A DNA stretch of 64,000 nucleotides from an uncultured Bacteroidia bacterium. Lineage in GTDB: Bacteria; Bacteroidota; Bacteroidia; Bacteroidales; UBA932. The stretch lies in the NCBI GenBank assembly GCA_902779765.1, contig CACZCQ010000001.1:1-64000 (forward strand), given 5' to 3'. The first letter of the stretch is position 1, and every line of letters starts with the position of its first letter. The position numbers were made by a program, and so were the translations under genes. Below are positions 1 to 64,000 of this stretch, in pieces. Under the pieces are notes generated by a model, which worked only from the letters and a program-made list of their open reading frames with translations, was not told where the DNA came from and ran no database searches.

Positions 1-2
1 GG

Positions 3-95
3 CAATGCTGTGAGGGATTCCTACGGGCCGGAGAACGCGTGACCTTGATTGATGAGAGCTTTGAAAAGGAAATGGAAACTCTACTGGACGAGTAA
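3..95 (+). CDS. C-terminal fragment of an unidentified gene, cut by the window edge
   Basis: Frame 3 is open from the left edge to a TAA at 93-95 and reads about 30 residues ending in the acidic tail LIDESFEKEMETLLDE. The other two plus frames stop within the first 42 bases. An inverted repeat follows 10 bases after the stop, as expected for the end of a transcription unit. The fragment is too short to assign to a family. Confidence 0.35.
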   Translation, partial: QCCEGFLRAGERVTLIDESFEKEMETLLDE

Positions 96-104
96 ATTCC
101 AATT

Positions 105-128
105 TATCGCTCACTTCGGTGGGCGATA
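105..128 (+). terminator. hairpin after the left-edge gene
   Basis: TATCGCTCAC and GTGGGCGATA form a 10-bp stem with one wobble pair around a TTCG tetraloop. Only a weak T-rich tail follows. Its position just after the stop at 95 suggests a terminator for that gene. Confidence 0.5.
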
Positions 129-186
129 ATTATTTCAGGACCAATGTTAAAAGTCGCCCTCATTGCCTGATAGTCAATTAGTTAAA

Positions 187-249
187 TTGGTTGCAAATTT
201 GAAAGGTGACTTGGTCGCAAATACGTCGCATTTTCGGGCAAATTTGAAA
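187..249. repeat. short AT-rich repeats upstream of the tRNA terminator
   Basis: TTGGTTGCAAAT (187-198) recurs 24 bases later as TTGGTCGCAAAT (211-222). GCAAATTTGAAA occurs at both 193-204 and 238-249. No gene is evident in 129-246, and these repeats are all that can be seen there. They may be remnant or binding sites. Confidence 0.3.
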
Positions 250-282
250 ACAAAACCGCCCCCAGAGAGGCCTGGAGGCGGT
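247..282 (-). terminator. intrinsic terminator of the tRNA-Arg gene
   Basis: On the minus strand ACCGCCTCCAG and CTGGGGGCGGT form an 11-bp stem with one G-U pair and a 6-base loop, followed by TTTTGTTTT. It starts 17 bases after the tRNA 3' end, in the right orientation to end the tRNA transcript. Confidence 0.8.
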
Positions 283-298
283 GTGTTGATGCTAGATG

Positions 299-372
299 TG
301 ATTCCGTTGGGATTCGAACCCAAGACCCACAGCTTAGAAGGCTGTTGCTCTATCCAGCTGAGCTACGGAACC
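299..372 (-). tRNA. tRNA-Arg (anticodon UCU)
   Basis: The minus strand folds as a full cloverleaf. The acceptor stem GGTTCCG pairs with CGGAATC, the D arm is GCTC..GAGC, the anticodon stem ACAGC/GCTGT encloses loop CTTCTAA with anticodon TCT, and the T arm carries GGTTCGAATCC. The discriminator base is A and no CCA is encoded. It reads AGA codons. Confidence 0.95.
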
Positions 373-422
373 AAGCCCTCTTGAAAGAGTTGTGCAAAGT
401 TACACTTTTTTCCCTTAATCAC

Positions 423-430
423 TATATTTG
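423..430 (+). promoter_or_regulatory. Bacteroidota -7 element for the phosphodiesterase gene
   Basis: TATATTTG matches the TAnnTTTG consensus exactly and lies 31 bases before the ATG at 462, giving a leader of roughly 25 nt. No clear -33 element is seen. Confidence 0.6.
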
Positions 431-461
431 CCTATAATTTTGAATTCTTCCACTGATAACT

Positions 462-2384
462 ATGGCACTTAAGGGAAATACTGCGTTCAATATTACAGTC
501 ATCCTGATTTCAGCCATATTCTCAATCCTTCCCATAACCGGATGCAAGGAAGACGGACCGGTCACTTTTGCCGTTAATGGGGTTTCCGTGGACAGACCGG
601 CCATCACCCTGACCGAAGGCGACTCGTTGAAGATTTACGCTTCCGTATCGCCCGCCAATGCAACCAATTCCTCGGTCAGTTGGTTTTCTTCAGATCCGAC
701 TGTGGCACTTGTCGATGACGAAGGTGTGATCACGGCAGTCAAGGCCGGAACCGCCACAATCACTGTCAAAACTACAGACGGAGGCATGACGGCAACGTGT
801 GTCGTCACAGTCGAAGCGAAGGCGCCGCCTACGTCCAAGGGCGCCTATAAACATGTGATCATAATCGGAGTCGACGGTGGCGGGGCGTTTTTCAAGAATA
901 CACCCACACCAAGGATGGATGAGATATTCCGGGAAGGTGCCGTCTCGTATAGGACCAAGACATCATATCCTACCATAAGCGCCCAATGCTGGGGTTCGAT
1001 GCTCCACTCAGTCCTGCCTGAGTTTCACGGGTTGACCAACGGTACGGTGGGGAGCGGACCTTTCAGAGCGGACAGCCCCTTTCCTTCCATATTCAGGATT
1101 GTAAGGGAGGCTTTACCCCAGGCTGTACTGGCTTCTTACTGCAACTGGAACCCGATCAATGCCGGAATCATAGAGGATAATCTCGGGGTGATAAAAGGTA
1201 CCGGGAATGACACGGAGGTCACGGACAAGGCGGTTAACTGTATTTTGAATAACATTCCTGCCCTCCTTTTCGTGCAATTCGACTCCGTGGACGGTGCCGG
1301 TCATGGCTCGGGATATGGCTCGGAAAAACACTTGGCGGCAATAACAGCCGTGGACGCTCTGATCGGCAGGATCCACGCTGCCGTCAAAGAAACAGGCCTG
1401 CTGGACGATACATTGTTCATCGTGTCGGCAGATCATGGTGGAACCCCTCAAGGTTCTCATGGTGGTGACACCGAGGCGGAGAGATATGTTTTCCTCGGGG
1501 TTGCAGGAAAAACGGTCGTTGAAGGCGGTCAGATCCAGGAGCCTGAAGTTAGGGATATTGCGGCGATCTCGGCCTACGCTTTGGGCCTGGATTTTCCGGC
1601 GACTTGGACAGGTATTGTTCCGGGAGGACTGTTCCAGGGAGTGGAGGCGATGGAGCGCCATGAAATGGGAATTGAAGACCTTCCTGTGTCAGATATCCGT
1701 AAGCACCAAACCGAGGACACCCCGGACCTGGAAGAGGTGAGATCACTTCTTTCCGGACACGGTGTCGTTGCCTATCTCCCTCTTGACGGGGATTGGAATG
1801 ACGCTCTGGGCAAAGTCGAAACCGTAAAGAATGGCAATCTCTATTTTTATGACGCATATTACGGGAAAGGCGCCGACCTGTCAGACGGATATATCACGCT
1901 CAAGGATGTCTCAGTCGGAAGGGAATCTTTCTCGGTGGCTTTTTGGATAAAGACCAAAGGGGTCTCTTCCGACCCCTGCATAATCTCCAACAAGAATTGG
2001 AGTTGGGGAGGAAACGAGGGGTTCGTGCTATCCATCCGGGATGAGGGGGACATAAAGTTCAATGCCGGAAACAATGGTGACAGGATGGATGCTGGAGCAT
2101 CGCTGCCTTATGATTACAAGTCGGGGTGGATGCACGTCACCCTTGCTGTGGACAGGAAGGAAGGCAAGGTCCGGTTATACTATGATTTTGCCCTGGAGTT
2201 GGATAATGACATTCCCAAGGTGTTGAGTAATATCTCCTTCGATGCCCTTGACTTGAACATCGGTCAGGATGGAACCGGTCACTACGACGCCCGCCTGGCG
2301 GCCCAACTGGACGATATTATCATCACCTCCGACGTTTTGAACGAAGGAGATATCGCCAAGCTGAAGGCCTATTATATCAAATGA
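462..2384 (+). CDS. surface lipoprotein: Big_2, type I phosphodiesterase and LamG-like domains
   Basis: 640 aa. The signal peptide ends in lipobox ITGC with lipidation at Cys28. A bacterial Ig-like Big_2 domain spans about 38-118. A type I phosphodiesterase/nucleotide pyrophosphatase (alkaline phosphatase superfamily) domain spans about 128-420: it opens with VIIIGVDGGG, has candidate nucleophile Thr171 in SYPTIS, and has the metal motifs SADHGG and GSHGG. The last ~200 residues resemble a concanavalin A/LamG fold (AYLPLDG, FSVAFWIKT). The family hydrolyses phosphodiester or phosphonate bonds of nucleotides, lipids or polymers. The Ig and LamG modules suggest a surface enzyme held near a glycan. 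The substrate cannot be inferred. The gene ends exactly where the convergent TonB receptor begins. Confidence 0.85.
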   Translation: MALKGNTAFNITVILISAIFSILPITGCKEDGPVTFAVNGVSVDRPAITLTEGDSLKIYASVSPANATNSSVSWFSSDPTVALVDDEGVITAVKAGTATITVKTTDGGMTATCVVTVEAKAPPTSKGAYKHVIIIGVDGGGAFFKNTPTPRMDEIFREGAVSYRTKTSYPTISAQCWGSMLHSVLPEFHGLTNGTVGSGPFRADSPFPSIFRIVREALPQAVLASYCNWNPINAGIIEDNLGVIKGTGNDTEVTDKAVNCILNNIPALLFVQFDSVDGAGHGSGYGSEKHLAAITAVDALIGRIHAAVKETGLLDDTLFIVSADHGGTPQGSHGGDTEAERYVFLGVAGKTVVEGGQIQEPEVRDIAAISAYALGLDFPATWTGIVPGGLFQGVEAMERHEMGIEDLPVSDIRKHQTEDTPDLEEVRSLLSGHGVVAYLPLDGDWNDALGKVETVKNGNLYFYDAYYGKGADLSDGYITLKDVSVGRESFSVAFWIKTKGVSSDPCIISNKNWSWGGNEGFVLSIRDEGDIKFNAGNNGDRMDAGASLPYDYKSGWMHVTLAVDRKEGKVRLYYDFALELDNDIPKVLSNISFDALDLNIGQDGTGHYDARLAAQLDDIIITSDVLNEGDIAKLKAYYIK

Positions 2385-4247
2385 TTACAGCCTGACCGAC
2401 AGGCCTCCGAGAACGGTGATTCCCGGTTCGGGGAAACCGTCCATTGTCATGTAGCTCTTGTCGAGGAGGTTCTCGCCGCGGGCGAAGAGGGTGAGCCAGG
2501 AAGCTGCCTGCCACGAAAGCCGGCATTTGAGGTCGATGTAGTTGCTGGTCCTGGCATCGTCCCCGATAGTCAGATACAGGTCCTTTATACCCATAGCTCC
2601 CAGGTTGACTGCGAACTTGCCGATATTCCATGTTCCGGAAACATACGCCTTGTGGACCGGGACTCCCGTGTAGATAGTTCCCATATGGAGATAACTGTAG
2701 TTGGCGTTGAAACGAAGGTTGTCGAGTGCCTGCCAGGATGTGCTGAATTCAACGCCGCTGTTCTCGAAAGCACCGACATTGCTGTTGACCCTCCTTCCGT
2801 CGACAACGGCGACCTGGATAAGGTTGGATCCCTTTGTATAGAATGCGCTCAGCTCCGTGTTGAGGCGGCCGTCAAGCCATCTTTTTGAAAGGGTCAGGTC
2901 ATAGCTCCAGGCCTTCTCCGGATCGAGTTCCTCGTTGTGCGGAGGGAACATGTAGAGTTCCCTCAGGTTCGGGGTACGGAAACCCTTGGATGCGGAAAGC
3001 TTGATGCTTGTCCCCGGAGAGGCCACCCAGCTCACGCCAGCCTGGGGCACGCATACCAGCCCGTAAAGGCTGTGGTTCTCGAGCCTGACTCCTGCGTCGA
3101 AGGTGAATTTGCCGAGGAGCTGCTGGGCGAGGATATATGCGGCCTCTTCATGCAGTTTCTTGTGGTCGGCATAGTACTCTGTCTCTGGATTGCGGTAGGC
3201 GTCGCCTCCATAATATTTGAAATCCAGTCCGCCCGTGAGGGTGTTGCCATCGAACAGACGCATGGCCTGGAACAGGTTGGCTCCTCCCTGGAAATCCTTG
3301 CTGTGGAAAAGGTATGGTTGAGGCTTCCCTCCCTCTGAATAACCGTCGTTGATTTCGTGACGTCCGGCATTGTAATAGAGGTTGATTCCACCGTCGGTAC
3401 GGTCGTAGTGGTTTTCAAGGGAAATCCAGGACATCATGCGAAGGATGTCGGCAGTGCCGTCGATCATCGGTTTGGCGACGGTTCCCGGGTTCTCTGAATA
3501 TGCGTTCACCAGGTTGATGTCGCCGCTCAGCCTCCAGGCGGATGAGAAATCGTAGGCGGCCTTCAGCATCCCGCTGGTGGAATGGAAGGCAGAGTTTGGC
3601 CTGTGTCCGTCGGTCCTGTCATGTCCGGCGTTGGCTACAAGGTAGAACCGTCCGTTCGAATACTGCTCCGTGACGGATGCCCTGTAAGTGCCGTATGATC
3701 CTCCCATTATCCTGGCATTCAGGCGGTTGCCTATGAAATCAGGCTTCCGGGTGATGATGTTTATCGCTCCTCCCATGGCGTTGGAACCATACAGTACTGA
3801 TGCGGCTCCACGGGTGACTTCCACCCTTTGGGCCAGGTCGGCAAGATATTCATCGGCAACGGCATGTCCGTAGATGGACATGTACTGAGGATGTCCGTCG
3901 ATAAGCACGAGAGTACGTCCGTCCGCTGCGCTGAAGCCACGCAGGGATATTCCGCCTGCGGCTCCGGAAGATACCCCGTAACCTGTGACTCCTCGGGAAG
4001 TCACGAACAGTCCGGGAACCTCTTCCATAAGGGATGGCATCAATGCACTTTCGTCACTGCGTTCTATTGTTTCACGGCCGACCACCGAAACCGGTGCTGG
4101 GATACGGTCCCGGTCCATCGCTACCCTGGTGCCGGTCACCACTGCGCTGCGCAGGGTATCCTGAGTTTCTGTGATTTGCTGTGCTATGGCATTCTGTGTC
4201 GTAAGTAGTGTGCCGACAACTGCCAGGATAAGAGTCAATCTTTTCAT
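2385..4247 (-). CDS. TonB-dependent outer-membrane receptor (non-SusC type)
   Basis: About 620 aa from the Met that opens the signal peptide MKRLTLILAVVG; an in-frame ATG 22 codons upstream lacks signal-peptide character. A plug domain follows (SAVVTGTRVAMDRDR as TonB-box region, then ISLRGF, LVLIDGHPQY, VEVTRGAASVLYGSNAMGGAINI). The rest is a 22-strand barrel ending in aromatic-rich strands. There is no carboxypeptidase-like N-terminal extension and no SusD partner. This points to a classical siderophore, haem or cobalamin-type receptor (BtuB/Cir class) rather than a glycan importer. It is divergent from an AraC regulator 110 bp away, which probably controls it. The ligand is unknown. Confidence 0.85.
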   Translation of the reverse strand: MKRLTLILAVVGTLLTTQNAIAQQITETQDTLRSAVVTGTRVAMDRDRIPAPVSVVGRETIERSDESALMPSLMEEVPGLFVTSRGVTGYGVSSGAAGGISLRGFSAADGRTLVLIDGHPQYMSIYGHAVADEYLADLAQRVEVTRGAASVLYGSNAMGGAINIITRKPDFIGNRLNARIMGGSYGTYRASVTEQYSNGRFYLVANAGHDRTDGHRPNSAFHSTSGMLKAAYDFSSAWRLSGDINLVNAYSENPGTVAKPMIDGTADILRMMSWISLENHYDRTDGGINLYYNAGRHEINDGYSEGGKPQPYLFHSKDFQGGANLFQAMRLFDGNTLTGGLDFKYYGGDAYRNPETEYYADHKKLHEEAAYILAQQLLGKFTFDAGVRLENHSLYGLVCVPQAGVSWVASPGTSIKLSASKGFRTPNLRELYMFPPHNEELDPEKAWSYDLTLSKRWLDGRLNTELSAFYTKGSNLIQVAVVDGRRVNSNVGAFENSGVEFSTSWQALDNLRFNANYSYLHMGTIYTGVPVHKAYVSGTWNIGKFAVNLGAMGIKDLYLTIGDDARTSNYIDLKCRLSWQAASWLTLFARGENLLDKSYMTMDGFPEPGITVLGGLSVRL

Positions 4248-4295
4248 TCTTAGTTCGTTTATCAATGCAAAGTAACTAGAATGCAGAAAGATTCT

Positions 4296-4335
4296 TTTGA
4301 CTGGAAAGTCCAAGTTATTTGACTGAGAAGTCCAA
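4296..4335. promoter_or_regulatory. paired 18-bp direct repeats, candidate AraC operator
   Basis: TTTGACTGGAAAGTCCAA (4296-4313) and TTTGACTGAGAAGTCCAA (4318-4335) match at 16 of 18 positions and are 22 bp apart, about two helical turns. AraC-family proteins typically bind such tandem half-sites. The second copy covers the -33 region of the regulator's promoter, which suggests autoregulation. Both lie between the receptor and regulator genes. Confidence 0.55.
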
Positions 4336-4351
4336 TTTACTTGTATATTTG
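4318..4351 (+). promoter_or_regulatory. promoter of the AraC-family gene
   Basis: TTTG at 4318-4321 and a perfect TAnnTTTG element TATATTTG at 4344-4351, 22 bases apart. The ATG at 4358 lies 6 bases after the -7 box, so the message would have almost no 5' leader. Confidence 0.65.
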
Positions 4352-4357
4352 CAAAAG

Positions 4358-5200
4358 ATGGATGGATACAGCAGAATAAACCAGTCAGGAGTGATTTTTT
4401 CCCGGGTTGACAGGGAGGATGTCCGCGGCCCGCAGCACATCCGAGAACACACCCTCCTGTACATCAACTCCGGCAAGGTGGAGATCCGTTTCGGAAACCA
4501 GCTTACCGTTGCGGAAGCAGGGGACTGTGTGTTCCTCAGGAAGGACTTCAGGGTCGTAATGGATGCCTGGTCCCCTGTGGACGGGGCTCCTTTCCGTTCG
4601 ATCGCCCTCTATTTTTGCAGGAAATTCTTGTTGTCGTATTTCAGGACCCTGTCCAGGGACAAACTTCCCCTGGATGCGGAACCGTCGCCAAATCCCGTAC
4701 TGAAAATTCCAGCCGGTCCCGGCCTGGAGAGCCTTTTCCTGTCGCTGACTCCATACCTGGATTCCGCTGACACCCTCCCTCCCGAGGTGGCGTGGATGAA
4801 ACGTATCGAAGGATTGCGCTGTGTGCTGGCCGCGGACCGGAATTTCTACGCTTCCCTTTTCGATTTCACCCAGCCTTGGAAGATAGACCTGCTGTCTTTC
4901 ATGGAAGAGAATTACATGTTCGACCTTTCCATTCCGGATCTGGCACGATACACCGGAAGGAGCCTCTCTTCATTCAAAAGGGATTTCAAAAAGGTCAGTG
5001 AACTGACGCCGGAGAAATGGCTTGTAAACCGCAGGCTCGAAGAGGCTCACAGGCTTCTGGCCGAAAGCGGATGCAAGGTAGGTGTGGCGATGGTGGAATC
5101 CGGATTCAAGGATCCGGCATTCTTCTCCAGGGCTTTCAAGAGGAAGTTCGGCTACCCGCCGACAGCAACTCCAGGACAAGCACAAGGCCGGCGCCGATAA
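4358..5200 (+). CDS. AraC-family transcriptional regulator
   Basis: 280 aa from the ATG at 4358, chosen because the -7 box at 4344-4351 would place the transcript start at or beyond an upstream in-frame ATG (4319). The N-terminal half is a cupin-like sensor region (HTLLYINSGKVEIRFG, AGDCVFLRKD). The C-terminal ~100 residues carry the double helix-turn-helix of the family (LSIPDLARYTGRSLSSFKRD, then VAMVESGFKDPAFFSRAFK and FGYPPT). It probably regulates the divergent TonB receptor and itself through the paired repeats at 4296-4335. The 3' end overlaps the convergent DUF368 gene by 65 bp. Confidence 0.85.
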   Translation: MDGYSRINQSGVIFSRVDREDVRGPQHIREHTLLYINSGKVEIRFGNQLTVAEAGDCVFLRKDFRVVMDAWSPVDGAPFRSIALYFCRKFLLSYFRTLSRDKLPLDAEPSPNPVLKIPAGPGLESLFLSLTPYLDSADTLPPEVAWMKRIEGLRCVLAADRNFYASLFDFTQPWKIDLLSFMEENYMFDLSIPDLARYTGRSLSSFKRDFKKVSELTPEKWLVNRRLEEAHRLLAESGCKVGVAMVESGFKDPAFFSRAFKRKFGYPPTATPGQAQGRRR

Positions 5201-6032
5201 GCGCCCAGAGGATCGCTCCGGGGACATGCAGTGCCCCGGCAGGTGCTCCGGTCAGGACATTGGCGGCCTCATAGGCGGCCTTGTCGGTCCACGGCCAAAC
5301 CTTGACGAGAGCTCCGATAGTGAACCCGATCAGGACCAGCAGGGTCTGTTTTTCATATTTGCCGATAAGCCAGTGGAGGAATTTGGAAAAGGCGATTATC
5401 CCGAGGACACATCCCAGGGCGAAGACAAGCAGGACCGGTACGTTCAATTCGCTTACGGCCTTCATAATGTATTCATATTTCCCGAACAGGACCAGGATGA
5501 AACTGCCGGATATTCCGGGAAGGATCATGGTGCAGATGGCGATGGCGCCGCAGAGGGCAATGAACCAAAGGTCCGATGTGGTCTCGGTAGGTGACAGCAG
5601 GCATATGAAAGCGCCGAGGGCGATTCCGGCAAGAAGCCAGGCCGAATCGGCAGGTTTCCATCCCTTGATGTCCGAGAGCATGAATATCACCGAAACGACT
5701 ATCAGTCCGAAGAAGAAAGCCCAGGTCTGTACAGGATGATGTGCGAGCACATATTCCATCAGTTTAGCCAGCGAGAACACGCTGATTACGACACCGATTG
5801 CCAGCCAAAGCAGGAATGTCCCGTTTATGGTCTTCCAGAATTCCCTGAACTGTCCCTTGAGAGCCATTTTCCAGGTTGAGACGCTCATCAGGGCGTTCAA
5901 TGAATCGATAAGTTCGTTGAAAATCCCGGTCAGCAAAGCGATGGTGCCGCCGGAGACCCCCGGAATAACATTCGCCGCACCCATGGCGAATCCCTTGAGC
6001 GCGACGACGATGTTCTTGAATATGCTTGTCAT
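5136..6032 (-). CDS. DUF368 membrane protein, undecaprenyl-phosphate transporter family (PopT-like)
   Basis: 298 aa with about eight hydrophobic segments. Two internal signature repeats, NVIPGVSGGTIALLTG near the N-terminus and MILPGISGSFILVLFG in the middle, are the DUF368 hallmark. Family members have been shown to return undecaprenyl phosphate across the cytoplasmic membrane for reuse in cell-wall and O-antigen synthesis. It is the last gene of a minus-strand operon after the PfkB kinase and the 177-aa protein (3-bp gap to the latter). Its 3' end overlaps the convergent AraC gene. Role assigned from family knowledge. Confidence 0.85.
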   Translation of the reverse strand: MTSIFKNIVVALKGFAMGAANVIPGVSGGTIALLTGIFNELIDSLNALMSVSTWKMALKGQFREFWKTINGTFLLWLAIGVVISVFSLAKLMEYVLAHHPVQTWAFFFGLIVVSVIFMLSDIKGWKPADSAWLLAGIALGAFICLLSPTETTSDLWFIALCGAIAICTMILPGISGSFILVLFGKYEYIMKAVSELNVPVLLVFALGCVLGIIAFSKFLHWLIGKYEKQTLLVLIGFTIGALVKVWPWTDKAAYEAANVLTGAPAGALHVPGAILWALIGAGLVLVLELLSAGSRTSS

Positions 6033-6035
6033 ATA

Positions 6036-6569
6036 CTACTGGATCTTGCCGAGGTAGTTCTTGATGGCCTCCCAGCTCTCGAGTTGCGAGATGTTCTTCC
6101 CGGCAGGGTCGGAAATCACCAGGTCGAACAGGTTACCGTCCATCTGCTTTCGGCCGATCTTGAACCTGGCCTTGGAAGTCTTGGTCATATATTCGATGGC
6201 AAACTCAGGATCCTTGATGAGGGATATGAAAACATCCGGATTCTGCTCTTCAAGTACGCCCTGCTTGTACTTTGACGGCCGGCCGATCCAGTCCAGGTCC
6301 TTCTTGGTGATGGTGGTCTGGATGCTGGTGATCAGGCGGTCTTCGCTTCCGATCTTGCGGAAGTCCTGGAAGAACACTGCGCCCCTTATGTCCATACTGC
6401 GGAAGTAGTTCATTATGGCGGACTTGCATCTGTCATAAGAAGTGTCTTCCACGTCGATTATGGCAACGTACGACTTTATCTGGCTGAGAGGCAGGATCCC
6501 GGTGGGAACCGTACTTGCGTGCTTTTTCAGGCTTCTTTTCCTGAATATATTCTTGACAAACTCAAACAT
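6036..6569 (-). CDS. conserved Bacteroidota protein, DUF6913-like
   Basis: 177 aa, basic N-terminus (VKNIFRKRSLKKH), no signal peptide or membrane span, so probably cytoplasmic. The body resembles small Bacteroidota proteins of about 170 aa annotated DUF6913; this match is from memory and only moderately certain. Motifs such as NPDVFISLIKDPEFAIEYM and RFKIGRKQ look conserved. It lies 3 bp after the PfkB gene and 3 bp before DUF368, so all three are co-transcribed. No function can be given. Confidence 0.7.
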   Translation of the reverse strand: MFEFVKNIFRKRSLKKHASTVPTGILPLSQIKSYVAIIDVEDTSYDRCKSAIMNYFRSMDIRGAVFFQDFRKIGSEDRLITSIQTTITKKDLDWIGRPSKYKQGVLEEQNPDVFISLIKDPEFAIEYMTKTSKARFKIGRKQMDGNLFDLVISDPAGKNISQLESWEAIKNYLGKIQ

Positions 6570-6572
6570 AAT

Positions 6573-7568
6573 CTAACTGTTCACCTTTGCGATAAGTTCC
6601 CGGATCTCGAGTTTCGCATCTCTCCAGCGCGGGACATCTATCTTGGTTCCGATGACTTCGACGACCTTTGCCGCAATTATCGAGCCGATTTCTCCGCAAG
6701 TCCTGAGCGGCATACCGAGGGAATGGGCATAGATGAAGCCGGCCGCATAGGTGTCTCCGGCTCCGGTGGCGTCTATGGTAGCTGCCGGCCAGGCCTCGAT
6801 ATAGTGGTATTCATCTCCCTGTTTGACCATCGAGCCGTCCTTGCCGACTTTCACGACGGCGATTTCGCACTGCGAGGCAAGGGCATCCAGCGCTTCGCGG
6901 GGCCCGAGTTTGGTGAAGGCGCGCGCTTCGCTCTCGTTTGCGAATACTATGTCGATATATTTCTCGACGAGGTTATGGAAAAACGCCTCGTTGGATTCCA
7001 CGACATTGTAGGATGCCATGTCGATGGAAATCTTGCAGCCGGCGGCCTTGGCCATCTGGACTGCCTTGCGGATCAGGTCCTGGTTCTGGACCAGGTAGCC
7101 CTCGATGTGGAAATAGTCGTACCCTTCGAAATATTCCTCCTTCAGGTCTTCCGGGACAAGTTCCAGGGAGGCTCCCATATAGTCCGCGAAAGTCCTCTCG
7201 GCGTTTGCCCCGGTTATGAAACACATGGCGCGGCCGGATCCCTTGGTGCCCTCGAGAAGCGTGGTCTTGACGCCGTACTGCTCCAGGGTGCTCTTGTAGA
7301 GGTGCCCCAGTTCGTCATTGCCTATCTTTCCGATGAAGCAGGAAGGCATCCCGAATATCGAAGTGCAGGTTATGGTATTCGCCGCAGATCCTCCGGGTAC
7401 GTATTTTACTCCGAACTCCTTGAGTTTGGACCATATGCGGTCGCCGGTCTCGAGGTCGACGTGCTGCATGCTCCCCGGAGGAAGGTGATACTCCCGCAGT
7501 ATCGAATCGTCAGGGAATACCGCGAGGATATCCGTGAGGGCATTGCCTATTCCTAAGATTGATTTCAT
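6573..7568 (-). CDS. PfkB-family carbohydrate/nucleoside kinase (adenosine kinase-like)
   Basis: 331 aa, full family length. The substrate motif PGGSAAN is at 58-64. The signature DATGAGDTYAAGF lies near 266-278, with the GAGD anion hole at 269-272 and catalytic Asp272. The enzyme phosphorylates the hydroxymethyl group of a sugar or nucleoside with ATP in the cytoplasm. Bacteroidota members of this type are usually annotated adenosine kinase, but the sugar specificity is not provable here. It heads the operon with the small protein and DUF368. Its -7 box (TAACTTTG) is 6 bp from the ATG. Confidence 0.85.
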   Translation of the reverse strand: MKSILGIGNALTDILAVFPDDSILREYHLPPGSMQHVDLETGDRIWSKLKEFGVKYVPGGSAANTITCTSIFGMPSCFIGKIGNDELGHLYKSTLEQYGVKTTLLEGTKGSGRAMCFITGANAERTFADYMGASLELVPEDLKEEYFEGYDYFHIEGYLVQNQDLIRKAVQMAKAAGCKISIDMASYNVVESNEAFFHNLVEKYIDIVFANESEARAFTKLGPREALDALASQCEIAVVKVGKDGSMVKQGDEYHYIEAWPAATIDATGAGDTYAAGFIYAHSLGMPLRTCGEIGSIIAAKVVEVIGTKIDVPRWRDAKLEIRELIAKVNS

Positions 7569-7574
7569 AACTCA

Positions 7575-7582
7575 CAAAGTTA
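7575..7582 (-). promoter_or_regulatory. -7 element of the PfkB operon, leaderless spacing
   Basis: On the minus strand TAACTTTG matches TAnnTTTG exactly and ends 6 bases before the ATG (TGAGTT between). The transcript should start at or within a base or two of the start codon. Confidence 0.65.
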
Positions 7583-7595
7583 ACGATAATTTGAT

Positions 7596-7603
7596 TAAAT
7601 TTG
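7596..7603 (+). promoter_or_regulatory. -7 element of the GH106-GH78 operon, leaderless spacing
   Basis: TAAATTTG matches TAnnTTTG exactly and ends 5 bases before the ATG at 7609. It lies 14 bp from the oppositely directed PfkB -7 element, so the two promoters are back to back within 40 bp. Confidence 0.65.
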
Positions 7604-7608
7604 TTACC

Positions 7609-8679
7609 ATGAACAAGAAGGTAGGGAATATTCTCAAGTATGGAGCTTCCGTCCTGCTGGCACTCGTGCTTCTTTTCTTCGCCTTCAAGAAGGTCGATTG
7701 GACAGAATTCTGGTCGGCCTTGAAGGCCTGCAGGTGGGAGTATGTACTCCTCTCCATGTTCTTCGGGCTTCTGGCTTTCTATTGCCGTGCCTTAAGGTGG
7801 CGGGAACTCCTGCTGCCTATAGACCGTACCACCTCCCGCCTCACCTGTTTCAATGCCGTCAACATCAGCTATGCCGTGAACATGGCCCTGCCCAGGGTGG
7901 GGGAGATTGTGAGGTGCGGCTACATCACGGCCCATTCCAGGAAAGAACCCGGCGGAGAAGACGGCCAGCCAAGACGTCTGGCTTCTTTCGACAAGGTCCT
8001 GGGCACAGCAGCCCTCGAGAGGTCTGTCGATGTAATCACGCTGTTGCTGGTCCTGCTGGTTTTCCTTCTGTTCACGTGGAACAGGTTCGGCGGTTTCTTC
8101 GTCGACAATGTGTTCGGTGCCGCTTCCGGCCGGTTCAGTGCGGCAAAGATAATCACCGCCGGAGCCGTTGTCCTCATCCTCGCCCTGCTTGTATGGGCGA
8201 CTGTCCGGTATTCCGACAGATGGCCCCCCCTCCGGAAGGTCAGTTCCTTCTGCAAGGGAATATGGCAGGGTTTCGTGAGCTGCCTCAGCATGAAAAGGGC
8301 CTGGTGGTTCTTCCTCCTTACCTTGATGATCTGGGGCTGCTACTGGATGATGAGTGCCACCATCCTCTGGGCGGTACAGGGCATCGATCCAGCCAAGGTG
8401 TCTTCCGACTTGGCAACTGCGGTGGCCGGCCTCCAGGATTTGAACCTCTCGGACGCCATGTTCCTCATGCTGGCGGGAAGCCTGTCCTCCCTGGTTCCGG
8501 TCCCGGGTGGTTTCGGCGCTTTCCACTTCATCGTAGCAGGCGCGATTTCCTATGCATATGGCCTTCCTTTCGAGTTCGGAATCATATTCGCCACCCTTTC
8601 GCATGAGTCACAAGGTGTCAACCAGCTCGTTTGGGGAGCGATTTCATACATCAGCGAACAATTCAGAAAAAAGATATGA
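7609..8679 (+). CDS. flippase-like / LPG-synthase transmembrane-domain protein
   Basis: 356 aa. The ATG at 7609 is chosen because the promoter box at 7596-7603 rules out an earlier in-frame ATG at 7534. There are about eight hydrophobic segments. The family signature is visible: FYCRALRWRELLLP, NAVNISYAVNMALPRVGEIVRCGY near the N-terminus and GSLSSLVPVPGGFGAFHF near the C-terminus. This is the UPF0104/LPG_synthase_TM fold without a catalytic aminoacyltransferase domain, usually of unknown role and sometimes linked to lipid or glycolipid flipping. Its stop overlaps the GH106 start as ATGA, so it is translationally coupled to pectin-degrading enzymes, an odd partnership. Confidence 0.8.
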   Translation: MNKKVGNILKYGASVLLALVLLFFAFKKVDWTEFWSALKACRWEYVLLSMFFGLLAFYCRALRWRELLLPIDRTTSRLTCFNAVNISYAVNMALPRVGEIVRCGYITAHSRKEPGGEDGQPRRLASFDKVLGTAALERSVDVITLLLVLLVFLLFTWNRFGGFFVDNVFGAASGRFSAAKIITAGAVVLILALLVWATVRYSDRWPPLRKVSSFCKGIWQGFVSCLSMKRAWWFFLLTLMIWGCYWMMSATILWAVQGIDPAKVSSDLATAVAGLQDLNLSDAMFLMLAGSLSSLVPVPGGFGAFHFIVAGAISYAYGLPFEFGIIFATLSHESQGVNQLVWGAISYISEQFRKKI

Positions 8680-11567
8680 GATCAAGCAGAATCCTGTTGA
8701 TAGCATTGGTGCTGCTGACCTTGCCTTTTGCGGGCAGGTCGGTCGCGCAGACAAAGATGTCTTCAAAGCAACTCTATTCCCAGTTCCAGAATCCGGACAA
8801 CTGCTACAGGCCTTTTGTCAGGTGGTGGTGGAACGGAGACCGGGTCAAGGCTGAAGAGCTTGTCCGCGAGCTTCACATTATGAAGGAAGCCGGAATCGGT
8901 GGGGTGGAAATCAATCCCATCTCATTTCCGGCCGGGGATGACACCCTGGATGCAAAGGCCCTGAAGTGGCTCAGCGATGAGTGGATCGACATGCTCAAGG
9001 TCGTATTCGACGAGGCGGACAGGATAGGCATGACCTGCGACCTGATCATCGGGTCCGGCTGGCCGTTCGGAGCCGAGGACCTTCCAAGGGACGAGAGGGC
9101 TGAAGTCCTGCTGACCTATGCCAGGGAAGTCCCTTCCGGAGAAAGGCTGGAAATGTCCCTGTTCCATATTTTCAAGGAGATCGACCCTGGAGTGACGATC
9201 GTTAACCCCAGGAGGTCTCCCGAGCTGGTGTCCATCTGCCTGGCTCCCGATCCCATAGGAAGCCTTGACGAAGCGGTCGACCTCAGGGACTGCATAAAGG
9301 ACGGAGTGCTTTCCGTGGATGTTCCCGATGGGAAATGGCAGCTATATGCCATGGTCAAGTTCGACTCTTTCGCGAGTGTGATAAACGGTGCCCCGGGTGC
9401 GGCAGGATCCATCCTCAATCATATGGATGCGGCTGCGGTAAGGAAGTATCTCGACCACATGGCCGATGCGATCGAATCCAGGATAGGCCCCCTTTCCGGC
9501 CACGTCAGGGCCATGTTCGTGGACAGTATGGAGCTTGAGGGGAATAACTGGACAGCCGATTTCGCAGAGGTGTTCAAGGCCAGGAGAGGCTATGACATTT
9601 TCCCTTGGCTGCCGTTCACGATGTTCGAAGTCGGAAGGCTCGGCGACGTGAAGAACTTCGAATATGGATCCAAGAAGAGCGAAAAGTTCCAGGAGGAACT
9701 GAACCGTGTCCGCTTCGATTTCGAACTCACCAAGGCGGAGCTCCTGAATGAACGCTTCCACAAAACACTCGTCTCCTGGTGCAGGGACAAGGGTGTAAAA
9801 TCCCGTGCCCAGGCTTATGGAAGGGGCTTCTTCCCGCTTGAGAGTTCACTTGAGATAGACATTCCCGAAGGAGAGTCCTGGACGACCAACTGGCTCAAGC
9901 ACAGGATCGGAGAGGAGATGGGCGATGAGGATTACCGCCGCGGACGAGGCTATACGATGATCAACAAGTATGTCTCGTCAGCCGCCCACCTGACCGGCAA
10001 CAGGATGGTCAGCGCAGAGGAAATGACCAACACCTACAAGGTTTTCACCACCTCCCTGGAGTTCCTCAAGGTCGGTTCTGACATGAGCGCGGTCTCCGGA
10101 GTCACCCATTCGGTCTGGCACGGATTCAATTATTCGCCCCGCGAGGCGGAGTTCCCCGGATGGGTCCAGTACGGAACCTTCCACAACGAGAAGAATACCT
10201 GGTGGCCTTATGTCAAGAACCTGAATGACTACAGGGCGCGTATCGCCAGCCAGCTCCAGAACGCCGACATGTACACGGACATAGCTATCCTGTCGGCATA
10301 TTACGACATGTGGGCTACGATGGGTGTGCAGACGGAACCGTTCCCGGTGAAGCTTAATATCCCCTATACGTCCTTGATCTGGGAGGCCATCCACAAGACG
10401 GGCGGCGGAGCCGATTATGTCACGGAGGTCATACTGAAAGATGCTAAGGTGAAGAAAGGAAAGCTCTGCTACGGTCCCAAGGAATACGGAACCCTCTTCC
10501 TGGTCGAGGTTACCAGCACCACCCCTGAAACTCTTGCCAAGCTTGAGGAGTTCGTCCGTCAGGGAGGAAGGGTGTTCTGCATAGGAAAATATCCCGAGAA
10601 ATCACTTGGACTCAAGGATTATGAGGCCAGGGACAGGGAGATAGCCGCAGGTGTGGAGCGACTCAAGGCTTACCCGGACAATTTCATCCTTCTTGAAAAG
10701 CCCGAGGACGGGAAATATCTTGAATGGTATGAGGGAATCATGGAGAAATATTCCCTGCCTCATTCCGTCAAGGTTTCCGCTCCGGACCGTTTCCTCCTCC
10801 AGAACCGCTATGTCACTGACGACGGAAGCAACTTCTTCCTGGTCATGAACGCCCATATGAGCGAGGCCCGTGAAACGGACCTTACTTTCCCGAAATCAAT
10901 CACTTCCGGAAAGCATGCATGGATTTACGACCCTGCTGCCGGCACCAGGACGGCACTCAGGCTCGACCCTTCCGGCAAGGCCCATTTCCGCTTCGGTCCT
11001 TCGGAGACATACCTGATCGTGTTCAACAAGGACGGCCGTGTGCTTCGGCAGGCTAAGCAACCTAACCAGTTGCACCAGCCTGTCTTGGTCCCTGGGTCAG
11101 TTTCGGTCCCTGAGCCTGTCGAAGGGGTTGAAGGCCCCTGGACCCTGACCCTCCATCAGCCGCATCCGGACACTACCTGGACAGCGACCTTTGATTCCCT
11201 GCAGGACTTCAAGGACATGGCTGATTCTTCCTATGTGAATTTCATGGGCACGGTCGTGTACCGCACCACCTTCAATGCCGCCAAGGGAAATCTGCCGAAG
11301 GTCATCGATCTCGGCAAGGTGGCGGATATCTGTGAGCTCAAGGTCAACGGCAAGGATGCCGGCACCGAATGGTTCGGAGAGAGGAAATATGACATCTCTT
11401 CCCTTGTCAAGCCGGGAGAGAATACCATCGAGGTGAAAGTGACCACCCTGATGGGTAACTATATCCAGACACTCAAGGACAACAGGGTTGCCCAGCGCTT
11501 CGTCCTTCGGCGCAACCAGCCTTATGTATCTGCAGGATTGATAGGACCAGTAAAATTATACAGATGA
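8676..11567 (+). CDS. GH106 alpha-L-rhamnosidase
   Basis: 963 aa from the ATG overlapping the previous stop. The signal peptide is MRSSRILLIALVLLTLPF..A. The GH106 signature RPFVRWWWNGD followed by MKEAGIGGVEI sits at the mature N-terminus. A (beta/alpha)8 catalytic region follows, then a C-terminal galactose-binding-like beta domain (WTATFDSLQDF, VDLGKVADICELKVNGKDAGTEW in part). GH106 enzymes remove L-rhamnose from rhamnogalacturonans; B. thetaiotaomicron uses one on RG-II. Residues ~806-825 (VPEPVEG) come from a REP-like insert at 11094-11151. The gene is the second of a fully ATGA-coupled operon with GH28 and GH78. Likely periplasmic. Confidence 0.85.
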   Translation: MRSSRILLIALVLLTLPFAGRSVAQTKMSSKQLYSQFQNPDNCYRPFVRWWWNGDRVKAEELVRELHIMKEAGIGGVEINPISFPAGDDTLDAKALKWLSDEWIDMLKVVFDEADRIGMTCDLIIGSGWPFGAEDLPRDERAEVLLTYAREVPSGERLEMSLFHIFKEIDPGVTIVNPRRSPELVSICLAPDPIGSLDEAVDLRDCIKDGVLSVDVPDGKWQLYAMVKFDSFASVINGAPGAAGSILNHMDAAAVRKYLDHMADAIESRIGPLSGHVRAMFVDSMELEGNNWTADFAEVFKARRGYDIFPWLPFTMFEVGRLGDVKNFEYGSKKSEKFQEELNRVRFDFELTKAELLNERFHKTLVSWCRDKGVKSRAQAYGRGFFPLESSLEIDIPEGESWTTNWLKHRIGEEMGDEDYRRGRGYTMINKYVSSAAHLTGNRMVSAEEMTNTYKVFTTSLEFLKVGSDMSAVSGVTHSVWHGFNYSPREAEFPGWVQYGTFHNEKNTWWPYVKNLNDYRARIASQLQNADMYTDIAILSAYYDMWATMGVQTEPFPVKLNIPYTSLIWEAIHKTGGGADYVTEVILKDAKVKKGKLCYGPKEYGTLFLVEVTSTTPETLAKLEEFVRQGGRVFCIGKYPEKSLGLKDYEARDREIAAGVERLKAYPDNFILLEKPEDGKYLEWYEGIMEKYSLPHSVKVSAPDRFLLQNRYVTDDGSNFFLVMNAHMSEARETDLTFPKSITSGKHAWIYDPAAGTRTALRLDPSGKAHFRFGPSETYLIVFNKDGRVLRQAKQPNQLHQPVLVPGSVSVPEPVEGVEGPWTLTLHQPHPDTTWTATFDSLQDFKDMADSSYVNFMGTVVYRTTFNAAKGNLPKVIDLGKVADICELKVNGKDAGTEWFGERKYDISSLVKPGENTIEVKVTTLMGNYIQTLKDNRVAQRFVLRRNQPYVSAGLIGPVKLYR
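11094..11151 (+). repeat. dispersed REP-like element (family A) inside GH106
   Basis: The core at 11105-11127, GGTCCCTGAGCCTGTCGA plus AGGGG, is a dispersed repeat type I recall from many bacterial genomes. It is flanked by GGGTCAG (11094-11100) and its complement CTGACCC (11145-11151). Read in frame it gives VPEPVEG. A second copy is at 26879-26900. Confidence 0.6.
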
Positions 11568-13063
11568 AAAAGTTTCTAGGACTTGCAGCTTCATTGCTGC
11601 TTTTCGCGGGAACCGGCCAGGTGCTGGAAGCCGCTGACTATTTCGCCCGGGACTTCGGAGCCGTTCCTGACGGCTTCACGCTCAATACCAGGAGCATCCA
11701 GGCGGCCATCGACTTCGTCTCTGCCCAGGGAGGCGGCCGCGTCGTGCTGGACAACGGTGATTACGTCTCGGGGACGATCTACCTCAAGGACGGAGTGACC
11801 CTGTGGATCGACGAGGATTGTTCCCTCCTGGGTTCCCTCAATCCGTTCGACTATATCAAGGATCCCGATGCCAAATGGACCGCCCTGGTCTTCGCCATCG
11901 GACAGAAGAACATCGGAATCGAAGGCGGCGGAACCATCAACGGCCGTGGATTCGCCATCGCTACGAGGTTCATAGATTTCGTCCATCTCGGAGTATTTGA
12001 CGACCCTCTTGGCAACGACCGTCTTCAGGAGGCCAAGCGCCCTGAGAACATCCATTTCTACAAGTGCGAGGGTATAGTTATACGTAACATTACCCTGAGG
12101 GATCCCGGTTGCTGGAACCAGCAGTACGACAAGTGCCGCGACATCCTTGTGGAAAAGGTGCATGTCGATGCCAAGTCCTACTGGAACAACGACGGAATCG
12201 ACATCGTGGACAGCAGCGATGTTATCATCCGTGACTGCTTCTTCGACGCGGCCGATGACGTATACTGCTTCAAGAGCCACAGCAACGACGGTATCAGCGA
12301 GAACATCCTCGTGGAGAACTGCGTGGGACGTTCAAGCGCCAACGGAATCAAGTTCGGCACCTACACCAGGGGCAAGTTCCGCAATTTCAAGTTCAAGAAT
12401 ATCAAGATATATGACACCTACCGCAGCGCCATCACCATCGCCACGGTCGACGGTGCCACAATAGAGGATGTCGAGATCGACGGGATCGAGAGCATCCATA
12501 CCGGCAACCCGATCTTCCTCAGGACCGGTACCCGCCATACCCGTGACGACCAGAAGCCGATCCTCCGCAATATCGTCATCAAGAACATGTATGCGGAGGT
12601 TCCTCTCGACAAGCCGGATGCCGGCTACAGCTATGAAGGCCCGGTTGAGGACCTGCCCCGCAACGTCCTCCCCAGTATCATTTACGGCAACCCGGACATC
12701 AGGATCGAGAACGTGAGGCTCGAGAACATCGAGATCGTCTATCCCGGCCATGCCGATCCTGAATATGCCTACAGAGGCTCCTCAAAGGAAGAACTTGATG
12801 CGATTCCCGAGATGGAGACCAGTTATCCCGAATTCTCCAACTGGAAGGAACTTCCCGCCTGGGGATTCTATATCCGCCACGCCGACGGAATAGTGTTCGA
12901 CAACGTCAAGATCACCGTTGACGGCGAAGACTATCGTCCTGCCATCGTAACTGACGATGTCAACGGACTCCGTCTCAAGGATGTGAAGATCATCGATGAC
13001 AATGCCCCCAAGGGAAAGAAGCAGATCATAAACAAGGACACCAAGAACATCAAGAAGAAATGA
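11564..13063 (+). CDS. GH28 polygalacturonase-family enzyme
   Basis: 499 aa with signal peptide MKKFLGLAASLLLFAGTG. The N-terminus has the pectate-lyase-3 type start (FGAVPDGFTLNTRSIQAAID). Parallel beta-helix turns follow. The GH28 acidic residues are in NNDGIDI and AADDVYCFKS. The usual GHG histidine motif is replaced by NGIKFGT, as seen in some Bacteroidota GH28 enzymes acting on decorated galacturonans, so exact specificity is open. It is closely related to the GH28 at 33877-35337 (both share YSYEGPVEDLPRNV and YRPAI). ATGA overlaps link it to GH106 before and the short beta-helix gene after. Confidence 0.85.
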   Translation: MKKFLGLAASLLLFAGTGQVLEAADYFARDFGAVPDGFTLNTRSIQAAIDFVSAQGGGRVVLDNGDYVSGTIYLKDGVTLWIDEDCSLLGSLNPFDYIKDPDAKWTALVFAIGQKNIGIEGGGTINGRGFAIATRFIDFVHLGVFDDPLGNDRLQEAKRPENIHFYKCEGIVIRNITLRDPGCWNQQYDKCRDILVEKVHVDAKSYWNNDGIDIVDSSDVIIRDCFFDAADDVYCFKSHSNDGISENILVENCVGRSSANGIKFGTYTRGKFRNFKFKNIKIYDTYRSAITIATVDGATIEDVEIDGIESIHTGNPIFLRTGTRHTRDDQKPILRNIVIKNMYAEVPLDKPDAGYSYEGPVEDLPRNVLPSIIYGNPDIRIENVRLENIEIVYPGHADPEYAYRGSSKEELDAIPEMETSYPEFSNWKELPAWGFYIRHADGIVFDNVKITVDGEDYRPAIVTDDVNGLRLKDVKIIDDNAPKGKKQIINKDTKNIKKK

Positions 13064-13638
13064 AAAGGATATTCATCATAGCATCCCTGCTGCTCGTTTC
13101 GCTGGTGGGGAGTGCACAGGACAAGCAGCCTCTCTACAAGTCCTCTTTCTTCGGAATCAGGAGCGACGGCACCACGGACAACACCACCTCCATCCAGAAG
13201 GCGGTGGACTTCATAGCTGAGAAGGGCGGAGGTACCCTGGAATTCAGTGTCGGCCGTTATCTTACAGGAGCCGTCGAGCTCAGGTCCGGAGTGAACATCA
13301 GCCTCCGTGAGGGAGCCATCATAGTAGGCTCCGCGAACATATATTCCTACTGTGGTCACAAGGGCATCTTCTGGGGCGAGGGCCTTACCGATGTATCCAT
13401 CTACGGCAAGGGTGTCTTCGAGGGCCAGGGACCTGAACTGATGCGGAACATCCGCGAGCAGATCAAGATGAGGCATATCGATGATGACGTGGTCGTCCCT
13501 ACCTTGCTGTATCTCAAGGACTGCAAGGGAGTGACGCTTCAGAATTTCATCTGCCGTTATCCGGCCACCCGCGACCAGCTCTACATCATCGAAGGCGGAG
13601 ACGTCAAGGTTGACGGCTGCTACACGGACATAAGATGA
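13060..13638 (+). CDS. truncated GH28-like beta-helix protein lacking the catalytic half
   Basis: 192 aa with signal peptide MKRIFIIASLLLVSLVGSAQ. The first ~100 residues align well with the N-terminus of the GH28 at 33877-35337 (FGIRSDG, SIQKAVDFI, SVGRYLTGA, VGSANIYSY). It stops at KVDGCYTDIR, just before the stretch where GH28 enzymes carry the catalytic Asp residues. The stop is fused to the next gene by an ATGA overlap and the flanking frames are intact. It therefore looks like a maintained short gene and not a fresh frameshift. It could be a binding protein, a complementing fragment, or a decaying paralogue. Confidence 0.75.
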   Translation: MKRIFIIASLLLVSLVGSAQDKQPLYKSSFFGIRSDGTTDNTTSIQKAVDFIAEKGGGTLEFSVGRYLTGAVELRSGVNISLREGAIIVGSANIYSYCGHKGIFWGEGLTDVSIYGKGVFEGQGPELMRNIREQIKMRHIDDDVVVPTLLYLKDCKGVTLQNFICRYPATRDQLYIIEGGDVKVDGCYTDIR

Positions 13639-15836
13639 GAAAGCTTTTAGCTTCTGCCGCCCTGCTCCTGTGCCTCTGTGCGGGAGCGGGGGCGGAAGAG
13701 TATTCCTGGAAGGCCAAGTGGATCAGCAAGCAGTATTACCAGAGCGAAACCAACTCCTGGCTTGCCTTTCGTAAGGACATTGATATAGAGAAGGTTCCGG
13801 AGTCGCTTGTGGCCAGGATCGCCGTTGATACAAAATACTGGCTTTGGATCAACGGTGAGCCCGTGGTCTATGAGGGAGGTCTGAAAAGAGGACCGTCCAT
13901 CGGCGGCGGGTATTATGACAAAGTAGAGATCGCTCCATATTTGAAGAAAGGCGGGAACAGGATTTCCGTCCTTGTCTGGTTCATGGGTAAGGCCGGTTTC
14001 AGCCATATGAGCAGCGGTACTTGCGCCCTGCTTTTCGATGCCCGAAGTCCCGAGGTCGAGATTCTCTCCGATGAGACATGGGAGTGTTCCGCCCAGTACG
14101 GGTACGGTACGGCCTCCCACCCGATTACCAATTACCGCCTTTCTGAGAGCAACATCCGATATGATGCCAACTTGTTTGATTACACTTGGTTCCGGACTCC
14201 TATCCCCGGACCGGATGAAAGGCCGGTGCCGCGTAAGGCTCCCGAGTGGCTGGGCTCGTCCATCGAACTGCCCTTCCTTCCCGGAGACGCCCCGATGGGA
14301 GAGCTGGTAGAAAGGCCGATCCCCCAGTGGAAGAACTATGGCCTCAAGGATTATCCTTCAACCCGCCGGAGCGGAGACACTCTATATTGCAAGCTTCCCT
14401 ATAACGGTCACTTCTCACCCTGGTTCAAAGTCGAGGCTCCTAAAGGAAAGGTGATTTCGATGCATACCGACCACGACATGATCTCCGACGCCAAATGCGT
14501 GAGCGCCGAGTACGTCACCAAGGACGGTGTCCAGGAATATGAGAGCTTCGGTTGGATGAACGGTGAGGTGCTGTATTATGTCTTTCCGAAGGAGGTCACA
14601 GTCCTGGATGTCAAGTTCCGGGAGACTGGTTACGATGCGGAGTTCACCGGGTCCTTCTCCTGCTCCGATCCTCTTCTCAATGAATACTGGCAGAAGGCCC
14701 AAAGGACCCTTTATGTCTGTATGAGGGACACCTATTACGACTGTCCCGACCGTGAGAGGGCCCAGTGGTGGGGAGACGAGGTCAACGAACTGAACGAGGC
14801 CTTCTACATGCTCGACAGGAAGGCTGACAGGTTGGCCAGGAAGGGCATCATGGAACTCGTCCGATGGCAGAAGCCCGATGGCGTCATGTATGCCCCCATC
14901 CCTTGCTCCAACTATTTCAAGGAGCTTCCGATGCAGGTCCTGAACTCCATCGGATGGTATGGTTTCAGGGGATATGCCTTCTATTCCGGAGACTACTCTT
15001 TTGTGAAAGATGTCTATCCTGCTGTCCACAGGTATCTCCACGAGGTCTGGAAGCTTGATTCCGAGGGGCTTCCTATCTACCGCAAAGGTGGCTGGGACTG
15101 GCCTGACGCAGGAGCTCACCAAGATCGCGTGGCCCAGTTGCATCTGTGGTATTACCTTGCCCTTAAAGCTGAGGCCGAGTTTGCCAGGGTGCTTGGCAAG
15201 GAGGCGGAAGCCGCGGAGGACGAGGCTGTTATGTTTAAAATAGCGACAGTCCTGAACTCCAAATATTGGAATGGCTCAGCTTATATCACTCCTGGATTCG
15301 AGGACCTTCCGGATGACCGTGTCCAGGCCCTTGCCGTGATCTCAGGGATAGTTTCGCCGGACAAGTATCCGGCCCTGAAGAAGGTCTTTGCCGAGCGTTA
15401 CAACGCCACGACCTACATGTTCCCTTATGTCCTCGACGCCCTTTACACCATGGGCGAGCCGCAGATGGCTCTGGACAGGATGCGGAAGATGTATCCCACG
15501 GTCATGAAGGATTCCTGCAGCACCCTTTACGAGCATTGGAACTACGACGGAACCTGCAACCATGCCTGGACAGGTGGCGGAGTGGTCTCGATGGTACGCC
15601 GGCTGGCAGGAGTCGATGCCCTGGCTCCCGGTTATCGGGAGTTTGAGGTTAGGCCGCAGATGGGCGACCTGAAATGGCTGAAGACAGGTTTCGAGACCAA
15701 TTATGGCAGGATCGAGGTTTCCCTCGTGAAGAAGGGCAGAAAGATTGAAGCCGAAATCACCGTCCCTGAAGGAACGACCTGCAGGGCCGGAGGCAGGATT
15801 CTCGCCCCGGGCACCCACAAGGTCAGGCTGTCATGA
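13635..15836 (+). CDS. GH78 alpha-L-rhamnosidase
   Basis: 733 aa with signal peptide MRKLLASAALLLCLCAGAGA. An N-terminal carbohydrate-binding beta domain (WKAKWISKQYY, KYWLWINGEPVVYEGG) precedes the (alpha/alpha)6 barrel with the GH78 signature YYDCPDRERAQWWGDE, then KGGWDWPDAG, STLYEHW and a C-terminal beta domain (GYREFEVRPQ). The acidic residues of the DCP..RE..GDE stretch and of YEHW are the expected catalytic set. It removes L-rhamnose from rhamnogalacturonan side chains or backbones. It is the last gene of the coupled operon and overlaps the convergent DMP19 gene by 6 bp. Confidence 0.85.
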   Translation: MRKLLASAALLLCLCAGAGAEEYSWKAKWISKQYYQSETNSWLAFRKDIDIEKVPESLVARIAVDTKYWLWINGEPVVYEGGLKRGPSIGGGYYDKVEIAPYLKKGGNRISVLVWFMGKAGFSHMSSGTCALLFDARSPEVEILSDETWECSAQYGYGTASHPITNYRLSESNIRYDANLFDYTWFRTPIPGPDERPVPRKAPEWLGSSIELPFLPGDAPMGELVERPIPQWKNYGLKDYPSTRRSGDTLYCKLPYNGHFSPWFKVEAPKGKVISMHTDHDMISDAKCVSAEYVTKDGVQEYESFGWMNGEVLYYVFPKEVTVLDVKFRETGYDAEFTGSFSCSDPLLNEYWQKAQRTLYVCMRDTYYDCPDRERAQWWGDEVNELNEAFYMLDRKADRLARKGIMELVRWQKPDGVMYAPIPCSNYFKELPMQVLNSIGWYGFRGYAFYSGDYSFVKDVYPAVHRYLHEVWKLDSEGLPIYRKGGWDWPDAGAHQDRVAQLHLWYYLALKAEAEFARVLGKEAEAAEDEAVMFKIATVLNSKYWNGSAYITPGFEDLPDDRVQALAVISGIVSPDKYPALKKVFAERYNATTYMFPYVLDALYTMGEPQMALDRMRKMYPTVMKDSCSTLYEHWNYDGTCNHAWTGGGVVSMVRRLAGVDALAPGYREFEVRPQMGDLKWLKTGFETNYGRIEVSLVKKGRKIEAEITVPEGTTCRAGGRILAPGTHKVRLS

Positions 15837-16601
15837 AAGCAGCGAGTCCTTGTTTTTTCTGGCGTATTCAGCTATGAGGGCGGTAAGGTTTTCTGATTTA
15901 TCATAAAAAGGCGTATCGCACTCTTTATCGAGAAGGTCGGATTCCTGGTCCTTCAATAATCCTCGTGAGATGATGTTCAGCGCTTTCGCGCATAGCCCTG
16001 CCGTTTCAGAAGCGTTCACGGCAGTTGCTGCATTGACAAGGGAATCGTTGTACAGCCCTCTGGTGTTAAAGAAGAACTGTTCGAATCCTCCATTATTAAC
16101 CTCACCATCGAGGTCTGTGAGGATCATGATATTCTTCTCTACCTCGTTCAAGTTTTCTACTTTCAGAAAATTGTAGCTTTTCTTCTGGATATATTCATAC
16201 AGTCTGGGGATCAGATCTTCTTCATTCTCCTCTTTCCAGAAGTTCTCTATCTCCTCATCGGACATTCTGTAGGACAGGTATTTCTCAGCATCCTTGAATG
16301 ACTTGTATGCCCGTCCCAAAGTGAATGTGCGATAACCTAAAAAGCCGGTTACTATGAGCATCGTCCATCCTTTGATACCTCCCTGTATCAACTGGATGAC
16401 GGTAAGGGTCAATCCGAAAAGGAACAGTATCCCCCAGATGAGGAACTGTTTTCCGAACATGAGTTTCAACCCTCTGAAGTTTCCCTCTTTCATCATACTG
16501 TCATAATCCTGCCCCATCCTGGCCTCCTTGGCCTTCTTGTTACGCAGAAGAAGGATGTATATGACGACGATCGCCAGGATGATTATCAAATCTACACTCA
16601 T
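15831..16601 (-). CDS. membrane-anchored DMP19-like (DUF4375) protein
   Basis: 256 aa. Residues 3-20 are a strong membrane segment, followed by a basic loop and two more hydrophobic stretches (~50-95). The C-terminal ~130 residues carry the DUF4375/DMP19 hallmark VNNGGFEQFFFNTRG and the following helices. The Neisseria DMP19 protein mimics DNA and sequesters a regulator; other family members are mostly uncharacterised. Fusion to membrane spans is not the classical form. It is the last gene of the minus-strand operon that begins with the lactonase, 10 bp after the propeller gene. Function unknown. Confidence 0.75.
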   Translation of the reverse strand: MSVDLIIILAIVVIYILLLRNKKAKEARMGQDYDSMMKEGNFRGLKLMFGKQFLIWGILFLFGLTLTVIQLIQGGIKGWTMLIVTGFLGYRTFTLGRAYKSFKDAEKYLSYRMSDEEIENFWKEENEEDLIPRLYEYIQKKSYNFLKVENLNEVEKNIMILTDLDGEVNNGGFEQFFFNTRGLYNDSLVNAATAVNASETAGLCAKALNIISRGLLKDQESDLLDKECDTPFYDKSENLTALIAEYARKNKDSLLS

Positions 16602-16611
16602 GGCAATTAAA

Positions 16612-17397
16612 CTATTTTGCTGCCTTTATGACAAGTTTTTCCTTTCTGTCTATTCCCCATAGATTCCCTTCTCTGTCCAGGGCTATCCCCTGTCCGTTGA
16701 AGGGAATTTCAATCGTGTCTGTCCAGCGTAGCCTCATTCCGTAGGGAGGGAATTCAAGTACGAACAGCTTTCTGGCATCGTGGCCGGTGCAATAGAATTT
16801 CCCGTCGATGAACAATCCCCCCGACAGGCTCATAGGGCGGATCTCTTCGATGAGTTCAGGAGGAAGTATCCATCCCCGAAGTTTTCGCCACTCCTTGTCA
16901 TACTGGACGATCTGGGTCCAGGATGCGTCACGGATAACCTTTCCGTCCACCTTCTCTCCGTTGTTGTCATAATGGGCGAAACAGACATACCAGCAGTCCT
17001 CGCCGGGGACAACCCAGGTGCAGGAACCATATTCGATTCCAAGGCTGACGGTCCGGACATGTTCAAGACTCTCCGTGTCGAACACTTCGATGGAACTTGC
17101 CATCGGAATCTCCGGATAATTGGAATGTGAACAATACAGCAGGCCGTCTACGACGATTCCACCGTCAAAGTGCCTGATCAGCCGTGAGTCGGTTTCCTTC
17201 CAGGTTACCAGGGCATCTCCGTTCTTTGAATATTTCGTAATCTGCTGGTTGCCTATTCCGTAAAAGAACTCGTCGTCAACGGCTACCCCCTGGTTCGCGC
17301 CCGGGGCGCTGAATGATTGGACGGGCCGGTAACCCTGCGCATTGCAGATCCCGGCGGCCAGGAGCAACGAAATGAGAAATAACAGGCCTTTATTCAT
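16612..17397 (-). CDS. secreted beta-propeller protein
   Basis: 261 aa with signal peptide MNKGLLFLISLLLAAGICNA. Repeated blade-like segments (GVAVDDEFFYGIGN, GGIVVDGLLYCSHSN, GGLFIDGKFYCTGHD, GIALDREGNLWGID) indicate a small beta-propeller. No catalytic signature is evident. Annotations of similar proteins include cycloisomerase-like and glutamine-cyclotransferase-like. It starts inside the GH43 stop codon (TAATG), so translation is coupled to that enzyme, which suggests an accessory role in the same sugar pathway. Confidence 0.7.
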   Translation of the reverse strand: MNKGLLFLISLLLAAGICNAQGYRPVQSFSAPGANQGVAVDDEFFYGIGNQQITKYSKNGDALVTWKETDSRLIRHFDGGIVVDGLLYCSHSNYPEIPMASSIEVFDTESLEHVRTVSLGIEYGSCTWVVPGEDCWYVCFAHYDNNGEKVDGKVIRDASWTQIVQYDKEWRKLRGWILPPELIEEIRPMSLSGGLFIDGKFYCTGHDARKLFVLEFPPYGMRLRWTDTIEIPFNGQGIALDREGNLWGIDRKEKLVIKAAK

Positions 17398-19889
17398 TAA
17401 TCTTCCTTATAGTCGAAATATTCAAATTGGGCGGTACCGCCGACAGCATACATTCCCAGGGTGACACCTGTGAATCCTCCTGCGACCTCTGAACTGAACA
17501 GCAAGGTATTCAGGTTGCCAAGAGGTTTGCCGTCGACCATGAAATCATACATCATACCGTCTTCTGAACTCACCTTGATGACCGCCCGGTTCCCTTTGAC
17601 TGCGACTTCCCCGAGGTTGGCTTCAAGGGCCTTGAGCTTGACGCGGAGGACAGCCTTGCCGTTCCGTATACCGACAGAGGCGAATCCTTCATTGTTCTGA
17701 TATACCACAAGACCGGCCTCTCCGGACCTTGAATCAAGCCGGACGGATGTTTCGACGGTAACGGCGGGACTTTCCTGGCGAACTCCGACAAATGTTGGAT
17801 GGTCGTTTTCCTCAAGGGGAGTATTACCCTTCAGGGCAAGTACGCCATCGGCGATCCTGTACCTCGTGGAATCGGGGTTATGTATGAATATCCATTCAGG
17901 ACCGAGCGGGCCGTCGAATTCTTGCTTCCAGGAGGAAGGGACCGGTGCCTCTGCGGTCCAGCTTGCGGGCACTTCCATCTCCGCCTCCACAGGTTTGCCA
18001 CCGTTGATGACGGGCCAGCCGTTTTCCCAGGTGACAGGAGCGAGGAAAGTCTCCCTGCCCAGATGGTGATAGTCTCCTCCGTAACGTCGGAAGCCCAGGA
18101 ACACTACCCACCAGGATCCGTCGGGAGCTTCTACGAAATCCCCGTGGCCGGTACCCTGGATCTGGTTGCCCTGTGCCACGCTGCGGAATTGTGTCAATAT
18201 GGGATTGGCAGGATTAGACTCATAAGGGCCCCAGATGTCACGGCTCCGTGCGATGGTAAGGCTGTGCCCCATTTCGGTACCTCCCTCTGAGATCAGGAGA
18301 TAGTACCAGCCGTCTTTCTTGTAGACGTGCGGGCCCTCAGGATAGCGTCCTCCTGTGCCTTTCCATAGCAGTTTACTCTCTGTAAGCTGCTCGCCGGTCA
18401 CCGGATCGACTTCGCAGAGCTGTATTCCGTCAGGATTTGAAACCATGTAGCACTTTCCGTCTTCGAAGAGGAACGAGGGATCGATACCTCCCTGTTTCAG
18501 GTAGACGGGTTCAGACCATGGACCGGCCGGATCTTTGGCGGTTACGAAGAAATTCCCACCCTTGGTGACATTTGTCGTTATCATGTAGAACAGGCCTTCA
18601 TGGTAACGTATGGTGGTGGCGAATATCCCTCCCCAGGAATTTGCCCTTTCAAGCGGAATCTGGCTCTCCCTGTCAAGGACGTTCCCGACAAGTTCCCAGT
18701 TGACCAGGTCCTTGGAATGGTGGACGGGAACGCCGGGGAAATACTGGAAGGAGGAGTTGACGATGTAGTAATCATCTCCGACCCGGCATATCGAAGGGTC
18801 GGGATGATATCCGGGTATGATTGGATTGTGTATTACCAGGGTTTTCGTCCCAGCTGTCGTTTTGTCCGAGACGGCATCTAGCTTTTTAAAGAATACCTTG
18901 CTGACTGAAAGGTAATAGGTCTCATTCAGGCCGGACTTGCCCTGGTAGAAGAGGTAGACCTGACCGTCATCGTCCTGGAATACTCCTGGGTGGCCGCTTT
19001 CCCAGGCATTCCACGATCCTTCGGGGCCTGAAGTATAGCACAGTCCGTCCGGCTGGATCCTGGTAAAGTGGTATCCGTCAGTGGATGTGCACAGGCCTAT
19101 CTGCTGCTTCTCGTGGTTAAATGCTCCGGCGTAGAACATATACCATACGCCCTTGTGCTTGACGACGGTGGGAGCCTCTGTGCAACTCATTTCCCAGGGG
19201 TATTCCGGTTTCATCAACGGTCCGTCCGTGGAGAGCAGCGTCCATTTGTCAGGTCCGTAGTCGCATCCGTAGGGGGCTTCCGCCATTCCCATTATCTGGT
19301 AGGTGGCGGTCGTGTCCCTGGTAGCGAACAGGAGGATCAGCTTGTCCTTGACGCGGTATACTTCGGCATCGATGGACCGTTTGATCGACCAGTTGGTCTC
19401 AGGAACGATGATCGGCCTGTCACAGGTGTTCGTGAAGGTGATACCATCTTCGCTCATGGCGTGCCAGATGTTGCTGACACCGTCTGTGCCTTCCCAGGCG
19501 CGCTGGTAGAAGATATGGATCTTGCCGTCAAGTTTCCTGACGCAGGGTGCCACGGCACCGTAGATGCTGTTGCCCTTGGTATCCCTCAGGTCGAGGTCGC
19601 CGACCCTGGTCCAGTTGACAAGGTCCTTGCTTCTGGCGATTGCGGAATGCCAGTCCGTGAACACGGGCGGCTTCCCCGGCATAGTGTCAGGAACGAAGGC
19701 GGTAACTGAATAGTACATCAGATACTCATCCCCGAGACGTATTACCGTCGGGTCCTTGGCGAAAGGGATGGGGGAACGCGAAGTATCCCCGTAATGCATC
19801 GGAAGCGGTTCAAAGACCAACTTCATCGGTTTCGGCGTACAGGAGGCCATGAAAATGGCGGCAGCTGCAAGGAACAGGATCTTCTTCAT
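17397..19889 (-). CDS. two-module GH43-type lipoprotein (arabinofuranosidase/xylosidase class)
   Basis: 830 aa, lipobox MASC at Cys16. The first five-bladed propeller spans about 30-345 (FAKDPTVIRLGDEYLMYYS, MSCTEAPTVVKHKGVWYMFY). The second, about 350-660, is a clear GH43 of the xylosidase/arabinofuranosidase type (GYHPDPSICRVGDDYY, GGIDPSFLFEDGKCYM, RYPEGPHVYKKDGWYYL, GTGHGDFVEAPDGSWW) with the usual Asp, Asp and Glu positions. The last ~160 residues form a beta-sandwich like GH43 C-terminal or DUF1349 domains. It likely removes L-arabinose or D-xylose from pectin side chains. Fusion of two propellers in one chain is notable. Confidence 0.8.
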   Translation of the reverse strand: MKKILFLAAAAIFMASCTPKPMKLVFEPLPMHYGDTSRSPIPFAKDPTVIRLGDEYLMYYSVTAFVPDTMPGKPPVFTDWHSAIARSKDLVNWTRVGDLDLRDTKGNSIYGAVAPCVRKLDGKIHIFYQRAWEGTDGVSNIWHAMSEDGITFTNTCDRPIIVPETNWSIKRSIDAEVYRVKDKLILLFATRDTTATYQIMGMAEAPYGCDYGPDKWTLLSTDGPLMKPEYPWEMSCTEAPTVVKHKGVWYMFYAGAFNHEKQQIGLCTSTDGYHFTRIQPDGLCYTSGPEGSWNAWESGHPGVFQDDDGQVYLFYQGKSGLNETYYLSVSKVFFKKLDAVSDKTTAGTKTLVIHNPIIPGYHPDPSICRVGDDYYIVNSSFQYFPGVPVHHSKDLVNWELVGNVLDRESQIPLERANSWGGIFATTIRYHEGLFYMITTNVTKGGNFFVTAKDPAGPWSEPVYLKQGGIDPSFLFEDGKCYMVSNPDGIQLCEVDPVTGEQLTESKLLWKGTGGRYPEGPHVYKKDGWYYLLISEGGTEMGHSLTIARSRDIWGPYESNPANPILTQFRSVAQGNQIQGTGHGDFVEAPDGSWWVVFLGFRRYGGDYHHLGRETFLAPVTWENGWPVINGGKPVEAEMEVPASWTAEAPVPSSWKQEFDGPLGPEWIFIHNPDSTRYRIADGVLALKGNTPLEENDHPTFVGVRQESPAVTVETSVRLDSRSGEAGLVVYQNNEGFASVGIRNGKAVLRVKLKALEANLGEVAVKGNRAVIKVSSEDGMMYDFMVDGKPLGNLNTLLFSSEVAGGFTGVTLGMYAVGGTAQFEYFDYKED

Positions 19890-19904
19890 TTTATGATTTG
19901 ATAT

Positions 19905-20999
19905 TTAATATCTAGTCGGAGTAAGGATGACGCAGACGGGGTGGGGAACCTTGATGTCCTTTCCGGTATCGGTCAGGAGGCCGGTCCTGGGATTGCGGCT
20001 GAAGACCTGGATGACATCACTGTCCCGGCATGCCACTAGGACGAACATACCGTTAGGGGAGATTGCGAAATTCCTGGGATGGACGCCAGTGTATTGGTAT
20101 CCGGCATATTCCAGGAGTCCGCTTGAAGGATCCTGCCTGTAAACAGCTAGGCCGTCACCCTTGAGGCGGTTGCTGGCATACAGGAACTTCCCGTCGGGAG
20201 AGAAATGGATATCGGCGCTTCCGCGGGCATGCAGCGGATCCGCCTCTATCTGCTGTATAAGCTTCAGGTCGCCACCGTTATAGTCATAGGCCAGCACGCA
20301 TCCTCCCAGTTCGGTGAGGAGATACATGAACCTCCCGTCCACGGAGAATTCGAAATGGCGCGGTCCCTGTCCCGCGGGAACCTTTATCTTCACCGGATCG
20401 AAGCCTGCCACCTTACCCCCTGACACCGGATATCGGTAGATGTAATCCCCGCCCAAGTCTATGACAAACAGGTATTTCCCGTCCGGCGAGACCTGTGAAG
20501 AATGGATATGTGAACCTGACTGGCGGGACTTGTCCGGACCGTTTTCAAAGAACTCCAGCAGGGTCCCTTCCTTGAGTCTGCCGTTCCTTTTGAGGGGGAA
20601 TACGGTCAGGGAACCGGAAGAGTAGTTGGTGACAGTGACTTCTTTCCCGGTGAAAGTAACATGGCATGGATCCTTTCCTTCTGTGGGTTTGGAGTTCTTG
20701 AATTTCAGGGTTCCTTTTGCCGGGTTATATCCGAATGCCGAGACCGAGGCCTCTTTCTGCTGTTCCGAAACAACGTAGACTCTCCTGTTATCCGGGGTAA
20801 CCGTCAGGAACGAAGGGTTGGCGATTTCCGTCACTGCGAGGGGACTGCTGTCTCCTGTTTCCTGATTGAACGCAAATGAATATATTCCTTTGCTTTCAGT
20901 GTCGGTATATGTCCCGACGAGCAAAGTAAGGGTGCTGTTCTGACCTGTCGATGCAAGGCAGGCCAGCAGGCAGCAGACCGAAAAAAGGAACTTTTTCAT
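19905..20999 (-). CDS. secreted lactonase-family seven-bladed beta-propeller
   Basis: 364 aa with signal peptide MKKFLFSVCCLLACLASTG. Typical Lactonase (6-phosphogluconolactonase, PF10282) repeats: LLVGTYTDTESKGIYSF, NPSFLTVTPDNRRVYVV, SSQVSPDGKYLFVIDLGGD, GPRHFEFSVDGRFMYLL, ADIHFSPDGKFLYASN, HPRNFAISPNGMFVLV. The exported location argues against the pentose phosphate pathway; hydrolysis of an aldonolactone from released sugars is plausible. It is the first gene of the operon with GH43, the small propeller and DMP19. Confidence 0.8.
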   Translation of the reverse strand: MKKFLFSVCCLLACLASTGQNSTLTLLVGTYTDTESKGIYSFAFNQETGDSSPLAVTEIANPSFLTVTPDNRRVYVVSEQQKEASVSAFGYNPAKGTLKFKNSKPTEGKDPCHVTFTGKEVTVTNYSSGSLTVFPLKRNGRLKEGTLLEFFENGPDKSRQSGSHIHSSQVSPDGKYLFVIDLGGDYIYRYPVSGGKVAGFDPVKIKVPAGQGPRHFEFSVDGRFMYLLTELGGCVLAYDYNGGDLKLIQQIEADPLHARGSADIHFSPDGKFLYASNRLKGDGLAVYRQDPSSGLLEYAGYQYTGVHPRNFAISPNGMFVLVACRDSDVIQVFSRNPRTGLLTDTGKDIKVPHPVCVILTPTRY

Positions 21000-21049
21000 G
21001 AAGTATAAGGATAAAGGAGCATTTACTATGACAAGATAGTGAAAACCAT

Positions 21050-21057
21050 TATTTTTG
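21050..21057 (+). promoter_or_regulatory. -7 element of the DUF5009 gene
   Basis: TATTTTTG matches TAnnTTTG exactly, 16 bases before the ATG at 21074, predicting a leader of about 10 nt. Confidence 0.5.
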
Positions 21058-21073
21058 CCAAAACGTTGCAGTC

Positions 21074-22270
21074 ATGTCGGATATGGGTTTCCTTGAAAAG
21101 CGCAACGGAGCGATTGACATGCTCCGGGGGCTTACTATGTTCCTGATGGTGTTGGTGAATGACCTGTGGACAGTCGGAAACGTGCCGGAATGGATCGGTC
21201 ACACCACCGCAAACCAGGATGGTATGGGTCTGGCTGACATAGTATTCCCGATGTTCCTATTTTCGGTGGGAATGTCAATTCCGTATGCTATCGAACGCAG
21301 GTTCTCCAAAGGACAGTCCGGCGAGGGAATTCTCGGCCATGTCCTCTCACGCACCCTCGCCCTGCTTCTGATGGGAGTTTTCATAGTCAATTCCGAAGGT
21401 GGTTTCGCACCCCTTGGCGGTTTCGGGAAAGGACTGTACTGGGTGCTGATGGTCATTGGTTTTTTCCTGGTATGGAACCAGTATCCGAAAGAATTCAAAC
21501 CAAGGAAATGGCTGCAGGTCGCTGGATTGGCGATCCTTCTTTTCCTGGCAGTTACCTTCAGGGACGGGGAAGGAGGATTGTTCCGCGCTTCTTGGTGGGG
21601 GATCCTTGGAATAATCGGATGGTCCTATCTTTTCTGTGCCACGGCCTGGATGCTTTCCAGGAAGAGACCCTGGATAATACCCCTGCTCTGGCTGTCCGTA
21701 GTCCTGCTGAATATGCTTACGACAGGCCTCAGGGACGGGGGCAGGATCATCGACGGAGGCAACTTCATTTCCGATTTCGCCCGTGCGATCCATCTGGGTA
21801 ACGGTTCAAGCGTGCTGATGGTACTGGGGGGAATGGTCACTACTCTTTCTGACAGGAAAATGTCCCAAAAGAGTGAAATGTCGCGGATCTGTACCGGCAT
21901 TTCCGTGGTTGCCCTGCTCGCACTCCTCGGTTGGGGATCCCATCAATTCTGGATCACATCCAAGATAATCGGCACCCTGCCCTGGTGCCTCTATGTATCA
22001 GCCATATCCGTGGCCCTTTACACATTGCTCCGTTATCTCGAAAAACGAAGCTGGACCGGATGGTTCAGGCCCCTTGCCCCTGCTGGTAAGGCAACGCTTA
22101 CGGTATATATGATGCCGTACCTGTATTATGCACTATGGGTTGCCCTGTCTCCAACCATGCCGTCATGGCTCGGCGGAGGAATCGGGATACTCAAATGCAC
22201 ACTGTTCTCGTTGCTGTGCATCGCCACCGCCTGGCTTTTTGGCAAGGCGGGGCTGAAACTGAAGATTTAG
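21074..22270 (+). CDS. DUF5009 membrane acyltransferase-like protein
   Basis: 398 aa, roughly ten membrane segments. The N-terminus KRNGAIDMLRGLTMFLMVLVND and ADIVFPMFLFSVGMSIP are the signature of the DUF5009 / heparan-alpha-glucosaminide N-acetyltransferase-like family. Members are thought to transfer acetyl groups across the cytoplasmic membrane onto sugars. Start at 21074 fits the promoter box; a second in-frame ATG lies 3 codons later. It sits alone on the plus strand, 3 bp from the convergent GHL10-like gene. Substrate unknown. Confidence 0.75.
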   Translation: MSDMGFLEKRNGAIDMLRGLTMFLMVLVNDLWTVGNVPEWIGHTTANQDGMGLADIVFPMFLFSVGMSIPYAIERRFSKGQSGEGILGHVLSRTLALLLMGVFIVNSEGGFAPLGGFGKGLYWVLMVIGFFLVWNQYPKEFKPRKWLQVAGLAILLFLAVTFRDGEGGLFRASWWGILGIIGWSYLFCATAWMLSRKRPWIIPLLWLSVVLLNMLTTGLRDGGRIIDGGNFISDFARAIHLGNGSSVLMVLGGMVTTLSDRKMSQKSEMSRICTGISVVALLALLGWGSHQFWITSKIIGTLPWCLYVSAISVALYTLLRYLEKRSWTGWFRPLAPAGKATLTVYMMPYLYYALWVALSPTMPSWLGGGIGILKCTLFSLLCIATAWLFGKAGLKLKI

Positions 22271-22273
22271 GTA

Positions 22274-23677
22274 TTATTCCTTGAACACGTTCCAGCCGGA
22301 AAGGACGTCTCCGTAAAGGTAGAATGACACCTTGAAGGTCGTCCCGGAGGCTTTGTCGGTGACAGAATAGTCCCTGACTATGTCGTGCTGTCCGAGGAAT
22401 GAATAATCTCCCAGGTCCAGGGGCTGGAGTTCATTGACCTTCGGGGCCGGTTCCCCGCGCCTGGGTCTCCTGGTGGGGTCGATGCCGGCGATGAGAAGCT
22501 GCATCCTCTTTTCCACCTGGGCCATGACTCCGGGATGGTTGAACGGATCGGTGTCGGCCTTGTCCGGAATCTGTACTGAAGGCATCTTTCCTCCGTTTGC
22601 CGCCCTGACGGCCTTGACGCTGTCGGTGTAGTGCCTGAATTCGGCCACCTGCTCCGGAGTCCTGATGGAATTGACAGTGAATATCGAGATGCACTTGGCG
22701 CCGCCCCTGAAGGCCTCGTCCATGCACTTGACTATGTCCCTGCCGTATGTGATTCCGCAGCCCAGGATGGTCTCCGGCTTCTTATCCCTTACGTTCTCTA
22801 CGGTACAGTCGTATGCAAAGCTGGGATCCATCGTGTAGAAACTGGTGTAGACCATGGGGAACACCATGTCCAGGTTCCATTTGCCCCAGTCCTGGCGGAC
22901 CATCCTGGAGGACATCTTCGGGGTCGGGAAAGGTGAGGCCGACATGGTCTTTCCGTAGGAATGGACGGTCTCGGCGAACAGGTTGGCAACCTCGCTGATC
23001 TGGTCGCAGCGGAACTGACGCCATTTCACGTCTGAAGTCGGGTCCTCTTCTTCGCGGGGATCGTAACCATATTCAGCCTTGAACTTCTCTATCATGGCCG
23101 GATGGTATCCGAAGTCCCATTCGGGATACTCGCGGTCCTGGACGACTCCGTAATTCGACCAGAGGGTGGTAGGAAGGACCACATCGACGAAGCGGTGATA
23201 GTCGATGGCGATGCCGTCCAGTCCGTCCACCTCGCAGTATGCCTTGATCTTGTCGTTGAGGTATTCCCGTACTTCAGGCAATGCGGGACAGAGGAACTTG
23301 TAATAATCCACATAGGCTGTGGTGTCCGCGAGGCTGCGCCCGAGGCGGTTCACGCTGAGCCATTCGGGGTGCTCCGCCATGACCTTCGCCCGGTCATGCT
23401 CCAGGTTCATCGTCCAAAGCCATGCATGCACAGTGATTCCGTGTGCGTGGGCGATCGGGATTGCGGTGCGATAGTCGTCCGGAGTCGGTGCATTGAGCAT
23501 GACGCCCTCTATTCCGACTTCCTGCATATGTGCGCAGGCGGCTTCGAAGTCCATGCCGGGACGGTAATCCATCCAGGTCCAGAAAAGGGGGAAGGTTTCG
23601 GCTTCCTTGTCCTTGCCGCAGGATGCCAGTGAAAGAAGGCCGGCAAGCACGAGGATCAAAGTGGTTGTTTTTTTCAT
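22274..23677 (-). CDS. GHL10-like TIM-barrel lipoprotein, putative glycosidase
   Basis: 467 aa from the Met of MKKTTTLILVLAGLLSLASC (lipobox LASC). An in-frame ATG three codons upstream is also possible. The body has TIM-barrel features of the glycosyl hydrolase-like 10 group: FPLFWTWMDYRPG, GIEGVMLNAPTPDDY, GITVHAWLWTMN, LDGIAIDYHRFVDVV, DMVFPMVYTSFYT, GGAKCISIFTV. The acidic DYHRF stretch and the late EQ/ES positions are the likely active site. Activity unproven. It is the last gene of an operon with GH95 and a GH43-like enzyme. Confidence 0.7.
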   Translation of the reverse strand: MKKTTTLILVLAGLLSLASCGKDKEAETFPLFWTWMDYRPGMDFEAACAHMQEVGIEGVMLNAPTPDDYRTAIPIAHAHGITVHAWLWTMNLEHDRAKVMAEHPEWLSVNRLGRSLADTTAYVDYYKFLCPALPEVREYLNDKIKAYCEVDGLDGIAIDYHRFVDVVLPTTLWSNYGVVQDREYPEWDFGYHPAMIEKFKAEYGYDPREEEDPTSDVKWRQFRCDQISEVANLFAETVHSYGKTMSASPFPTPKMSSRMVRQDWGKWNLDMVFPMVYTSFYTMDPSFAYDCTVENVRDKKPETILGCGITYGRDIVKCMDEAFRGGAKCISIFTVNSIRTPEQVAEFRHYTDSVKAVRAANGGKMPSVQIPDKADTDPFNHPGVMAQVEKRMQLLIAGIDPTRRPRRGEPAPKVNELQPLDLGDYSFLGQHDIVRDYSVTDKASGTTFKVSFYLYGDVLSGWNVFKE

Positions 23678-23692
23678 GATATCCATAATTGA

Positions 23693-24760
23693 TTATTTGT
23701 TCTTAAGTTGCCTTGATGTGGCCAGCGCGATGCCGCGGTTGTCATCGTCATCGACGGCGCAGTAGAAATGATAGACGACATCCTTCCATTTGACCATGCA
23801 GGGCTTGTGGGCATAACGGCTGTCGAAGTCCTCCGAAGGCTCGATCAGCGGGGCCCCCGTCCAGTCCGTCCAATGGACAAGGTCATAGGAACAGGCGAAG
23901 GAATCCCAGGCCTTCCCGGCGGTTTCATCGTTCCAGGAGAATCCGAAATAAAACATCACCCACAGCTTTCCCATCCTTTGGAGATAGGCGTCCCCGGTTA
24001 TGCCTCGGTCGCCGTGCGAGAGCACCGGATCCTTTCCCAGACGCTGCCAATGTTCCATGTCGTCGCTTACCGCCATCCCGATTCTCTCGGCATTGCCTTT
24101 GGCATTGTAGAACATGACGAAAGGATGGCCGGTCAGGCATTTTGGATCACGTATTACGCTGTTCTTGTAGATGACCCTGTCATCCCACCAGCTTGCATCT
24201 CCGTCCTTTGGAGAGAGGGTCGGGAAGGGCAGGCGGTCCCATTCATGTGCCGAAGCGGGATTGCCGGCAGTGAAGGCCATTCCCGGGGCCAGGGTTCCGG
24301 CCTCATAGCCGGTCTTGCTGCCGCCCAGATAACTCATCCAATACTTCCCTGCATATTTTTCCAGTCCGTACGATCCTCCCCAGCGGGTGTCCGGCAGGGC
24401 TATGTAACCGGCTTTCTGGTTCTGGTCCCAATCGCCGTCGTCCGAGAAGGACATGATCCGTCCAAGGGTTTTCCATTCCAGCAGGTCAGGGCTTTCAGCA
24501 AGCCAGGTCTCGTAGCCCTGCCCGTCGAAAATGATGTAGGTCATATACCATTTTCCGTCTTTCCTGAATACGGAAGGACTGTCCGTGGCAATTCCGTCCT
24601 GCCCGGGAATGACCAGGCCGTATTTGAACGGCGTTTTCACCTCCTGGTAAACCCTCTCCATTTCCTCTGCCGGAACCGTCTCGGGCAGGGAACGTGAGCA
24701 GGCGGCTGTCACCAGGGCGGTGACTGAAGCCAGGATCAACGGAAAGGACCTTTTCATCAT
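23693..24760 (-). CDS. GH43/GH130-like five-bladed propeller lipoprotein
   Basis: About 355 aa. Two adjacent ATGs (24760, 24757) overlap the GH95 stop as ATGATG; either gives a signal peptide ending TAAC. Blade motifs include [49 protein letters not shown] and [17 protein letters not shown], typical of clan-F-like glycosidases and phosphorylases. The family cannot be fixed between GH43, GH117 and GH130 by eye. Overlap with GH95 implies the two act on the same structure. Confidence 0.7.
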
Positions 24761-27330
24761 TTCGCCGTTAAAGTGCAAGGAGTCTTCTTATTCAGGGTTA
24801 TGGTCGTCAGATAATAAGAACCGTCCTTCCTCGTCCTTGCATTGGCTCCCCTGACCTTGACGGGCACGTCGGTACGGATGGTGACATTCTGCGACCTTTC
24901 GAGAACCCCGCAAAGGACAGCATTCTTCAGTTTGCCACGTTCCCATTCCATATCGACTGTAACGGCACCCCTGGCCCTCAGGCCGGATACAGACCCCTCC
25001 TGCCATGCGGAAGGAAGTGCCGGAAGGAGATGGAGCTCTCCGTTCTGGCTCTGCAGGAGCATTTCTGCTATTCCGGCTATCGAGCCGAAATTGCCGTCGA
25101 TCTGGAACGGTGGATGTGTATCGAACAGGTTGGGAAGGGTGGACTTGCTGAGCAGTTCCCTGTACATCTTGTAGGCGTGGTCACCGTCCAGGAGCCTTGA
25201 CCAGAAGCATATCTTCCAGGCCTTGCTCCAGCCGGTGCCGCCGTCACCCCTTATCTCCAGGGTCTTACGGGCCGCATCTGCGAATCCGGGAGTCTTCAGA
25301 GGGGAGATTTCGTGGCCAGGGTGAAGACCGAACAGGTGGGACACGTGCCTGTGCTGCGGGTCTGTGTCCTTCCAGTCCTTGTACCATTCGACGAGGTTTC
25401 CGGCAGCCCCGACCTGCAGCGGATGCAGGTTGTCACGGTAATGCTTCCACTTATTCCTCAGTTCGGGATCAGCCCCCAGCGCTTCGCTTGCCTCGAGGAC
25501 ATCCGTGAACAGCTCCCAGCATATTTCCAGGTCCATCGCCGAGCCTATGGTTACCTGGCCGGTATTCCCGTTTTCATCTATGAATCCGTTCTCAGGGGAG
25601 GTCGAAGGTGAGGTAATATACTTTCCGTCCTTCTCGATAAGCCAGTCCATCAGGAAATCTGCCGAGCCTTTGAGGAGGGGATAGGCAGTTTCCTTGAGGA
25701 AGTCCTTGTCGCCTGTGAACAGGTAATGTTCGTAAAGGTGGGTGCAGAGCCAGGGACCCGCCATCACATAATTGGCCCACGAAGGACTGCCGGACTTGTC
25801 TCCGACCGGATTGGCTGCACACCAGATATCGCTGTTGTGATGGACTGTCCAGCCCTTCATGTCGTACATGTTCCTTACCACTTCAGCGCCGGCTACCGAG
25901 CTGTTCTTGATGAATGTCATGAGCGGAAGGGTGCAGGGGCTGAGTCCGAGCGGCTCGGCCGGCCAGTAATTCATCTGGACGTTGATGTTGGTGTGGAGGT
26001 CGGATCCCCAGGCGGGATGACGGTCCTTGCACCATATTCCCTGAAGGTTGCAGGGGACTTCGCTGTCTTCGCGCGAACTTGATATCAGCAGGTAGCGGCC
26101 GAACTGGAAGTACAGGGTCTCGAGGTAGGGATCGGTCGCCCCGGCGGCGTATGCTTCAAGTCTCCTGTCCGTGGTTGTCGCTTCCCCTGCCGGAGATGCC
26201 GCCGGACTTAGGCCGTACTCAGCCGCAGCGGAGCGAGGATGGACTCGGCCGGGTTCGGACGGCACTCCGGCATTATCTCCGGCACTTGAAAGAGATAATG
26301 ACACGGTTGTGAAAAGCTTCCGGTAGTCGGCAACATGGTCGTTCCTGAGCGCTTCCAACGTCTTTCCTTCCGCTTTGGCGATGAACGATTCCGCCAAGGC
26401 GTTTTCATCGCGTCCTTCCGTATCTGGCCTCTTGTCGAATCCGTTGAAACTGGTGGCCGCACTGACAAGTATCACTACGTCTGAAGCGTTGCTGACATGC
26501 AGGCAGGGGCTTGTGTAGACGGCTCCGTCGCATTTCATTACCTTGACCCTGAACTGGTAGCGCATACCCTTTTCACCATTCGGTCCGACCTGCCACCTTG
26601 AGAACGGTTCTTCCCATTTGGTGCTTTGGTAGTATCCGACCTGTCCCTTGACGAGATATTCATTGGAGGAAAGACTCTGGACGGAACTTCCGTCCCACAT
26701 GGTGGCTCCGTCGAGGTCGAATTCCAGTTTCGGCTCGGAGGCGGTCAGGTGGATGACCATTACCCTATCGGGATGGGAGACGAACATTTCCCTGAAATAT
26801 GTCACACCCTCAAGCGAGAAACTGGTCCTGGTGATCGCACTGTCCAGGTCCAGGGTTCTGGTGTAACCTGTCACAGCCGGTCCCTGAGCCTGTCGAGGGG
26901 CAGCGATCCCGGCGTTATTCCCGTGATAGTCGAAGACAAGCACTTCCTTCTCGAACTTCTGTCTCAGATGGAGGCTTCCCATCGGAAGAAAGGAATTGAC
27001 ATATTTACCCTGCAGTCCCTTGACCATCTCTTCGGCTCCTCTCCAATCCTCCTTGTCCAGGAGGGCCCGCACTTTTGCGAGCAGTTCGGGGCCTCCCGTC
27101 GGTACAGGATTGTTGTCCGGGTTGGCAGAACCTCCCCAGAGGCTGCCTTCATTGAGCCAGATCAGATCATCCGTCACGCCGCCGTAGACCGTTGCCCCGA
27201 GATGCCCGTTACCGATGGGCAGGGCCTCTTCGAACCTGGTTGCCGGGCGGTCATAATTCAACACAAGCCTCTGACCCTGTGCCAGGACACAGCCCATAAG
27301 GTAGACTGCAGAAATAAAGATTTTTCTCAT
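24757..27330 (-). CDS. GH95 alpha-L-fucosidase or alpha-L-galactosidase
   Basis: 857 aa with signal peptide [19 protein letters not shown]. The N-terminal beta domain opens with the GH95 motif [19 protein letters not shown]. The (alpha/alpha)6 barrel has [16 protein letters not shown] (the Asn residues assist the catalytic water in characterised members), [15 protein letters not shown] and a C-terminal beta domain. GH95 enzymes cut alpha-1,2-fucose or, in RG-II degradation, alpha-L-galactose. Two dispersed repeats are translated in frame: residues ~142-150 (PRQAQGP) and ~353-380. Promoter TATTTTTG is at 27357-27364. Confidence 0.85.
26189..26271 (-). repeat. 83-bp dispersed palindromic-ended element (family B), copy in GH95
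   Basis: Ends are inverted repeats: GCCGGAGATGCCG on the left and CGGCACTCCGGC on the right. A central block of about 47 bp is identical to the copy at 33713-33795, where it runs in the opposite orientation. Here it is translated in frame as [20 protein letters not shown] and onward, between the beta domain and the catalytic barrel of GH95. Confidence 0.8.
26879..26900 (-). repeat. dispersed REP-like element (family A), copy in GH95
   Basis: GGTCCCTGAGCCTGTCGA plus GGGG, one base shorter than the core in GH106 at 11105-11127. The host gene is on the opposite strand and reads it as PRQAQGP. Confidence 0.6.
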
Positions 27331-27356
27331 GTGGTTTGTTTATGGATGCTATAATA

Positions 27357-27364
27357 CAAAAATA
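27357..27364 (-). promoter_or_regulatory. -7 element of the GH95 operon
   Basis: On the minus strand TATTTTTG matches TAnnTTTG exactly, 26 bases upstream of the GH95 ATG. Confidence 0.55.
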
Positions 27365-27389
27365 CAACATTTTTGCTATCTTGGGGCAT

Positions 27390-28907
27390 ATGAAACATCT
27401 TTCTTCGGCTCTGTGCCTGCTTGCCGCCAACCTTGCCGCGGGTGCCCGTGAAAAGCCCAATATCATCGTTTTCCTTGTGGATGACATGGGGCCCATGGAC
27501 ACCAGTGTCCCTTTCATTACTGACAGGTCCGGCAACCCGGTCCGTTATCCTTTCAACGACTGGTACAATACTCCCGCGATGGAAAGGCTTGCTTCACAGG
27601 GCGTCCGTTTTTCGCAGTTCTATGCCATGAGCGTAAGCTCGCCTTCCAGGGTGTCACTGATGACCGGACAGTACTCGGCCCGCCATCATACGACCAACTG
27701 GATCAATTCCGAGAGCGACAACCGTGACGGTTTCGGTCCCTATGGCTGGGGCTGGGGAGGGATTGCTGAAGAAGAATGGACCCTGCCCCGTATGCTGTCA
27801 GCAACCGGCTACAGGACAATCCATATCGGGAAGGCTCATTTCGGAAACAACGATTCTCCGGCGGCCGATCCGCTCCGGATCGGATTTGACGTGAATATCG
27901 CCGGCTCGTCGATAGGGGAGCCGGGAAGTTATTATGGTGAAGATGGCTATGGTTTTATCAAGGGTTACAGGCCGAGGGCGGTTCCAGGGCTTGAGAAATA
28001 CCATGGTACCGATACTTTCCTGAGCGAAGCGCTGACGCTTGAGGCGATGGAACAGATAGACAGTGCAGCTGCTTCCGGAGCACCCTTCTTCCTGTATATG
28101 TCGCATTATGCAGTCCACACTCCTCACCAGACCGATCCCAGGTTCATAGGTCATTATGAGGCGGATTCTACCAGGCCTGAGAATGCCAAGGGTTTCGCAA
28201 CGCTGATCGAGGGGATGGACAAGTCGCTCGGGGACATCATGGACCATCTGGAAGAGAAGGGCCTTGCCGGGAATACTTTGATCATATTCATGGGCGACAA
28301 TGGGACCGGGCTTTTCCTCGGGACCGACCGTGACCATTGCTCCAGCGCGCCGCTTCGCGGAATGAAAGGGACAGAATTCGAAGGGGGCATAAGAGTTCCT
28401 TGCATCATATCCTGGGCCAGGCCGGAAGACAATGAAGTTCAGGGAGCCCTGCCGATAGGCAAGGGTGTCGTCCGTACCGATGTGGCATCCATATGCGACA
28501 TCTATCCTACGGTGGCTTCTCTGGTGGAGGCCGATGTTCCCTCAGGCCACCCTGTCGACGGGCAGGATATAAGTGGCTTATTGTCCGATGGTTCCGTGTC
28601 GGGAACTCACCGGGATGAATTCCTGATGCACTTCCCGCACGAGCACAGGGGAAGCTATTTCACCGTGTGGCGCCACGGAAAATGGAAGCTGGTCTATTAC
28701 TACAATCCCACCCATCCGGAGAAGCCGCAGTGCTCTCTCTTCAATCTTGCCAGGGATCCGTTCGAGAACAGGGACCTTGCCTCAAGGAGGCCCCGCCGTA
28801 CAAGGGTCATGCTCAGGGAGATGGTCTCAAAACTCTCCGAAACCGGAGCCCAGTATCCCGTCGACTTCCGCGGCAATCCAATCGTTCCCTCCGCATCAGA
28901 TTATTGA
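27390..28907 (+). CDS. S1-family sulfatase, Ser-type
   Basis: 505 aa from the ATG that opens MKHLSSALCLLAANLAAGA; earlier in-frame starts precede the likely transcript start. The metal site KPNIIVFLVDDMG follows the signal peptide. The maturation motif is S83-S-P-S-R87, so formylglycine would be made from Ser by an anaerobic sulfatase-maturing enzyme. IGKAHFG, FIMGDNGTG-like (IFMGDNGTG) and LRGMKGTEFEGG are the other standard motifs. It removes sulfate esters from a glycan. Divergent from GH95 with 59 bp between; a near-consensus box TATCTTGG (27378-27385) ends 4 bases before the ATG. Confidence 0.85.
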   Translation: MKHLSSALCLLAANLAAGAREKPNIIVFLVDDMGPMDTSVPFITDRSGNPVRYPFNDWYNTPAMERLASQGVRFSQFYAMSVSSPSRVSLMTGQYSARHHTTNWINSESDNRDGFGPYGWGWGGIAEEEWTLPRMLSATGYRTIHIGKAHFGNNDSPAADPLRIGFDVNIAGSSIGEPGSYYGEDGYGFIKGYRPRAVPGLEKYHGTDTFLSEALTLEAMEQIDSAAASGAPFFLYMSHYAVHTPHQTDPRFIGHYEADSTRPENAKGFATLIEGMDKSLGDIMDHLEEKGLAGNTLIIFMGDNGTGLFLGTDRDHCSSAPLRGMKGTEFEGGIRVPCIISWARPEDNEVQGALPIGKGVVRTDVASICDIYPTVASLVEADVPSGHPVDGQDISGLLSDGSVSGTHRDEFLMHFPHEHRGSYFTVWRHGKWKLVYYYNPTHPEKPQCSLFNLARDPFENRDLASRRPRRTRVMLREMVSKLSETGAQYPVDFRGNPIVPSASDY

Positions 28908-28914
28908 TGTGCGG

Positions 28915-31362
28915 CTAGTTGTCGTTTATCCGTAAAGACAACTGTTGCAGATCTTCGTCGGAAGATGAGGATCCGACCATTATGGTGAAGTCTCCCGGTT
29001 CGACGGTCCATTCGTTATCCGCTCCGAAGCATTGAAGCATTTCGGGAGTGATTTGGAAGGTAACGTCCGTGCTTTCTCCGTTTTTCAGGAATATGCGTTT
29101 GAAGGCTTTGAGTTCCTTGACGGGACGGGTCACGGAGGCATATTCATCCCGGATGTACAGTTGTACCACTTCGGCGCCGTCGAAAGGTCCTTCGTTCGTA
29201 ATGCGTATTGATACCGTCGCTAAAGCCGGAGTGCCGGCTGAGTACGGCCTAAGCTCGGCGGCACGTCCGGATGTTTCGGAAGTCTCGGTAAGAACCGGTT
29301 CGGATAATACGAAATTACTATAACTCAAGCCAAAGCCGAAGGGCCAGAGGGGACCGGTCTCGTTGGTGGCGAAGAGGCGGGAATACTGGGAGTGCTTGTG
29401 GTTGTAGACCGTAGGCACCTGGCCGACGTTGCGGGGCATCGTGACGGGCAGCTTGCCGGATGGATTGACCTTGCCAGCAAGGACTTCGGCGACAGCCTGG
29501 CCGCCCATCTGGCCGGGTTCCCAGACGTTCAGTATCGCGTCCACGTTCTCCTTTGCCCAGGCTATGCTGTTAGCCCGTCCTGTCATCAGTACGAGTACGG
29601 TTGGCTTGCCTGTCGAGGCTACTGCTTCGAGAAGCTGTTCCTGCATTCCGGGGAGATCGAGGTCGTCACGGTCGCAATTCTCTCCGCAGGTGCGGCCGAA
29701 TGCCGAATACCTTTGAGAATTCTCTCCTGCGACGACGATGCAGACATCAGCTGCCGATGCTTTATGGCGGGCGATCGCTATACCTTTTGCGTCTATGTTG
29801 GAAATCTTTCCTCCGAAACACATCGTGTCTATCGTCACTTTCGGGAATTCTGCCTTGATTCCTTCCAGGACGGTCGTGACAAGCGAATCAGGCTGGGGGG
29901 CGGCCCAGTCGCCCAGAATGGTCTGGCTGTCCGCATTCGGTCCCAGAACGAAGATTCGTCGAATAGGCATGGCCGGCAGCATCTTTGGCTGTCCGACCGC
30001 CTCGCTCTGCTCGGCCCCACCGTTCGCTCTGCTCACGGTCCCCCCTCTAGTGCCGAGGGTGGCATTGGTCTTGCCAGCCAAAGCGCTGCCAGCCAAAGTG
30101 CTTTCGGTGCAGAGAGGAAGTATTCCATTATTCTTCAGAAGGATGATGCTTTCGCGGGCTGCGACGAGGGCAGTCTGGCGGTGTTCGGAGGCATTCTCGA
30201 GAGGGTCGAGGGAAGGCAGGGGAGCTTCGAAGAGGCCGACGGCGAACTTCATCTCGAGGATCTTTCCGGCAGCTTCGTCGATACGCTTCATCGGGATGCG
30301 TCCGGACTTGACTGCGTCGATCACGGCTTCGAAATAGTTGTCGCCCTGCATGTGCATGTCTATCCCTGCTTCAACCGACCTTACGAAGGCCTCGGTGGAA
30401 TCCGTAGCCCAGTGATGCATTGCATGCAGCCTTTCGATATCCATCCAGTCGCTGACCACGAATCCGTCGAAACCGAGTTCGTTACGGAGCAAATCCTTTA
30501 ATAACCAAGAGTTTCCGTGGCAAGGGATGCCGTTGACTTCGTTATGGGCGGCCATTACGGTGCCCACGTGGGCGTCCTGTACGGCGGCGATGAAAGGAGG
30601 CAGGTAGATTTCCCTGAGCTGCCTTTCGGACAGGTCCATAGGAGCGGCGTTGAGGCCACCGAAAGGTTCTCCGCCGGCAATGAGATGTTTGGCGCAGGCA
30701 ATCACGTGTCCTTCATCGAAATTCCGGTCAGGCCCCTGGAGGCCAAGGATGGAATGCTTCCCCATCTCGGTGACCAGGAAGGGGTCTTCCCCGTAGGTTT
30801 CTCCCATCCTGCCCCAGCGGGCATCCCGGGCGACGTCCAGGTTGGGAGCAAAAGTCCAATACAGGCCTTTCTGACGCATCTCGAGGGCTGTCTCAGCTCC
30901 TATCTTCTCCATCAATTCCGGGTCGAAAGTCGAAGCCATGTTGATGTTGGTAGGATATATGGTACATCCTTCGATCAGCGCGTTCCCGTGGATCGCGTCG
31001 ATTCCTATGAGAAGCGGGATTCCCAGCCTGCTTTCCCTGGCCATTTCCTGGAGGGCGATTGCCTCCTTGGTAGTCATGCAGTGGAGGAATGAACCTACTT
31101 CACCCCGGCGGATCCTGTCGGCCAGGCCCTTGTTGCCCAGGTTCTCGTCCGTGGCGTCTATATTCTTATAGGGCGATCCCTGTCCGGGAGGAACATAACA
31201 CGGAGCAACGTACTGGCACATCTGTCCGACCTTCTCTTCCAGGGTCATTTCCTTCAGCAGGAACTTTGCCCTGTCTGCGGCCGGCAGCGAAGCGTCCCGC
31301 CAGTCTCCCTTTCCGCAGGAGGCAGCCAGCAGGACGAGGCCGATGATTACAAATCTTCTCAT
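28915..31362 (-). CDS. GH3 beta-glycosidase lipoprotein (glucosidase/xylosidase class)
   Basis: 815 aa, lipobox LAASC at Cys16. The TIM barrel contains LLIGIDAIHG, FAPNLDVARDARWGRMGETYGED and the nucleophile motif VVSDWMDIERLH. The second alpha/beta domain has FVLGPNAD and VVAGENSQRYSAFG. The C-terminus is a fibronectin-III-like domain (DGAEVVQLYIRDEY, VTRPVKELKAF). It likely removes terminal beta-linked glucose or xylose. Two dispersed elements are inserted in frame: family C at residues ~424-463, between the barrel and the second domain, and a short family B copy at ~697-713 before the FnIII-like domain. Last gene of the left PUL arm, 18 bp after GH31. Confidence 0.85.
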   Translation of the reverse strand: MRRFVIIGLVLLAASCGKGDWRDASLPAADRAKFLLKEMTLEEKVGQMCQYVAPCYVPPGQGSPYKNIDATDENLGNKGLADRIRRGEVGSFLHCMTTKEAIALQEMARESRLGIPLLIGIDAIHGNALIEGCTIYPTNINMASTFDPELMEKIGAETALEMRQKGLYWTFAPNLDVARDARWGRMGETYGEDPFLVTEMGKHSILGLQGPDRNFDEGHVIACAKHLIAGGEPFGGLNAAPMDLSERQLREIYLPPFIAAVQDAHVGTVMAAHNEVNGIPCHGNSWLLKDLLRNELGFDGFVVSDWMDIERLHAMHHWATDSTEAFVRSVEAGIDMHMQGDNYFEAVIDAVKSGRIPMKRIDEAAGKILEMKFAVGLFEAPLPSLDPLENASEHRQTALVAARESIILLKNNGILPLCTESTLAGSALAGKTNATLGTRGGTVSRANGGAEQSEAVGQPKMLPAMPIRRIFVLGPNADSQTILGDWAAPQPDSLVTTVLEGIKAEFPKVTIDTMCFGGKISNIDAKGIAIARHKASAADVCIVVAGENSQRYSAFGRTCGENCDRDDLDLPGMQEQLLEAVASTGKPTVLVLMTGRANSIAWAKENVDAILNVWEPGQMGGQAVAEVLAGKVNPSGKLPVTMPRNVGQVPTVYNHKHSQYSRLFATNETGPLWPFGFGLSYSNFVLSEPVLTETSETSGRAAELRPYSAGTPALATVSIRITNEGPFDGAEVVQLYIRDEYASVTRPVKELKAFKRIFLKNGESTDVTFQITPEMLQCFGADNEWTVEPGDFTIMVGSSSSDEDLQQLSLRINDN
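29225..29270 (-). repeat. short 46-bp family B element in GH3
   Basis: It begins GCCGGAGTGCCGGC and keeps the block GGCTGAGTACGGCCTAAGC found in the 83-bp copies, but lacks about 37 internal bases. Its ends can still pair (CCGGAGTGCCG with CGGCACGTCCGG, one extra base). It is translated in frame as SGRAAELRPYSAGTPA. Confidence 0.7.
29975..30090 (-). repeat. family C element in GH3: conserved core between palindromic arms
   Basis: The core 29991-30070 is about 90% identical to 51906-51986 in a GH92 gene. The arms GGCAGCATCTTTGGCTG (29975-29991) and CAGCCAAAGCGCTGCC (30075-30090) are inverted copies of each other with small differences, and do not resemble the arms of the other copy. The right arm is extended by a 15-bp tandem duplication (30073-30102). 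Read in frame it encodes TLGTRGGTVSRANGGAEQSE. Confidence 0.8.
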
Positions 31363-31380
31363 ACTGATGACGCGGGATTC

Positions 31381-33861
31381 CTATTTGATGTCAATAACTA
31401 TCTTCTCGGAGACTTTGACCGGGTCAAGGCTGAACCTGATCATTCCGCCTTCGTAGGTCCATTCCTTCAGTTCCTTGCCGCCGACAAGCACCTGGGAGGC
31501 CTTACCGTCGTTCTGGACGGCGAATGAATATTCCCTAGTAGAGGGCATCCCTTCGAATTTTCCGGATACAGGGTTCACCACTATCCTCGAACTGCCGCCC
31601 TTCTCGTGGCATTCGACGAGGGTCTTGGCGATGGCACCTTTCTCGAATCCGTAGGTCTCTCCGTCGTCGTCCATCATGGTGAACTGCGAATCTCCGCAGG
31701 GATAGATGTTCAGGGTGACTTTCTCGAACGGCTTGCTGCCGAGATAGGCCACGTCTCCCTGGGTGGGGATTATGGCTCCCTCGCGGATGAACAGCAGCCC
31801 GGCGCGGTCGGCAGGATATTCACGGGTGAAGGTTTCGCCCTTGCTGACGATCCTCTCTCCGGTCCAGGCGTCAGTCCATGTGCCGGCGGGGAGGTATATC
31901 TCATTTGTGAATATGCCTACGCAGTACCACGGTCCGAACATGTACTGGTAGGTCATGTCGTCGCAGTTGCGGTCCTGAGGGAAGCTGAGCGGCATCGAAC
32001 GGACTATGGGCATACCGTCCTGGCTGGCTTCGAGCGCCATTGAATATATGTACGGCGCCAGGGAGTAACGAAGTTTTACGTAGAAGCGGTAGATGTCCTG
32101 CTCGGGCTTGTCATAGTAGAACGGCTGCATCATGGAGAACCAGCTGTTGATCTGGACCCAGGGCAGGAAAAGGCCGAAATGCAGGGAAGGCATCTCCAGG
32201 TCGCGAGGCACGCTCATCACGTCGCAGGAGGTGTTGAGGAAGCCGCTCATTCCCAGGTTGAGCTGGTCATAGAGGGCGGTCTTTCCACCTCCGTTGTCTC
32301 CGGAAGTGGAGGCCGTCCAGTGCTGGGTGCCTGACCAGCCGCCGCAGTAGTGGTGCCAGGTGCGCTTGTTGTTATAGTTCCTGCCGAGCTCTGCCATCTG
32401 CTTCGGGAGCAGTATCTGGTTGAGGTTGTGCATCACGGCATCGGTCTTTCCGTTGTAGTATGGCCAGTCGGGATGGTTGTCGATCGTACGGGCCGGGTCG
32501 AGCTTGAATCCTTCGACGCCCTGGTCCATGAAATTCTTCAGGTGGTCCATCCAGTGTTCCTGGCCGGAGGTGTCGCGTCCTTCCCGGAGTGCTACAAGGT
32601 CCTCTTCCACAAGGCTGAGGTCATATTCCTCGCAGAGCCATAGACCGAGATGGAAGCCCATCGAGCGGAGCTTGCCGATGAAGAGCCTGTGGTGGAGCTG
32701 CTTGGGATACTGGTCCTGGACCCAGTAGGGTTCGGGTGAGAAGCGGTCGTAATTCCAGCGCTTCTTCGTGGTGAAGTCGTAGCGCTTGGCCATCCACTGC
32801 GGCTCGAGCCAGAACACGTCGCAGGGAACGTCTATCTGGCGGAACATCGCGGCATCGTGCAGGATGTCGAACTGCTCCTCCCGCATGTTGGGACCGAAGC
32901 AGAGTCCGTAGGCCCACTTGGGGAGCACGTAGGTACGGCCCGTCACGAGGGTATATTCATTCAGGACGGCGGGCATGTCGGCTCCGGCCATCAGGAAGAA
33001 GTCGGCCTCGTCGTAGGAATTGACTATGTTGAATATGTCCTTGTCCACGCTTCCCACGTCGAAGAAACTCTTGCGGGTGGTGTTGTCGTAGATCCCCCAT
33101 CCGCGGGAACTCATCATGAAGGGCATCGGGATTTCCGTGTGCTGGTAGGTGGTCCACATCCTCAGGAGTTCGCCCCTGTGCTGGATGTGGTCGCGGCTGG
33201 TGCTTCCGCCTCCGTAGAACCTTTCACCGTCCTCCATCCGGATGGATATTGTGCAGATTTCAGCGGCTCCCGGGATCTCCCTCTTGTCCATCTTGGCGAA
33301 TTCCTTGTCGTCACCGATGATTCCTCCGCCGTTGCTCGTTACGTTGAGGTCTTCCCATTTCTTGTTGATGACCTGCCTGAGGTTGTCGCAGGTCTTGTCC
33401 TTGTTCCCCAGAAGCCTGATCTCGCGGATAACGGAGTTTCCACGTGCGTCCTTCAGCGAAATGACTCCGGTCTTCTTGTTGACGGTCAGTGAATATGCCT
33501 TCGTGCTGACCGTCCACTCGCTGCCTTTGGTGACCTCTGTGGTCTTCACCGGTGTCCAGTCAGTCTTGATGCAGCCGTAGCGCTCCATCAGGGACTCTTC
33601 GAACTCCTTTCTGGGAGAGATCCTGATCCGGAATATCCCCTCGTCGCAGACATCCACGCGGACCGTGTGACCGTCATTCAGCTTGAAGGTCTTATTATCA
33701 ATGGCTTCAGCAGCCGGACGGCTGTCCGGGCCCGGCCGAGTCCATCCTCGCTCCGCTGCGGCTGAGTACGGCCTAAGCCCGGCAGCCGCTCCGGCAGTGG
33801 TCAATGCAAAAGTGGAAATACTTACAACTAGACATGCAAATGATACCAAGAATTTTTTCAT
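31381..33861 (-). CDS. GH31 alpha-glycosidase
   Basis: 826 aa with signal peptide MKKFLVSFACLVVSISTFA. An N-terminal beta domain is followed by a barrel with PKWAYGLCFGPNMREE, the likely nucleophile Asp in GVEGFKLDPAR and the acid/base Asp in STSGDNGG. The C-terminal domains include LPAGTWTDAWTGE. Family members cut alpha-glucose, alpha-xylose or alpha-galactose; the exact one is not evident. Residues ~22-50, just after the signal peptide, are a translated 83-bp family B element. It lies 15 bp after GH28 and 18 bp before GH3 in the minus-strand PUL. Confidence 0.85.
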   Translation of the reverse strand: MKKFLVSFACLVVSISTFALTTAGAAAGLRPYSAAAERGWTRPGPDSRPAAEAIDNKTFKLNDGHTVRVDVCDEGIFRIRISPRKEFEESLMERYGCIKTDWTPVKTTEVTKGSEWTVSTKAYSLTVNKKTGVISLKDARGNSVIREIRLLGNKDKTCDNLRQVINKKWEDLNVTSNGGGIIGDDKEFAKMDKREIPGAAEICTISIRMEDGERFYGGGSTSRDHIQHRGELLRMWTTYQHTEIPMPFMMSSRGWGIYDNTTRKSFFDVGSVDKDIFNIVNSYDEADFFLMAGADMPAVLNEYTLVTGRTYVLPKWAYGLCFGPNMREEQFDILHDAAMFRQIDVPCDVFWLEPQWMAKRYDFTTKKRWNYDRFSPEPYWVQDQYPKQLHHRLFIGKLRSMGFHLGLWLCEEYDLSLVEEDLVALREGRDTSGQEHWMDHLKNFMDQGVEGFKLDPARTIDNHPDWPYYNGKTDAVMHNLNQILLPKQMAELGRNYNNKRTWHHYCGGWSGTQHWTASTSGDNGGGKTALYDQLNLGMSGFLNTSCDVMSVPRDLEMPSLHFGLFLPWVQINSWFSMMQPFYYDKPEQDIYRFYVKLRYSLAPYIYSMALEASQDGMPIVRSMPLSFPQDRNCDDMTYQYMFGPWYCVGIFTNEIYLPAGTWTDAWTGERIVSKGETFTREYPADRAGLLFIREGAIIPTQGDVAYLGSKPFEKVTLNIYPCGDSQFTMMDDDGETYGFEKGAIAKTLVECHEKGGSSRIVVNPVSGKFEGMPSTREYSFAVQNDGKASQVLVGGKELKEWTYEGGMIRFSLDPVKVSEKIVIDIK
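33713..33795 (+). repeat. 83-bp family B element in GH31, inverted relative to the GH95 copy
   Basis: Same length as the copy at 26189-26271, with ~47 central bases identical in reverse complement. The ends are GCCGGACGGCTG and CAGCCGCTCCGGC; compared with the GH95 copy both ends changed together so that they still pair. The host gene is on the minus strand in both cases, so the element is translated from opposite strands: here as [18 protein letters not shown] and onward. Confidence 0.8.
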
Positions 33862-33876
33862 ATCGTGTATTTCTGA

Positions 33877-35337
33877 TTATCTGACATTCCGTTTTACTAC
33901 CTGCTTCTTTCCTTTGGCGGAAGGTTCGTCGGTCCTGAGGTCCTTCATCACTAGCCCCTGGACGTCATCGGCTACGATGGCAGGCCTGTAATCCTTCTTT
34001 CCGGCAACCAGACGCACGTTCTCGAGGGTTATCCCGTTGGCGTGGCGGATGAAGAGTCCCCAGGCGGGAAGCTCCTTGAACTGTGAGAACTCCGGATAGA
34101 TGTCGATCATCTCAGGTATGCTGTCAAGTTCCTCGGGGGAGGTTCCGCGGTAGGCGTACAGCTTGTTGCCGCCTCCGGGATAGACGATTTCCACATTCCT
34201 GAGGGTTATGTTCTCTACCGGCATCCCGGGTATGCCGACGATTCCGGCAGGGGAGACGTTCCTTGGCAGGTCTTCGACCGGTCCTTCATAGCTGTAGCCT
34301 GCGTCGGCCTTCTCCAGAGGCACTTCGACCCTGATGTTGGACAGGGTGATATTCCGGAGATATCCTTCCTTGGCTCCGCCCCATCTCTTGCCGGTCCTCA
34401 GATAGATGGCATTGCCTGTGTTGACGGCATCGAGGCTGTCAATGACTATGTTCTCCACTTCCGCACCGTCCACGGACTGGATCGTAACCGCCGAACGGTA
34501 GGTGTCGAACACCTTGTTGTCGATGATCCGGATATCCTTGAATCCGCCCCTCGAAACTGTTCCGAACTTGAATGCGCTTGCGCTTGAACGCGCCACGCAG
34601 TTACGTACCTCGATGTCTTCGCAGAGATGGGCTGCGGAATGGGACTTGAAACAGATTGCATCGTCGGAAGCATCTATGAATGAGTCCTTTATCAAGGCGT
34701 GGCGGCAGTCCACGATGTCGATACCGTCGTTGTTCCAGTAGTTCTTGCTGTCCAGCAGGATCTCGCTGATCGTCAGGTTCTCGCACTGGTCGGGGACGAG
34801 GGTCCATTCGGCTGAATTCCGGAGATTCACTCCTTCGATCACCACATCCTTGCACTCGCGGAAGTAAATGAGTTTCGGCCTTTTGGTGACCCTGTCGTAC
34901 TTGGTCGTGTCATCCATGAATCCGAGATGGACCTGGTTCAGGAAGTTGAGGGCACATTCCGCTCCGCGGCCGTCTATGACTCCCTTGCCTTTGACCGAAA
35001 TGTTTTCCTGGCCTTTGGCAAGTATGAGGCCGTAGTTCCCTTCGACCATCTCGTAGTCGTAAGGATTGACCGAACCGACCAGAACGGCACCTTCCAGCAG
35101 CCTCAGTTCGACATTCGACTTCATGAATATGCTGCCGGTCAGGTAGCGTCCCACGGAGATTTCCAGGACACCTCCGCCGTGACTGCTGATGAAATCGATG
35201 GCGGCCTGGATAGACCTGGTGTTGAGGGTGATGCCGTCGGACTTGATGCCGAAAGAAGAAGCCTGGTAGACCTGTGCCCTGAGGGAGAAGGATAGGGCTA
35301 GGACTGCCAGGATGGTTGCGAGCAGATATTTCTTCAT
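33877..35337 (-). CDS. GH28 polygalacturonase-family enzyme
   Basis: 486 aa from MKKYLLATILAVLALSFSLRA; an in-frame ATG six codons upstream overlaps the previous stop as ATGA. Beta-helix repeats, NNDGIDI and ASDDAICFKS supply the GH28 acids; the GHG position reads SAFKFGT. It is a clear paralogue of the GH28 at 11564-13063 and of the N-terminus of the truncated protein at 13060-13638. It acts on a galacturonan or rhamnogalacturonan backbone or side chain. Part of the minus-strand PUL between the CxxCH propeller gene and GH31. Confidence 0.85.
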   Translation of the reverse strand: MKKYLLATILAVLALSFSLRAQVYQASSFGIKSDGITLNTRSIQAAIDFISSHGGGVLEISVGRYLTGSIFMKSNVELRLLEGAVLVGSVNPYDYEMVEGNYGLILAKGQENISVKGKGVIDGRGAECALNFLNQVHLGFMDDTTKYDRVTKRPKLIYFRECKDVVIEGVNLRNSAEWTLVPDQCENLTISEILLDSKNYWNNDGIDIVDCRHALIKDSFIDASDDAICFKSHSAAHLCEDIEVRNCVARSSASAFKFGTVSRGGFKDIRIIDNKVFDTYRSAVTIQSVDGAEVENIVIDSLDAVNTGNAIYLRTGKRWGGAKEGYLRNITLSNIRVEVPLEKADAGYSYEGPVEDLPRNVSPAGIVGIPGMPVENITLRNVEIVYPGGGNKLYAYRGTSPEELDSIPEMIDIYPEFSQFKELPAWGLFIRHANGITLENVRLVAGKKDYRPAIVADDVQGLVMKDLRTDEPSAKGKKQVVKRNVR

Positions 35338-35351
35338 ATCAAGTATGTTAT

Positions 35352-36812
35352 TCATTTCACTTTCACATCCGTTCCCGGAGATTTCCGCAGGACGTCAGTC
35401 AGCTTTCTTTTACTTATTTCTACCTTACCCGTCGTGAATGCAGGAAGGTTGTAGGAACTCATCAAACTCTTGTAATACTTACCGGGACTTTTCTGGGGGA
35501 GAAGGAACGGTTTCGATGCGTTCCCGTCATCGTCAATGTGGGTGAAGTAAGGCTTCGTGTAAAGCCCGTCATCCCTGCGGCTGCTGAAGACCATCCACCT
35601 GCCGTCTGAACTCCAGGTGTGGAAACTGTCCACGTCGTCGGAATTGGCGTTTCCCATCGGGCGGACCGAACAGTCCGTCAGGTCCACCAGCCAGAGATCG
35701 GCATCCTTGTGCCAGATGGAGAAGTTGCCGAAGCCGTGGCGGGTGAAGCAGAGGAACCTTCCGTCCGGGGAAATCCGGGGGAACGAAACGCTTGCGCTGT
35801 CGGAAGGAGCGTCATAGATGCACTCCAGGGAGTCGCCGAAACTCATGTCCTTCTCGTCGAACGCAATCCTGTACAGTCCGTAACGTACTTCGCGGTGCTT
35901 GTCAGGCATAGGGGCAACCGCTTCGGCGGAACAGAAATACAGCCATTTTCCGTCTGGGGAGAAGGTAGGGAAGGTCTCGAACCGGTCCTCGGACTTGGTC
36001 AGCGGCGACCAGGCTATCTCGTGAGTCCTTACATTGTATACCACCACGTCGGAGGCCTGGTCGTAGACCTCTATCCTGTTGGGGTCGTGGTTGTAGAAAG
36101 CCTGCAGGGTCTTGTTGACTGAAAAGGCCACAAATTCCCCGGAAGGATGCCAATAAGGATAGACAAGGGCGCTGATCGTGGAGTCGGTCTTGGTGTTGAG
36201 TTTCTCGACTTCGCCTTCGTTGACCATCACCGTGCCTCCGAAGGTCGCCCTGGCGTGGAAGACCATCTTGGAAGGGTCGCCGTTGCGGTATGTGTGGCAG
36301 TTGAGGCAGTTGCCTCCCGTAAGGTCGTTCGTCAGGATGGCCTTTTCCGAATATGTCTCCAGATTCCGTTGATATATTCCCATCTTCTGCCAGCCCTGGT
36401 AACCCGGAGGAATGAGGCGGTAAGAGAACCACGGGTCAATCCGGTCGGATGAGACAAAGATATTGAAAGGCTTGTAAGAAATCCACCTGCCGTCCTTTTT
36501 CTCAAATACGGTCAGGGCTACCGCTTCCCCGTCCGTACAGTTTGAAACGAGTCTTTTCCAGTTCCGTTTACCGAATCTGAAAACTCCGTGACGGGCGCGG
36601 ATCAGCCTGTCTCCTGCAAGCAGGACGCTCTTTCCCTCCCCGAGGAAGGAGAAGTTCAGGGGAGCGATGTTGGCCGGAATGGTAACCTCTTTATAATCAG
36701 GGAATATGGGAGCTTCTTCACCTGATGGTGAAGCGCCTTCCGGCTTGCCGGAACAAGAAACGATCACCAGCAGGCAGACAAGGAGTGAAAATGGTATTGA
36801 AATCCTGTTCAT
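35352..36812 (-). CDS. PD40/TolB-like propeller lipoprotein with a CxxCH haem-binding motif
   Basis: 486 aa, lipobox VIVSC at Cys20. Residues 169-173 read CLNCH inside GGNCLNCHTYRNGD, a c-type haem motif. Later repeats YPYWHPSGEFVAFSVN, FPTFSPDGKWLYFCS, FPRISPDGRFLCFTRHG and FHTWSSDGRWMVFSSRR are PD40 propeller blades. It may be a one-haem lipoprotein that binds glycan or protein in the periplasm or at the surface. CxxCH could also be structural or metal-binding; nothing else here makes cytochrome c. It follows DUF6057 by 13 bp within the PUL operon. Confidence 0.75.
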   Translation of the reverse strand: MNRISIPFSLLVCLLVIVSCSGKPEGASPSGEEAPIFPDYKEVTIPANIAPLNFSFLGEGKSVLLAGDRLIRARHGVFRFGKRNWKRLVSNCTDGEAVALTVFEKKDGRWISYKPFNIFVSSDRIDPWFSYRLIPPGYQGWQKMGIYQRNLETYSEKAILTNDLTGGNCLNCHTYRNGDPSKMVFHARATFGGTVMVNEGEVEKLNTKTDSTISALVYPYWHPSGEFVAFSVNKTLQAFYNHDPNRIEVYDQASDVVVYNVRTHEIAWSPLTKSEDRFETFPTFSPDGKWLYFCSAEAVAPMPDKHREVRYGLYRIAFDEKDMSFGDSLECIYDAPSDSASVSFPRISPDGRFLCFTRHGFGNFSIWHKDADLWLVDLTDCSVRPMGNANSDDVDSFHTWSSDGRWMVFSSRRDDGLYTKPYFTHIDDDGNASKPFLLPQKSPGKYYKSLMSSYNLPAFTTGKVEISKRKLTDVLRKSPGTDVKVK

Positions 36813-36825
36813 AATACTTGTTCCG

Positions 36826-38490
36826 TCAAATCTCTGTGTGGACCAAATAATACCAATAAGTGCCGCGGAAACGCTTCAGGGATGCAGGACCTGCCACCGC
36901 CGCCTTTTTATACTCCTCGAACCGTTTGACGGTTTCGGGCGTGACCCCGTGTCCGTAACACCAGTCCATTCCGAACGGTTCGACCCCTTCCATATTCCTG
37001 GAATACTCGCTGTAGAATACTATGGCCTCCTGGGCTATCCTGGGCAGGGGCGGCGAGTCGGGGGAACTGTAGAAATCAGTGATGAAATGCTTGACCGAGT
37101 TCAAGTCCTTTGCCAGGAGGAGATAGCACAATCCGTATTCAAGTGTCCGCCTGTCAGTAGGGTTGGCATCGAGGATCGGGAACAGTTCCGTCATCGGGCT
37201 GGTGTACATGATGAAGTGGTTCTCCGCTTCAAGGTTGCGCCGTCCATTCCCCAAAAGCGGATCGGCTTCCACGGCGGCATCATCGTAGAGGAAACGGCGG
37301 TGTTCCTTCGCCCACTTCCGGTAGTGGGGTGCCTTCTCCAGCAGGGACAGATATTTGTCTGCAACTTCATAAGTCCCGCGCATCAGCTCCACCTGGGCGT
37401 TGATCTTTACCATCGCAGGGCAGAATCCCTGAAGGGAAGCCAGTGTGTTGAAAGCGACATCCTGGGCAGCCGCCACATTGCCCATCGCGAACATGATGTG
37501 GGCCTGAGCCACGTCCACCGCTCGGTCCTGCGTGGTCATTACCAGGCCTGAAACACCTCTCTGGTCATAGTCCAGAAGGTGCTCGGCCAGTTCACCCTTC
37601 CATGCGAGGGCCATGTTGAGATAGTTGGCGGTACGGGGAAGCCAGGGAGCCTTCTCGCAAGCTTTGATTAAGCCGTCCCAGTCTTCGTTGTGGGTGTAAT
37701 ATTCGAATATATGTCCGATACGGGGTTGCGCCGCTTCGAATTTGTCAGAAATCTTCTTCGCCGGGATGAAAGTGAGGAGCAAAAGGGTCAGTCCGCAGAT
37801 AAATGGACCGCGGCCCCTGGACAGCAGGAACAATACTGACAGCAGCGGGAGGATGATCCATCCTATCCAATGGACCTTGGGCATGGTGGCGTCAAGGTCA
37901 TAGTATAATGAAGGGGTAAAGGCGTCCGTCCAGGTAGGAACGGCCGCAGTGAAAAATGCGGTTATGCCGCACACCGCCGCGGCAAGGATGATGACCGCCG
38001 GACGGAAGACACCGATTTTACACCCCGGCCTGTGTTCGAAGGCGGCGCACAGGGCGAAGATGACCGCGGCGGAACCTGCTGTAAAATAAAGTATTATCGT
38101 CAACAGGACACCCCACAGGGCCCGATTGGTTTTTATACCCTTGTAGATCAGGAGCCCGGCCTGGACAAGCAGTATGGAGACAAGGTATTCGAAATGCAGG
38201 CAGTTGTCCGACAGGGAAATACCTATGAATACGGCGGGAATAAGGCAGACCGGAATTATCTTCCAGTCCTTCTTTGATTCCCTGAACCAAGCCCAGGTCA
38301 TATAAGCCGACAAAAGGAGCAAAAGCAGGGTCAGGACCATCGCTACTGCCGGATTCCAGAAAAACTGGACTATGAATCTGGCGAGCAGGGTTGCCAGGCC
38401 TCCCACCTTGAGAAGCGTCCCCAGAATATATGTTTTGTCAAAAATGAACAGCTGCTGCTGTTCCCTGTATGCAAGTGCGAAAGGATTCAT
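36826..38490 (-). CDS. DUF6057 multi-pass membrane protein
   Basis: 554 aa. The N-terminus NPFALAYREQQQLFIFDKTYI is typical of DUF6057. About ten membrane segments fill residues 20-260. The C-terminal ~290 residues are helical and repeat-like (LNMALAWKGELAEHLLDY, AHIMFAMGNVAAAQDVAF), resembling TPR units exposed on one side of the membrane. Function unknown. It sits between the small lipoprotein gene and the CxxCH propeller lipoprotein in the PUL, and the pair may work together in the cell envelope. Confidence 0.75.
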   Translation of the reverse strand: MNPFALAYREQQQLFIFDKTYILGTLLKVGGLATLLARFIVQFFWNPAVAMVLTLLLLLLSAYMTWAWFRESKKDWKIIPVCLIPAVFIGISLSDNCLHFEYLVSILLVQAGLLIYKGIKTNRALWGVLLTIILYFTAGSAAVIFALCAAFEHRPGCKIGVFRPAVIILAAAVCGITAFFTAAVPTWTDAFTPSLYYDLDATMPKVHWIGWIILPLLSVLFLLSRGRGPFICGLTLLLLTFIPAKKISDKFEAAQPRIGHIFEYYTHNEDWDGLIKACEKAPWLPRTANYLNMALAWKGELAEHLLDYDQRGVSGLVMTTQDRAVDVAQAHIMFAMGNVAAAQDVAFNTLASLQGFCPAMVKINAQVELMRGTYEVADKYLSLLEKAPHYRKWAKEHRRFLYDDAAVEADPLLGNGRRNLEAENHFIMYTSPMTELFPILDANPTDRRTLEYGLCYLLLAKDLNSVKHFITDFYSSPDSPPLPRIAQEAIVFYSEYSRNMEGVEPFGMDWCYGHGVTPETVKRFEEYKKAAVAGPASLKRFRGTYWYYLVHTEI

Positions 38491-38519
38491 GCCATCCGGA
38501 TTCTTTCCGGATAAAGATA

Positions 38520-38966
38520 CTAATTGTTTTCAAAAAGAGAAACTGGCTCACCCATTGCGAGGAACTGATTAAAGGTATTCGTGCCTCCGTTGCGGAGTTT
38601 TTGTCGGAATTCCTCAAGCTCCTTGCCGGAAAGGAGTTTGCTTCCCTGTACGGCGTCATAGTATACGGGTTTGCCTGTCATAGCGGTCATGAACGGATCC
38701 TTTACGAAAACGTACCTGAAGTTGTCCCCCCTGTCTTTCCCTGCGGCATCCTTCGCCGAGGCGTGACCCTGGATTATGCAGAGACTGTCACAGTCGTATA
38801 TCACTTTCAAATTGTCCACCTCAGGCTCACCGACCGTCTCCAAATATTCGGCCATCGCTTCGTTCAGCCTTGCAGGGAGATATTCCTTCGCAACGGGAGC
38901 CAGTCCGCTTCTGCTGCACGAAATGAGCAGGATTGCCGTGAGGGCGGGCAGGATAATCTTTTTCAT
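38520..38966 (-). CDS. small lipoprotein downstream of SusD, paralogue of 49976-50425
   Basis: 148 aa from MKKIILPALTAILLISC (lipobox LISC, Cys17); upstream in-frame ATGs are less likely. The core motif YDCDSLCIIQGHASAKDAAG, then RYVFVKDPFM and GKPVYYD, is shared with the lipoprotein after the other SusCD pair. No known domain is recognised. It begins 8 bases after the T-run of an intrinsic terminator that follows susD, so its expression probably depends on read-through. It may be a minor surface component of the SusCD complex or a folding aid. Confidence 0.8.
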   Translation of the reverse strand: MKKIILPALTAILLISCSRSGLAPVAKEYLPARLNEAMAEYLETVGEPEVDNLKVIYDCDSLCIIQGHASAKDAAGKDRGDNFRYVFVKDPFMTAMTGKPVYYDAVQGSKLLSGKELEEFRQKLRNGGTNTFNQFLAMGEPVSLFENN

Positions 38967-38973
38967 CATAATC

Positions 38974-39005
38974 AATAAAAAGACCGGCCCCATGCGGAGC
39001 CGGTC
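38974..39005 (-). terminator. intrinsic terminator between the left susD and the small lipoprotein
   Basis: On the minus strand GACCGGCTCC and GGGGCCGGTC form a 10-bp stem with one wobble pair and loop GCAT, followed by TTTTTATT. The susD stop is 19 bases upstream and the lipoprotein ATG 8 bases downstream. Confidence 0.8.
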
Positions 39006-39023
39006 CGTTAATCATATCAACTG

Positions 39024-41054
39024 TTATTTGTAACCTTCATTCTGAGGGATTACCATATCCTTGTTGGAATCGATAATCTGCTTAGGAATCGGGAATACAT
39101 AGTTGTGAGGCTTGAAGTTGGAATAGTGACGGGTCTTTCCGTAGATGTCGGTGTAGGACTCACGGGTTCCCGGGCTGTTCTCGTAACCGAATCCATACTT
39201 GCGGACGCGCTCGTACATATAGTTGGACTGGGTAGCGTTCTCGGTAGGATACTTCGAATTCACGTAAGTTGCATTCGGGTTGCAGGACAGACGGCTGAGG
39301 GTGATCCAGCGGTGCTCCTCACCGAAGAGCTCACGGATACGCTCGTCCATGATGTAGTCGATATCGACATCGCTTGCGGAGCAAGGCTTGGCACCTGCAC
39401 GGCTGCGGAGGACGTTGATGTCGGCTGCGGCACCGGCAGTGTTGTTCTGGGCGAGACGTGCCTCTGCGCGGAGCAGATAGGTCTCGGCGATACGGATCAT
39501 GTACCAGTCGCAGTCATACATGTTGAATCCGAGCTGGCTGTTCCAAGGATGCTTGTCATCGGAGAACTTCCAGAAACGAGGAGTGATGTTCACGGTGTCG
39601 GCTGCTGTAACATCGTACAGACCGGCGTCCACACGTGCCTTGATTTCCTTCTTGACCTCGGACCACTTCTTTCCTGAAGGAGTGTAGTAGTCGCGCTGGA
39701 TCATGATTTCAGAACCACGGAAGTCGTTGGGGTCATCCCAGACGCTGCCGAGAGGATCACCGGCATGACGGACCACATATTCATTGGTGAGGTACATAAG
39801 ACCCCATGCGGCATTGTTCAGACCCTGCGCACGGCAGGCGAGGGAATCGGTTCCGGTGCTGAGGTTGTAGGCGAGCTTGCGGCCCTGGGCCTCCTCGACT
39901 GCTGCCGGAGGATTACCTGCGTTCTTGGGTGAGACACCTGCAGGGTAGCAGGTTGCATCGGCGGTGAAGATGTAATATGTTTTGCCATCGGAACCCTTGC
40001 GCTGTCCGTTCTTGCCACCCATGGGGACCCAGGGAGCCCAGCTGCCCTCTACAGGAGCGACGTGGGTTCTCCACCAGGAGTCACCGGAACCTCCGAGAGG
40101 ATAGTTGTCGGTGCTGGGGTTGAAGTCGAACTGGCAGACCCAGATGGCTTCCTTGTTGCCGGGATCGTTCGGGTTGGAATCGGTAGCCACTGAACCGTCG
40201 GTCTTTGCGGAGCAACGGAAGAGGTCCCAATAAGCGCCCTGAGGTGCTGCGAGGGAGTTGCCGTAACGGTCGACGGCCTGGTCGGCACGGTTACCGAAAC
40301 GGGTGGTCATGAGGGCATAGTTTCCATCCTGTCCGTTGATGACGCGGGATGCAGCGTCCTCAGCCTCCTTGAACTTGCCGAGGGCAAGGTAGGTTTCGGC
40401 GAGGTAGTGGGCTGCAGCAGCCTTGGTGACGGTACCCATGAGCCTGGGGGTTGTGGGGAGGTTTTCCTCAGCCCACTTGAAGTCCTCGGCGATCTTCTCC
40501 CAAGCTTCCTGGCGGGAGAGGAGTTCGTAGTCATAGCGGGCCTCAGTGGTCATGTGCTCGGAATACATGACACCGCCGTACATGCCGGCAAGTACCCTGT
40601 AAGCCCAAGCGCGCATGAAGACGGCTTCTGCACGAAGTTCATTCTTGCGGGTAGCAGTGGAATAACCTACTTCTTCGTTTTCATCGATCATGTCGATGAC
40701 GGTATTGGCACGGTTGGCCAGTTTGTACATATAGTCCGGCCAGTGACGGGCGTATCCACTTTCAGAAGTAAGGGATTCCCAGTTGGACATATGGTCGGTG
40801 GCGCTGGTCATAGAGAAGCTGTCGAGACCGACGCCCATCAGCATCATGGAGTGAGTCGTACGCATGCAACCGAGAATCATGTACTGAACCTCGGAATAGC
40901 AGGAAGCAAGACCGATTTCCATAGCCTCCTGAGACTGGTAGAAACCACCGGAGTCGTTCGAGAAAGATTTTTCCTTCAGGAATTCCTCGTCATTGCAGGC
41001 GGTGAAGAGAGCGACACAGGCTGCAAGTGCAGCGAATATTTTAAAAATCTTCAT
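39024..41054 (-). CDS. SusD/RagB-family surface glycan-binding lipoprotein (left pair)
   Basis: 676 aa, lipobox FTAC at Cys20. The SusD-like helical architecture is clear: CNDEEFLKEKSFSND at the mature start, YMYKLANRANTVIDMIDEN, AEAVFMRAWAYRVLAGMYGGV, TKAAAAHYLAETYLALGKF (TPR-like), and the C-terminal AETYLLRAEARLAQNNTAG, DERIRELFGEEHRWITLSRL. It caps the SusC partner as the lid of the import complex and binds oligosaccharides. It lies 19 bp after its susC. Strongly similar over its whole length to the SusD at 47862-49895. Confidence 0.9.
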   Translation of the reverse strand: MKIFKIFAALAACVALFTACNDEEFLKEKSFSNDSGGFYQSQEAMEIGLASCYSEVQYMILGCMRTTHSMMLMGVGLDSFSMTSATDHMSNWESLTSESGYARHWPDYMYKLANRANTVIDMIDENEEVGYSTATRKNELRAEAVFMRAWAYRVLAGMYGGVMYSEHMTTEARYDYELLSRQEAWEKIAEDFKWAEENLPTTPRLMGTVTKAAAAHYLAETYLALGKFKEAEDAASRVINGQDGNYALMTTRFGNRADQAVDRYGNSLAAPQGAYWDLFRCSAKTDGSVATDSNPNDPGNKEAIWVCQFDFNPSTDNYPLGGSGDSWWRTHVAPVEGSWAPWVPMGGKNGQRKGSDGKTYYIFTADATCYPAGVSPKNAGNPPAAVEEAQGRKLAYNLSTGTDSLACRAQGLNNAAWGLMYLTNEYVVRHAGDPLGSVWDDPNDFRGSEIMIQRDYYTPSGKKWSEVKKEIKARVDAGLYDVTAADTVNITPRFWKFSDDKHPWNSQLGFNMYDCDWYMIRIAETYLLRAEARLAQNNTAGAAADINVLRSRAGAKPCSASDVDIDYIMDERIRELFGEEHRWITLSRLSCNPNATYVNSKYPTENATQSNYMYERVRKYGFGYENSPGTRESYTDIYGKTRHYSNFKPHNYVFPIPKQIIDSNKDMVIPQNEGYK

Positions 41055-41073
41055 AATTCCTTCTGTGTTAAGA

Positions 41074-44000
41074 TTAGAAAGTAAGGTTCACACCGACGGT
41101 GACGGTCTTGTAAGCTCCGTTGCTACCATAACGGTCGGAACCGGCATTTGCAGCGATGGTGCCGGCATTCTCAGGATCGATACCGGACCAGTTGGATATC
41201 GTGAAGAGGTCAGTTGCGGCGACGTAGATGCGGGTTGCATTCAGACCGATGGCCTTGGTGACCTTAGGATCGATATTGTAGGAGAACACGAGGTCCTTCA
41301 GCTTGAGGAAGGAACGGCTGTTCCAGAACAGATAGTTGATGGATTTTCCAAGGGTGGAAGCTCCCCAACCGTAACGGGGATACCTGTCTCCGTCACCCTC
41401 TGCCTGCCAAGGCTTGACGGCTGCGAGCTGGGCGCCACCGGTCATGGTCGTACCGAATGCGTTCGGGTCGAACCAGAGGAAGTGGGTCTTGTCTCCCTGT
41501 GCCCAACGGAAGTTGAAATAGAGGGAGAAGCCCTTCCATGCCAGGGTGTTGGCGAAGTTCACGGTGAACAGAGGATCCGGGGATCCGATGTAGTGACGGT
41601 CGTCAGCGCTGATCTTGCCGTCGCCGTTGTAGTCCTCGAACTTGATGTCTCCGGGCTTTGCATCGGGCTGGGCTCCGTGAGCCTTGATTTCGGCTTCATT
41701 CTGGAAGATTCCGAGTTTCTTCACGTCGTAGGCGGCACCGATAGGATGACCGACCTGGAGAGCGTAGTAGGAATCGAAACCGTAAGCGACTGCGTTTGCA
41801 ACGTCATCAGCTTCGTTACCCTCGGTGTCGGGACCGAAGAGGGAGACGAGTTTGTTGGCGTTGGAGTCGAATACGAGATTGGTCTCCCAACGCAGGGACT
41901 CGCGGCCGTTACCGTTGATGTTGACGGTGTTGAGGGCGAGCTCGACACCCTTGTTCGTAATCTTACCTACGTTGTCATACACTGATGTGAAACCGGAGAA
42001 GTAGGGAGCTGAACGGGACACCAGCATGTTGGTGGTGTTACCGGCATAGACGTCGATGCTACCGTTGATGCGGCTCTGGATCATAGCGAAGTCGAGACCG
42101 ATGTTGTACTTCTCCACGGTGGCCCAGGTAAGGTTCCTGTTGGGTACATTCGTAGGAGCCATACCTAGGACGCTCTTGTCGCCAAGCCAGGACATGGTGT
42201 TGTTACCATTGTTGGAAGTGGCCTTGCTGACAGTGGATTGAGTTGCACCGGGAGAGACGGAACGGGAACCGTTCTGACCCCAGGACAGACGAAGTTTCAG
42301 GAAGTCGAATACTTCGGAGTCCCTCATGAAGCTTTCATTGGAGATAACCCATGCGGCTGATGCACCGTAGAAGTTGCCCCACTTGTGACCGACCGCGAAG
42401 GCTGAGTAACCGTCACGACGGAAGTTGAAGGTTGCGTAGTACTTGTTAGCGTAGTTATAGTTGGCGCGTGCGAGATAACCGACAGCCTGGCTCTGGGTCC
42501 TTGTACGGTTGGGCGTCCAGGAGTTGGCTGCGGAAAGGTTGTACTGCATGAGGGTGGTCGGAGTGTCGAAACCGCTGAAGCCGATAGAAAGGCCGTTGCT
42601 GTTGGTCAACTCACGGGTGTAACCGAGCATGTAGTCCATATGATGTACACCGAAGTCCTTGCTGTAGGTAAGGATCTGGTCGATGTTCCATGCAGCATAA
42701 TTGGAAGTTGAGGAAGAACCGCTGGCTGATGAGTTGTACTGGGCAGGATTGTCCATGTCAGTGGTCCTTTCAGTGTTGACGCTGATCTCAGGACGGTTGA
42801 ATACGTCGGTGTAAGAAGCGTTGCGCTGTCCCTGGAGGGTGATCTTGTAGCTCAGTCCGGGGATGAACGGGACATCGATCTGGGCATAGGCGACACCGTT
42901 GAGGTTGGCGCTCTTGGTGCCACGGTTGGTCCAGAGATGGGAGTCATTCTCTCCTGCTCCCCAGTAAGGGCTGGCGGTCGATCCGTCAGGAACGCTGTTG
43001 TACCAGCTTTCGTAACCGGGCTGCCTTGCATATATAAAGGAAAGAGGGGTCATCCAGAATGCGTTCTGGATCTTTGCGGTCTGGCCCCAGCTGTTGGCCC
43101 ACAGGTAGTTGGCCTTGGCTCCGACCTTCAACCATTCGGTGACATTGATGTCAACCTTACCCATTGCTCCGGCCTTTTCATAATCGTCACCCTTGCGGAT
43201 ACCCTGCTGACGGGTATAGTCGGAAGAAACATAGTAATTGACATTCTTTGCCCTTCCGCTGACGCTCACGTCATATTTCTGGCCGACACCCTTGCGGGAG
43301 ATTTCCTCAATCCAGTTCACCCACTTGTTCTCTCTCCATGCGTCAAGCTCACGGGCACTGAGAAGGTCTGTGGCAGCTGCATCGAGGTTGGAATACTGGC
43401 TCCACTCCTTGTCCTTGAAGTTTACGTTCTCAATTCCTTTCTGGGAATAGAAGCGGTTCTTCAGGAAGGTCTCCTTGTCAGAAACCATCTTGGGCATGCG
43501 GCTCCAGTCGGAAACACTCAGGCTTGCGTTGAAGTTTACAACCGGCTTGTCGCTGGTTCCACTCTTGGTGGTGATGATGATGACACCGTTAGCAGCACGG
43601 GATCCGTAGATAGCAGCTGCGGAAGCGTCCTTAAGGACGTCGATGCTCTGGATGTCAGCGGTATTGATCGAGTTGATCGAACCGTAGGAGAGAACACCGT
43701 CGATGACGAGCAGAGGCTTGTTGACGCTCTGGGCACTGGCGGAAACGCTGCCACCTGTAGGGATGGCGTTCTTACCACGGATGGTCATCGTATTCGTGTT
43801 GTCACCTCCTGCGGAGCTAGTAGGAGCATAGCTCAAACCAGCCACTTTGCTGGACAGTGCGGCGAGGGCGTTCGGGTTAGGCAGCGAAGAGATATTGCTG
43901 TCATTGCCGTAGTTGACGCTGGCGATGGCTCCGGAAACATCCTTCTTGCGGGCTGTACCGTAACCGACCACCACTACCTCGTCGAGAAAAGCAGCGTCAT

Positions 44001-44286
44001 CCTTCAGCTGGACATTGACCGTCCTCTGGTTGCCGACAGTGATTTCCTGCGCTGCGTAACCGATACTAGAGAAGACCAGGACGGCGCCCTGCCTCAAGTT
44101 GGACAGGCTGTAGTTTCCGTCAAGGTCCGTCATTGTGCCGTTAGTGGTGCCCTTTACAAGGACGTTCACTCCGACAAGAGGTTCCCCAGACTGATCCGTG
44201 ACCTTTCCGGAAACGGCAGATTGGGCGAATGCTTGTGCTCCTAATGCAAGAAACACGAGCAAAACCGTAATGAAACGTTTACTCAT
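41074..44286 (-). CDS. SusC/RagA-family TonB-dependent glycan importer (left pair)
   Basis: 1070 aa. Signal peptide MSKRFITVLLVFLALGAQAFA, then a carboxypeptidase-D-like domain (VSGKVTDQSGEPLVGVNVLV), TonB-box region DEVVVVGYGTARKKDVSG, plug (IDVLKDASAAAIYGSRAANG) and a 22-strand barrel ending in YKTVTVGVNLTF. It imports oligosaccharides using TonB energy together with the adjacent SusD. It is divergent from a second susC at 44627 and very similar to it. The first ~220 codons share long near-identical DNA runs in inverted orientation. No TAnnTTTG box was found on this side of the intergenic region. Confidence 0.92.
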   Translation of the reverse strand: MSKRFITVLLVFLALGAQAFAQSAVSGKVTDQSGEPLVGVNVLVKGTTNGTMTDLDGNYSLSNLRQGAVLVFSSIGYAAQEITVGNQRTVNVQLKDDAAFLDEVVVVGYGTARKKDVSGAIASVNYGNDSNISSLPNPNALAALSSKVAGLSYAPTSSAGGDNTNTMTIRGKNAIPTGGSVSASAQSVNKPLLVIDGVLSYGSINSINTADIQSIDVLKDASAAAIYGSRAANGVIIITTKSGTSDKPVVNFNASLSVSDWSRMPKMVSDKETFLKNRFYSQKGIENVNFKDKEWSQYSNLDAAATDLLSARELDAWRENKWVNWIEEISRKGVGQKYDVSVSGRAKNVNYYVSSDYTRQQGIRKGDDYEKAGAMGKVDINVTEWLKVGAKANYLWANSWGQTAKIQNAFWMTPLSFIYARQPGYESWYNSVPDGSTASPYWGAGENDSHLWTNRGTKSANLNGVAYAQIDVPFIPGLSYKITLQGQRNASYTDVFNRPEISVNTERTTDMDNPAQYNSSASGSSSTSNYAAWNIDQILTYSKDFGVHHMDYMLGYTRELTNSNGLSIGFSGFDTPTTLMQYNLSAANSWTPNRTRTQSQAVGYLARANYNYANKYYATFNFRRDGYSAFAVGHKWGNFYGASAAWVISNESFMRDSEVFDFLKLRLSWGQNGSRSVSPGATQSTVSKATSNNGNNTMSWLGDKSVLGMAPTNVPNRNLTWATVEKYNIGLDFAMIQSRINGSIDVYAGNTTNMLVSRSAPYFSGFTSVYDNVGKITNKGVELALNTVNINGNGRESLRWETNLVFDSNANKLVSLFGPDTEGNEADDVANAVAYGFDSYYALQVGHPIGAAYDVKKLGIFQNEAEIKAHGAQPDAKPGDIKFEDYNGDGKISADDRHYIGSPDPLFTVNFANTLAWKGFSLYFNFRWAQGDKTHFLWFDPNAFGTTMTGGAQLAAVKPWQAEGDGDRYPRYGWGASTLGKSINYLFWNSRSFLKLKDLVFSYNIDPKVTKAIGLNATRIYVAATDLFTISNWSGIDPENAGTIAANAGSDRYGSNGAYKTVTVGVNLTF
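44114..44220 (-). repeat. left arm of the inverted repeat within the two susC genes
   Basis: 107 bases identical, apart from one position, to the reverse complement of 44693-44799. It codes for the carboxypeptidase-D-like domain. Identity covers synonymous sites while nearby codons for the signal peptides differ, which suggests recent conversion or recombination. Confidence 0.85.
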
Positions 44287-44328
44287 AAACAGAATGATTT
44301 AAATGAATATTGGGTCAACAATTTTGTT

Positions 44329-44341
44329 AAATGACTTGTTT
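44329..44341 (-). promoter_or_regulatory. shared susC leader motif AAACAAGTCATTT, left copy
   Basis: On the minus strand AAACAAGTCATTT lies 42 bases before the left susC ATG. The identical 13 bases lie 44 bases before the right susC ATG. The surrounding sequence differs, so the motif is conserved for a reason such as regulator binding or leader RNA. Confidence 0.55.
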
Positions 44342-44467
44342 TGCAAAATCCAGGAGAGGCGTGGATCGCCTACCCGTCCCAATACATGAAACCTCACCGG
44401 AAACGGCCTTGCAGGTAAATTGGATGGGTGATTCTTTCCTTGATTGTGATTTTTTGAATTGTTTTAG

Positions 44468-44475
44468 TATATTTG
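44468..44475 (+). promoter_or_regulatory. -7 element directed at the right susC
   Basis: TATATTTG matches TAnnTTTG exactly and would give a leader of about 145 nt for the susC at 44627. No equivalent on the minus strand was found. Confidence 0.5.
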
Positions 44476-44569
44476 TCCGATGTTCGACTCAAATTGGGTC
44501 GGGGCAAATGTTTGTTTTTGTGTAAAAAATTATTATCAAAACAGGGCAAATCAGTCATAATTATTTATT

Positions 44570-44582
44570 AAACAAGTCATTT
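44570..44582 (+). promoter_or_regulatory. shared susC leader motif AAACAAGTCATTT, right copy
   Basis: Exact counterpart of 44329-44341, 44 bases upstream of the right susC ATG. Confidence 0.55.
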
Positions 44583-44626
44583 TGCAATCAATCAGGAAGT
44601 TATAAACCATTTTAATTCTTCTGTTT

Positions 44627-47600
44627 ATGAGTAAACGTTTCATTACGGCTTTGTTTGCGCTTCTAATCGTGGGAGTGCAGGCATTTGCCCAGTCTGCCGT
44701 TTCCGGAAAGGTCACGGATCAGTCTGGGGAACCTCTTGTCGGAGTGAATGTCCTTGTAAAGGGCACCACTAACGGCACAATGACGGACCTTGACGGAAAT
44801 TATAGCCTGCCTAGTGTAAGGCAGGGAGCTGTCCTGGTCTTCTCTAGTATCGGCTATTCGACTCAGGAAGTCGCTGTTGGAAATCAGAGGACGGTCAATG
44901 TCCAGCTGAAAGACGACGCTGCTTTCCTTGATGAAGTCGTGGTGGTCGGTTACGGTACAGCCCGCAAGAAGGATGTTTCCGGAGCAATTGCCAGTGTCAA
45001 CTATGGCAATGACAAGAACATCTCGGCCCTGCCTAACCCGAACGCCCTCGCCGCACTGTCCAGCAAAGTGGCTGGTTTGAGCTATGCTCCTACAACCAGC
45101 GCCGCTGGTGACAACACCTCCACGATGACCATCCGTGGTAAGAACGCCATTCCTACCGGTGGTTCCATGTCCGCATCCGCACAGAGCGTCAACCAGCCTC
45201 TGCTCGTCATCGACGGTGTCCTCTCCTACGGTTCGATCAACTCGATCAACACCGCTGACATCGAGAGCATCGACGTCCTTAAGGACGCTTCCGCAGCTGC
45301 TATCTACGGATCCCGTGCTGCTAACGGTGTCATCATCATCACAACCAAGAAGGGAACCAGCTCAGCTCCCGTCGTGAACTTCAACGGCAGCGTCAGCCTT
45401 TCCGACTGGACCCGCATGCCCAAGATGGTTACTGACAAGGAGACCTTCCTCAAGAACCGCTTCTACAGCAAGAAGGGATCAAAGGATACTTATTTCAAAG
45501 ACAAGGAATGGAACTATTCAAGCCTTGACCAGGCGGCCAACGACAACCTCCTTGGAGCCCGCGAGCTCGAGGCCTGGAGGGATGGCCAGTGGGTCAACTG
45601 GATCGATGAGATCTCCCGCAAGGGTGTCGGCCAGAAATACGACATGTCCATCAGCGGACGTTCCGACCGTGTCAACTACTATGTTTCCGGTGACTACACC
45701 CGTCAGCAGGGTATCCGCAAGGGTGATGACTATGAGAAGGCCGGTGCAATGGGTAAGATGGACTTCAACGTCACCGACTGGCTGACCATCGGTGTGAAGG
45801 CCAACTTCCTTTCATCCAACAGCTGGGGCCAGAGCGCCAACATCCGCTATGCGATGTGGTACACCCCTCTGTCATATGTCTATGCTCGTCAGGAAGGATT
45901 CGAGAACTGGTACAACAGTGTTCCTGACAACAATACCGCCAGCCCGTTCATCGGTACCGGTGAGAATGACTCCTACGCTTACACCGACCGCCGCAGCAAG
46001 AGCATGAACGTCAACGGTGTCGCCTATGCGCAGATCAACTTCCCGTTCATTCCGGGACTGAGCTACAAGGTGACCTTCCAGGGACAGCGCAATGCCGGCT
46101 ACGGTGATGTATATAACAAGCCCGAGATGTCTGTCAATACTGAGGATATCACCCAGATGCAGAATCCCGGCCAGTTCTGCGGCAACGTTACCGGTAGCAT
46201 TTCCGCTTCCAACTACGGTGCCTGGAACATAGACCAGATCCTTACCTACAGCAAGGACTTCGGTCTCAACCACGTCGACCTGACCGCCGGTTACACCCGT
46301 GAGTCTACCAACAGCAACTCATTGGGAACCAATTTCACCGGTTATCCTACTCCTACTTCCCTTGGAGTTTACAATATCGAGGCTGCCAACTCGGTTACCG
46401 AGACCTACCGTAACCGTACGCAGACCCAGTCCGTCGGTTATCTCGCCCGTGTCAACTACAACTGGGCCAACAAGTATTACCTCACCGGTAACTTCCGTCG
46501 TGACGGTTTCTCCGCTTTCGCTGTCGGTCACAAGTGGGGTAACTTCTACGGAGCATCTGCCGCTTGGGTAGTCTCCAATGAGGAATTCATGAAGGATGGT
46601 CCTTTCGATTTCCTGAAGGTCCGTCTCTCCTGGGGACAGAACGGTTCCCGTAACATCTCTGCCGGAGCAACCCAGGCTACCGTCGGCAAGTCCACCGGTA
46701 ACAGTGGTGCCAACACCATGACCTGGCTGGGTGACGTAAGTACCCTTGGTATGGCTCTCAACAACCTGCCTAACAGGAACCTGACCTGGGCAACCGTCGA
46801 GAAGATGAACCTCGGTATCGACTTCGCATTGGTCGACAACCGCATCAACGGTAGCATCGATGCCTACACCGGCCGCACTACGAATATGCTCGTAGCCCGT
46901 TCGGCTCCCTACATCTCCGGTTTCACAGATGTCAATGACAATGTAGGTCTCGTGACCAACAAGGGTATCGAGGTCGTCCTCAACACCGTCAACATCAATG
47001 GTAACGGTGCTGATTCCTTCCGTTGGGAGAGCAACATCGTATTCGACGCAAACCGCAACAAACTCGTCTCCCTCTTCGGTCCCGACTATGAGGGCAATGA
47101 GGCCGACGATGTCGCGAACGCTGTCGCCTACGGTCGTGAAGCCAACTATGCACTGCTCGTCGGAAGACCGATCGGTGCTGCTTACGATGTCAAGCTTCTC
47201 GGTATCTTCAAGGATGAAGCCGAAATCAAGGCTCATGGTGTCCAGCCCGATGCAGAGCCCGGTGACCTCAAGTTCGAGGACTTCAACAACGATGGTGTAA
47301 TTGACGCAAAAGACCGTCAGTACATCGGTTCCCCGGATCCTCTCTTCACCGTGAACTTCGCCAACACCCTTGCATGGAAGAACTTCAGCCTGTATTTCAA
47401 CCTCCGTTGGGGACAGGGTGACAAGACCCACTTCATCTGGCTCGATCCCTATGCATTCAACCCCAACATGGGCGGTGGTGCCCAGCTCGCACGCGTAAAG
47501 CCTTGGACCAAGGATAATCCTTCCCAGACCTTCGCCCGTTACGGATACACCAACACCATGGACTACCAGTACTGGAACAGCCGTACCTACCTGAAGTTGA

Positions 47601-47830
47601 AAGACCTTGTCTTCTCCTACACTGTCCCGGCCACTCTGATCAAGCGTTCCGGCATCAGCAACCTCCGTTGCTATGTTGCAGCCACCGACTTGATTACCCT
47701 CACCAACTGGTCCGGTATCGATCCTGAAACCGGCGGTACCATTGCAGCAGGAGCGAGCTCAAGCCGCTTCGGCAGCAACGGAGCCTACAAGACGGTCACC
47801 TTCGGTGTCAACCTTACCTTCTCGAAATAA
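44627..47830 (+). CDS. SusC/RagA-family TonB-dependent glycan importer (right pair)
   Basis: 1067 aa with the same domain order as its divergent paralogue: signal peptide MSKRFITALFALLIVGVQAFA, carboxypeptidase-D-like domain, TonB-box region DEVVVVGYG, plug and barrel ending TFGVNLTFSK. Most of the sequence aligns with the left copy, with differences clustered in barrel and loop regions, for example the first extracellular loops (SKKGSKDTYF versus SQKGIENVNF). The two importers probably take up related but distinct oligosaccharides. It is followed after 31 bp by its susD. Confidence 0.92.
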   Translation: MSKRFITALFALLIVGVQAFAQSAVSGKVTDQSGEPLVGVNVLVKGTTNGTMTDLDGNYSLPSVRQGAVLVFSSIGYSTQEVAVGNQRTVNVQLKDDAAFLDEVVVVGYGTARKKDVSGAIASVNYGNDKNISALPNPNALAALSSKVAGLSYAPTTSAAGDNTSTMTIRGKNAIPTGGSMSASAQSVNQPLLVIDGVLSYGSINSINTADIESIDVLKDASAAAIYGSRAANGVIIITTKKGTSSAPVVNFNGSVSLSDWTRMPKMVTDKETFLKNRFYSKKGSKDTYFKDKEWNYSSLDQAANDNLLGARELEAWRDGQWVNWIDEISRKGVGQKYDMSISGRSDRVNYYVSGDYTRQQGIRKGDDYEKAGAMGKMDFNVTDWLTIGVKANFLSSNSWGQSANIRYAMWYTPLSYVYARQEGFENWYNSVPDNNTASPFIGTGENDSYAYTDRRSKSMNVNGVAYAQINFPFIPGLSYKVTFQGQRNAGYGDVYNKPEMSVNTEDITQMQNPGQFCGNVTGSISASNYGAWNIDQILTYSKDFGLNHVDLTAGYTRESTNSNSLGTNFTGYPTPTSLGVYNIEAANSVTETYRNRTQTQSVGYLARVNYNWANKYYLTGNFRRDGFSAFAVGHKWGNFYGASAAWVVSNEEFMKDGPFDFLKVRLSWGQNGSRNISAGATQATVGKSTGNSGANTMTWLGDVSTLGMALNNLPNRNLTWATVEKMNLGIDFALVDNRINGSIDAYTGRTTNMLVARSAPYISGFTDVNDNVGLVTNKGIEVVLNTVNINGNGADSFRWESNIVFDANRNKLVSLFGPDYEGNEADDVANAVAYGREANYALLVGRPIGAAYDVKLLGIFKDEAEIKAHGVQPDAEPGDLKFEDFNNDGVIDAKDRQYIGSPDPLFTVNFANTLAWKNFSLYFNLRWGQGDKTHFIWLDPYAFNPNMGGGAQLARVKPWTKDNPSQTFARYGYTNTMDYQYWNSRTYLKLKDLVFSYTVPATLIKRSGISNLRCYVAATDLITLTNWSGIDPETGGTIAAGASSSRFGSNGAYKTVTFGVNLTFSK
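44693..44799 (+). repeat. right arm of the inverted repeat within the two susC genes
   Basis: Reverse-complement match to 44114-44220 with one mismatch in 107 bases. A further long identical run of about 75 bp occurs in the plug region near 45265-45340 and its counterpart near 43575-43650. Confidence 0.85.
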
Positions 47831-47861
47831 GGTCCGTCAAACAATTTAATATATGAGAGAT

Positions 47862-49895
47862 ATGAAAAAATACATATTCATCCTTCTGGCGCTTGTTCTC
47901 GCCGTTTCCTGCAACGACGAAGCCTTCCTTGAAGAGAAGACTTACAACGACGACACCAGCAGTTTCTTCAAGAACCAGCAGTCCATCGAGATTGCCCTGG
48001 CCTCCGCTTATTCCAACATCCAGTACATGGTGTTCGGAAACCAGCGTGGTGGTTCTGAGCACAACTGGATGCTCTTCGGTATGGGTCTTGACACCTTCGC
48101 ACCTACCGGTGGCAACACCCACTTCTCCAACTGGTCTACCCTGACTTCGGACAGTGGTTATGCCCGTCACTATGGTGACTATATGTACAAACTCGCCAAC
48201 CGTGCCAACACTGTTGTCGATATGATTGACGAGCATCCTGAGATCGAGTATCAGGGAGCCAATGTCAAGGAGAATCTCCGTGCTGAGGCCGTGTTCCTCC
48301 GCGCTTGGGCCTACCGTGTCCTCGCCGGCATGTTCGGAAGCTTTGTGTATGCCGATCATATGACCACTGAGGCCACATACGGCTATGAGATGATATCCCG
48401 CGAAGAAGGTTGGGAGCGTCTTGCCGAAGACTTCGAGTATGCAGAGCAGAACCTCCCTGCAAAGGCCCGTCTGATGGGTACCGTCACCAAGGCAGCTGCT
48501 GCCCACTACCTTTCCGAAATCTACCTTTCCCTTGGTAGGTTCGCAGATGCCGAGGCTGCTGCCAGCCGCGTCATCAACGGACAGGATGGTGACTACCACA
48601 TCATGACCACCCGTTTCGGAAACCGCAAGGACCAGGCTGTCGACCGCTATGGCAACTCCCTCGCAGCACCTCAGGGCGCTTATTGGGACCTCTTCCGTTC
48701 ATCAGCAAAGACTGACGGAAAGTTTGCCAGCGATTCCAACCCTAACGATCCTGAGAACAAGGAGGCTATCTGGGTAGCCCAGATCGACTACACTCCCGGT
48801 GTTGACAACTGGCCTCTCGGAGGTTCAGGTGACTCCTGGTGGCGTATGCACGTTCCCGTTCTCGAGTCTACCTGGGCTCCTTGGATCCCTATGGGCGGAA
48901 AGAATGGTACCCGTGTCAATAAGGATGGTGAAAAATTCTATGTATTCACCGCTGACGCTACCTGCTTCCCTGAGGGTGTAAAACCTGCAGGTGCAGGAAC
49001 TCCTGCCGCTGATATTCCTGAGGCCCAGGGCCGTATGCTTGCTTACAGCCTTTCAACCCGTATGGATTCCCTGGCCTGCCGTGCACAGGGTAACGGTGCC
49101 GCTACCTCCCTCGGTCTCCTGGCATCCGAATTCGTGGTACGCCCTGCAGGCGATATCCTCGGTTCATACTGGGACGATCCTAATGACTTCCGTGGAAGCG
49201 AGATCATGATCCAGCGTGATTACTTCACTCCTTCCGGAAAGAAGTGGTCCGTGGTCAAGCAGGAAATCAAGGACAGGATTGCCGCCCATCCTGGTGACAA
49301 TGCTTATGTCCTTGCTGCTTCTGATACTACCAATATCACTCCTCGCTATTGGAAGTTCTCCGATGACAAGCACATCATCGACAACAACAACTGCTACTAC
49401 GATACCGACTGGTACATGATCCGTCTTGCAGAGACCTACCTGCTCCGCGCAGAGGCACGTCTTGCCCAGGGCAACAAGTCCGGTGCAGCGGAAGATATCA
49501 ACGTCCTCCGCAGCCGTGCAGGTGCAAGGCCTTGCTCCGCAGCCGATATCGACATCGACTACATCCTCGATGAGCGTGTCCGCGAGCTCTTCGGTGAGGA
49601 GCAGCGCTGGGTAACCCTCAGCCGTCTGTCCTGCAACCCGAAGGCTACCTACGTTCTTGACAAGTATCCTACCCAGGATGCCACTACTTCGAACACCCTG
49701 TACGAGCGCACCCGCAAGTACGGTTACGGATATGAGAACGAGGACCGCGGCCGTGAGGCTTACACCGACGCTATGGGCAATACCCGCCACCGTCCGAACA
49801 TCAAGCCTTACAACTACGTACTTCCTATTCCTATCCAGATCATCCAGTCCAACAAGGATGTGGAGATTCCTCAGAATCCTGGATACGGCAAATAA
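47862..49895 (+). CDS. SusD/RagB-family surface glycan-binding lipoprotein (right pair)
   Basis: 677 aa from MKKYIFILLALVLAVSC (lipobox AVSC); an ATG three codons earlier (47853) is an equally possible start. It shares the SusD features of the left copy: YMYKLANRANTVVDMIDEH, TKAAAAHYLSEIYLSLGRF, NRKDQAVDRYGNSLAAPQGA, AETYLLRAEARLAQGNKSG, DERVRELFGEEQRWVTLSRL. It binds glycan at the cell surface and lids the right SusC. A strong terminator follows the stop. Confidence 0.9.
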   Translation: MKKYIFILLALVLAVSCNDEAFLEEKTYNDDTSSFFKNQQSIEIALASAYSNIQYMVFGNQRGGSEHNWMLFGMGLDTFAPTGGNTHFSNWSTLTSDSGYARHYGDYMYKLANRANTVVDMIDEHPEIEYQGANVKENLRAEAVFLRAWAYRVLAGMFGSFVYADHMTTEATYGYEMISREEGWERLAEDFEYAEQNLPAKARLMGTVTKAAAAHYLSEIYLSLGRFADAEAAASRVINGQDGDYHIMTTRFGNRKDQAVDRYGNSLAAPQGAYWDLFRSSAKTDGKFASDSNPNDPENKEAIWVAQIDYTPGVDNWPLGGSGDSWWRMHVPVLESTWAPWIPMGGKNGTRVNKDGEKFYVFTADATCFPEGVKPAGAGTPAADIPEAQGRMLAYSLSTRMDSLACRAQGNGAATSLGLLASEFVVRPAGDILGSYWDDPNDFRGSEIMIQRDYFTPSGKKWSVVKQEIKDRIAAHPGDNAYVLAASDTTNITPRYWKFSDDKHIIDNNNCYYDTDWYMIRLAETYLLRAEARLAQGNKSGAAEDINVLRSRAGARPCSAADIDIDYILDERVRELFGEEQRWVTLSRLSCNPKATYVLDKYPTQDATTSNTLYERTRKYGYGYENEDRGREAYTDAMGNTRHRPNIKPYNYVLPIPIQIIQSNKDVEIPQNPGYGK

Positions 49896-49913
49896 TGGTT
49901 TGATGCCTTTTCC

Positions 49914-49950
49914 AAGGGTCGGTCCCACGAAGGGGACCGACCCTTTTTTA
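49914..49950 (+). terminator. intrinsic terminator after the right susD
   Basis: GGGTCGGTCCC and GGGACCGACCC form a perfect 11-bp stem with loop ACGAAG, followed by TTTTTT. It lies 19 bases after the susD stop and 26 bases before the small lipoprotein gene, the same arrangement as on the left arm. Confidence 0.9.
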
Positions 49951-49975
49951 AGACCTTCGAATATCCTGTAATGAA

Positions 49976-50425
49976 ATGATAATCAAGAATATCTCATATT
50001 ATTTCCACCTTATTGCCTTGATTCTTTTGGCATCCTGCTCATCCTCTCCTGAAGGACTTGGGAAAATGGCCATGAAAAGGCTGCCTGATGCTCTGGAAAA
50101 GGCGATGGAAGATCAGATGTCCGTCAAGGGAGGCGCCAGGATACAATCCCCGGAAATCATTTTCGATTGCGACAGCCTATGTATAATCCATTTCCAGGCA
50201 GTGGCCAAGGATCCTTCCGGCAAGGAATACAGTTTCCCTGTCCGGTATGTCTTTGTCCGCGATGCATTCATGAGTGCTGCCGAAGGCCATCCTGTATATT
50301 CGGAGTTGGTGACAGGAAGTCCTACGATGGATAGCAGCGAGGTGGAAAAACTGAAGGAGTATTGCCGCGAGCACAGTGATGAACTTTATGTCCATTATGC
50401 CGGGGCGGCGAATCCTATCCCTTGA
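49976..50425 (+). CDS. small lipoprotein downstream of SusD, paralogue of 38520-38966
   Basis: 149 aa, lipobox LLASC at Cys21. FDCDSLCIIHFQAVAKDPSG, RYVFVRDAFM and GHPVYSE match the left-arm protein in the same order; the N- and C-terminal thirds differ. No known domain is recognised. It lies after a terminator, so it is either made by read-through or from an unrecognised weak promoter. Its 3' end overlaps the convergent GH92 gene by 11 bp. Retention in both copies of the SusCD module suggests a real role. Confidence 0.8.
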   Translation: MIIKNISYYFHLIALILLASCSSSPEGLGKMAMKRLPDALEKAMEDQMSVKGGARIQSPEIIFDCDSLCIIHFQAVAKDPSGKEYSFPVRYVFVRDAFMSAAEGHPVYSELVTGSPTMDSSEVEKLKEYCREHSDELYVHYAGAANPIP

Positions 50426-52787
50426 AAGCTCTCCTGACTGGCTTGCGGGACATTTCGAAGTGGAGGGTCGCTCCGTCCTTGATGTCCTCGTAATTGATGA
50501 AAGGATGGTCGAGTTTCTTTCCGTTGAGGTAAGCTGCCTTGATATACACGGCATCCTCGCTCCAGCCCTTCGTGGTCATCTTGACTGTCTTTCCGTTTGA
50601 CAGGGTGACGGTCATTCCGGGGACGCAGGGGGAGCCGATATAATACCAGTCTGCTCCGGGGCAGAAAGGATAGAATCCGAGGCAGTTGAACAGGTACCAG
50701 GCGCTCATCTGGCCGCAATCGTCGTTGCCGCTCAGTGAGCCGGGCTCATTACCGTAGTAATTCTTTGCAACATAGCGGACCCATTTCTGGCAGTTCCAGG
50801 GTTCTCCGAAATAATCATAGAGGTAAGCTACATGGTGGCAGGGCTCGTTGCCGTGCCAGTAACCTCCTATGCGGCCCCAGATGTCGTGGGCGCCGGGGAT
50901 GTCTTCCGGAAGCTCGATCGTGAAGAGTTCGTCGAGATATTTCTTCAGCCTGTCGCGTCCCGCCAGCTGGACATAACCGTCCATGTCGTGGAAGACGCTC
51001 CAGGTGTACTGCATCGTGAAGCCTTCGGTGATGTCTCCCCAACCGTTGACGGAGCCGGGGCCCTGATAGGCTATCGGGGCGAATGGAGTACGCCATTCTC
51101 CCTTTGAATCCCTGCCCCTCATATAGCCGGTCTCCGGGTCGACCAGGTTCTTGTAGTTCATCGACCGGTTGAGGAAGAACTGATAGTCTTTCTCATGTCC
51201 CAACTTCTTCGCGACCTGGGCGATGCACCAGTCGTCGTAGGCATATTCAAGGGTCTTGGAAACGCTCTCCTTCTCGAGGTCGAAGGGAACGTAGCCGAGG
51301 GAGGTATATTCAGGGATGCAGTCATAGTGGGCGTTGGTGGCCGTGGTCTTCATCGCCTGGAAGGCACGTTCGTAGTCGAATCCGGGGACGTCCTTGAGGA
51401 TCATGTCGGCAAGGATGGAGCAGGAGTGGAAACCTATCATGCACCAGGTCTCGCCGCCGTAGAATGACCAGTAGGGGAGCATGTGCTCGGCGCTCTTGTC
51501 ATAGTGGGCGAGCATCGAATTGGCTATGTCGGCCTGCAGGGGGCGGTTGACCAGGTTCATCAGAGGTTCGAACGCCCTGAAGGTGTCCCAGAAAGAGAAA
51601 GTCGTCACGTTAGTGAATCCTTCCGCCTTGCCGATGGTGCCGTCGTGCTCACGGAACCTTCCATCGGCGTCCTGGAACAGGAAAGGATGCTGCATGGTGC
51701 GGTACACGCTGGTGTAGAATGTCTCCCTGAGAACCTTGTCGTCAGTGTCCAATGAATATGTTCCCAGAGCCTTCTCCCAGGTGTTCTCTGCCTCAGCCAG
51801 GACGGTATTGAAGTCCTTTCCGTCCAGTTCCTTCAGGTTCAGCAACGCCCCGTCCGTCCCGACTCCAGAGATGGCTACCTTGACTTGCACTTGGAACTGT
51901 TGCCGGTCGGACGCCTCGCTCCGCTCGGCCCCACCGTTCGCCTTGCTCACGGTCCCCCCTCTTACAGTGCCGAGGGTGGCATGGTCCTCCCCGGCAACAG
52001 TTCCAACTGCCGCAAATTCTTTGCGTGCAGCAAAAGGCGACGACTGGCCGTCGAAGCGGACTATGACCTTGAGCTTGCGGCCCCAGGCCTCGAGGGAACT
52101 GCGGAACCGCTTTGTGTTGTATATTACAGGCTCGCCTTCCTGGAGGATCGTGAAATCCTTGACCGGCTCGGAGAAGCGGGCGGCGAAATAGACGTAGCGG
52201 CTAGGATTCCAGCCTTTGACCAGCTTGCTGCCTATGATGGTATGGTCATCGAGAAGACGGACGTCGGACCATTCACAGTTCCAGTACAGGGTGTGGTCTA
52301 GATCTATCATCACGGTCGCATTCTCCTTGTCCGGATAGGTGAACCTGAACATTCCCGAACGCATCGCGGCCGTCATCTCAGCCTTTACACCGCTGTCCAG
52401 CATCAGGCTGTAGTAACCGGGATGTGCGCTTTCCTTCCCGTGGTCAAGCGCGGAAGGCTTCGGGTCCTGGCTTGTTCCCGGCAGGAACAGGAAATCACCC
52501 AGATCAGGGATTCCAGTACCGCTGAGGTGTGTCAGACTGAATCCCTGGACGGTCGGTTTGGAATATTTGTATCCTGCGGCGCAGTCATAGTCCTTGTCGT
52601 CGCAGTCCGGGCTAATCTGGATCCCGCCGTAAGGTAGCTGCGGTCCCGGATACACGTTCCCGAACCCATCCGTCCCCACGAACACGTTCACGTCGTGGAT
52701 AAGCTTTTTGTTATCATTGGAAGCAAATGATAATGAAGTGGTTAAGAGAATAAGGGCCGAAACGGCGAGACCTTTAAGAATATTCAT
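50415..52787 (-). CDS. GH92 alpha-mannosidase (first copy)
   Basis: 790 aa with signal peptide MNILKGLAVSALILLTTSLSFA. GH92 hallmarks: VFVGTDGFGNVYPGPQLPYGG, GFSLTHLSGTG, WDTFRAFEPL, the acid Glu in HGNEPCHHVAY and the base Asp in GNDDCGQMSAW. The family consists of calcium-dependent exo-alpha-mannosidases. Residues ~260-300 are a translated family C element with palindromic arms, in the N-terminal beta-sandwich region. Promoter TATCTTTG lies 21 bases upstream. Confidence 0.85.
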   Translation of the reverse strand: MNILKGLAVSALILLTTSLSFASNDNKKLIHDVNVFVGTDGFGNVYPGPQLPYGGIQISPDCDDKDYDCAAGYKYSKPTVQGFSLTHLSGTGIPDLGDFLFLPGTSQDPKPSALDHGKESAHPGYYSLMLDSGVKAEMTAAMRSGMFRFTYPDKENATVMIDLDHTLYWNCEWSDVRLLDDHTIIGSKLVKGWNPSRYVYFAARFSEPVKDFTILQEGEPVIYNTKRFRSSLEAWGRKLKVIVRFDGQSSPFAARKEFAAVGTVAGEDHATLGTVRGGTVSKANGGAERSEASDRQQFQVQVKVAISGVGTDGALLNLKELDGKDFNTVLAEAENTWEKALGTYSLDTDDKVLRETFYTSVYRTMQHPFLFQDADGRFREHDGTIGKAEGFTNVTTFSFWDTFRAFEPLMNLVNRPLQADIANSMLAHYDKSAEHMLPYWSFYGGETWCMIGFHSCSILADMILKDVPGFDYERAFQAMKTTATNAHYDCIPEYTSLGYVPFDLEKESVSKTLEYAYDDWCIAQVAKKLGHEKDYQFFLNRSMNYKNLVDPETGYMRGRDSKGEWRTPFAPIAYQGPGSVNGWGDITEGFTMQYTWSVFHDMDGYVQLAGRDRLKKYLDELFTIELPEDIPGAHDIWGRIGGYWHGNEPCHHVAYLYDYFGEPWNCQKWVRYVAKNYYGNEPGSLSGNDDCGQMSAWYLFNCLGFYPFCPGADWYYIGSPCVPGMTVTLSNGKTVKMTTKGWSEDAVYIKAAYLNGKKLDHPFINYEDIKDGATLHFEMSRKPVRRAFKG
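51888..52009 (-). repeat. family C element in GH92: conserved core between palindromic arms
   Basis: Arms 51888-51906 and 51991-52009 are inverted copies of 19 bp with one mismatch (centre GGAACTGTTGCCGG). The core 51906-51986 matches the GH3 copy (29991-30070) at about 90%, but the arms do not resemble the GH3 arms. In frame it reads TLGTVRGGTVSKANGGAERS. Confidence 0.8.
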
Positions 52788-52808
52788 AGCGAGATTGTTT
52801 ACTTTTCA

Positions 52809-52816
52809 CAAAGATA
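52809..52816 (-). promoter_or_regulatory. -7 element of the first GH92 gene
   Basis: On the minus strand TATCTTTG matches TAnnTTTG exactly, 21 bases from the ATG. Confidence 0.55.
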
Positions 52817-52837
52817 ATGATAGAAAGAAAAAATACC

Positions 52838-52845
52838 TATATTTG
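52838..52845 (+). promoter_or_regulatory. -7 element of the small two-ORF module
   Basis: TATATTTG matches TAnnTTTG exactly, 16 bases before the ATG at 52862. Confidence 0.5.
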
Positions 52846-52861
52846 AAAAAATGGTAATACT

Positions 52862-53059
52862 ATGAACAAACTTGCTGAAAAAACGAAGAATCATGTAGAG
52901 GTTATTGACGGAAAAGTCAAGACCGTATATGATGACATTACCCTCTCCAGAGGATGGCTTCCACTTGAAGAAGCGAAACAGTTAACTACTGACTACATGA
53001 ATGCGTTGAAGGATACTGTGTTGAGAGATGAAAACGGTAGTCGACTTAACAGTCTATGA
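52862..53059 (+). CDS. small protein, first ORF of an AT-rich two-gene module
   Basis: 65 aa (MNKLAEKTKNHVEVIDGKV..), charged, no signal peptide. It has its own -7 box and overlaps the next ORF by 32 bp. Composition is clearly richer in A+T than the neighbours, so recent arrival is plausible. Size, order and overlap resemble an antitoxin in a type II toxin-antitoxin pair, but no family is recognised and the assignment is conjecture. Confidence 0.5.
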   Translation: MNKLAEKTKNHVEVIDGKVKTVYDDITLSRGWLPLEEAKQLTTDYMNALKDTVLRDENGSRLNSL

Positions 53060-53342
53060 GAGGATTCTTGAATTCTATTCCAGGGTCGCTTTAGCCCATT
53101 CTAACACTTTTGATTTTTTTGACACAAGTCATCAGTCCTTCAAGGTTTATGAGGATTTGATTGATTTATGCAATCATTTCACATTGCCCCGAGTTCCTCG
53201 AATTGCGAATTGGAAGAAAATGGGTTACATGGAACTTTTTTCAAAAACAACAGGATGGTGCTTCTGCTACACCATTGATATAATCGATGGTGAGCCGATG
53301 CGTCATATCCGGGTATGTGAAAAGTCGGAAAATATCCGTTAG
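53028..53342 (+). CDS. small protein, second ORF of an AT-rich two-gene module
   Basis: 104 aa. The C-terminal half (YMELFSKTTGWCFCYTIDIIDGE, then MRHIRVCEKSE) has the alternating strand look of a compact beta fold, loosely like RelE/ParE toxins, but no diagnostic residues are certain. It overlaps the first ORF out of frame and ends 5 bp before the convergent GH92 stop. A coding role is supported by the long AT-rich open frame and coupling to the previous ORF. Confidence 0.5.
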   Translation: MKTVVDLTVYERILEFYSRVALAHSNTFDFFDTSHQSFKVYEDLIDLCNHFTLPRVPRIANWKKMGYMELFSKTTGWCFCYTIDIIDGEPMRHIRVCEKSENIR

Positions 53343-53347
53343 GAAAA

Positions 53348-55678
53348 CTACCTCCCGGTCATGGAATAGGGCTTGTCGGCGGGTTTCTGGCCGCGGGCCT
53401 TGTTGGGTTTGGAGGCCATGTCGAATTCCAGGACACCGCCGGCCAGGAGGTCGGCATGGGTGAGGTAGAGCTTGGAATATTCCTTACCGTTCAGAAGCAC
53501 CTTCTTGACATAGCGGTTCTTGTCACTGACCTTCGGGGCCTTGACTGTCAACGATTTCCCGTTGGGCAGTTGTATCGAGACCTCCTTGAAGAAGGGTGCG
53601 CCGATCACGTACTGGTCGCTTCCGGGGCATACGGGGTAGAAGCCCAGGACGCCGAATATGTACCAGGCGCTCATCTGGCCGCAGTCGTCATTGCCTCCCA
53701 GTCCGCGGATCTCCGGTTTGTACATCCTGTTGATGATCTCCCTCATCCAGTACTGGGTCTTCCACGGCTGTGATGTCCAGGCATATAGATAAGGAATATG
53801 GTGACTCGGCTCGTTGCCGTGGACATAGCCGCCGATCAGGCAGTCCTTCGTGATGTCCTCGTTGTCCGCGTATGCATATTCGGGAAGGTCGTTGTAGAAG
53901 AGTTCGTCAAGGGCGGATATGAACTTCTTCTCTCCACCCATGAGCGCCATGGCTCCGTAGACATCCTGGGGAACGTGGAAGGTGAAATTCAGCGAATTGC
54001 CTTCGATGAAGCCTTCTCCAACCGTCTGCATGATGTCGAAGTCTTTCTTGAAGGTCCCGTCCGTGTTCTTCGGCCGGCAGAAGCCGAGATCAGTGTCGAA
54101 TACATTTCGGTAGTACAACGCCCTGGGGGCATATTCCTTCGCAACGGCATCGTTGCCCAGGAGCCTGGCGGTGTTCCAGACGGTCCAGTCGTCGTATGAA
54201 TATTCAAGGGTGTTGCTGGCAGCTGTTGAGATCTTGTCGTAAGGGACATAGCCCAGCTTCATATAGTCGCCGAGGCCGCAGTACCATTCCTGCTTGGAAG
54301 TCGTGACCATCGCCTCAAGCGCCCTGGCCTTGTCGATGTCGAGCCCCTTGGCGATTGCGTCAGCGAGCACCGGTACGGCATGGTAGCCGCTCATGCACCA
54401 GTTCTCGTTGGCCATATGGCTCCAGACCGGAAGCATGTGCAGGACGTTCTGGTCGTAGTGGGCCAGCATCGACTGCACCATGTCGCGGTCCCTGTCGGGC
54501 TTGAACAGGGCAAGGAAGGGATGTTCGGCACGGTAGGTGTCCCAAAGGGAGAATACGGTGTAATTGGTGAACCCTTCAGCACGGTGGATTTCGTGGTCGA
54601 GACCGCGATAGGAACCGTCCACGTCCATATAGACAGACGGATTGATCATCGTGTGGTAGAGGGACGTATAGAACATCTTCTTTTCCGCTTCCGTTCCTTC
54701 TATCTCCATCTGTGACAGCTCTTTTTCCCATGCTTTTCCCGCGGCCGTTGCTATCTGGTCGAAGGTCCTGCCTTCAGCTTCAGCCTTGAGGTTTTTCATC
54801 GCTCCGGTGGTTCCGGTTGAGGAGAGGGCGACCTTGACGGTGAGTTTCGGATCCTTGGAGGTTGCGAACCTGAACCATGCGACGAGCTTGCGCCCGGCCA
54901 TCGCAGGGAAGTTCCGGCTTACGTCGAACTTGGCCCAGCCGCCCTTGTAATCGATCTTCTGGCGGTCGGTGTAGCCATATTCGGTGATTGGCTGGGAGAA
55001 CTCGATTGCGAAATAGGTGTAGTTGGTCCTGGCCCATCCGTCGGTGATGCGGTAGCCGACGAGATGCGTGGGATCCTGAACCTGTACCTCCGCCCAGAGG
55101 GTCTTGCCGTCGTAGTCGTAGATACCGTGAATCAGGTCAAGGATTATGTGCCCGTCCGAGGGGTAGGTATATTCGTGGACTCCGACTCGGGTGGTGGCGG
55201 TAAGCCTGGCCTTGATGCCATAATCGGCCAGTGTGACTTCATAATAACCGGGACAGGCTTTTTCCGAGTCATGGCTGAAGCGGCTCCGGAAACCGCTGTC
55301 GGGGTTGTCCACGGTGCCGGGATTGAGCTTGACCGGTCCGATGGCCGGCATAATGAGTATGTCTCCGAGGTCGGAATGGCCGGTGCCGCTGAAATGCGTG
55401 TGGCTGAATCCGACAATGGTCGGGTCGGTATAGCGGTAGCCTGAACAGGTCTCATATACCATCGGCTGGTACTTGCCGTTCACGTTGTGGGGAATCGAGT
55501 CGGTGTCGGGGCTGAGCTGGACTCCGCCGAAAGGCACGCAGGCACCGGGGAATGTGTGACCCATGCCGTCGGTTCCTATGAACGGGTCGACATAACCGGT
55601 CTTGTTCTGGGCCGGCAACAGGAACGCCGGAAGCACCAATGCTGCAGATAGCAGCAGCGTGATATGTAATTTATTCAT
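53348..55678 (-). CDS. GH92 alpha-mannosidase (second copy)
   Basis: 776 aa with signal peptide MNKLHITLLLSAALVLPAFLLPA. GH92 motifs: FIGTDGMGHTFPGACVPFGGVQLSPD, GFSHTHFSGTG, WDTYRAEHPFL, acid Glu in HGNEPSHHIPY, base Asp in GNDDCGQMSAW. The HTHFSGTG form and N-terminal sequence differ from the first copy, so the two may cut different mannosidic linkages. It carries no dispersed insert. It follows the SGNH esterase gene by 14 bp, so the two are probably co-transcribed. Confidence 0.85.
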   Translation of the reverse strand: MNKLHITLLLSAALVLPAFLLPAQNKTGYVDPFIGTDGMGHTFPGACVPFGGVQLSPDTDSIPHNVNGKYQPMVYETCSGYRYTDPTIVGFSHTHFSGTGHSDLGDILIMPAIGPVKLNPGTVDNPDSGFRSRFSHDSEKACPGYYEVTLADYGIKARLTATTRVGVHEYTYPSDGHIILDLIHGIYDYDGKTLWAEVQVQDPTHLVGYRITDGWARTNYTYFAIEFSQPITEYGYTDRQKIDYKGGWAKFDVSRNFPAMAGRKLVAWFRFATSKDPKLTVKVALSSTGTTGAMKNLKAEAEGRTFDQIATAAGKAWEKELSQMEIEGTEAEKKMFYTSLYHTMINPSVYMDVDGSYRGLDHEIHRAEGFTNYTVFSLWDTYRAEHPFLALFKPDRDRDMVQSMLAHYDQNVLHMLPVWSHMANENWCMSGYHAVPVLADAIAKGLDIDKARALEAMVTTSKQEWYCGLGDYMKLGYVPYDKISTAASNTLEYSYDDWTVWNTARLLGNDAVAKEYAPRALYYRNVFDTDLGFCRPKNTDGTFKKDFDIMQTVGEGFIEGNSLNFTFHVPQDVYGAMALMGGEKKFISALDELFYNDLPEYAYADNEDITKDCLIGGYVHGNEPSHHIPYLYAWTSQPWKTQYWMREIINRMYKPEIRGLGGNDDCGQMSAWYIFGVLGFYPVCPGSDQYVIGAPFFKEVSIQLPNGKSLTVKAPKVSDKNRYVKKVLLNGKEYSKLYLTHADLLAGGVLEFDMASKPNKARGQKPADKPYSMTGR

Positions 55679-55692
55679 CTATGATTGATTAC

Positions 55693-56775
55693 TTATTTTA
55701 TTCCGTATTTCCGAAGGATCTTCTTCACGGGCTTCTCGATGGACTGGGCCCAGAGCTGGTAGCCGCGGTCGGAAGGATGGGTTCCGTCCTGGGTGGTCTC
55801 GTGATCCTTGGCGGAAGCGTTGGGATAGATGTAGTAGACGTCCTTGTACTTCTTGCAGGCAATCTTCATCAGGCTGTCGGCCACCGCTATCCTGTCGGCT
55901 TCAGCCTTATCCCTGTTCTTATCGAAATTACGCCATTCCCTGTAGATGGTTCTCTGGAAGATCAACGGCTTGCCGGGATGGGCGGCCTGGACCTTTTCGA
56001 TGAAGGGGAACAGGCGTTCCTCGATCTGCTCGATTGAAGGATTCGAGAAAGGATCAAAAATGAAGGCGTCCACTTCGGCTGCTGCCAGCACATCTGCGAA
56101 ATAGCTCTGGAGTTTGCAGTTTCCACTGCAACCAAGGCTGAGAAGCTGAAGTCCGGTGTCTCTGGAGAATATCGCCGGGTAAGCCATTCCGGCACGGCTG
56201 GTCGAGATACCGTGGGTGAAGCTGGACCCGAATATACCGATCCTGTAACGGAAAGGGTTCGGGATGGCCTCGAGGACGGAACCTTCATTGACTCCTATCT
56301 TGACTGAATATTCCTCGCTGAGAATCGGAAGATACAGAAGGCATTCCTTCATCGTCCCGTCCATGTTCGAGATGACGTTGAACGGTTTTTTCAGGTCGCC
56401 GGGTACTCCCGCTCCTGCCCAAATCCATCTGCCGTCCTTCCTGATATACAGGTCATATCCCCTTGCCGAGAATCCTCCGGTGTTGTTGGGATAACCGACA
56501 TCGCCGTATTCTGTAAGGATTGAGATGTTTTTGGCGTTTGTCCTGAAGGCTACGCCTATTCCGGCGGAATTCCGGACCTGGTTGTTCTCGCTGGTCGTGA
56601 AACCCTTGAATTTGACCGTGTCCACCCTGTGGTAGGGATTCGGGGTGTCCATCAGTTTGCCCGTGAGGGTCAGGTCACTGGCTTCAGTGTAAACGATTTT
56701 TGGAGTGGTAGGCGTCTGGGCGCCCATCAGGAATGAGATTCCTGCCAGGATAAGGGAGAATAGTATTCGTTTCAT
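55693..56775 (-). CDS. SGNH/GDSL esterase with N-terminal GxDLY domain
   Basis: 360 aa with signal peptide MKRILFSLILAGISFLMGA. The N-terminal beta domain contains GYDLYIRKDGRW, the GxDLY signature. The hydrolase part has the serine in IGIFGSSFTHG, Gly in LGCSGNCK, Asn in DPFSNPS and the Asp/His pair in DGTHPSDRGY. This family contains carbohydrate esterases (often acetyl esterases). It is the first gene of the operon with the second GH92; de-esterification before mannosidase action is plausible. Confidence 0.8.
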   Translation of the reverse strand: MKRILFSLILAGISFLMGAQTPTTPKIVYTEASDLTLTGKLMDTPNPYHRVDTVKFKGFTTSENNQVRNSAGIGVAFRTNAKNISILTEYGDVGYPNNTGGFSARGYDLYIRKDGRWIWAGAGVPGDLKKPFNVISNMDGTMKECLLYLPILSEEYSVKIGVNEGSVLEAIPNPFRYRIGIFGSSFTHGISTSRAGMAYPAIFSRDTGLQLLSLGCSGNCKLQSYFADVLAAAEVDAFIFDPFSNPSIEQIEERLFPFIEKVQAAHPGKPLIFQRTIYREWRNFDKNRDKAEADRIAVADSLMKIACKKYKDVYYIYPNASAKDHETTQDGTHPSDRGYQLWAQSIEKPVKKILRKYGIK

Positions 56776-56796
56776 CGTGATAAGGGAGTTGCTTCA

Positions 56797-56804
56797 CAAA
56801 TGTA
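56797..56804 (-). promoter_or_regulatory. -7 element of the esterase-GH92 operon
   Basis: On the minus strand TACATTTG matches TAnnTTTG exactly, 21 bases from the ATG at 56775. Confidence 0.55.
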
Positions 56805-56834
56805 CGATTTTCGCGGAATAATATGAATAATACT

Positions 56835-56842
56835 TAACTTTG
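56835..56842 (+). promoter_or_regulatory. -7 element of the phosphoesterase operon, leaderless spacing
   Basis: TAACTTTG matches TAnnTTTG exactly and ends 6 bases before the ATG at 56849 (TCTATC between). The spacing equals that of the PfkB promoter. Confidence 0.65.
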
Positions 56843-56848
56843 TCTATC

Positions 56849-58261
56849 ATGAGAATTAGATTGTTGACCCTATTGGCTGCTGTTGCGGGAATCGCCGTCG
56901 CAGCGGTTTCGTGCAAAGAGGACCGCGTGGTCCTGTCGCTGGGTGTCGTCAGTGACGTGCACATCAACACGGGGGTTCCTATGACCTCTGAAAAGTGGAC
57001 TTCGGCCCTCAATCAACTGGTGGCAAAGGCTGCGGAGAATGATGCCGACGGACTCGACGGAGTCCTGGTCGCCGGAGACCTGATCGACTATCCGAGCGAG
57101 CGTTTCCTCGGCGAATTCAAGAGGGTATACGAGTCTGTCCTGGATCCCGTCAAGGTGCCTCTCATCTATACCGTAGGCAATCACGATGTCCCTAAATACA
57201 GGTGGGACTCGACTATGGTCTCGGATGCTTCCTATATCCGTAAACTTCTGGGGGATAACTATTTCCTTAAAGATGTCGAAAAGGTTTCCGGAGAAGGACT
57301 GGAGTGCAGGCACTGCGAGGTAGGCGGTTATGACGTGATCGCAATATCTCCAGACGGGACCGGCCCGGTGGTGTACAACCCCGAAGCCCTCGAATGGCTG
57401 GATTCTACATTGTCAAAGATCACCTCTAAGAGACCGCACCGTTACGTTATATTGATCACCCATCCGATGCTGTACAACACGGTATACGGCAGCCTGCTTG
57501 GTGAGGCGGACGGCATCTGGAAGTCATCCCATCCGGGTTACTGGGCTAACCGTGAGATTCCGGAGATACTCTCGAAATATCCCCAGGTCGTAGCCTTCGG
57601 AGGTCACCTGCATTTCCCTCTCAACGACCCCAGGAGCGTCTGGCAGGGGAGTTTCACTGCCCTTGGCTGCGGTTCGGTGCGATACATGGCCCTCGAGGCC
57701 GGGAATTATGAACATATGGCCGGCCAGACGGTGATGAAGGACAAGGATGAGTTCTCCCAGGGTAACCTTGTACAGTTCGACAGGAAGGGCAACATGAGGA
57801 TACTGAGGATGGATTTCTACAATGGTGCGGTGATAGGGGAACCGCTTGTGATGCGCCGCCCTTCGAAGAGTGGAAAGCATCTCATGAAATATTCATTCGA
57901 TGCCAGGCAAGAAGTGAATGCAGCCCCCTCGCTGTCCTCGATGGATATCGCCGTCCTACCGGCAACCGATTCCACGGGACGCAGCGTCTCGGTATCGTTC
58001 GCTTCAGGCACCGACGATGAATTCGTCCACCATTACGAGGTGTCCATTTCCGTTGATGGCAGGACACTTGCAACCAAGAAGATACTCGCGGATTTCTACA
58101 AGTATCCGGACCCGTCGATGATGAAGCCCTCCTGGGACGTCACTTTCAGTGCGGAAGACCTTGCTGAAGCACCTGAAGAAGGGAAATGCACCGTAACTCT
58201 CAAGGCTTTCGACTCCTGGGACGCGTCCGCCGAACCGCTTGAAAAGGAAGTAGAATTATAG
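56849..58261 (+). CDS. calcineurin-like metallophosphoesterase lipoprotein
   Basis: 470 aa; the ATG at 56849 is favoured over an upstream TTG because of the promoter position. Lipobox AVSC near Cys22. Metal motifs in order: VVSDVHIN, LVAGDLIDYP, YTVGNHD, ILITHPML and FGGHLHFP. The last ~130 residues are a beta domain. It hydrolyses phosphate mono- or diesters outside the cytoplasm. With the nucleases downstream it could release phosphate or nucleosides from nucleotides. Exonuclease III follows after 14 bp. Confidence 0.8.
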   Translation: MRIRLLTLLAAVAGIAVAAVSCKEDRVVLSLGVVSDVHINTGVPMTSEKWTSALNQLVAKAAENDADGLDGVLVAGDLIDYPSERFLGEFKRVYESVLDPVKVPLIYTVGNHDVPKYRWDSTMVSDASYIRKLLGDNYFLKDVEKVSGEGLECRHCEVGGYDVIAISPDGTGPVVYNPEALEWLDSTLSKITSKRPHRYVILITHPMLYNTVYGSLLGEADGIWKSSHPGYWANREIPEILSKYPQVVAFGGHLHFPLNDPRSVWQGSFTALGCGSVRYMALEAGNYEHMAGQTVMKDKDEFSQGNLVQFDRKGNMRILRMDFYNGAVIGEPLVMRRPSKSGKHLMKYSFDARQEVNAAPSLSSMDIAVLPATDSTGRSVSVSFASGTDDEFVHHYEVSISVDGRTLATKKILADFYKYPDPSMMKPSWDVTFSAEDLAEAPEEGKCTVTLKAFDSWDASAEPLEKEVEL

Positions 58262-58275
58262 AAAAAGATAACGAT

Positions 58276-59031
58276 ATGAAATTCATCAGCTGGAATGTCA
58301 ACGGCCTCAGGGCCTGCGCGGGTAAGGGCGATTTCGACAAGGCGTTCAATTCCCTCGACGCCGATTTCTTCTGCCTGCAGGAAACCAAGATGCAACCCGG
58401 TCAACTCGATCTCGAGTACCTTGGCTATACCTCTTTCTGGAACTCGGCTGAGAAGAAGGGATATTCGGGCACGGCTATATATTCAAAGCATCAGCCGCTG
58501 TCGGTTACTTACGGAATCGGGGTGGAGGAGCACGACCGGGAGGGCAGGGTCATCACCCTCGAGATGCCGGAATTCTTCCTGGTCTGCGTGTACACCCCCA
58601 ATTCCCAGGACGGCCTCAAGCGACTGGACTACAGGATGACGTGGGACGATGCCTTCCGTGAATTTGTTCTCGGACTCAAGGCCCGCAAAGGTGTGGTCAT
58701 CTGCGGCGACATGAACGTCGCCCACGAGGAGATCGATATCAAGAATCCCAAGGCGAACCGCCGCAATGCCGGATTCACCGACGAGGAAAGGCAGAAGTTC
58801 TCGGAACTCCTCGAGGCAGGATTCGTGGATACCTGGAGGTCACAGCACCCGGACGAGGTCAAATACTCCTGGTGGTCCTACCGTTTCAGGGCAAGGGAGA
58901 ACAACGCGGGATGGCGTATCGACTATTTCGTAGTGTCAGAGGATCTTAAGGATCGGATAGCTTTTACGGACATCCATAATGAGATTTTCGGGTCGGACCA
59001 CTGTCCGGTCGAACTCGGTCTCTTCTTTTGA
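58276..59031 (+). CDS. xth: exodeoxyribonuclease III (AP endonuclease)
   Basis: 251 aa, standard length. Motifs: FISWNVNGLRA, LQETKM (catalytic Glu), VVICGDMNVAH, KYSWWSYRFRAREN, GWRIDYFVVS and SDHCPVEL. No signal peptide, so it works in the cytoplasm in base excision repair, cutting at abasic sites and degrading 3' ends. It follows the phosphoesterase gene by 14 bp. Confidence 0.92.
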   Translation: MKFISWNVNGLRACAGKGDFDKAFNSLDADFFCLQETKMQPGQLDLEYLGYTSFWNSAEKKGYSGTAIYSKHQPLSVTYGIGVEEHDREGRVITLEMPEFFLVCVYTPNSQDGLKRLDYRMTWDDAFREFVLGLKARKGVVICGDMNVAHEEIDIKNPKANRRNAGFTDEERQKFSELLEAGFVDTWRSQHPDEVKYSWWSYRFRARENNAGWRIDYFVVSEDLKDRIAFTDIHNEIFGSDHCPVELGLFF

Positions 59032-59050
59032 TAATTGAAGTTTTCATCGT

Positions 59051-59058
59051 ATATTAGC
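59051..59058 (+). promoter_or_regulatory. weak -7 element before the OB-fold lipoprotein gene
   Basis: TATATTAG differs from TAnnTTTG at one position and would give a leader of about 40 nt for the gene at 59100. Confidence 0.35.
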
Positions 59059-59099
59059 AAACTGCATAGTAGCGAAAATTAATAACAGAACGATACCAG

Positions 59100-61667
59100 A
59101 TGAAAATCCAGAAACTTTTATTCAGTTTCCTCGCAGCCTGCGTTATTGTGGCCGGCTGTCAGGAAGAAGAACCTATGCCGACCATTCCGTCGCTCAGCGT
59201 AGGACAGTCAGAGATTTCCTTCGATAAAGGAGGCGGTACTACGACCTTGACGGTAACGTCCAACCGTCCCTGGAGCATCTCCACGGATGCCGACTGGCTG
59301 GCATTCAATCCTTCAGAAGGCACAGCTTCGGACGCTCCGGTAAATGTCACGGTCACAGCCCTCGGGAACGCCGCTTCAGACCGCGTGTCTTCTTTCAAGG
59401 TCAAGACCGATTTCGACTACAAGACCATAGTCGTGACCCAACCGGGAGAGAAGGGAGTGGATCCTACCCAGACTGCGACCGGAGAGGGAACGGCAGATGA
59501 TCCTTACAATGTCATCGCTGCCCTGGAAAAGGCTAAGACCCTTGTCCCTTACAATAACGGAGATGACTATAATACCGAGAACTCCGCTACTGTCTACACC
59601 ATGGGTAAGGTTGTCTCGGTCGAGATCGATCCCAGTTATGGAAACGCCACTTACTATATCTCGGCTGACGGTACGGCAAATACCCAGCTGGAGGTGTATA
59701 GGGGCAAGTATCTTGGAGGAGCCAATTTCCTGACCAAGGACCAGCTCAAGGTCGGAGACGAGGTCGTCGTGTATGGAACAATTGTCAATTTCAAGGGCAA
59801 CACTCCTGAATATACCGCCGGGAGTATGTTGATTTCCATAAATGGCAATACGAAGCCCGATGAGATCGATTACACCAAGTTCGAACTTGTTTCTGTCAAG
59901 GCATTCATCGACAAGGCGGACAAGGTCAACTTCTTCAGGCTCAAGGGAACCGTCAGCCGGTTCAACAAGCAGTATTGCAGCTTCGACCTGACTGACGACA
60001 GCGGAACCATCTATGTCTACAACGTATCCAACAAGGATGAATGGAGTGACAAGATTTCCAACGGAGGCACTGTGGAACTTGCAGGACTGTACACCTACTA
60101 TGAGAAGAATGATCAGCACGAGGTCGTAAGCGCCAATATCATTTCCTTCGAATCCGGTTCGGGCGGAGACCACAGTGATGCGGAAGCAGCCACGGTTGCT
60201 GAATTCATCAATACTGCCAATACGAATATGTATTTCAAGCTTACCGGAACGGTCAGCAAGTTCAATGCACAGTACTGCAGCTTCGACCTTACCGATGCCA
60301 GCGGCACTATCTATGTCTACAGCGTGGACAACAAGGCGGAATGGAGCAGCAAGATTTCCAACGGCGGTACCGTAACCCTTGCCGGCAAGTATGCATTCTA
60401 TCAGGCCAAGGAGCAGCACGAGGTCGTCGAGGCACAGATCCTTTCCTTCGAGCCGGGTTCCGGCGGAGGAGACCAGAGTGATGCCGAAGCGGCTACTGTC
60501 GCCGAATTCATAAATACGGCCAACCCGGACAAGTACTTCAAGCTTACCGGAACGGTCAGCAAGTTCAATGCCCAGTATTGCAGCTTCGACCTTACCGATG
60601 CCAGCGGCACTATCTATGTCTACAGTGTCGCCAATAAGGCGGACTGGAGCAGCAAGATTTCCAACGGTGGTACCGTCACCCTTGCCGGCAAGTATGCATT
60701 CTATCAGGCCAAGGAGCAGCATGAGGTAGTCGAGGCCCAGATCCTTTCCTTCGAAGGTGAAGGCGGCGGACAAGGCGGCGACAGTACCCCGAAGGGTACC
60801 GGAACCCTTGCGGATCCTTACAATCCTGCCGCTGCGGCTGCTGCGGTCAAGGACCTGACCTGGACGTCCAACCAGGATTACCAGACCACGGATGTCGTCT
60901 ACGTGAAGGGCAAGATTGCCAGCATCGCCAACAACGGAACCTTCACAGGTGGGGGCACCTATGGTAATGCATCATTCTATATTTCGGAAGACGGATCAAG
61001 CGAGGGCACATTCTATGTTTTCCGTACGCTCTATCTCGGCAACAAGAAATACGAGTCCGGCCAGACCGATATCAAGGTCGGTGACGAGGTAGTCATCTGC
61101 GGCAAGCTGATGAACTATCACGGCAATACTCCGGAGACCGAAGCCGGAAGCAGCTACCTCTATTCCCTCAACGGCAAGACCGATGGCGGAGAAGGCGGCG
61201 GAGAGCAAGGCGGCGAAGAAGGCGGTGATGATGGCCAGTCTGCCGGTGGTGGCAGCGTTGTTACCGGCAATGTGGAGACGATCACTTTCAAGAACTGTGG
61301 GCTGACAAATGCGGAGAAGTATCCGACCATCAATGGAACCAAAGTGAAGGTTACTTTCGGAGATGGCAACAATGATGGAAGGTATTACAATACGGGTGAT
61401 GGAATCCGTATCTACAACGATGCTTATGTACAGATACAGGCTGAAAAGGCAATAACCAAGGTTGTCTATACTTTCCATAAGGCAACTTCGAGTGAGAAGC
61501 CTACGTATCCGACAGGTTCTGATTATAATGTTAACGCCGGTTCTTTGACCTTGAATGATGCCGTGGCGACATGGACGGGATCAGAGAAGACTGTCAAGTT
61601 GACCCGTCCTGATTTGAAGGGTGGCCACTGGCGTCTCCAAAAAGTCGAGGTAACATTGGCTGAATAA
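59100..61667 (+). CDS. BACON and multi-OB-fold surface lipoprotein (DUF6359-like)
   Basis: 855 aa, lipobox VAGC at Cys20. A BACON domain spans about 33-118 (GGGTTTLTVTSNRPWSIST, DWLAFNPSEG). An OB-fold of the type opened by GEGTADDPYNVIAALE follows to ~250. Three tandem OB-like repeats of ~100 aa (each with FKLTGTVSKFNAQYCSFDL or a variant) run to ~555. A second DPYNPAAAAAAV OB domain reaches ~695. A Gly/Glu-rich linker and a C-terminal beta-sandwich end the protein. No catalytic motif is seen. OB folds often bind nucleic acid or oligosaccharide; the adjacent secreted nucleases favour nucleic acid. Confidence 0.8.
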   Translation: MKIQKLLFSFLAACVIVAGCQEEEPMPTIPSLSVGQSEISFDKGGGTTTLTVTSNRPWSISTDADWLAFNPSEGTASDAPVNVTVTALGNAASDRVSSFKVKTDFDYKTIVVTQPGEKGVDPTQTATGEGTADDPYNVIAALEKAKTLVPYNNGDDYNTENSATVYTMGKVVSVEIDPSYGNATYYISADGTANTQLEVYRGKYLGGANFLTKDQLKVGDEVVVYGTIVNFKGNTPEYTAGSMLISINGNTKPDEIDYTKFELVSVKAFIDKADKVNFFRLKGTVSRFNKQYCSFDLTDDSGTIYVYNVSNKDEWSDKISNGGTVELAGLYTYYEKNDQHEVVSANIISFESGSGGDHSDAEAATVAEFINTANTNMYFKLTGTVSKFNAQYCSFDLTDASGTIYVYSVDNKAEWSSKISNGGTVTLAGKYAFYQAKEQHEVVEAQILSFEPGSGGGDQSDAEAATVAEFINTANPDKYFKLTGTVSKFNAQYCSFDLTDASGTIYVYSVANKADWSSKISNGGTVTLAGKYAFYQAKEQHEVVEAQILSFEGEGGGQGGDSTPKGTGTLADPYNPAAAAAAVKDLTWTSNQDYQTTDVVYVKGKIASIANNGTFTGGGTYGNASFYISEDGSSEGTFYVFRTLYLGNKKYESGQTDIKVGDEVVICGKLMNYHGNTPETEAGSSYLYSLNGKTDGGEGGGEQGGEEGGDDGQSAGGGSVVTGNVETITFKNCGLTNAEKYPTINGTKVKVTFGDGNNDGRYYNTGDGIRIYNDAYVQIQAEKAITKVVYTFHKATSSEKPTYPTGSDYNVNAGSLTLNDAVATWTGSEKTVKLTRPDLKGGHWRLQKVEVTLAE
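59884..60760 (+). repeat. three tandem ~300-bp repeats coding OB-fold units
   Basis: Units start near 59884, 60177 and 60480. The last two are exactly 303 bp (101 codons) apart and nearly identical in protein, with scattered synonymous changes. The first unit is more diverged. Recent duplication, with potential to expand or contract. Confidence 0.8.
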
Positions 61668-61681
61668 TCAAGGAATAAAGT

Positions 61682-62947
61682 ATGAAGGGATTCCGGTCCA
61701 TACAGGAAGTTGTCCGTACGCTGGCAGTGCTGGTAGCGCTGTCGGCGGCGGTCTTTTCCTGCAAAGAACCTCAGAAAGAGGAACCGGTACTCCCTCCTTC
61801 CGTCAGCATCAAGACCCAGACCGTCGACGGTGAACCCGGAAGCCAGTTCATCACCGTGACTGCAACCGGAAACTGGACGATCTCCACTTCAGCGACGTGG
61901 CTGACCGTCAGCCCTTCGAGCGGCAGCGGGAACAACAACATGGTGGTTCTCAGTTACACGGAGAACACCGATGCTGTCAGGAATGCCACGGTTACCGTTT
62001 CCGGTATGGGCGGCACCGCTTCGGCAAGCCTTACCCAGAACAAACTGGTGGTTCCTGCTCCGGAACGCGAGAGAGGATATGGATCCAATACGGCCAACGT
62101 CACCTGGCTTGAGATCCCCGAGACTTTCGAAAAGGACGGCCTCGAGTTCTTCACCCACAGCATGACAGTCGGGTCCACCAAGACACGCAATTATTCCTTC
62201 TACTGGGATTACGATAACCTGGTTGCACCCTGGGTCGCATATCCCCTGTGCGACTGGAACATAGGCCGCGGGAACCGTTCCGATGCCTGGGGACTTGATC
62301 CCTTGCTCCCTCACACTGGCCAGCCGGTCCTTGTCAACGGGTCTTACAGAGGAGGAGGTTTTTCCAGAGGCCACCAGATTCCATCGGCCGACAGGGTTGT
62401 CAACAGATTGGCCAATGTCCAGACCTTTTACGGTACGAACATGACCCCACAGAACTACAATTTCAATGGTGGTATCTGGGCCAACCTGGAGGAAAAGGTT
62501 CGCGCGTGGGCCAGGAAGACAGGGGCGACAGCCGGCACTGACACCTTGTACGTCGTTACTGGATGTTTTGTCGGTAATAATCCCAGGAAGGTATATGACA
62601 ATGAATACCATGGGTATGTCACACTCGAGGAATTGGACAATAAGAGCGTTTTCATAGACCATAATTCCGTTTCCGTGGCCGTCCCTGAGTACTATTTCAA
62701 GGCCCTGCTCCGCTACAAGGACAACGAGGCGGTTGGTCACAAGGGTTTCATGGGGTGCGCGTTCTGGTTCGAGAATGCTGACAAGTACGGCTCAAAGATT
62801 TCCAAGGAGATGTCGATGTCCCTCTCCAAGCTTGAGGAAAAACTTGGTTACAAGCTGTTCGTGAACCTGGAGCAGAAGGTCGGAGCCGAAACATACAAAC
62901 AGATAAAAGAAGAAGATCCCGCCACCGTCACCTGGTGGTGGCAATAA
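61682..62947 (+). CDS. secreted NUC1-type DNA/RNA non-specific endonuclease with BACON domain
   Basis: 421 aa, lipobox VFSC at Cys27. A BACON domain covers about 40-120 (FITVTATGNWTISTSATWLTVSPSSG). The nuclease domain has the beta-beta-alpha-Me motif SRGHQIPSADR with catalytic His231 (the usual first residue Asp is Ser) and the metal-binding Asn in TNMTPQNYNFNGGIWANLE. It cuts DNA and RNA at the cell surface or outside. 14 bp after the OB-fold gene and 10 bp before the next nuclease, so the three are an operon. Confidence 0.88.
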   Translation: MKGFRSIQEVVRTLAVLVALSAAVFSCKEPQKEEPVLPPSVSIKTQTVDGEPGSQFITVTATGNWTISTSATWLTVSPSSGSGNNNMVVLSYTENTDAVRNATVTVSGMGGTASASLTQNKLVVPAPERERGYGSNTANVTWLEIPETFEKDGLEFFTHSMTVGSTKTRNYSFYWDYDNLVAPWVAYPLCDWNIGRGNRSDAWGLDPLLPHTGQPVLVNGSYRGGGFSRGHQIPSADRVVNRLANVQTFYGTNMTPQNYNFNGGIWANLEEKVRAWARKTGATAGTDTLYVVTGCFVGNNPRKVYDNEYHGYVTLEELDNKSVFIDHNSVSVAVPEYYFKALLRYKDNEAVGHKGFMGCAFWFENADKYGSKISKEMSMSLSKLEEKLGYKLFVNLEQKVGAETYKQIKEEDPATVTWWWQ

Positions 62948-62957
62948 CAGATAACCG

Positions 62958-64000
62958 ATGAGAAGATTCTACCGCATTTCGCTGGCCTTGGCGGCCTTGC
63001 TGATCCTTGCCCCGATGGGCTGGGCCCAGAGAGTGCAGAAAAGCCATGTCATTGGGTTCTACAATCTCGAGAACCTGTTCGACACATATCATGACGAAGG
63101 CAAGAACGACTATGAGTACCTGCCTGACGGAGCCAACCAGTGGACCGAGGTGAAGTATCGCAAGAAACTTCACAACATGGCCGAGGTCATCCGGGCGATG
63201 AAGGACGACAACAAGGTCTATCACACGATACTTGGTGTGAGCGAGATCGAGAACAGGAACGTCCTCGAAGAACTGGTGTCCCAGCCCGAGATCGCGGACG
63301 CCAACTTCCAGATAGTCCATTACGACGGTCCCGACAGGCGCGGAGTCGACTGCGCCCTGCTTTACCGTCCGGACCAGTTCACACTGCTGGAGAGCCGTTC
63401 CATCCCGTTCACCTTCGATTCGCAGAACATCGTATTCGACATGGATTCCCTGTCCATGGCGGATTTCCGGACGAGGGATATCCTCGAGGTCCGCGGTACG
63501 ATTGACGGTGAGATGTTCGCCTTCTATGTGACCCACCTCCCTTCCAGGATTGGTGGCAAGAGCGGTTTCCTCCGCAGCCGCGGGGCTGAGATCATCTACG
63601 AGAACGCGATGAAGCTCATGCAGCAGTACCCTGGCATCAAGATCGCGGTCATGGGTGACATGAATGACAATCCTTTCGATGAGAGCATGGTGACATATCT
63701 ACATGGCAAGGAGACTCCCGAGGAGGTCGGTGAGGAGGATTTCTTCGATCCCTTCCTTTCCATGATCAAAGCCGGCTTCGGTTCGCTTGCATATCAGGGA
63801 GTCTGGTGCATATTCGACATCATCATGGTCAACAACAACCTTCTCAATCCCGCCAGGGGTACATTCGGGATCAAGCCGATCGTCAACAGGAAGTATTATG
63901 GAAGGGTTTTCCAGCAGCCTTTCATGACACAGCAGGAAGGCCAGTACAAGGGTACTCCCAAGAGGACCTCGTCCAACGGAGCCTTCATCAACGGATACAG
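62958..64000 (+). CDS. endonuclease/exonuclease/phosphatase family enzyme, exported (3' end outside window)
   Basis: At least 347 aa, open to the window edge. Signal peptide MRRFYRISLALAALLILAPMGWA. EEP motifs: GFYNLENLFDT, LGVSEIENRNVL (catalytic Glu), DGPDRRGVDCALLYRP, VTHLPSR, MGDMNDNPFDES, and the region GVWCIFDIIMV where the catalytic Asp-His pair usually reads differently. Likely a secreted nuclease or phosphodiesterase completing the nucleic-acid set. Confidence 0.85.
   Translation, partial: MRRFYRISLALAALLILAPMGWAQRVQKSHVIGFYNLENLFDTYHDEGKNDYEYLPDGANQWTEVKYRKKLHNMAEVIRAMKDDNKVYHTILGVSEIENRNVLEELVSQPEIADANFQIVHYDGPDRRGVDCALLYRPDQFTLLESRSIPFTFDSQNIVFDMDSLSMADFRTRDILEVRGTIDGEMFAFYVTHLPSRIGGKSGFLRSRGAEIIYENAMKLMQQYPGIKIAVMGDMNDNPFDESMVTYLHGKETPEEVGEEDFFDPFLSMIKAGFGSLAYQGVWCIFDIIMVNNNLLNPARGTFGIKPIVNRKYYGRVFQQPFMTQQEGQYKGTPKRTSSNGAFINGY

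What the first reader, a model, noticed from the sequence alone, without database searches (positions are those of the whole stretch)
29975..52009. Dispersed element with a conserved ~80-bp core but unrelated palindromic arms at each site
Copies in GH3 (29975-30090) and GH92 (51888-52009) share a ~90% identical core. Each is bracketed by near-perfect inverted arms (16-19 bp), but the arms differ entirely between copies (GGCAGC..TTTGGCTG versus GGAACTGTTGCCGG). The stem is therefore kept while its sequence is site-specific. Possible reasons are insertion into existing hairpins, inverted duplication of target DNA on insertion, or coevolution of arms by hairpin-templated correction. Both are translated in frame (RGGTVS.ANGGAE). 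I know of no described element with this property.
Basis: partly seen in the sequence, partly recalled or inferred. Interest (0 to 1): 0.8.

Follow-up and report, generated by a model that had tools for sequence, protein, structure and literature searches.

The report
Hairpin repeat with site-specific paired arms
A family of short hairpin-shaped DNA repeats sits inside working genes of gut bacteria; each copy has its own stem sequence, and when one side of a stem changes the other side usually changes to match, which makes it possible to test how DNA keeps such hairpins paired.

Summary
I compiled 165 non-identical copies (a sample, not a census) assigned to 33 gut Bacteroidales genomes. Each is a core of about 80 nt bracketed by arms of about 30 nt. 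Own arms pair far better than arms swapped between copies (median score 39.5 against 14; 140 of 154 above the 99th percentile), although arms differ between sites. Copies in long reading frames are in frame in either orientation (93 of 104). The element resembles Rickettsia palindromic elements, but its stem does not decay. At orthologous insertions 101 stem positions changed on both sides and stayed paired (7.5 expected), 33 on one side only (190 expected). The core is inverted in 63 of 141 orthologous-site pairs. Stems inside the core also switch as units. How it moves is unknown: no target duplication in general, no linked Y1 transposase. Inverted target duplication and insertion into ready-made hairpins are less likely but not excluded.

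The parts
29970..30095 (-). Copy 1 of the palindromic element, inside the GH3 gene, read in frame (TLAGSALAGKTNATLGTRGGTVSRANGGAEQSEAVGQPKMLPAMP)
29970..29991 (-). Arm of copy 1 (GGCAGCATCTTTGGCTG and outward extension)
30075..30095 (-). Opposite arm of copy 1 (CAGCCAAAGCGCTGCC and outward extension)
29992..30074 (-). Core and inner stem of copy 1 (limits approximate), subtype CAAT/TAG
28915..31362 (-). Host gene: glycoside hydrolase family 3, 815 aa, frame open through the element
51891..52006 (-). Copy 2 of the element, inside the GH92 gene, read in frame (VGTVAGEDHATLGTVRGGTVSKANGGAERSEASDRQQFQ)
51891..51906 (-). Arm of copy 2 (TTGGAACTGTTGCCGG), perfect 16-bp stem with 51991-52006
51991..52006 (-). 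Opposite arm of copy 2 (CCGGCAACAGTTCCAA)
51907..51990 (-). Core and inner stem of copy 2 (limits approximate), subtype CCAT/TGTAAG
50415..52787 (-). Host gene: glycoside hydrolase family 92, 790 aa, frame open through the element; orthologue L101 carries the element at the same site

Best explanation
A dispersed, apparently non-autonomous palindromic repeat of about 145 nt that works like Rickettsia palindromic elements: it settles between genes or, in frame and in either orientation, in tolerant loops of proteins. The arms belong to the element and arrive with it. After and between insertions the arm sequence drifts, but the stem stays paired because DNA polymerase, stalling in the hairpin, switches template and copies one arm (or one inner stem) from the other. 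The same process inverts the core. Shown here: the family, the pairing, the coupled changes, the inversions, the in-frame rule, and unoccupied sites without arms. Inferred: template switching as the cause, and that mobility is supplied by something else in the cell.
For: Own-arm against cross-copy pairing 39.5 against 14 (the swaps include some orthologues, which makes the control harsher). Thirty same-orientation orthologous pairs (one gave no shared column), 610 stem columns: 456 unchanged, 101 changed on both sides and still paired (7.5 expected), 33 on one side (190 expected), 20 otherwise (expectations use the change rate of the same data). Pairing over a fixed 24-nt stretch stays 0.81-0.85 whether arms differ by 3% or 55%; independent drift would take it from 0.97 to 0.55. 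Five RsmF orthologues: 94.8% of cells paired, at most 57.8% when slid, 8 pairs with both-side changes, no pair varying on one side only. Window copy 2 and its orthologue L101 differ by a compensated pair, TTGCC/GGCAA against TCGCC/GGCGA. A 2-nt core stem occurs as seven complementary types, 149 of 153 scorable copies. Core 4-mer GAGC (90) or its perfect-palindrome version TCGC (12), no intermediate TAGC or GCGC among 105 copies with this hairpin form. Core flipped in 63 of 141 orthologous-site pairs. On the coding strand G.T mismatches (28) are not commoner than A.C (34), so there is no sign that mRNA folding keeps the stems in genes. Template switching is known to homogenise inverted-repeat arms and invert spacers in coding genes (PMC8604942, passages).
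Against: In 72 non-coding copies G.T mismatches outnumber A.C on the element strand, 41 to 20, as RNA-level selection would give. Arms were paired by an aligner that favours pairs, and orthologous pairs are not independent. L101 also has a one-sided change beside its compensated one (CCGG to TCGG). In one search one of five measures, further pair types, was reached by 46 of 500 shuffles. Fourteen of 154 copies do not exceed the 99th percentile of swapped arms. Some orthologous sites carry arms so different that re-insertion at a hotspot is possible. Core subtype goes with genome: cores at different loci of one genome are as alike (0.884) as orthologous cores (0.888), which needs recent spread or core conversion besides. 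The mobilising enzyme is not identified.
Confidence: 0.6

Rival explanations
1. The stems are kept by selection on a folded nucleic acid (the mobile RNA or single-stranded DNA form, or a structured leader RNA between genes), so compensatory substitutions are selected rather than templated.
For: Several helices covary while ACCCTC and most of GGGGGGACCG are constant in the 20 aligned copies; G.T exceeds A.C on the element strand in non-coding copies, 41 to 20.
Against: No G.T excess on the coding strand (28 against 34); no one-sided standard pair in RsmF nor in inner-stem columns 35-38 of the 20-copy set, though outer-arm columns there do show some; copies with very different arms pair as well as near-identical ones.
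Confidence: 0.2
2. Each insertion duplicates a stretch of target DNA in inverted orientation, so one arm is old host sequence and the other its new copy.
For: RsmF: unoccupied G078 reads TCGTCAGACCTGAAC, occupied G057 has TCAGACC..core..GGTCTGACCTGAAC, so the last 6-7 nt on one side look like an inverted copy of host. In 12 young copies with distinct outer arms (of 26 sharing the inner arm), the next 9 nt differ by site yet pair at 0.75-1.0, against 0.20-0.76 between copies. At TrmO one arm resembles relative G064 weakly.
Against: Both arms are absent at PurD in G017, G057 and G020 (G059 has a longer, different loop) and, by eye, in one relative or more at the L229, L097-1701, L121, L217 and L147 sites; four of those 9 positions stay 0.59-0.70 identical between copies, as an element-owned arm would; G078 may be a secondary loss.
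Confidence: 0.11
3. The core inserts into loops of hairpins that already exist.
For: Coreless hairpins lie at orthologous sites: G057 TrmO CTTCTGCCAG-A-CTGGCAGAAG; G064 at the L147 site and G079 at the L131 site.
Against: TrmO is explained by deletion between the 7-nt repeat CTGCCAG present in G078; other relatives show no hairpin at their sites; one-armed remnants also occur (G064 OAT; G078 at the L136 site). The other two coreless hairpins were not explained in this way.
Confidence: 0.06
4. Ordinary transposition of several old MITE subfamilies, each with fixed terminal repeats; arm diversity is only subfamily structure.
For: Inner-arm subfamilies exist.
Against: No excess of target duplication (mean 3.32 against 3.23); arms at one and the same insertion covary between species; Y1 transposases show no relation; other transposases were not sought.
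Confidence: 0.03

Closest known systems
Rickettsia palindromic elements (RPE; also Wolbachia, recalled)
   Same: Hairpin repeats of about 150 bp inserted in frame into unrelated metabolic genes and translated (PMC10969869, passages)
   Different: Different phylum; sequence kinship not tested. RPE repeats are reported to lose identity with time (PMC6649704 passage citing Claverie and Ogata), whereas these stems stay paired and change jointly; the core inverts.
Template-switch (quasipalindrome) mutation
   Same: Homogenises arms, makes multinucleotide changes, inverts spacers, also in coding genes (PMC8604942, passages; PMC8794818, start of abstract in listing only)
   Different: Described for scattered native inverted repeats; here it would act recurrently on a dispersed family with a core of about 80 nt, against spacer inversions of 2-5 substitutions in the yeast study.
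Coding palindromes of Nematomorpha mitochondria
   Same: Perfect inverted repeats in coding sequence, translated, thought to be actively kept (PMC6649704, start of abstract and passages)
   Different: In mitochondria, within native genes; I saw no mention of a shared core in the passages read.
Bacterial MITEs and REP/REPIN repeats
   Same: Short, non-autonomous, palindromic, dispersed (recalled; PMC3733652 start of abstract for REP size)
   Different: Those have conserved ends, often target duplications, and (REP) a 20-40-nt palindrome mostly outside genes; the features tested here were not met or inconclusive.

Membership tests
Rickettsia palindromic elements | Palindromic repeat of about 100-150 nt | tested here: met
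   Arms about 30 nt around a core
Rickettsia palindromic elements | In-frame insertion into unrelated protein genes | tested here: met
   93 of 104 long-ORF copies in two fixed phases (59 forward, 34 reverse)
Rickettsia palindromic elements | Sequence homology to a described RPE family | not tested
   No RPE sequence was compared; Rfam had no match around copy 1
Rickettsia palindromic elements | Repeat identity decays with time (reported property) | tested here: not met
   Pairing 0.81-0.85 at all arm divergences
MITE | Terminal inverted repeats conserved between copies | tested here: not met
   Identity between left arms 0.26-0.45 beyond 6 nt from the core
MITE | Target-site duplication | tested here: not met
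   Direct repeats 3.32 nt against 3.23 in cross control; single sites such as RsmF L107 show one by eye
MITE | Related autonomous transposon | tested here: inconclusive
   Only Y1 transposases were sought; present in 43 of 61 genomes over cut-off, without visible relation to core number
REP/REPIN with RAYT | Extragenic 20-40-nt tagged palindrome with a linked RAYT | tested here: not met
   93 of 165 copies classed as coding; no visible relation to PF01797; the REP tag itself was not searched
Template-switch correction | Coordinated multi-base changes that perfect a palindrome, without intermediates | tested here: met
   GAGC 90, TCGC 12, intermediates 0 of 105 copies with this hairpin form; 101 double against 33 single changes
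Template-switch correction | Spacer inversion between arms | tested here: met
   63 of 141 orthologous-site pairs flipped
Template-switch correction | Event seen on a known lineage | not testable with these tools
   One genome per species; no strain series

The most novel reading that the evidence does not exclude
A mobile element recognised and propagated by shape, not end sequence: at each insertion a fixed length (about 30 nt) of stem is written anew by copying one strand from the other, partly from the target, so every copy gets its own terminal repeats while only the core is inherited.
Probability: 0.18. Interest if true: 0.88.

Novelty: new variant of a known kind. Interest (0 to 1): 0.62.

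Why it matters
It gives some three dozen site groups shared between genomes (35), many in the reading frames of housekeeping genes, in which palindrome arms change together. That makes the question whether stems are kept paired by selection or by template switching directly testable in bacteria. It also suggests RPE-like protein-inserting repeats in a second phylum and a way in which proteins gain, flip and lose some 45 residues.

Tried and rejected
Known RNA family: no Rfam match around copy 1. Element on viruses or plasmids: no exact pattern match in viral contigs, no blastn match in plasmids. Target-site duplication: no excess. Y1 transposase as partner: no visible relation to core number. 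Intrinsic terminators: non-coding copies have T-rich left and A-rich right flanks, the wrong polarity. mRNA folding as the keeper of stems in genes: no G.T excess. The neighbouring GH92 paralogue (35% identity) was too distant to place the insertion, and the other window ORFs compared with the GH3 gene gave no hit. IspH and ALDH empty sites were mostly not usable (IspH 7 of 10 and ALDH 3 of 7 not found). In one search many orthologue loci gave 'noflank'; I did not establish why for each. Unoccupied sites were judged by eye from the alignments printed. Copies dropped before counts: 163 to 154 for lack of flanks or the GGTGGG motif; the recompiled set of 165 already excludes such copies; 12 of 165 were not scorable for the 2-nt stem and 60 not of the 3' hairpin form counted. 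Papers on similar elements; one RPE paper was not held. So 'not described' means only not found in those seven searches.

Full report
WHAT IS THERE. The two window copies are real. Both lie on the minus strand inside open, in-frame genes, GH3 and GH92. A blastn search of the assembly with copy 1 gave 18 places (the weakest at E 0.3); a core consensus gave 18 with one place not in the first list, so 19 places in all. The genus is probably Cryptobacteroides; that is recollection, not a test.

ANATOMY. I compiled 163 and, after refetching, 165 non-identical copies, assigned to 33 genomes by handle and contig prefix. Outward from the GCC that opens the core, pairing is 0.48-0.84 over the inner part (an inner bulge), 0.90-0.98 from about 14 to 23 nt, 0.82-0.88 to about 28 nt, and falls to 0.16 by 34 nt (median outer end 33, quartiles 30 and 34). 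Left arms of different copies agree at only 0.26-0.45 beyond the first six positions, and near 0.25, the random level, past 33 nt. Own arms score 39.5 at the median, swapped arms 14; 140 of 154 own pairs exceed the 99th percentile of 3000 swaps. Arms of copies in genes are not wholly random; G is frequent at several positions three apart and there is a loose peptide consensus.

IN FRAME BOTH WAYS. Of 104 copies lying in long ORFs, 93 are in exactly two phases, 59 forward (ATLGT..GGT..ERSEA) and 34 reverse (ASLRSAPPLAS..PVPPLNVPRV). Hosts include GH3, GH92, methionyl-tRNA formyltransferase, an ornithine-type aminotransferase, RsmF, KsgA, PurD, IspE, an aldehyde dehydrogenase and a lipoyl acyltransferase (names by my reading of the sequences except GH3 and GH92, which Pfam named). 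A mostly non-coding type is 4 nt shorter in its 3' core hairpin (counted by eye).

DO ARMS COME WITH THE ELEMENT? At PurD four relatives lack the core; G017, G057 and G020 lack both arms as well, and G059 has a longer, different loop. By eye, unoccupied relatives at the L229, L097-1701, L121, L217 and L147 sites also lack both arms, sometimes with further host sequence missing, and RsmF in G078 lacks all but the outermost 6-8 nt. Against this, G078 at the L136 site and G064 at OAT keep one arm, and coreless hairpins stand at three sites. The TrmO one is exactly what deletion between the 7-nt repeat CTGCCAG in G078 would leave. I read all of these as decay products; without a rooted tree the direction is inferred.

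STEMS CHANGE TOGETHER. At orthologous insertions in the same orientation, with left arms 60-95% identical (30 pairs, one without shared columns; 610 stem columns), 101 columns changed on both sides and stayed paired against 7.5 expected if sides drifted alone, 33 changed on one side against 190 expected, and 20 fell in neither class. Pairing does not fall with arm divergence. In five RsmF orthologues 94.8% of cells pair, none of 500 shuffles reaches this, slid versions reach at most 57.8%, and no pair varies on one side only; one measure, further pair types, was reached by 46 of 500 shuffles, and the structure was drawn by me on one row. Window copy 2 shows the pattern in one step: its orthologue L101 has TCGCC/GGCGA where the window has TTGCC/GGCAA; next to it L101 also has a one-sided change, CCGG to TCGG. 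All these counts rest on alignments that favour pairing, and the pairs share history.

THE CORE DOES IT TOO. The two bases before T-GCC-ACCCTC-GGC and their partners occur as AC/GT, CA/TG, GC/GC, CG/CG, CC/GG, TC/GA and TG/CA, complementary in 149 of 153 scorable copies; 12 of 165 were not scorable. The 3' core hairpin, in the 105 copies of this form, has GAGC in 90, the perfect-palindrome TCGC in 12, three single variants, and no TAGC or GCGC; its closing pair is C-G or T-A in 101 of 102. In 20 diverse copies 18 of 31 consensus pairs show changes on both sides, and the inner stem (columns 35-38 with 121-124) is paired in 20 of 20 without a one-sided change; outer-arm columns were broken in 4-7 of the 20 rows each in that automatic alignment.

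INVERSION. In 63 of 141 pairs with both flanks orthologous the core is flipped against the host, for example RsmF in G017 against RUG579 at 91.8% flank identity. Some of these pairs may be separate insertions at one hotspot, since arms there range from near-identical to near the unrelated level. Because the element is open in both orientations, flips are tolerated in genes.

MECHANISM. Template switching predicts all three: arms kept equal, blocks of change without intermediates, and spacer inversion; the yeast study describes these consequences in coding genes (PMC8604942, passages). mRNA-level selection predicts wobble pairs on the coding strand; G.T is 28 and A.C 34. Non-coding copies do show more G.T than A.C, 41 to 20, so RNA selection may add to it there. 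Two things stay unexplained: how copies move (no general target duplication; Y1 transposases unrelated; no match in the viral and plasmid collections searched), and why core subtype follows genome (cores at different loci of one genome 0.884, orthologous 0.888, unrelated 0.843). In 6 of 41 orthologous pairs with the same outer arm the core subtype differs, one of the six by a single base and two sharing one site, as if cores were replaced inside standing arms.

PLACE AMONG KNOWN THINGS. It works like a Rickettsia palindromic element. I do not file it as one: kinship was not tested, and the reported decay of repeat identity is not met. It fails the features of MITEs and REPs that I could decide. 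Hence: a new variant of a known kind, with an unusual property worth an experiment.

Noticed in passing
L006 (KsgA, G000:C8) and L065 (OAT, G057:C1): A second in-frame repeat family (peptides like STPLHPQGGLRGVPLRH and SGSLRGTPLSPPSGVQGGERPDQG) occupies genes also used by this element; at OAT it sits at the same alignment position in G057.
   Followed up: no
L018, G000:C9:5209-5243: A short-core version (GCCACCCTCGGCTCGTTAAGGAGGGGACC) also bracketed by paired arms (by eye).
   Followed up: no
L138 near 7884 (rc), CAMNAD010000064.1: Core copies appear in close tandem, about 100 nt apart, with a different middle part.
   Followed up: no
L131 (G057:C7 upstream of a gnd-like gene): A core with an unrelated longer middle part; the same intergenic place holds different elements in G000 and G078 and a coreless palindrome in G079.
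   Followed up: partly
L274 and L288: Another hairpin repeat (CCGGACTCCTCGC...GTCCGGACTCG) seems to occupy places where relatives carry this element.
   Followed up: no
non-coding copies, all loci: Flanks are T-rich before and A-rich after the element, the opposite of a terminator. Of 72 non-coding copies, 27 have an ATG-led ORF within 90 nt downstream on the element strand and 23 on the other (9 in both).
   Followed up: partly
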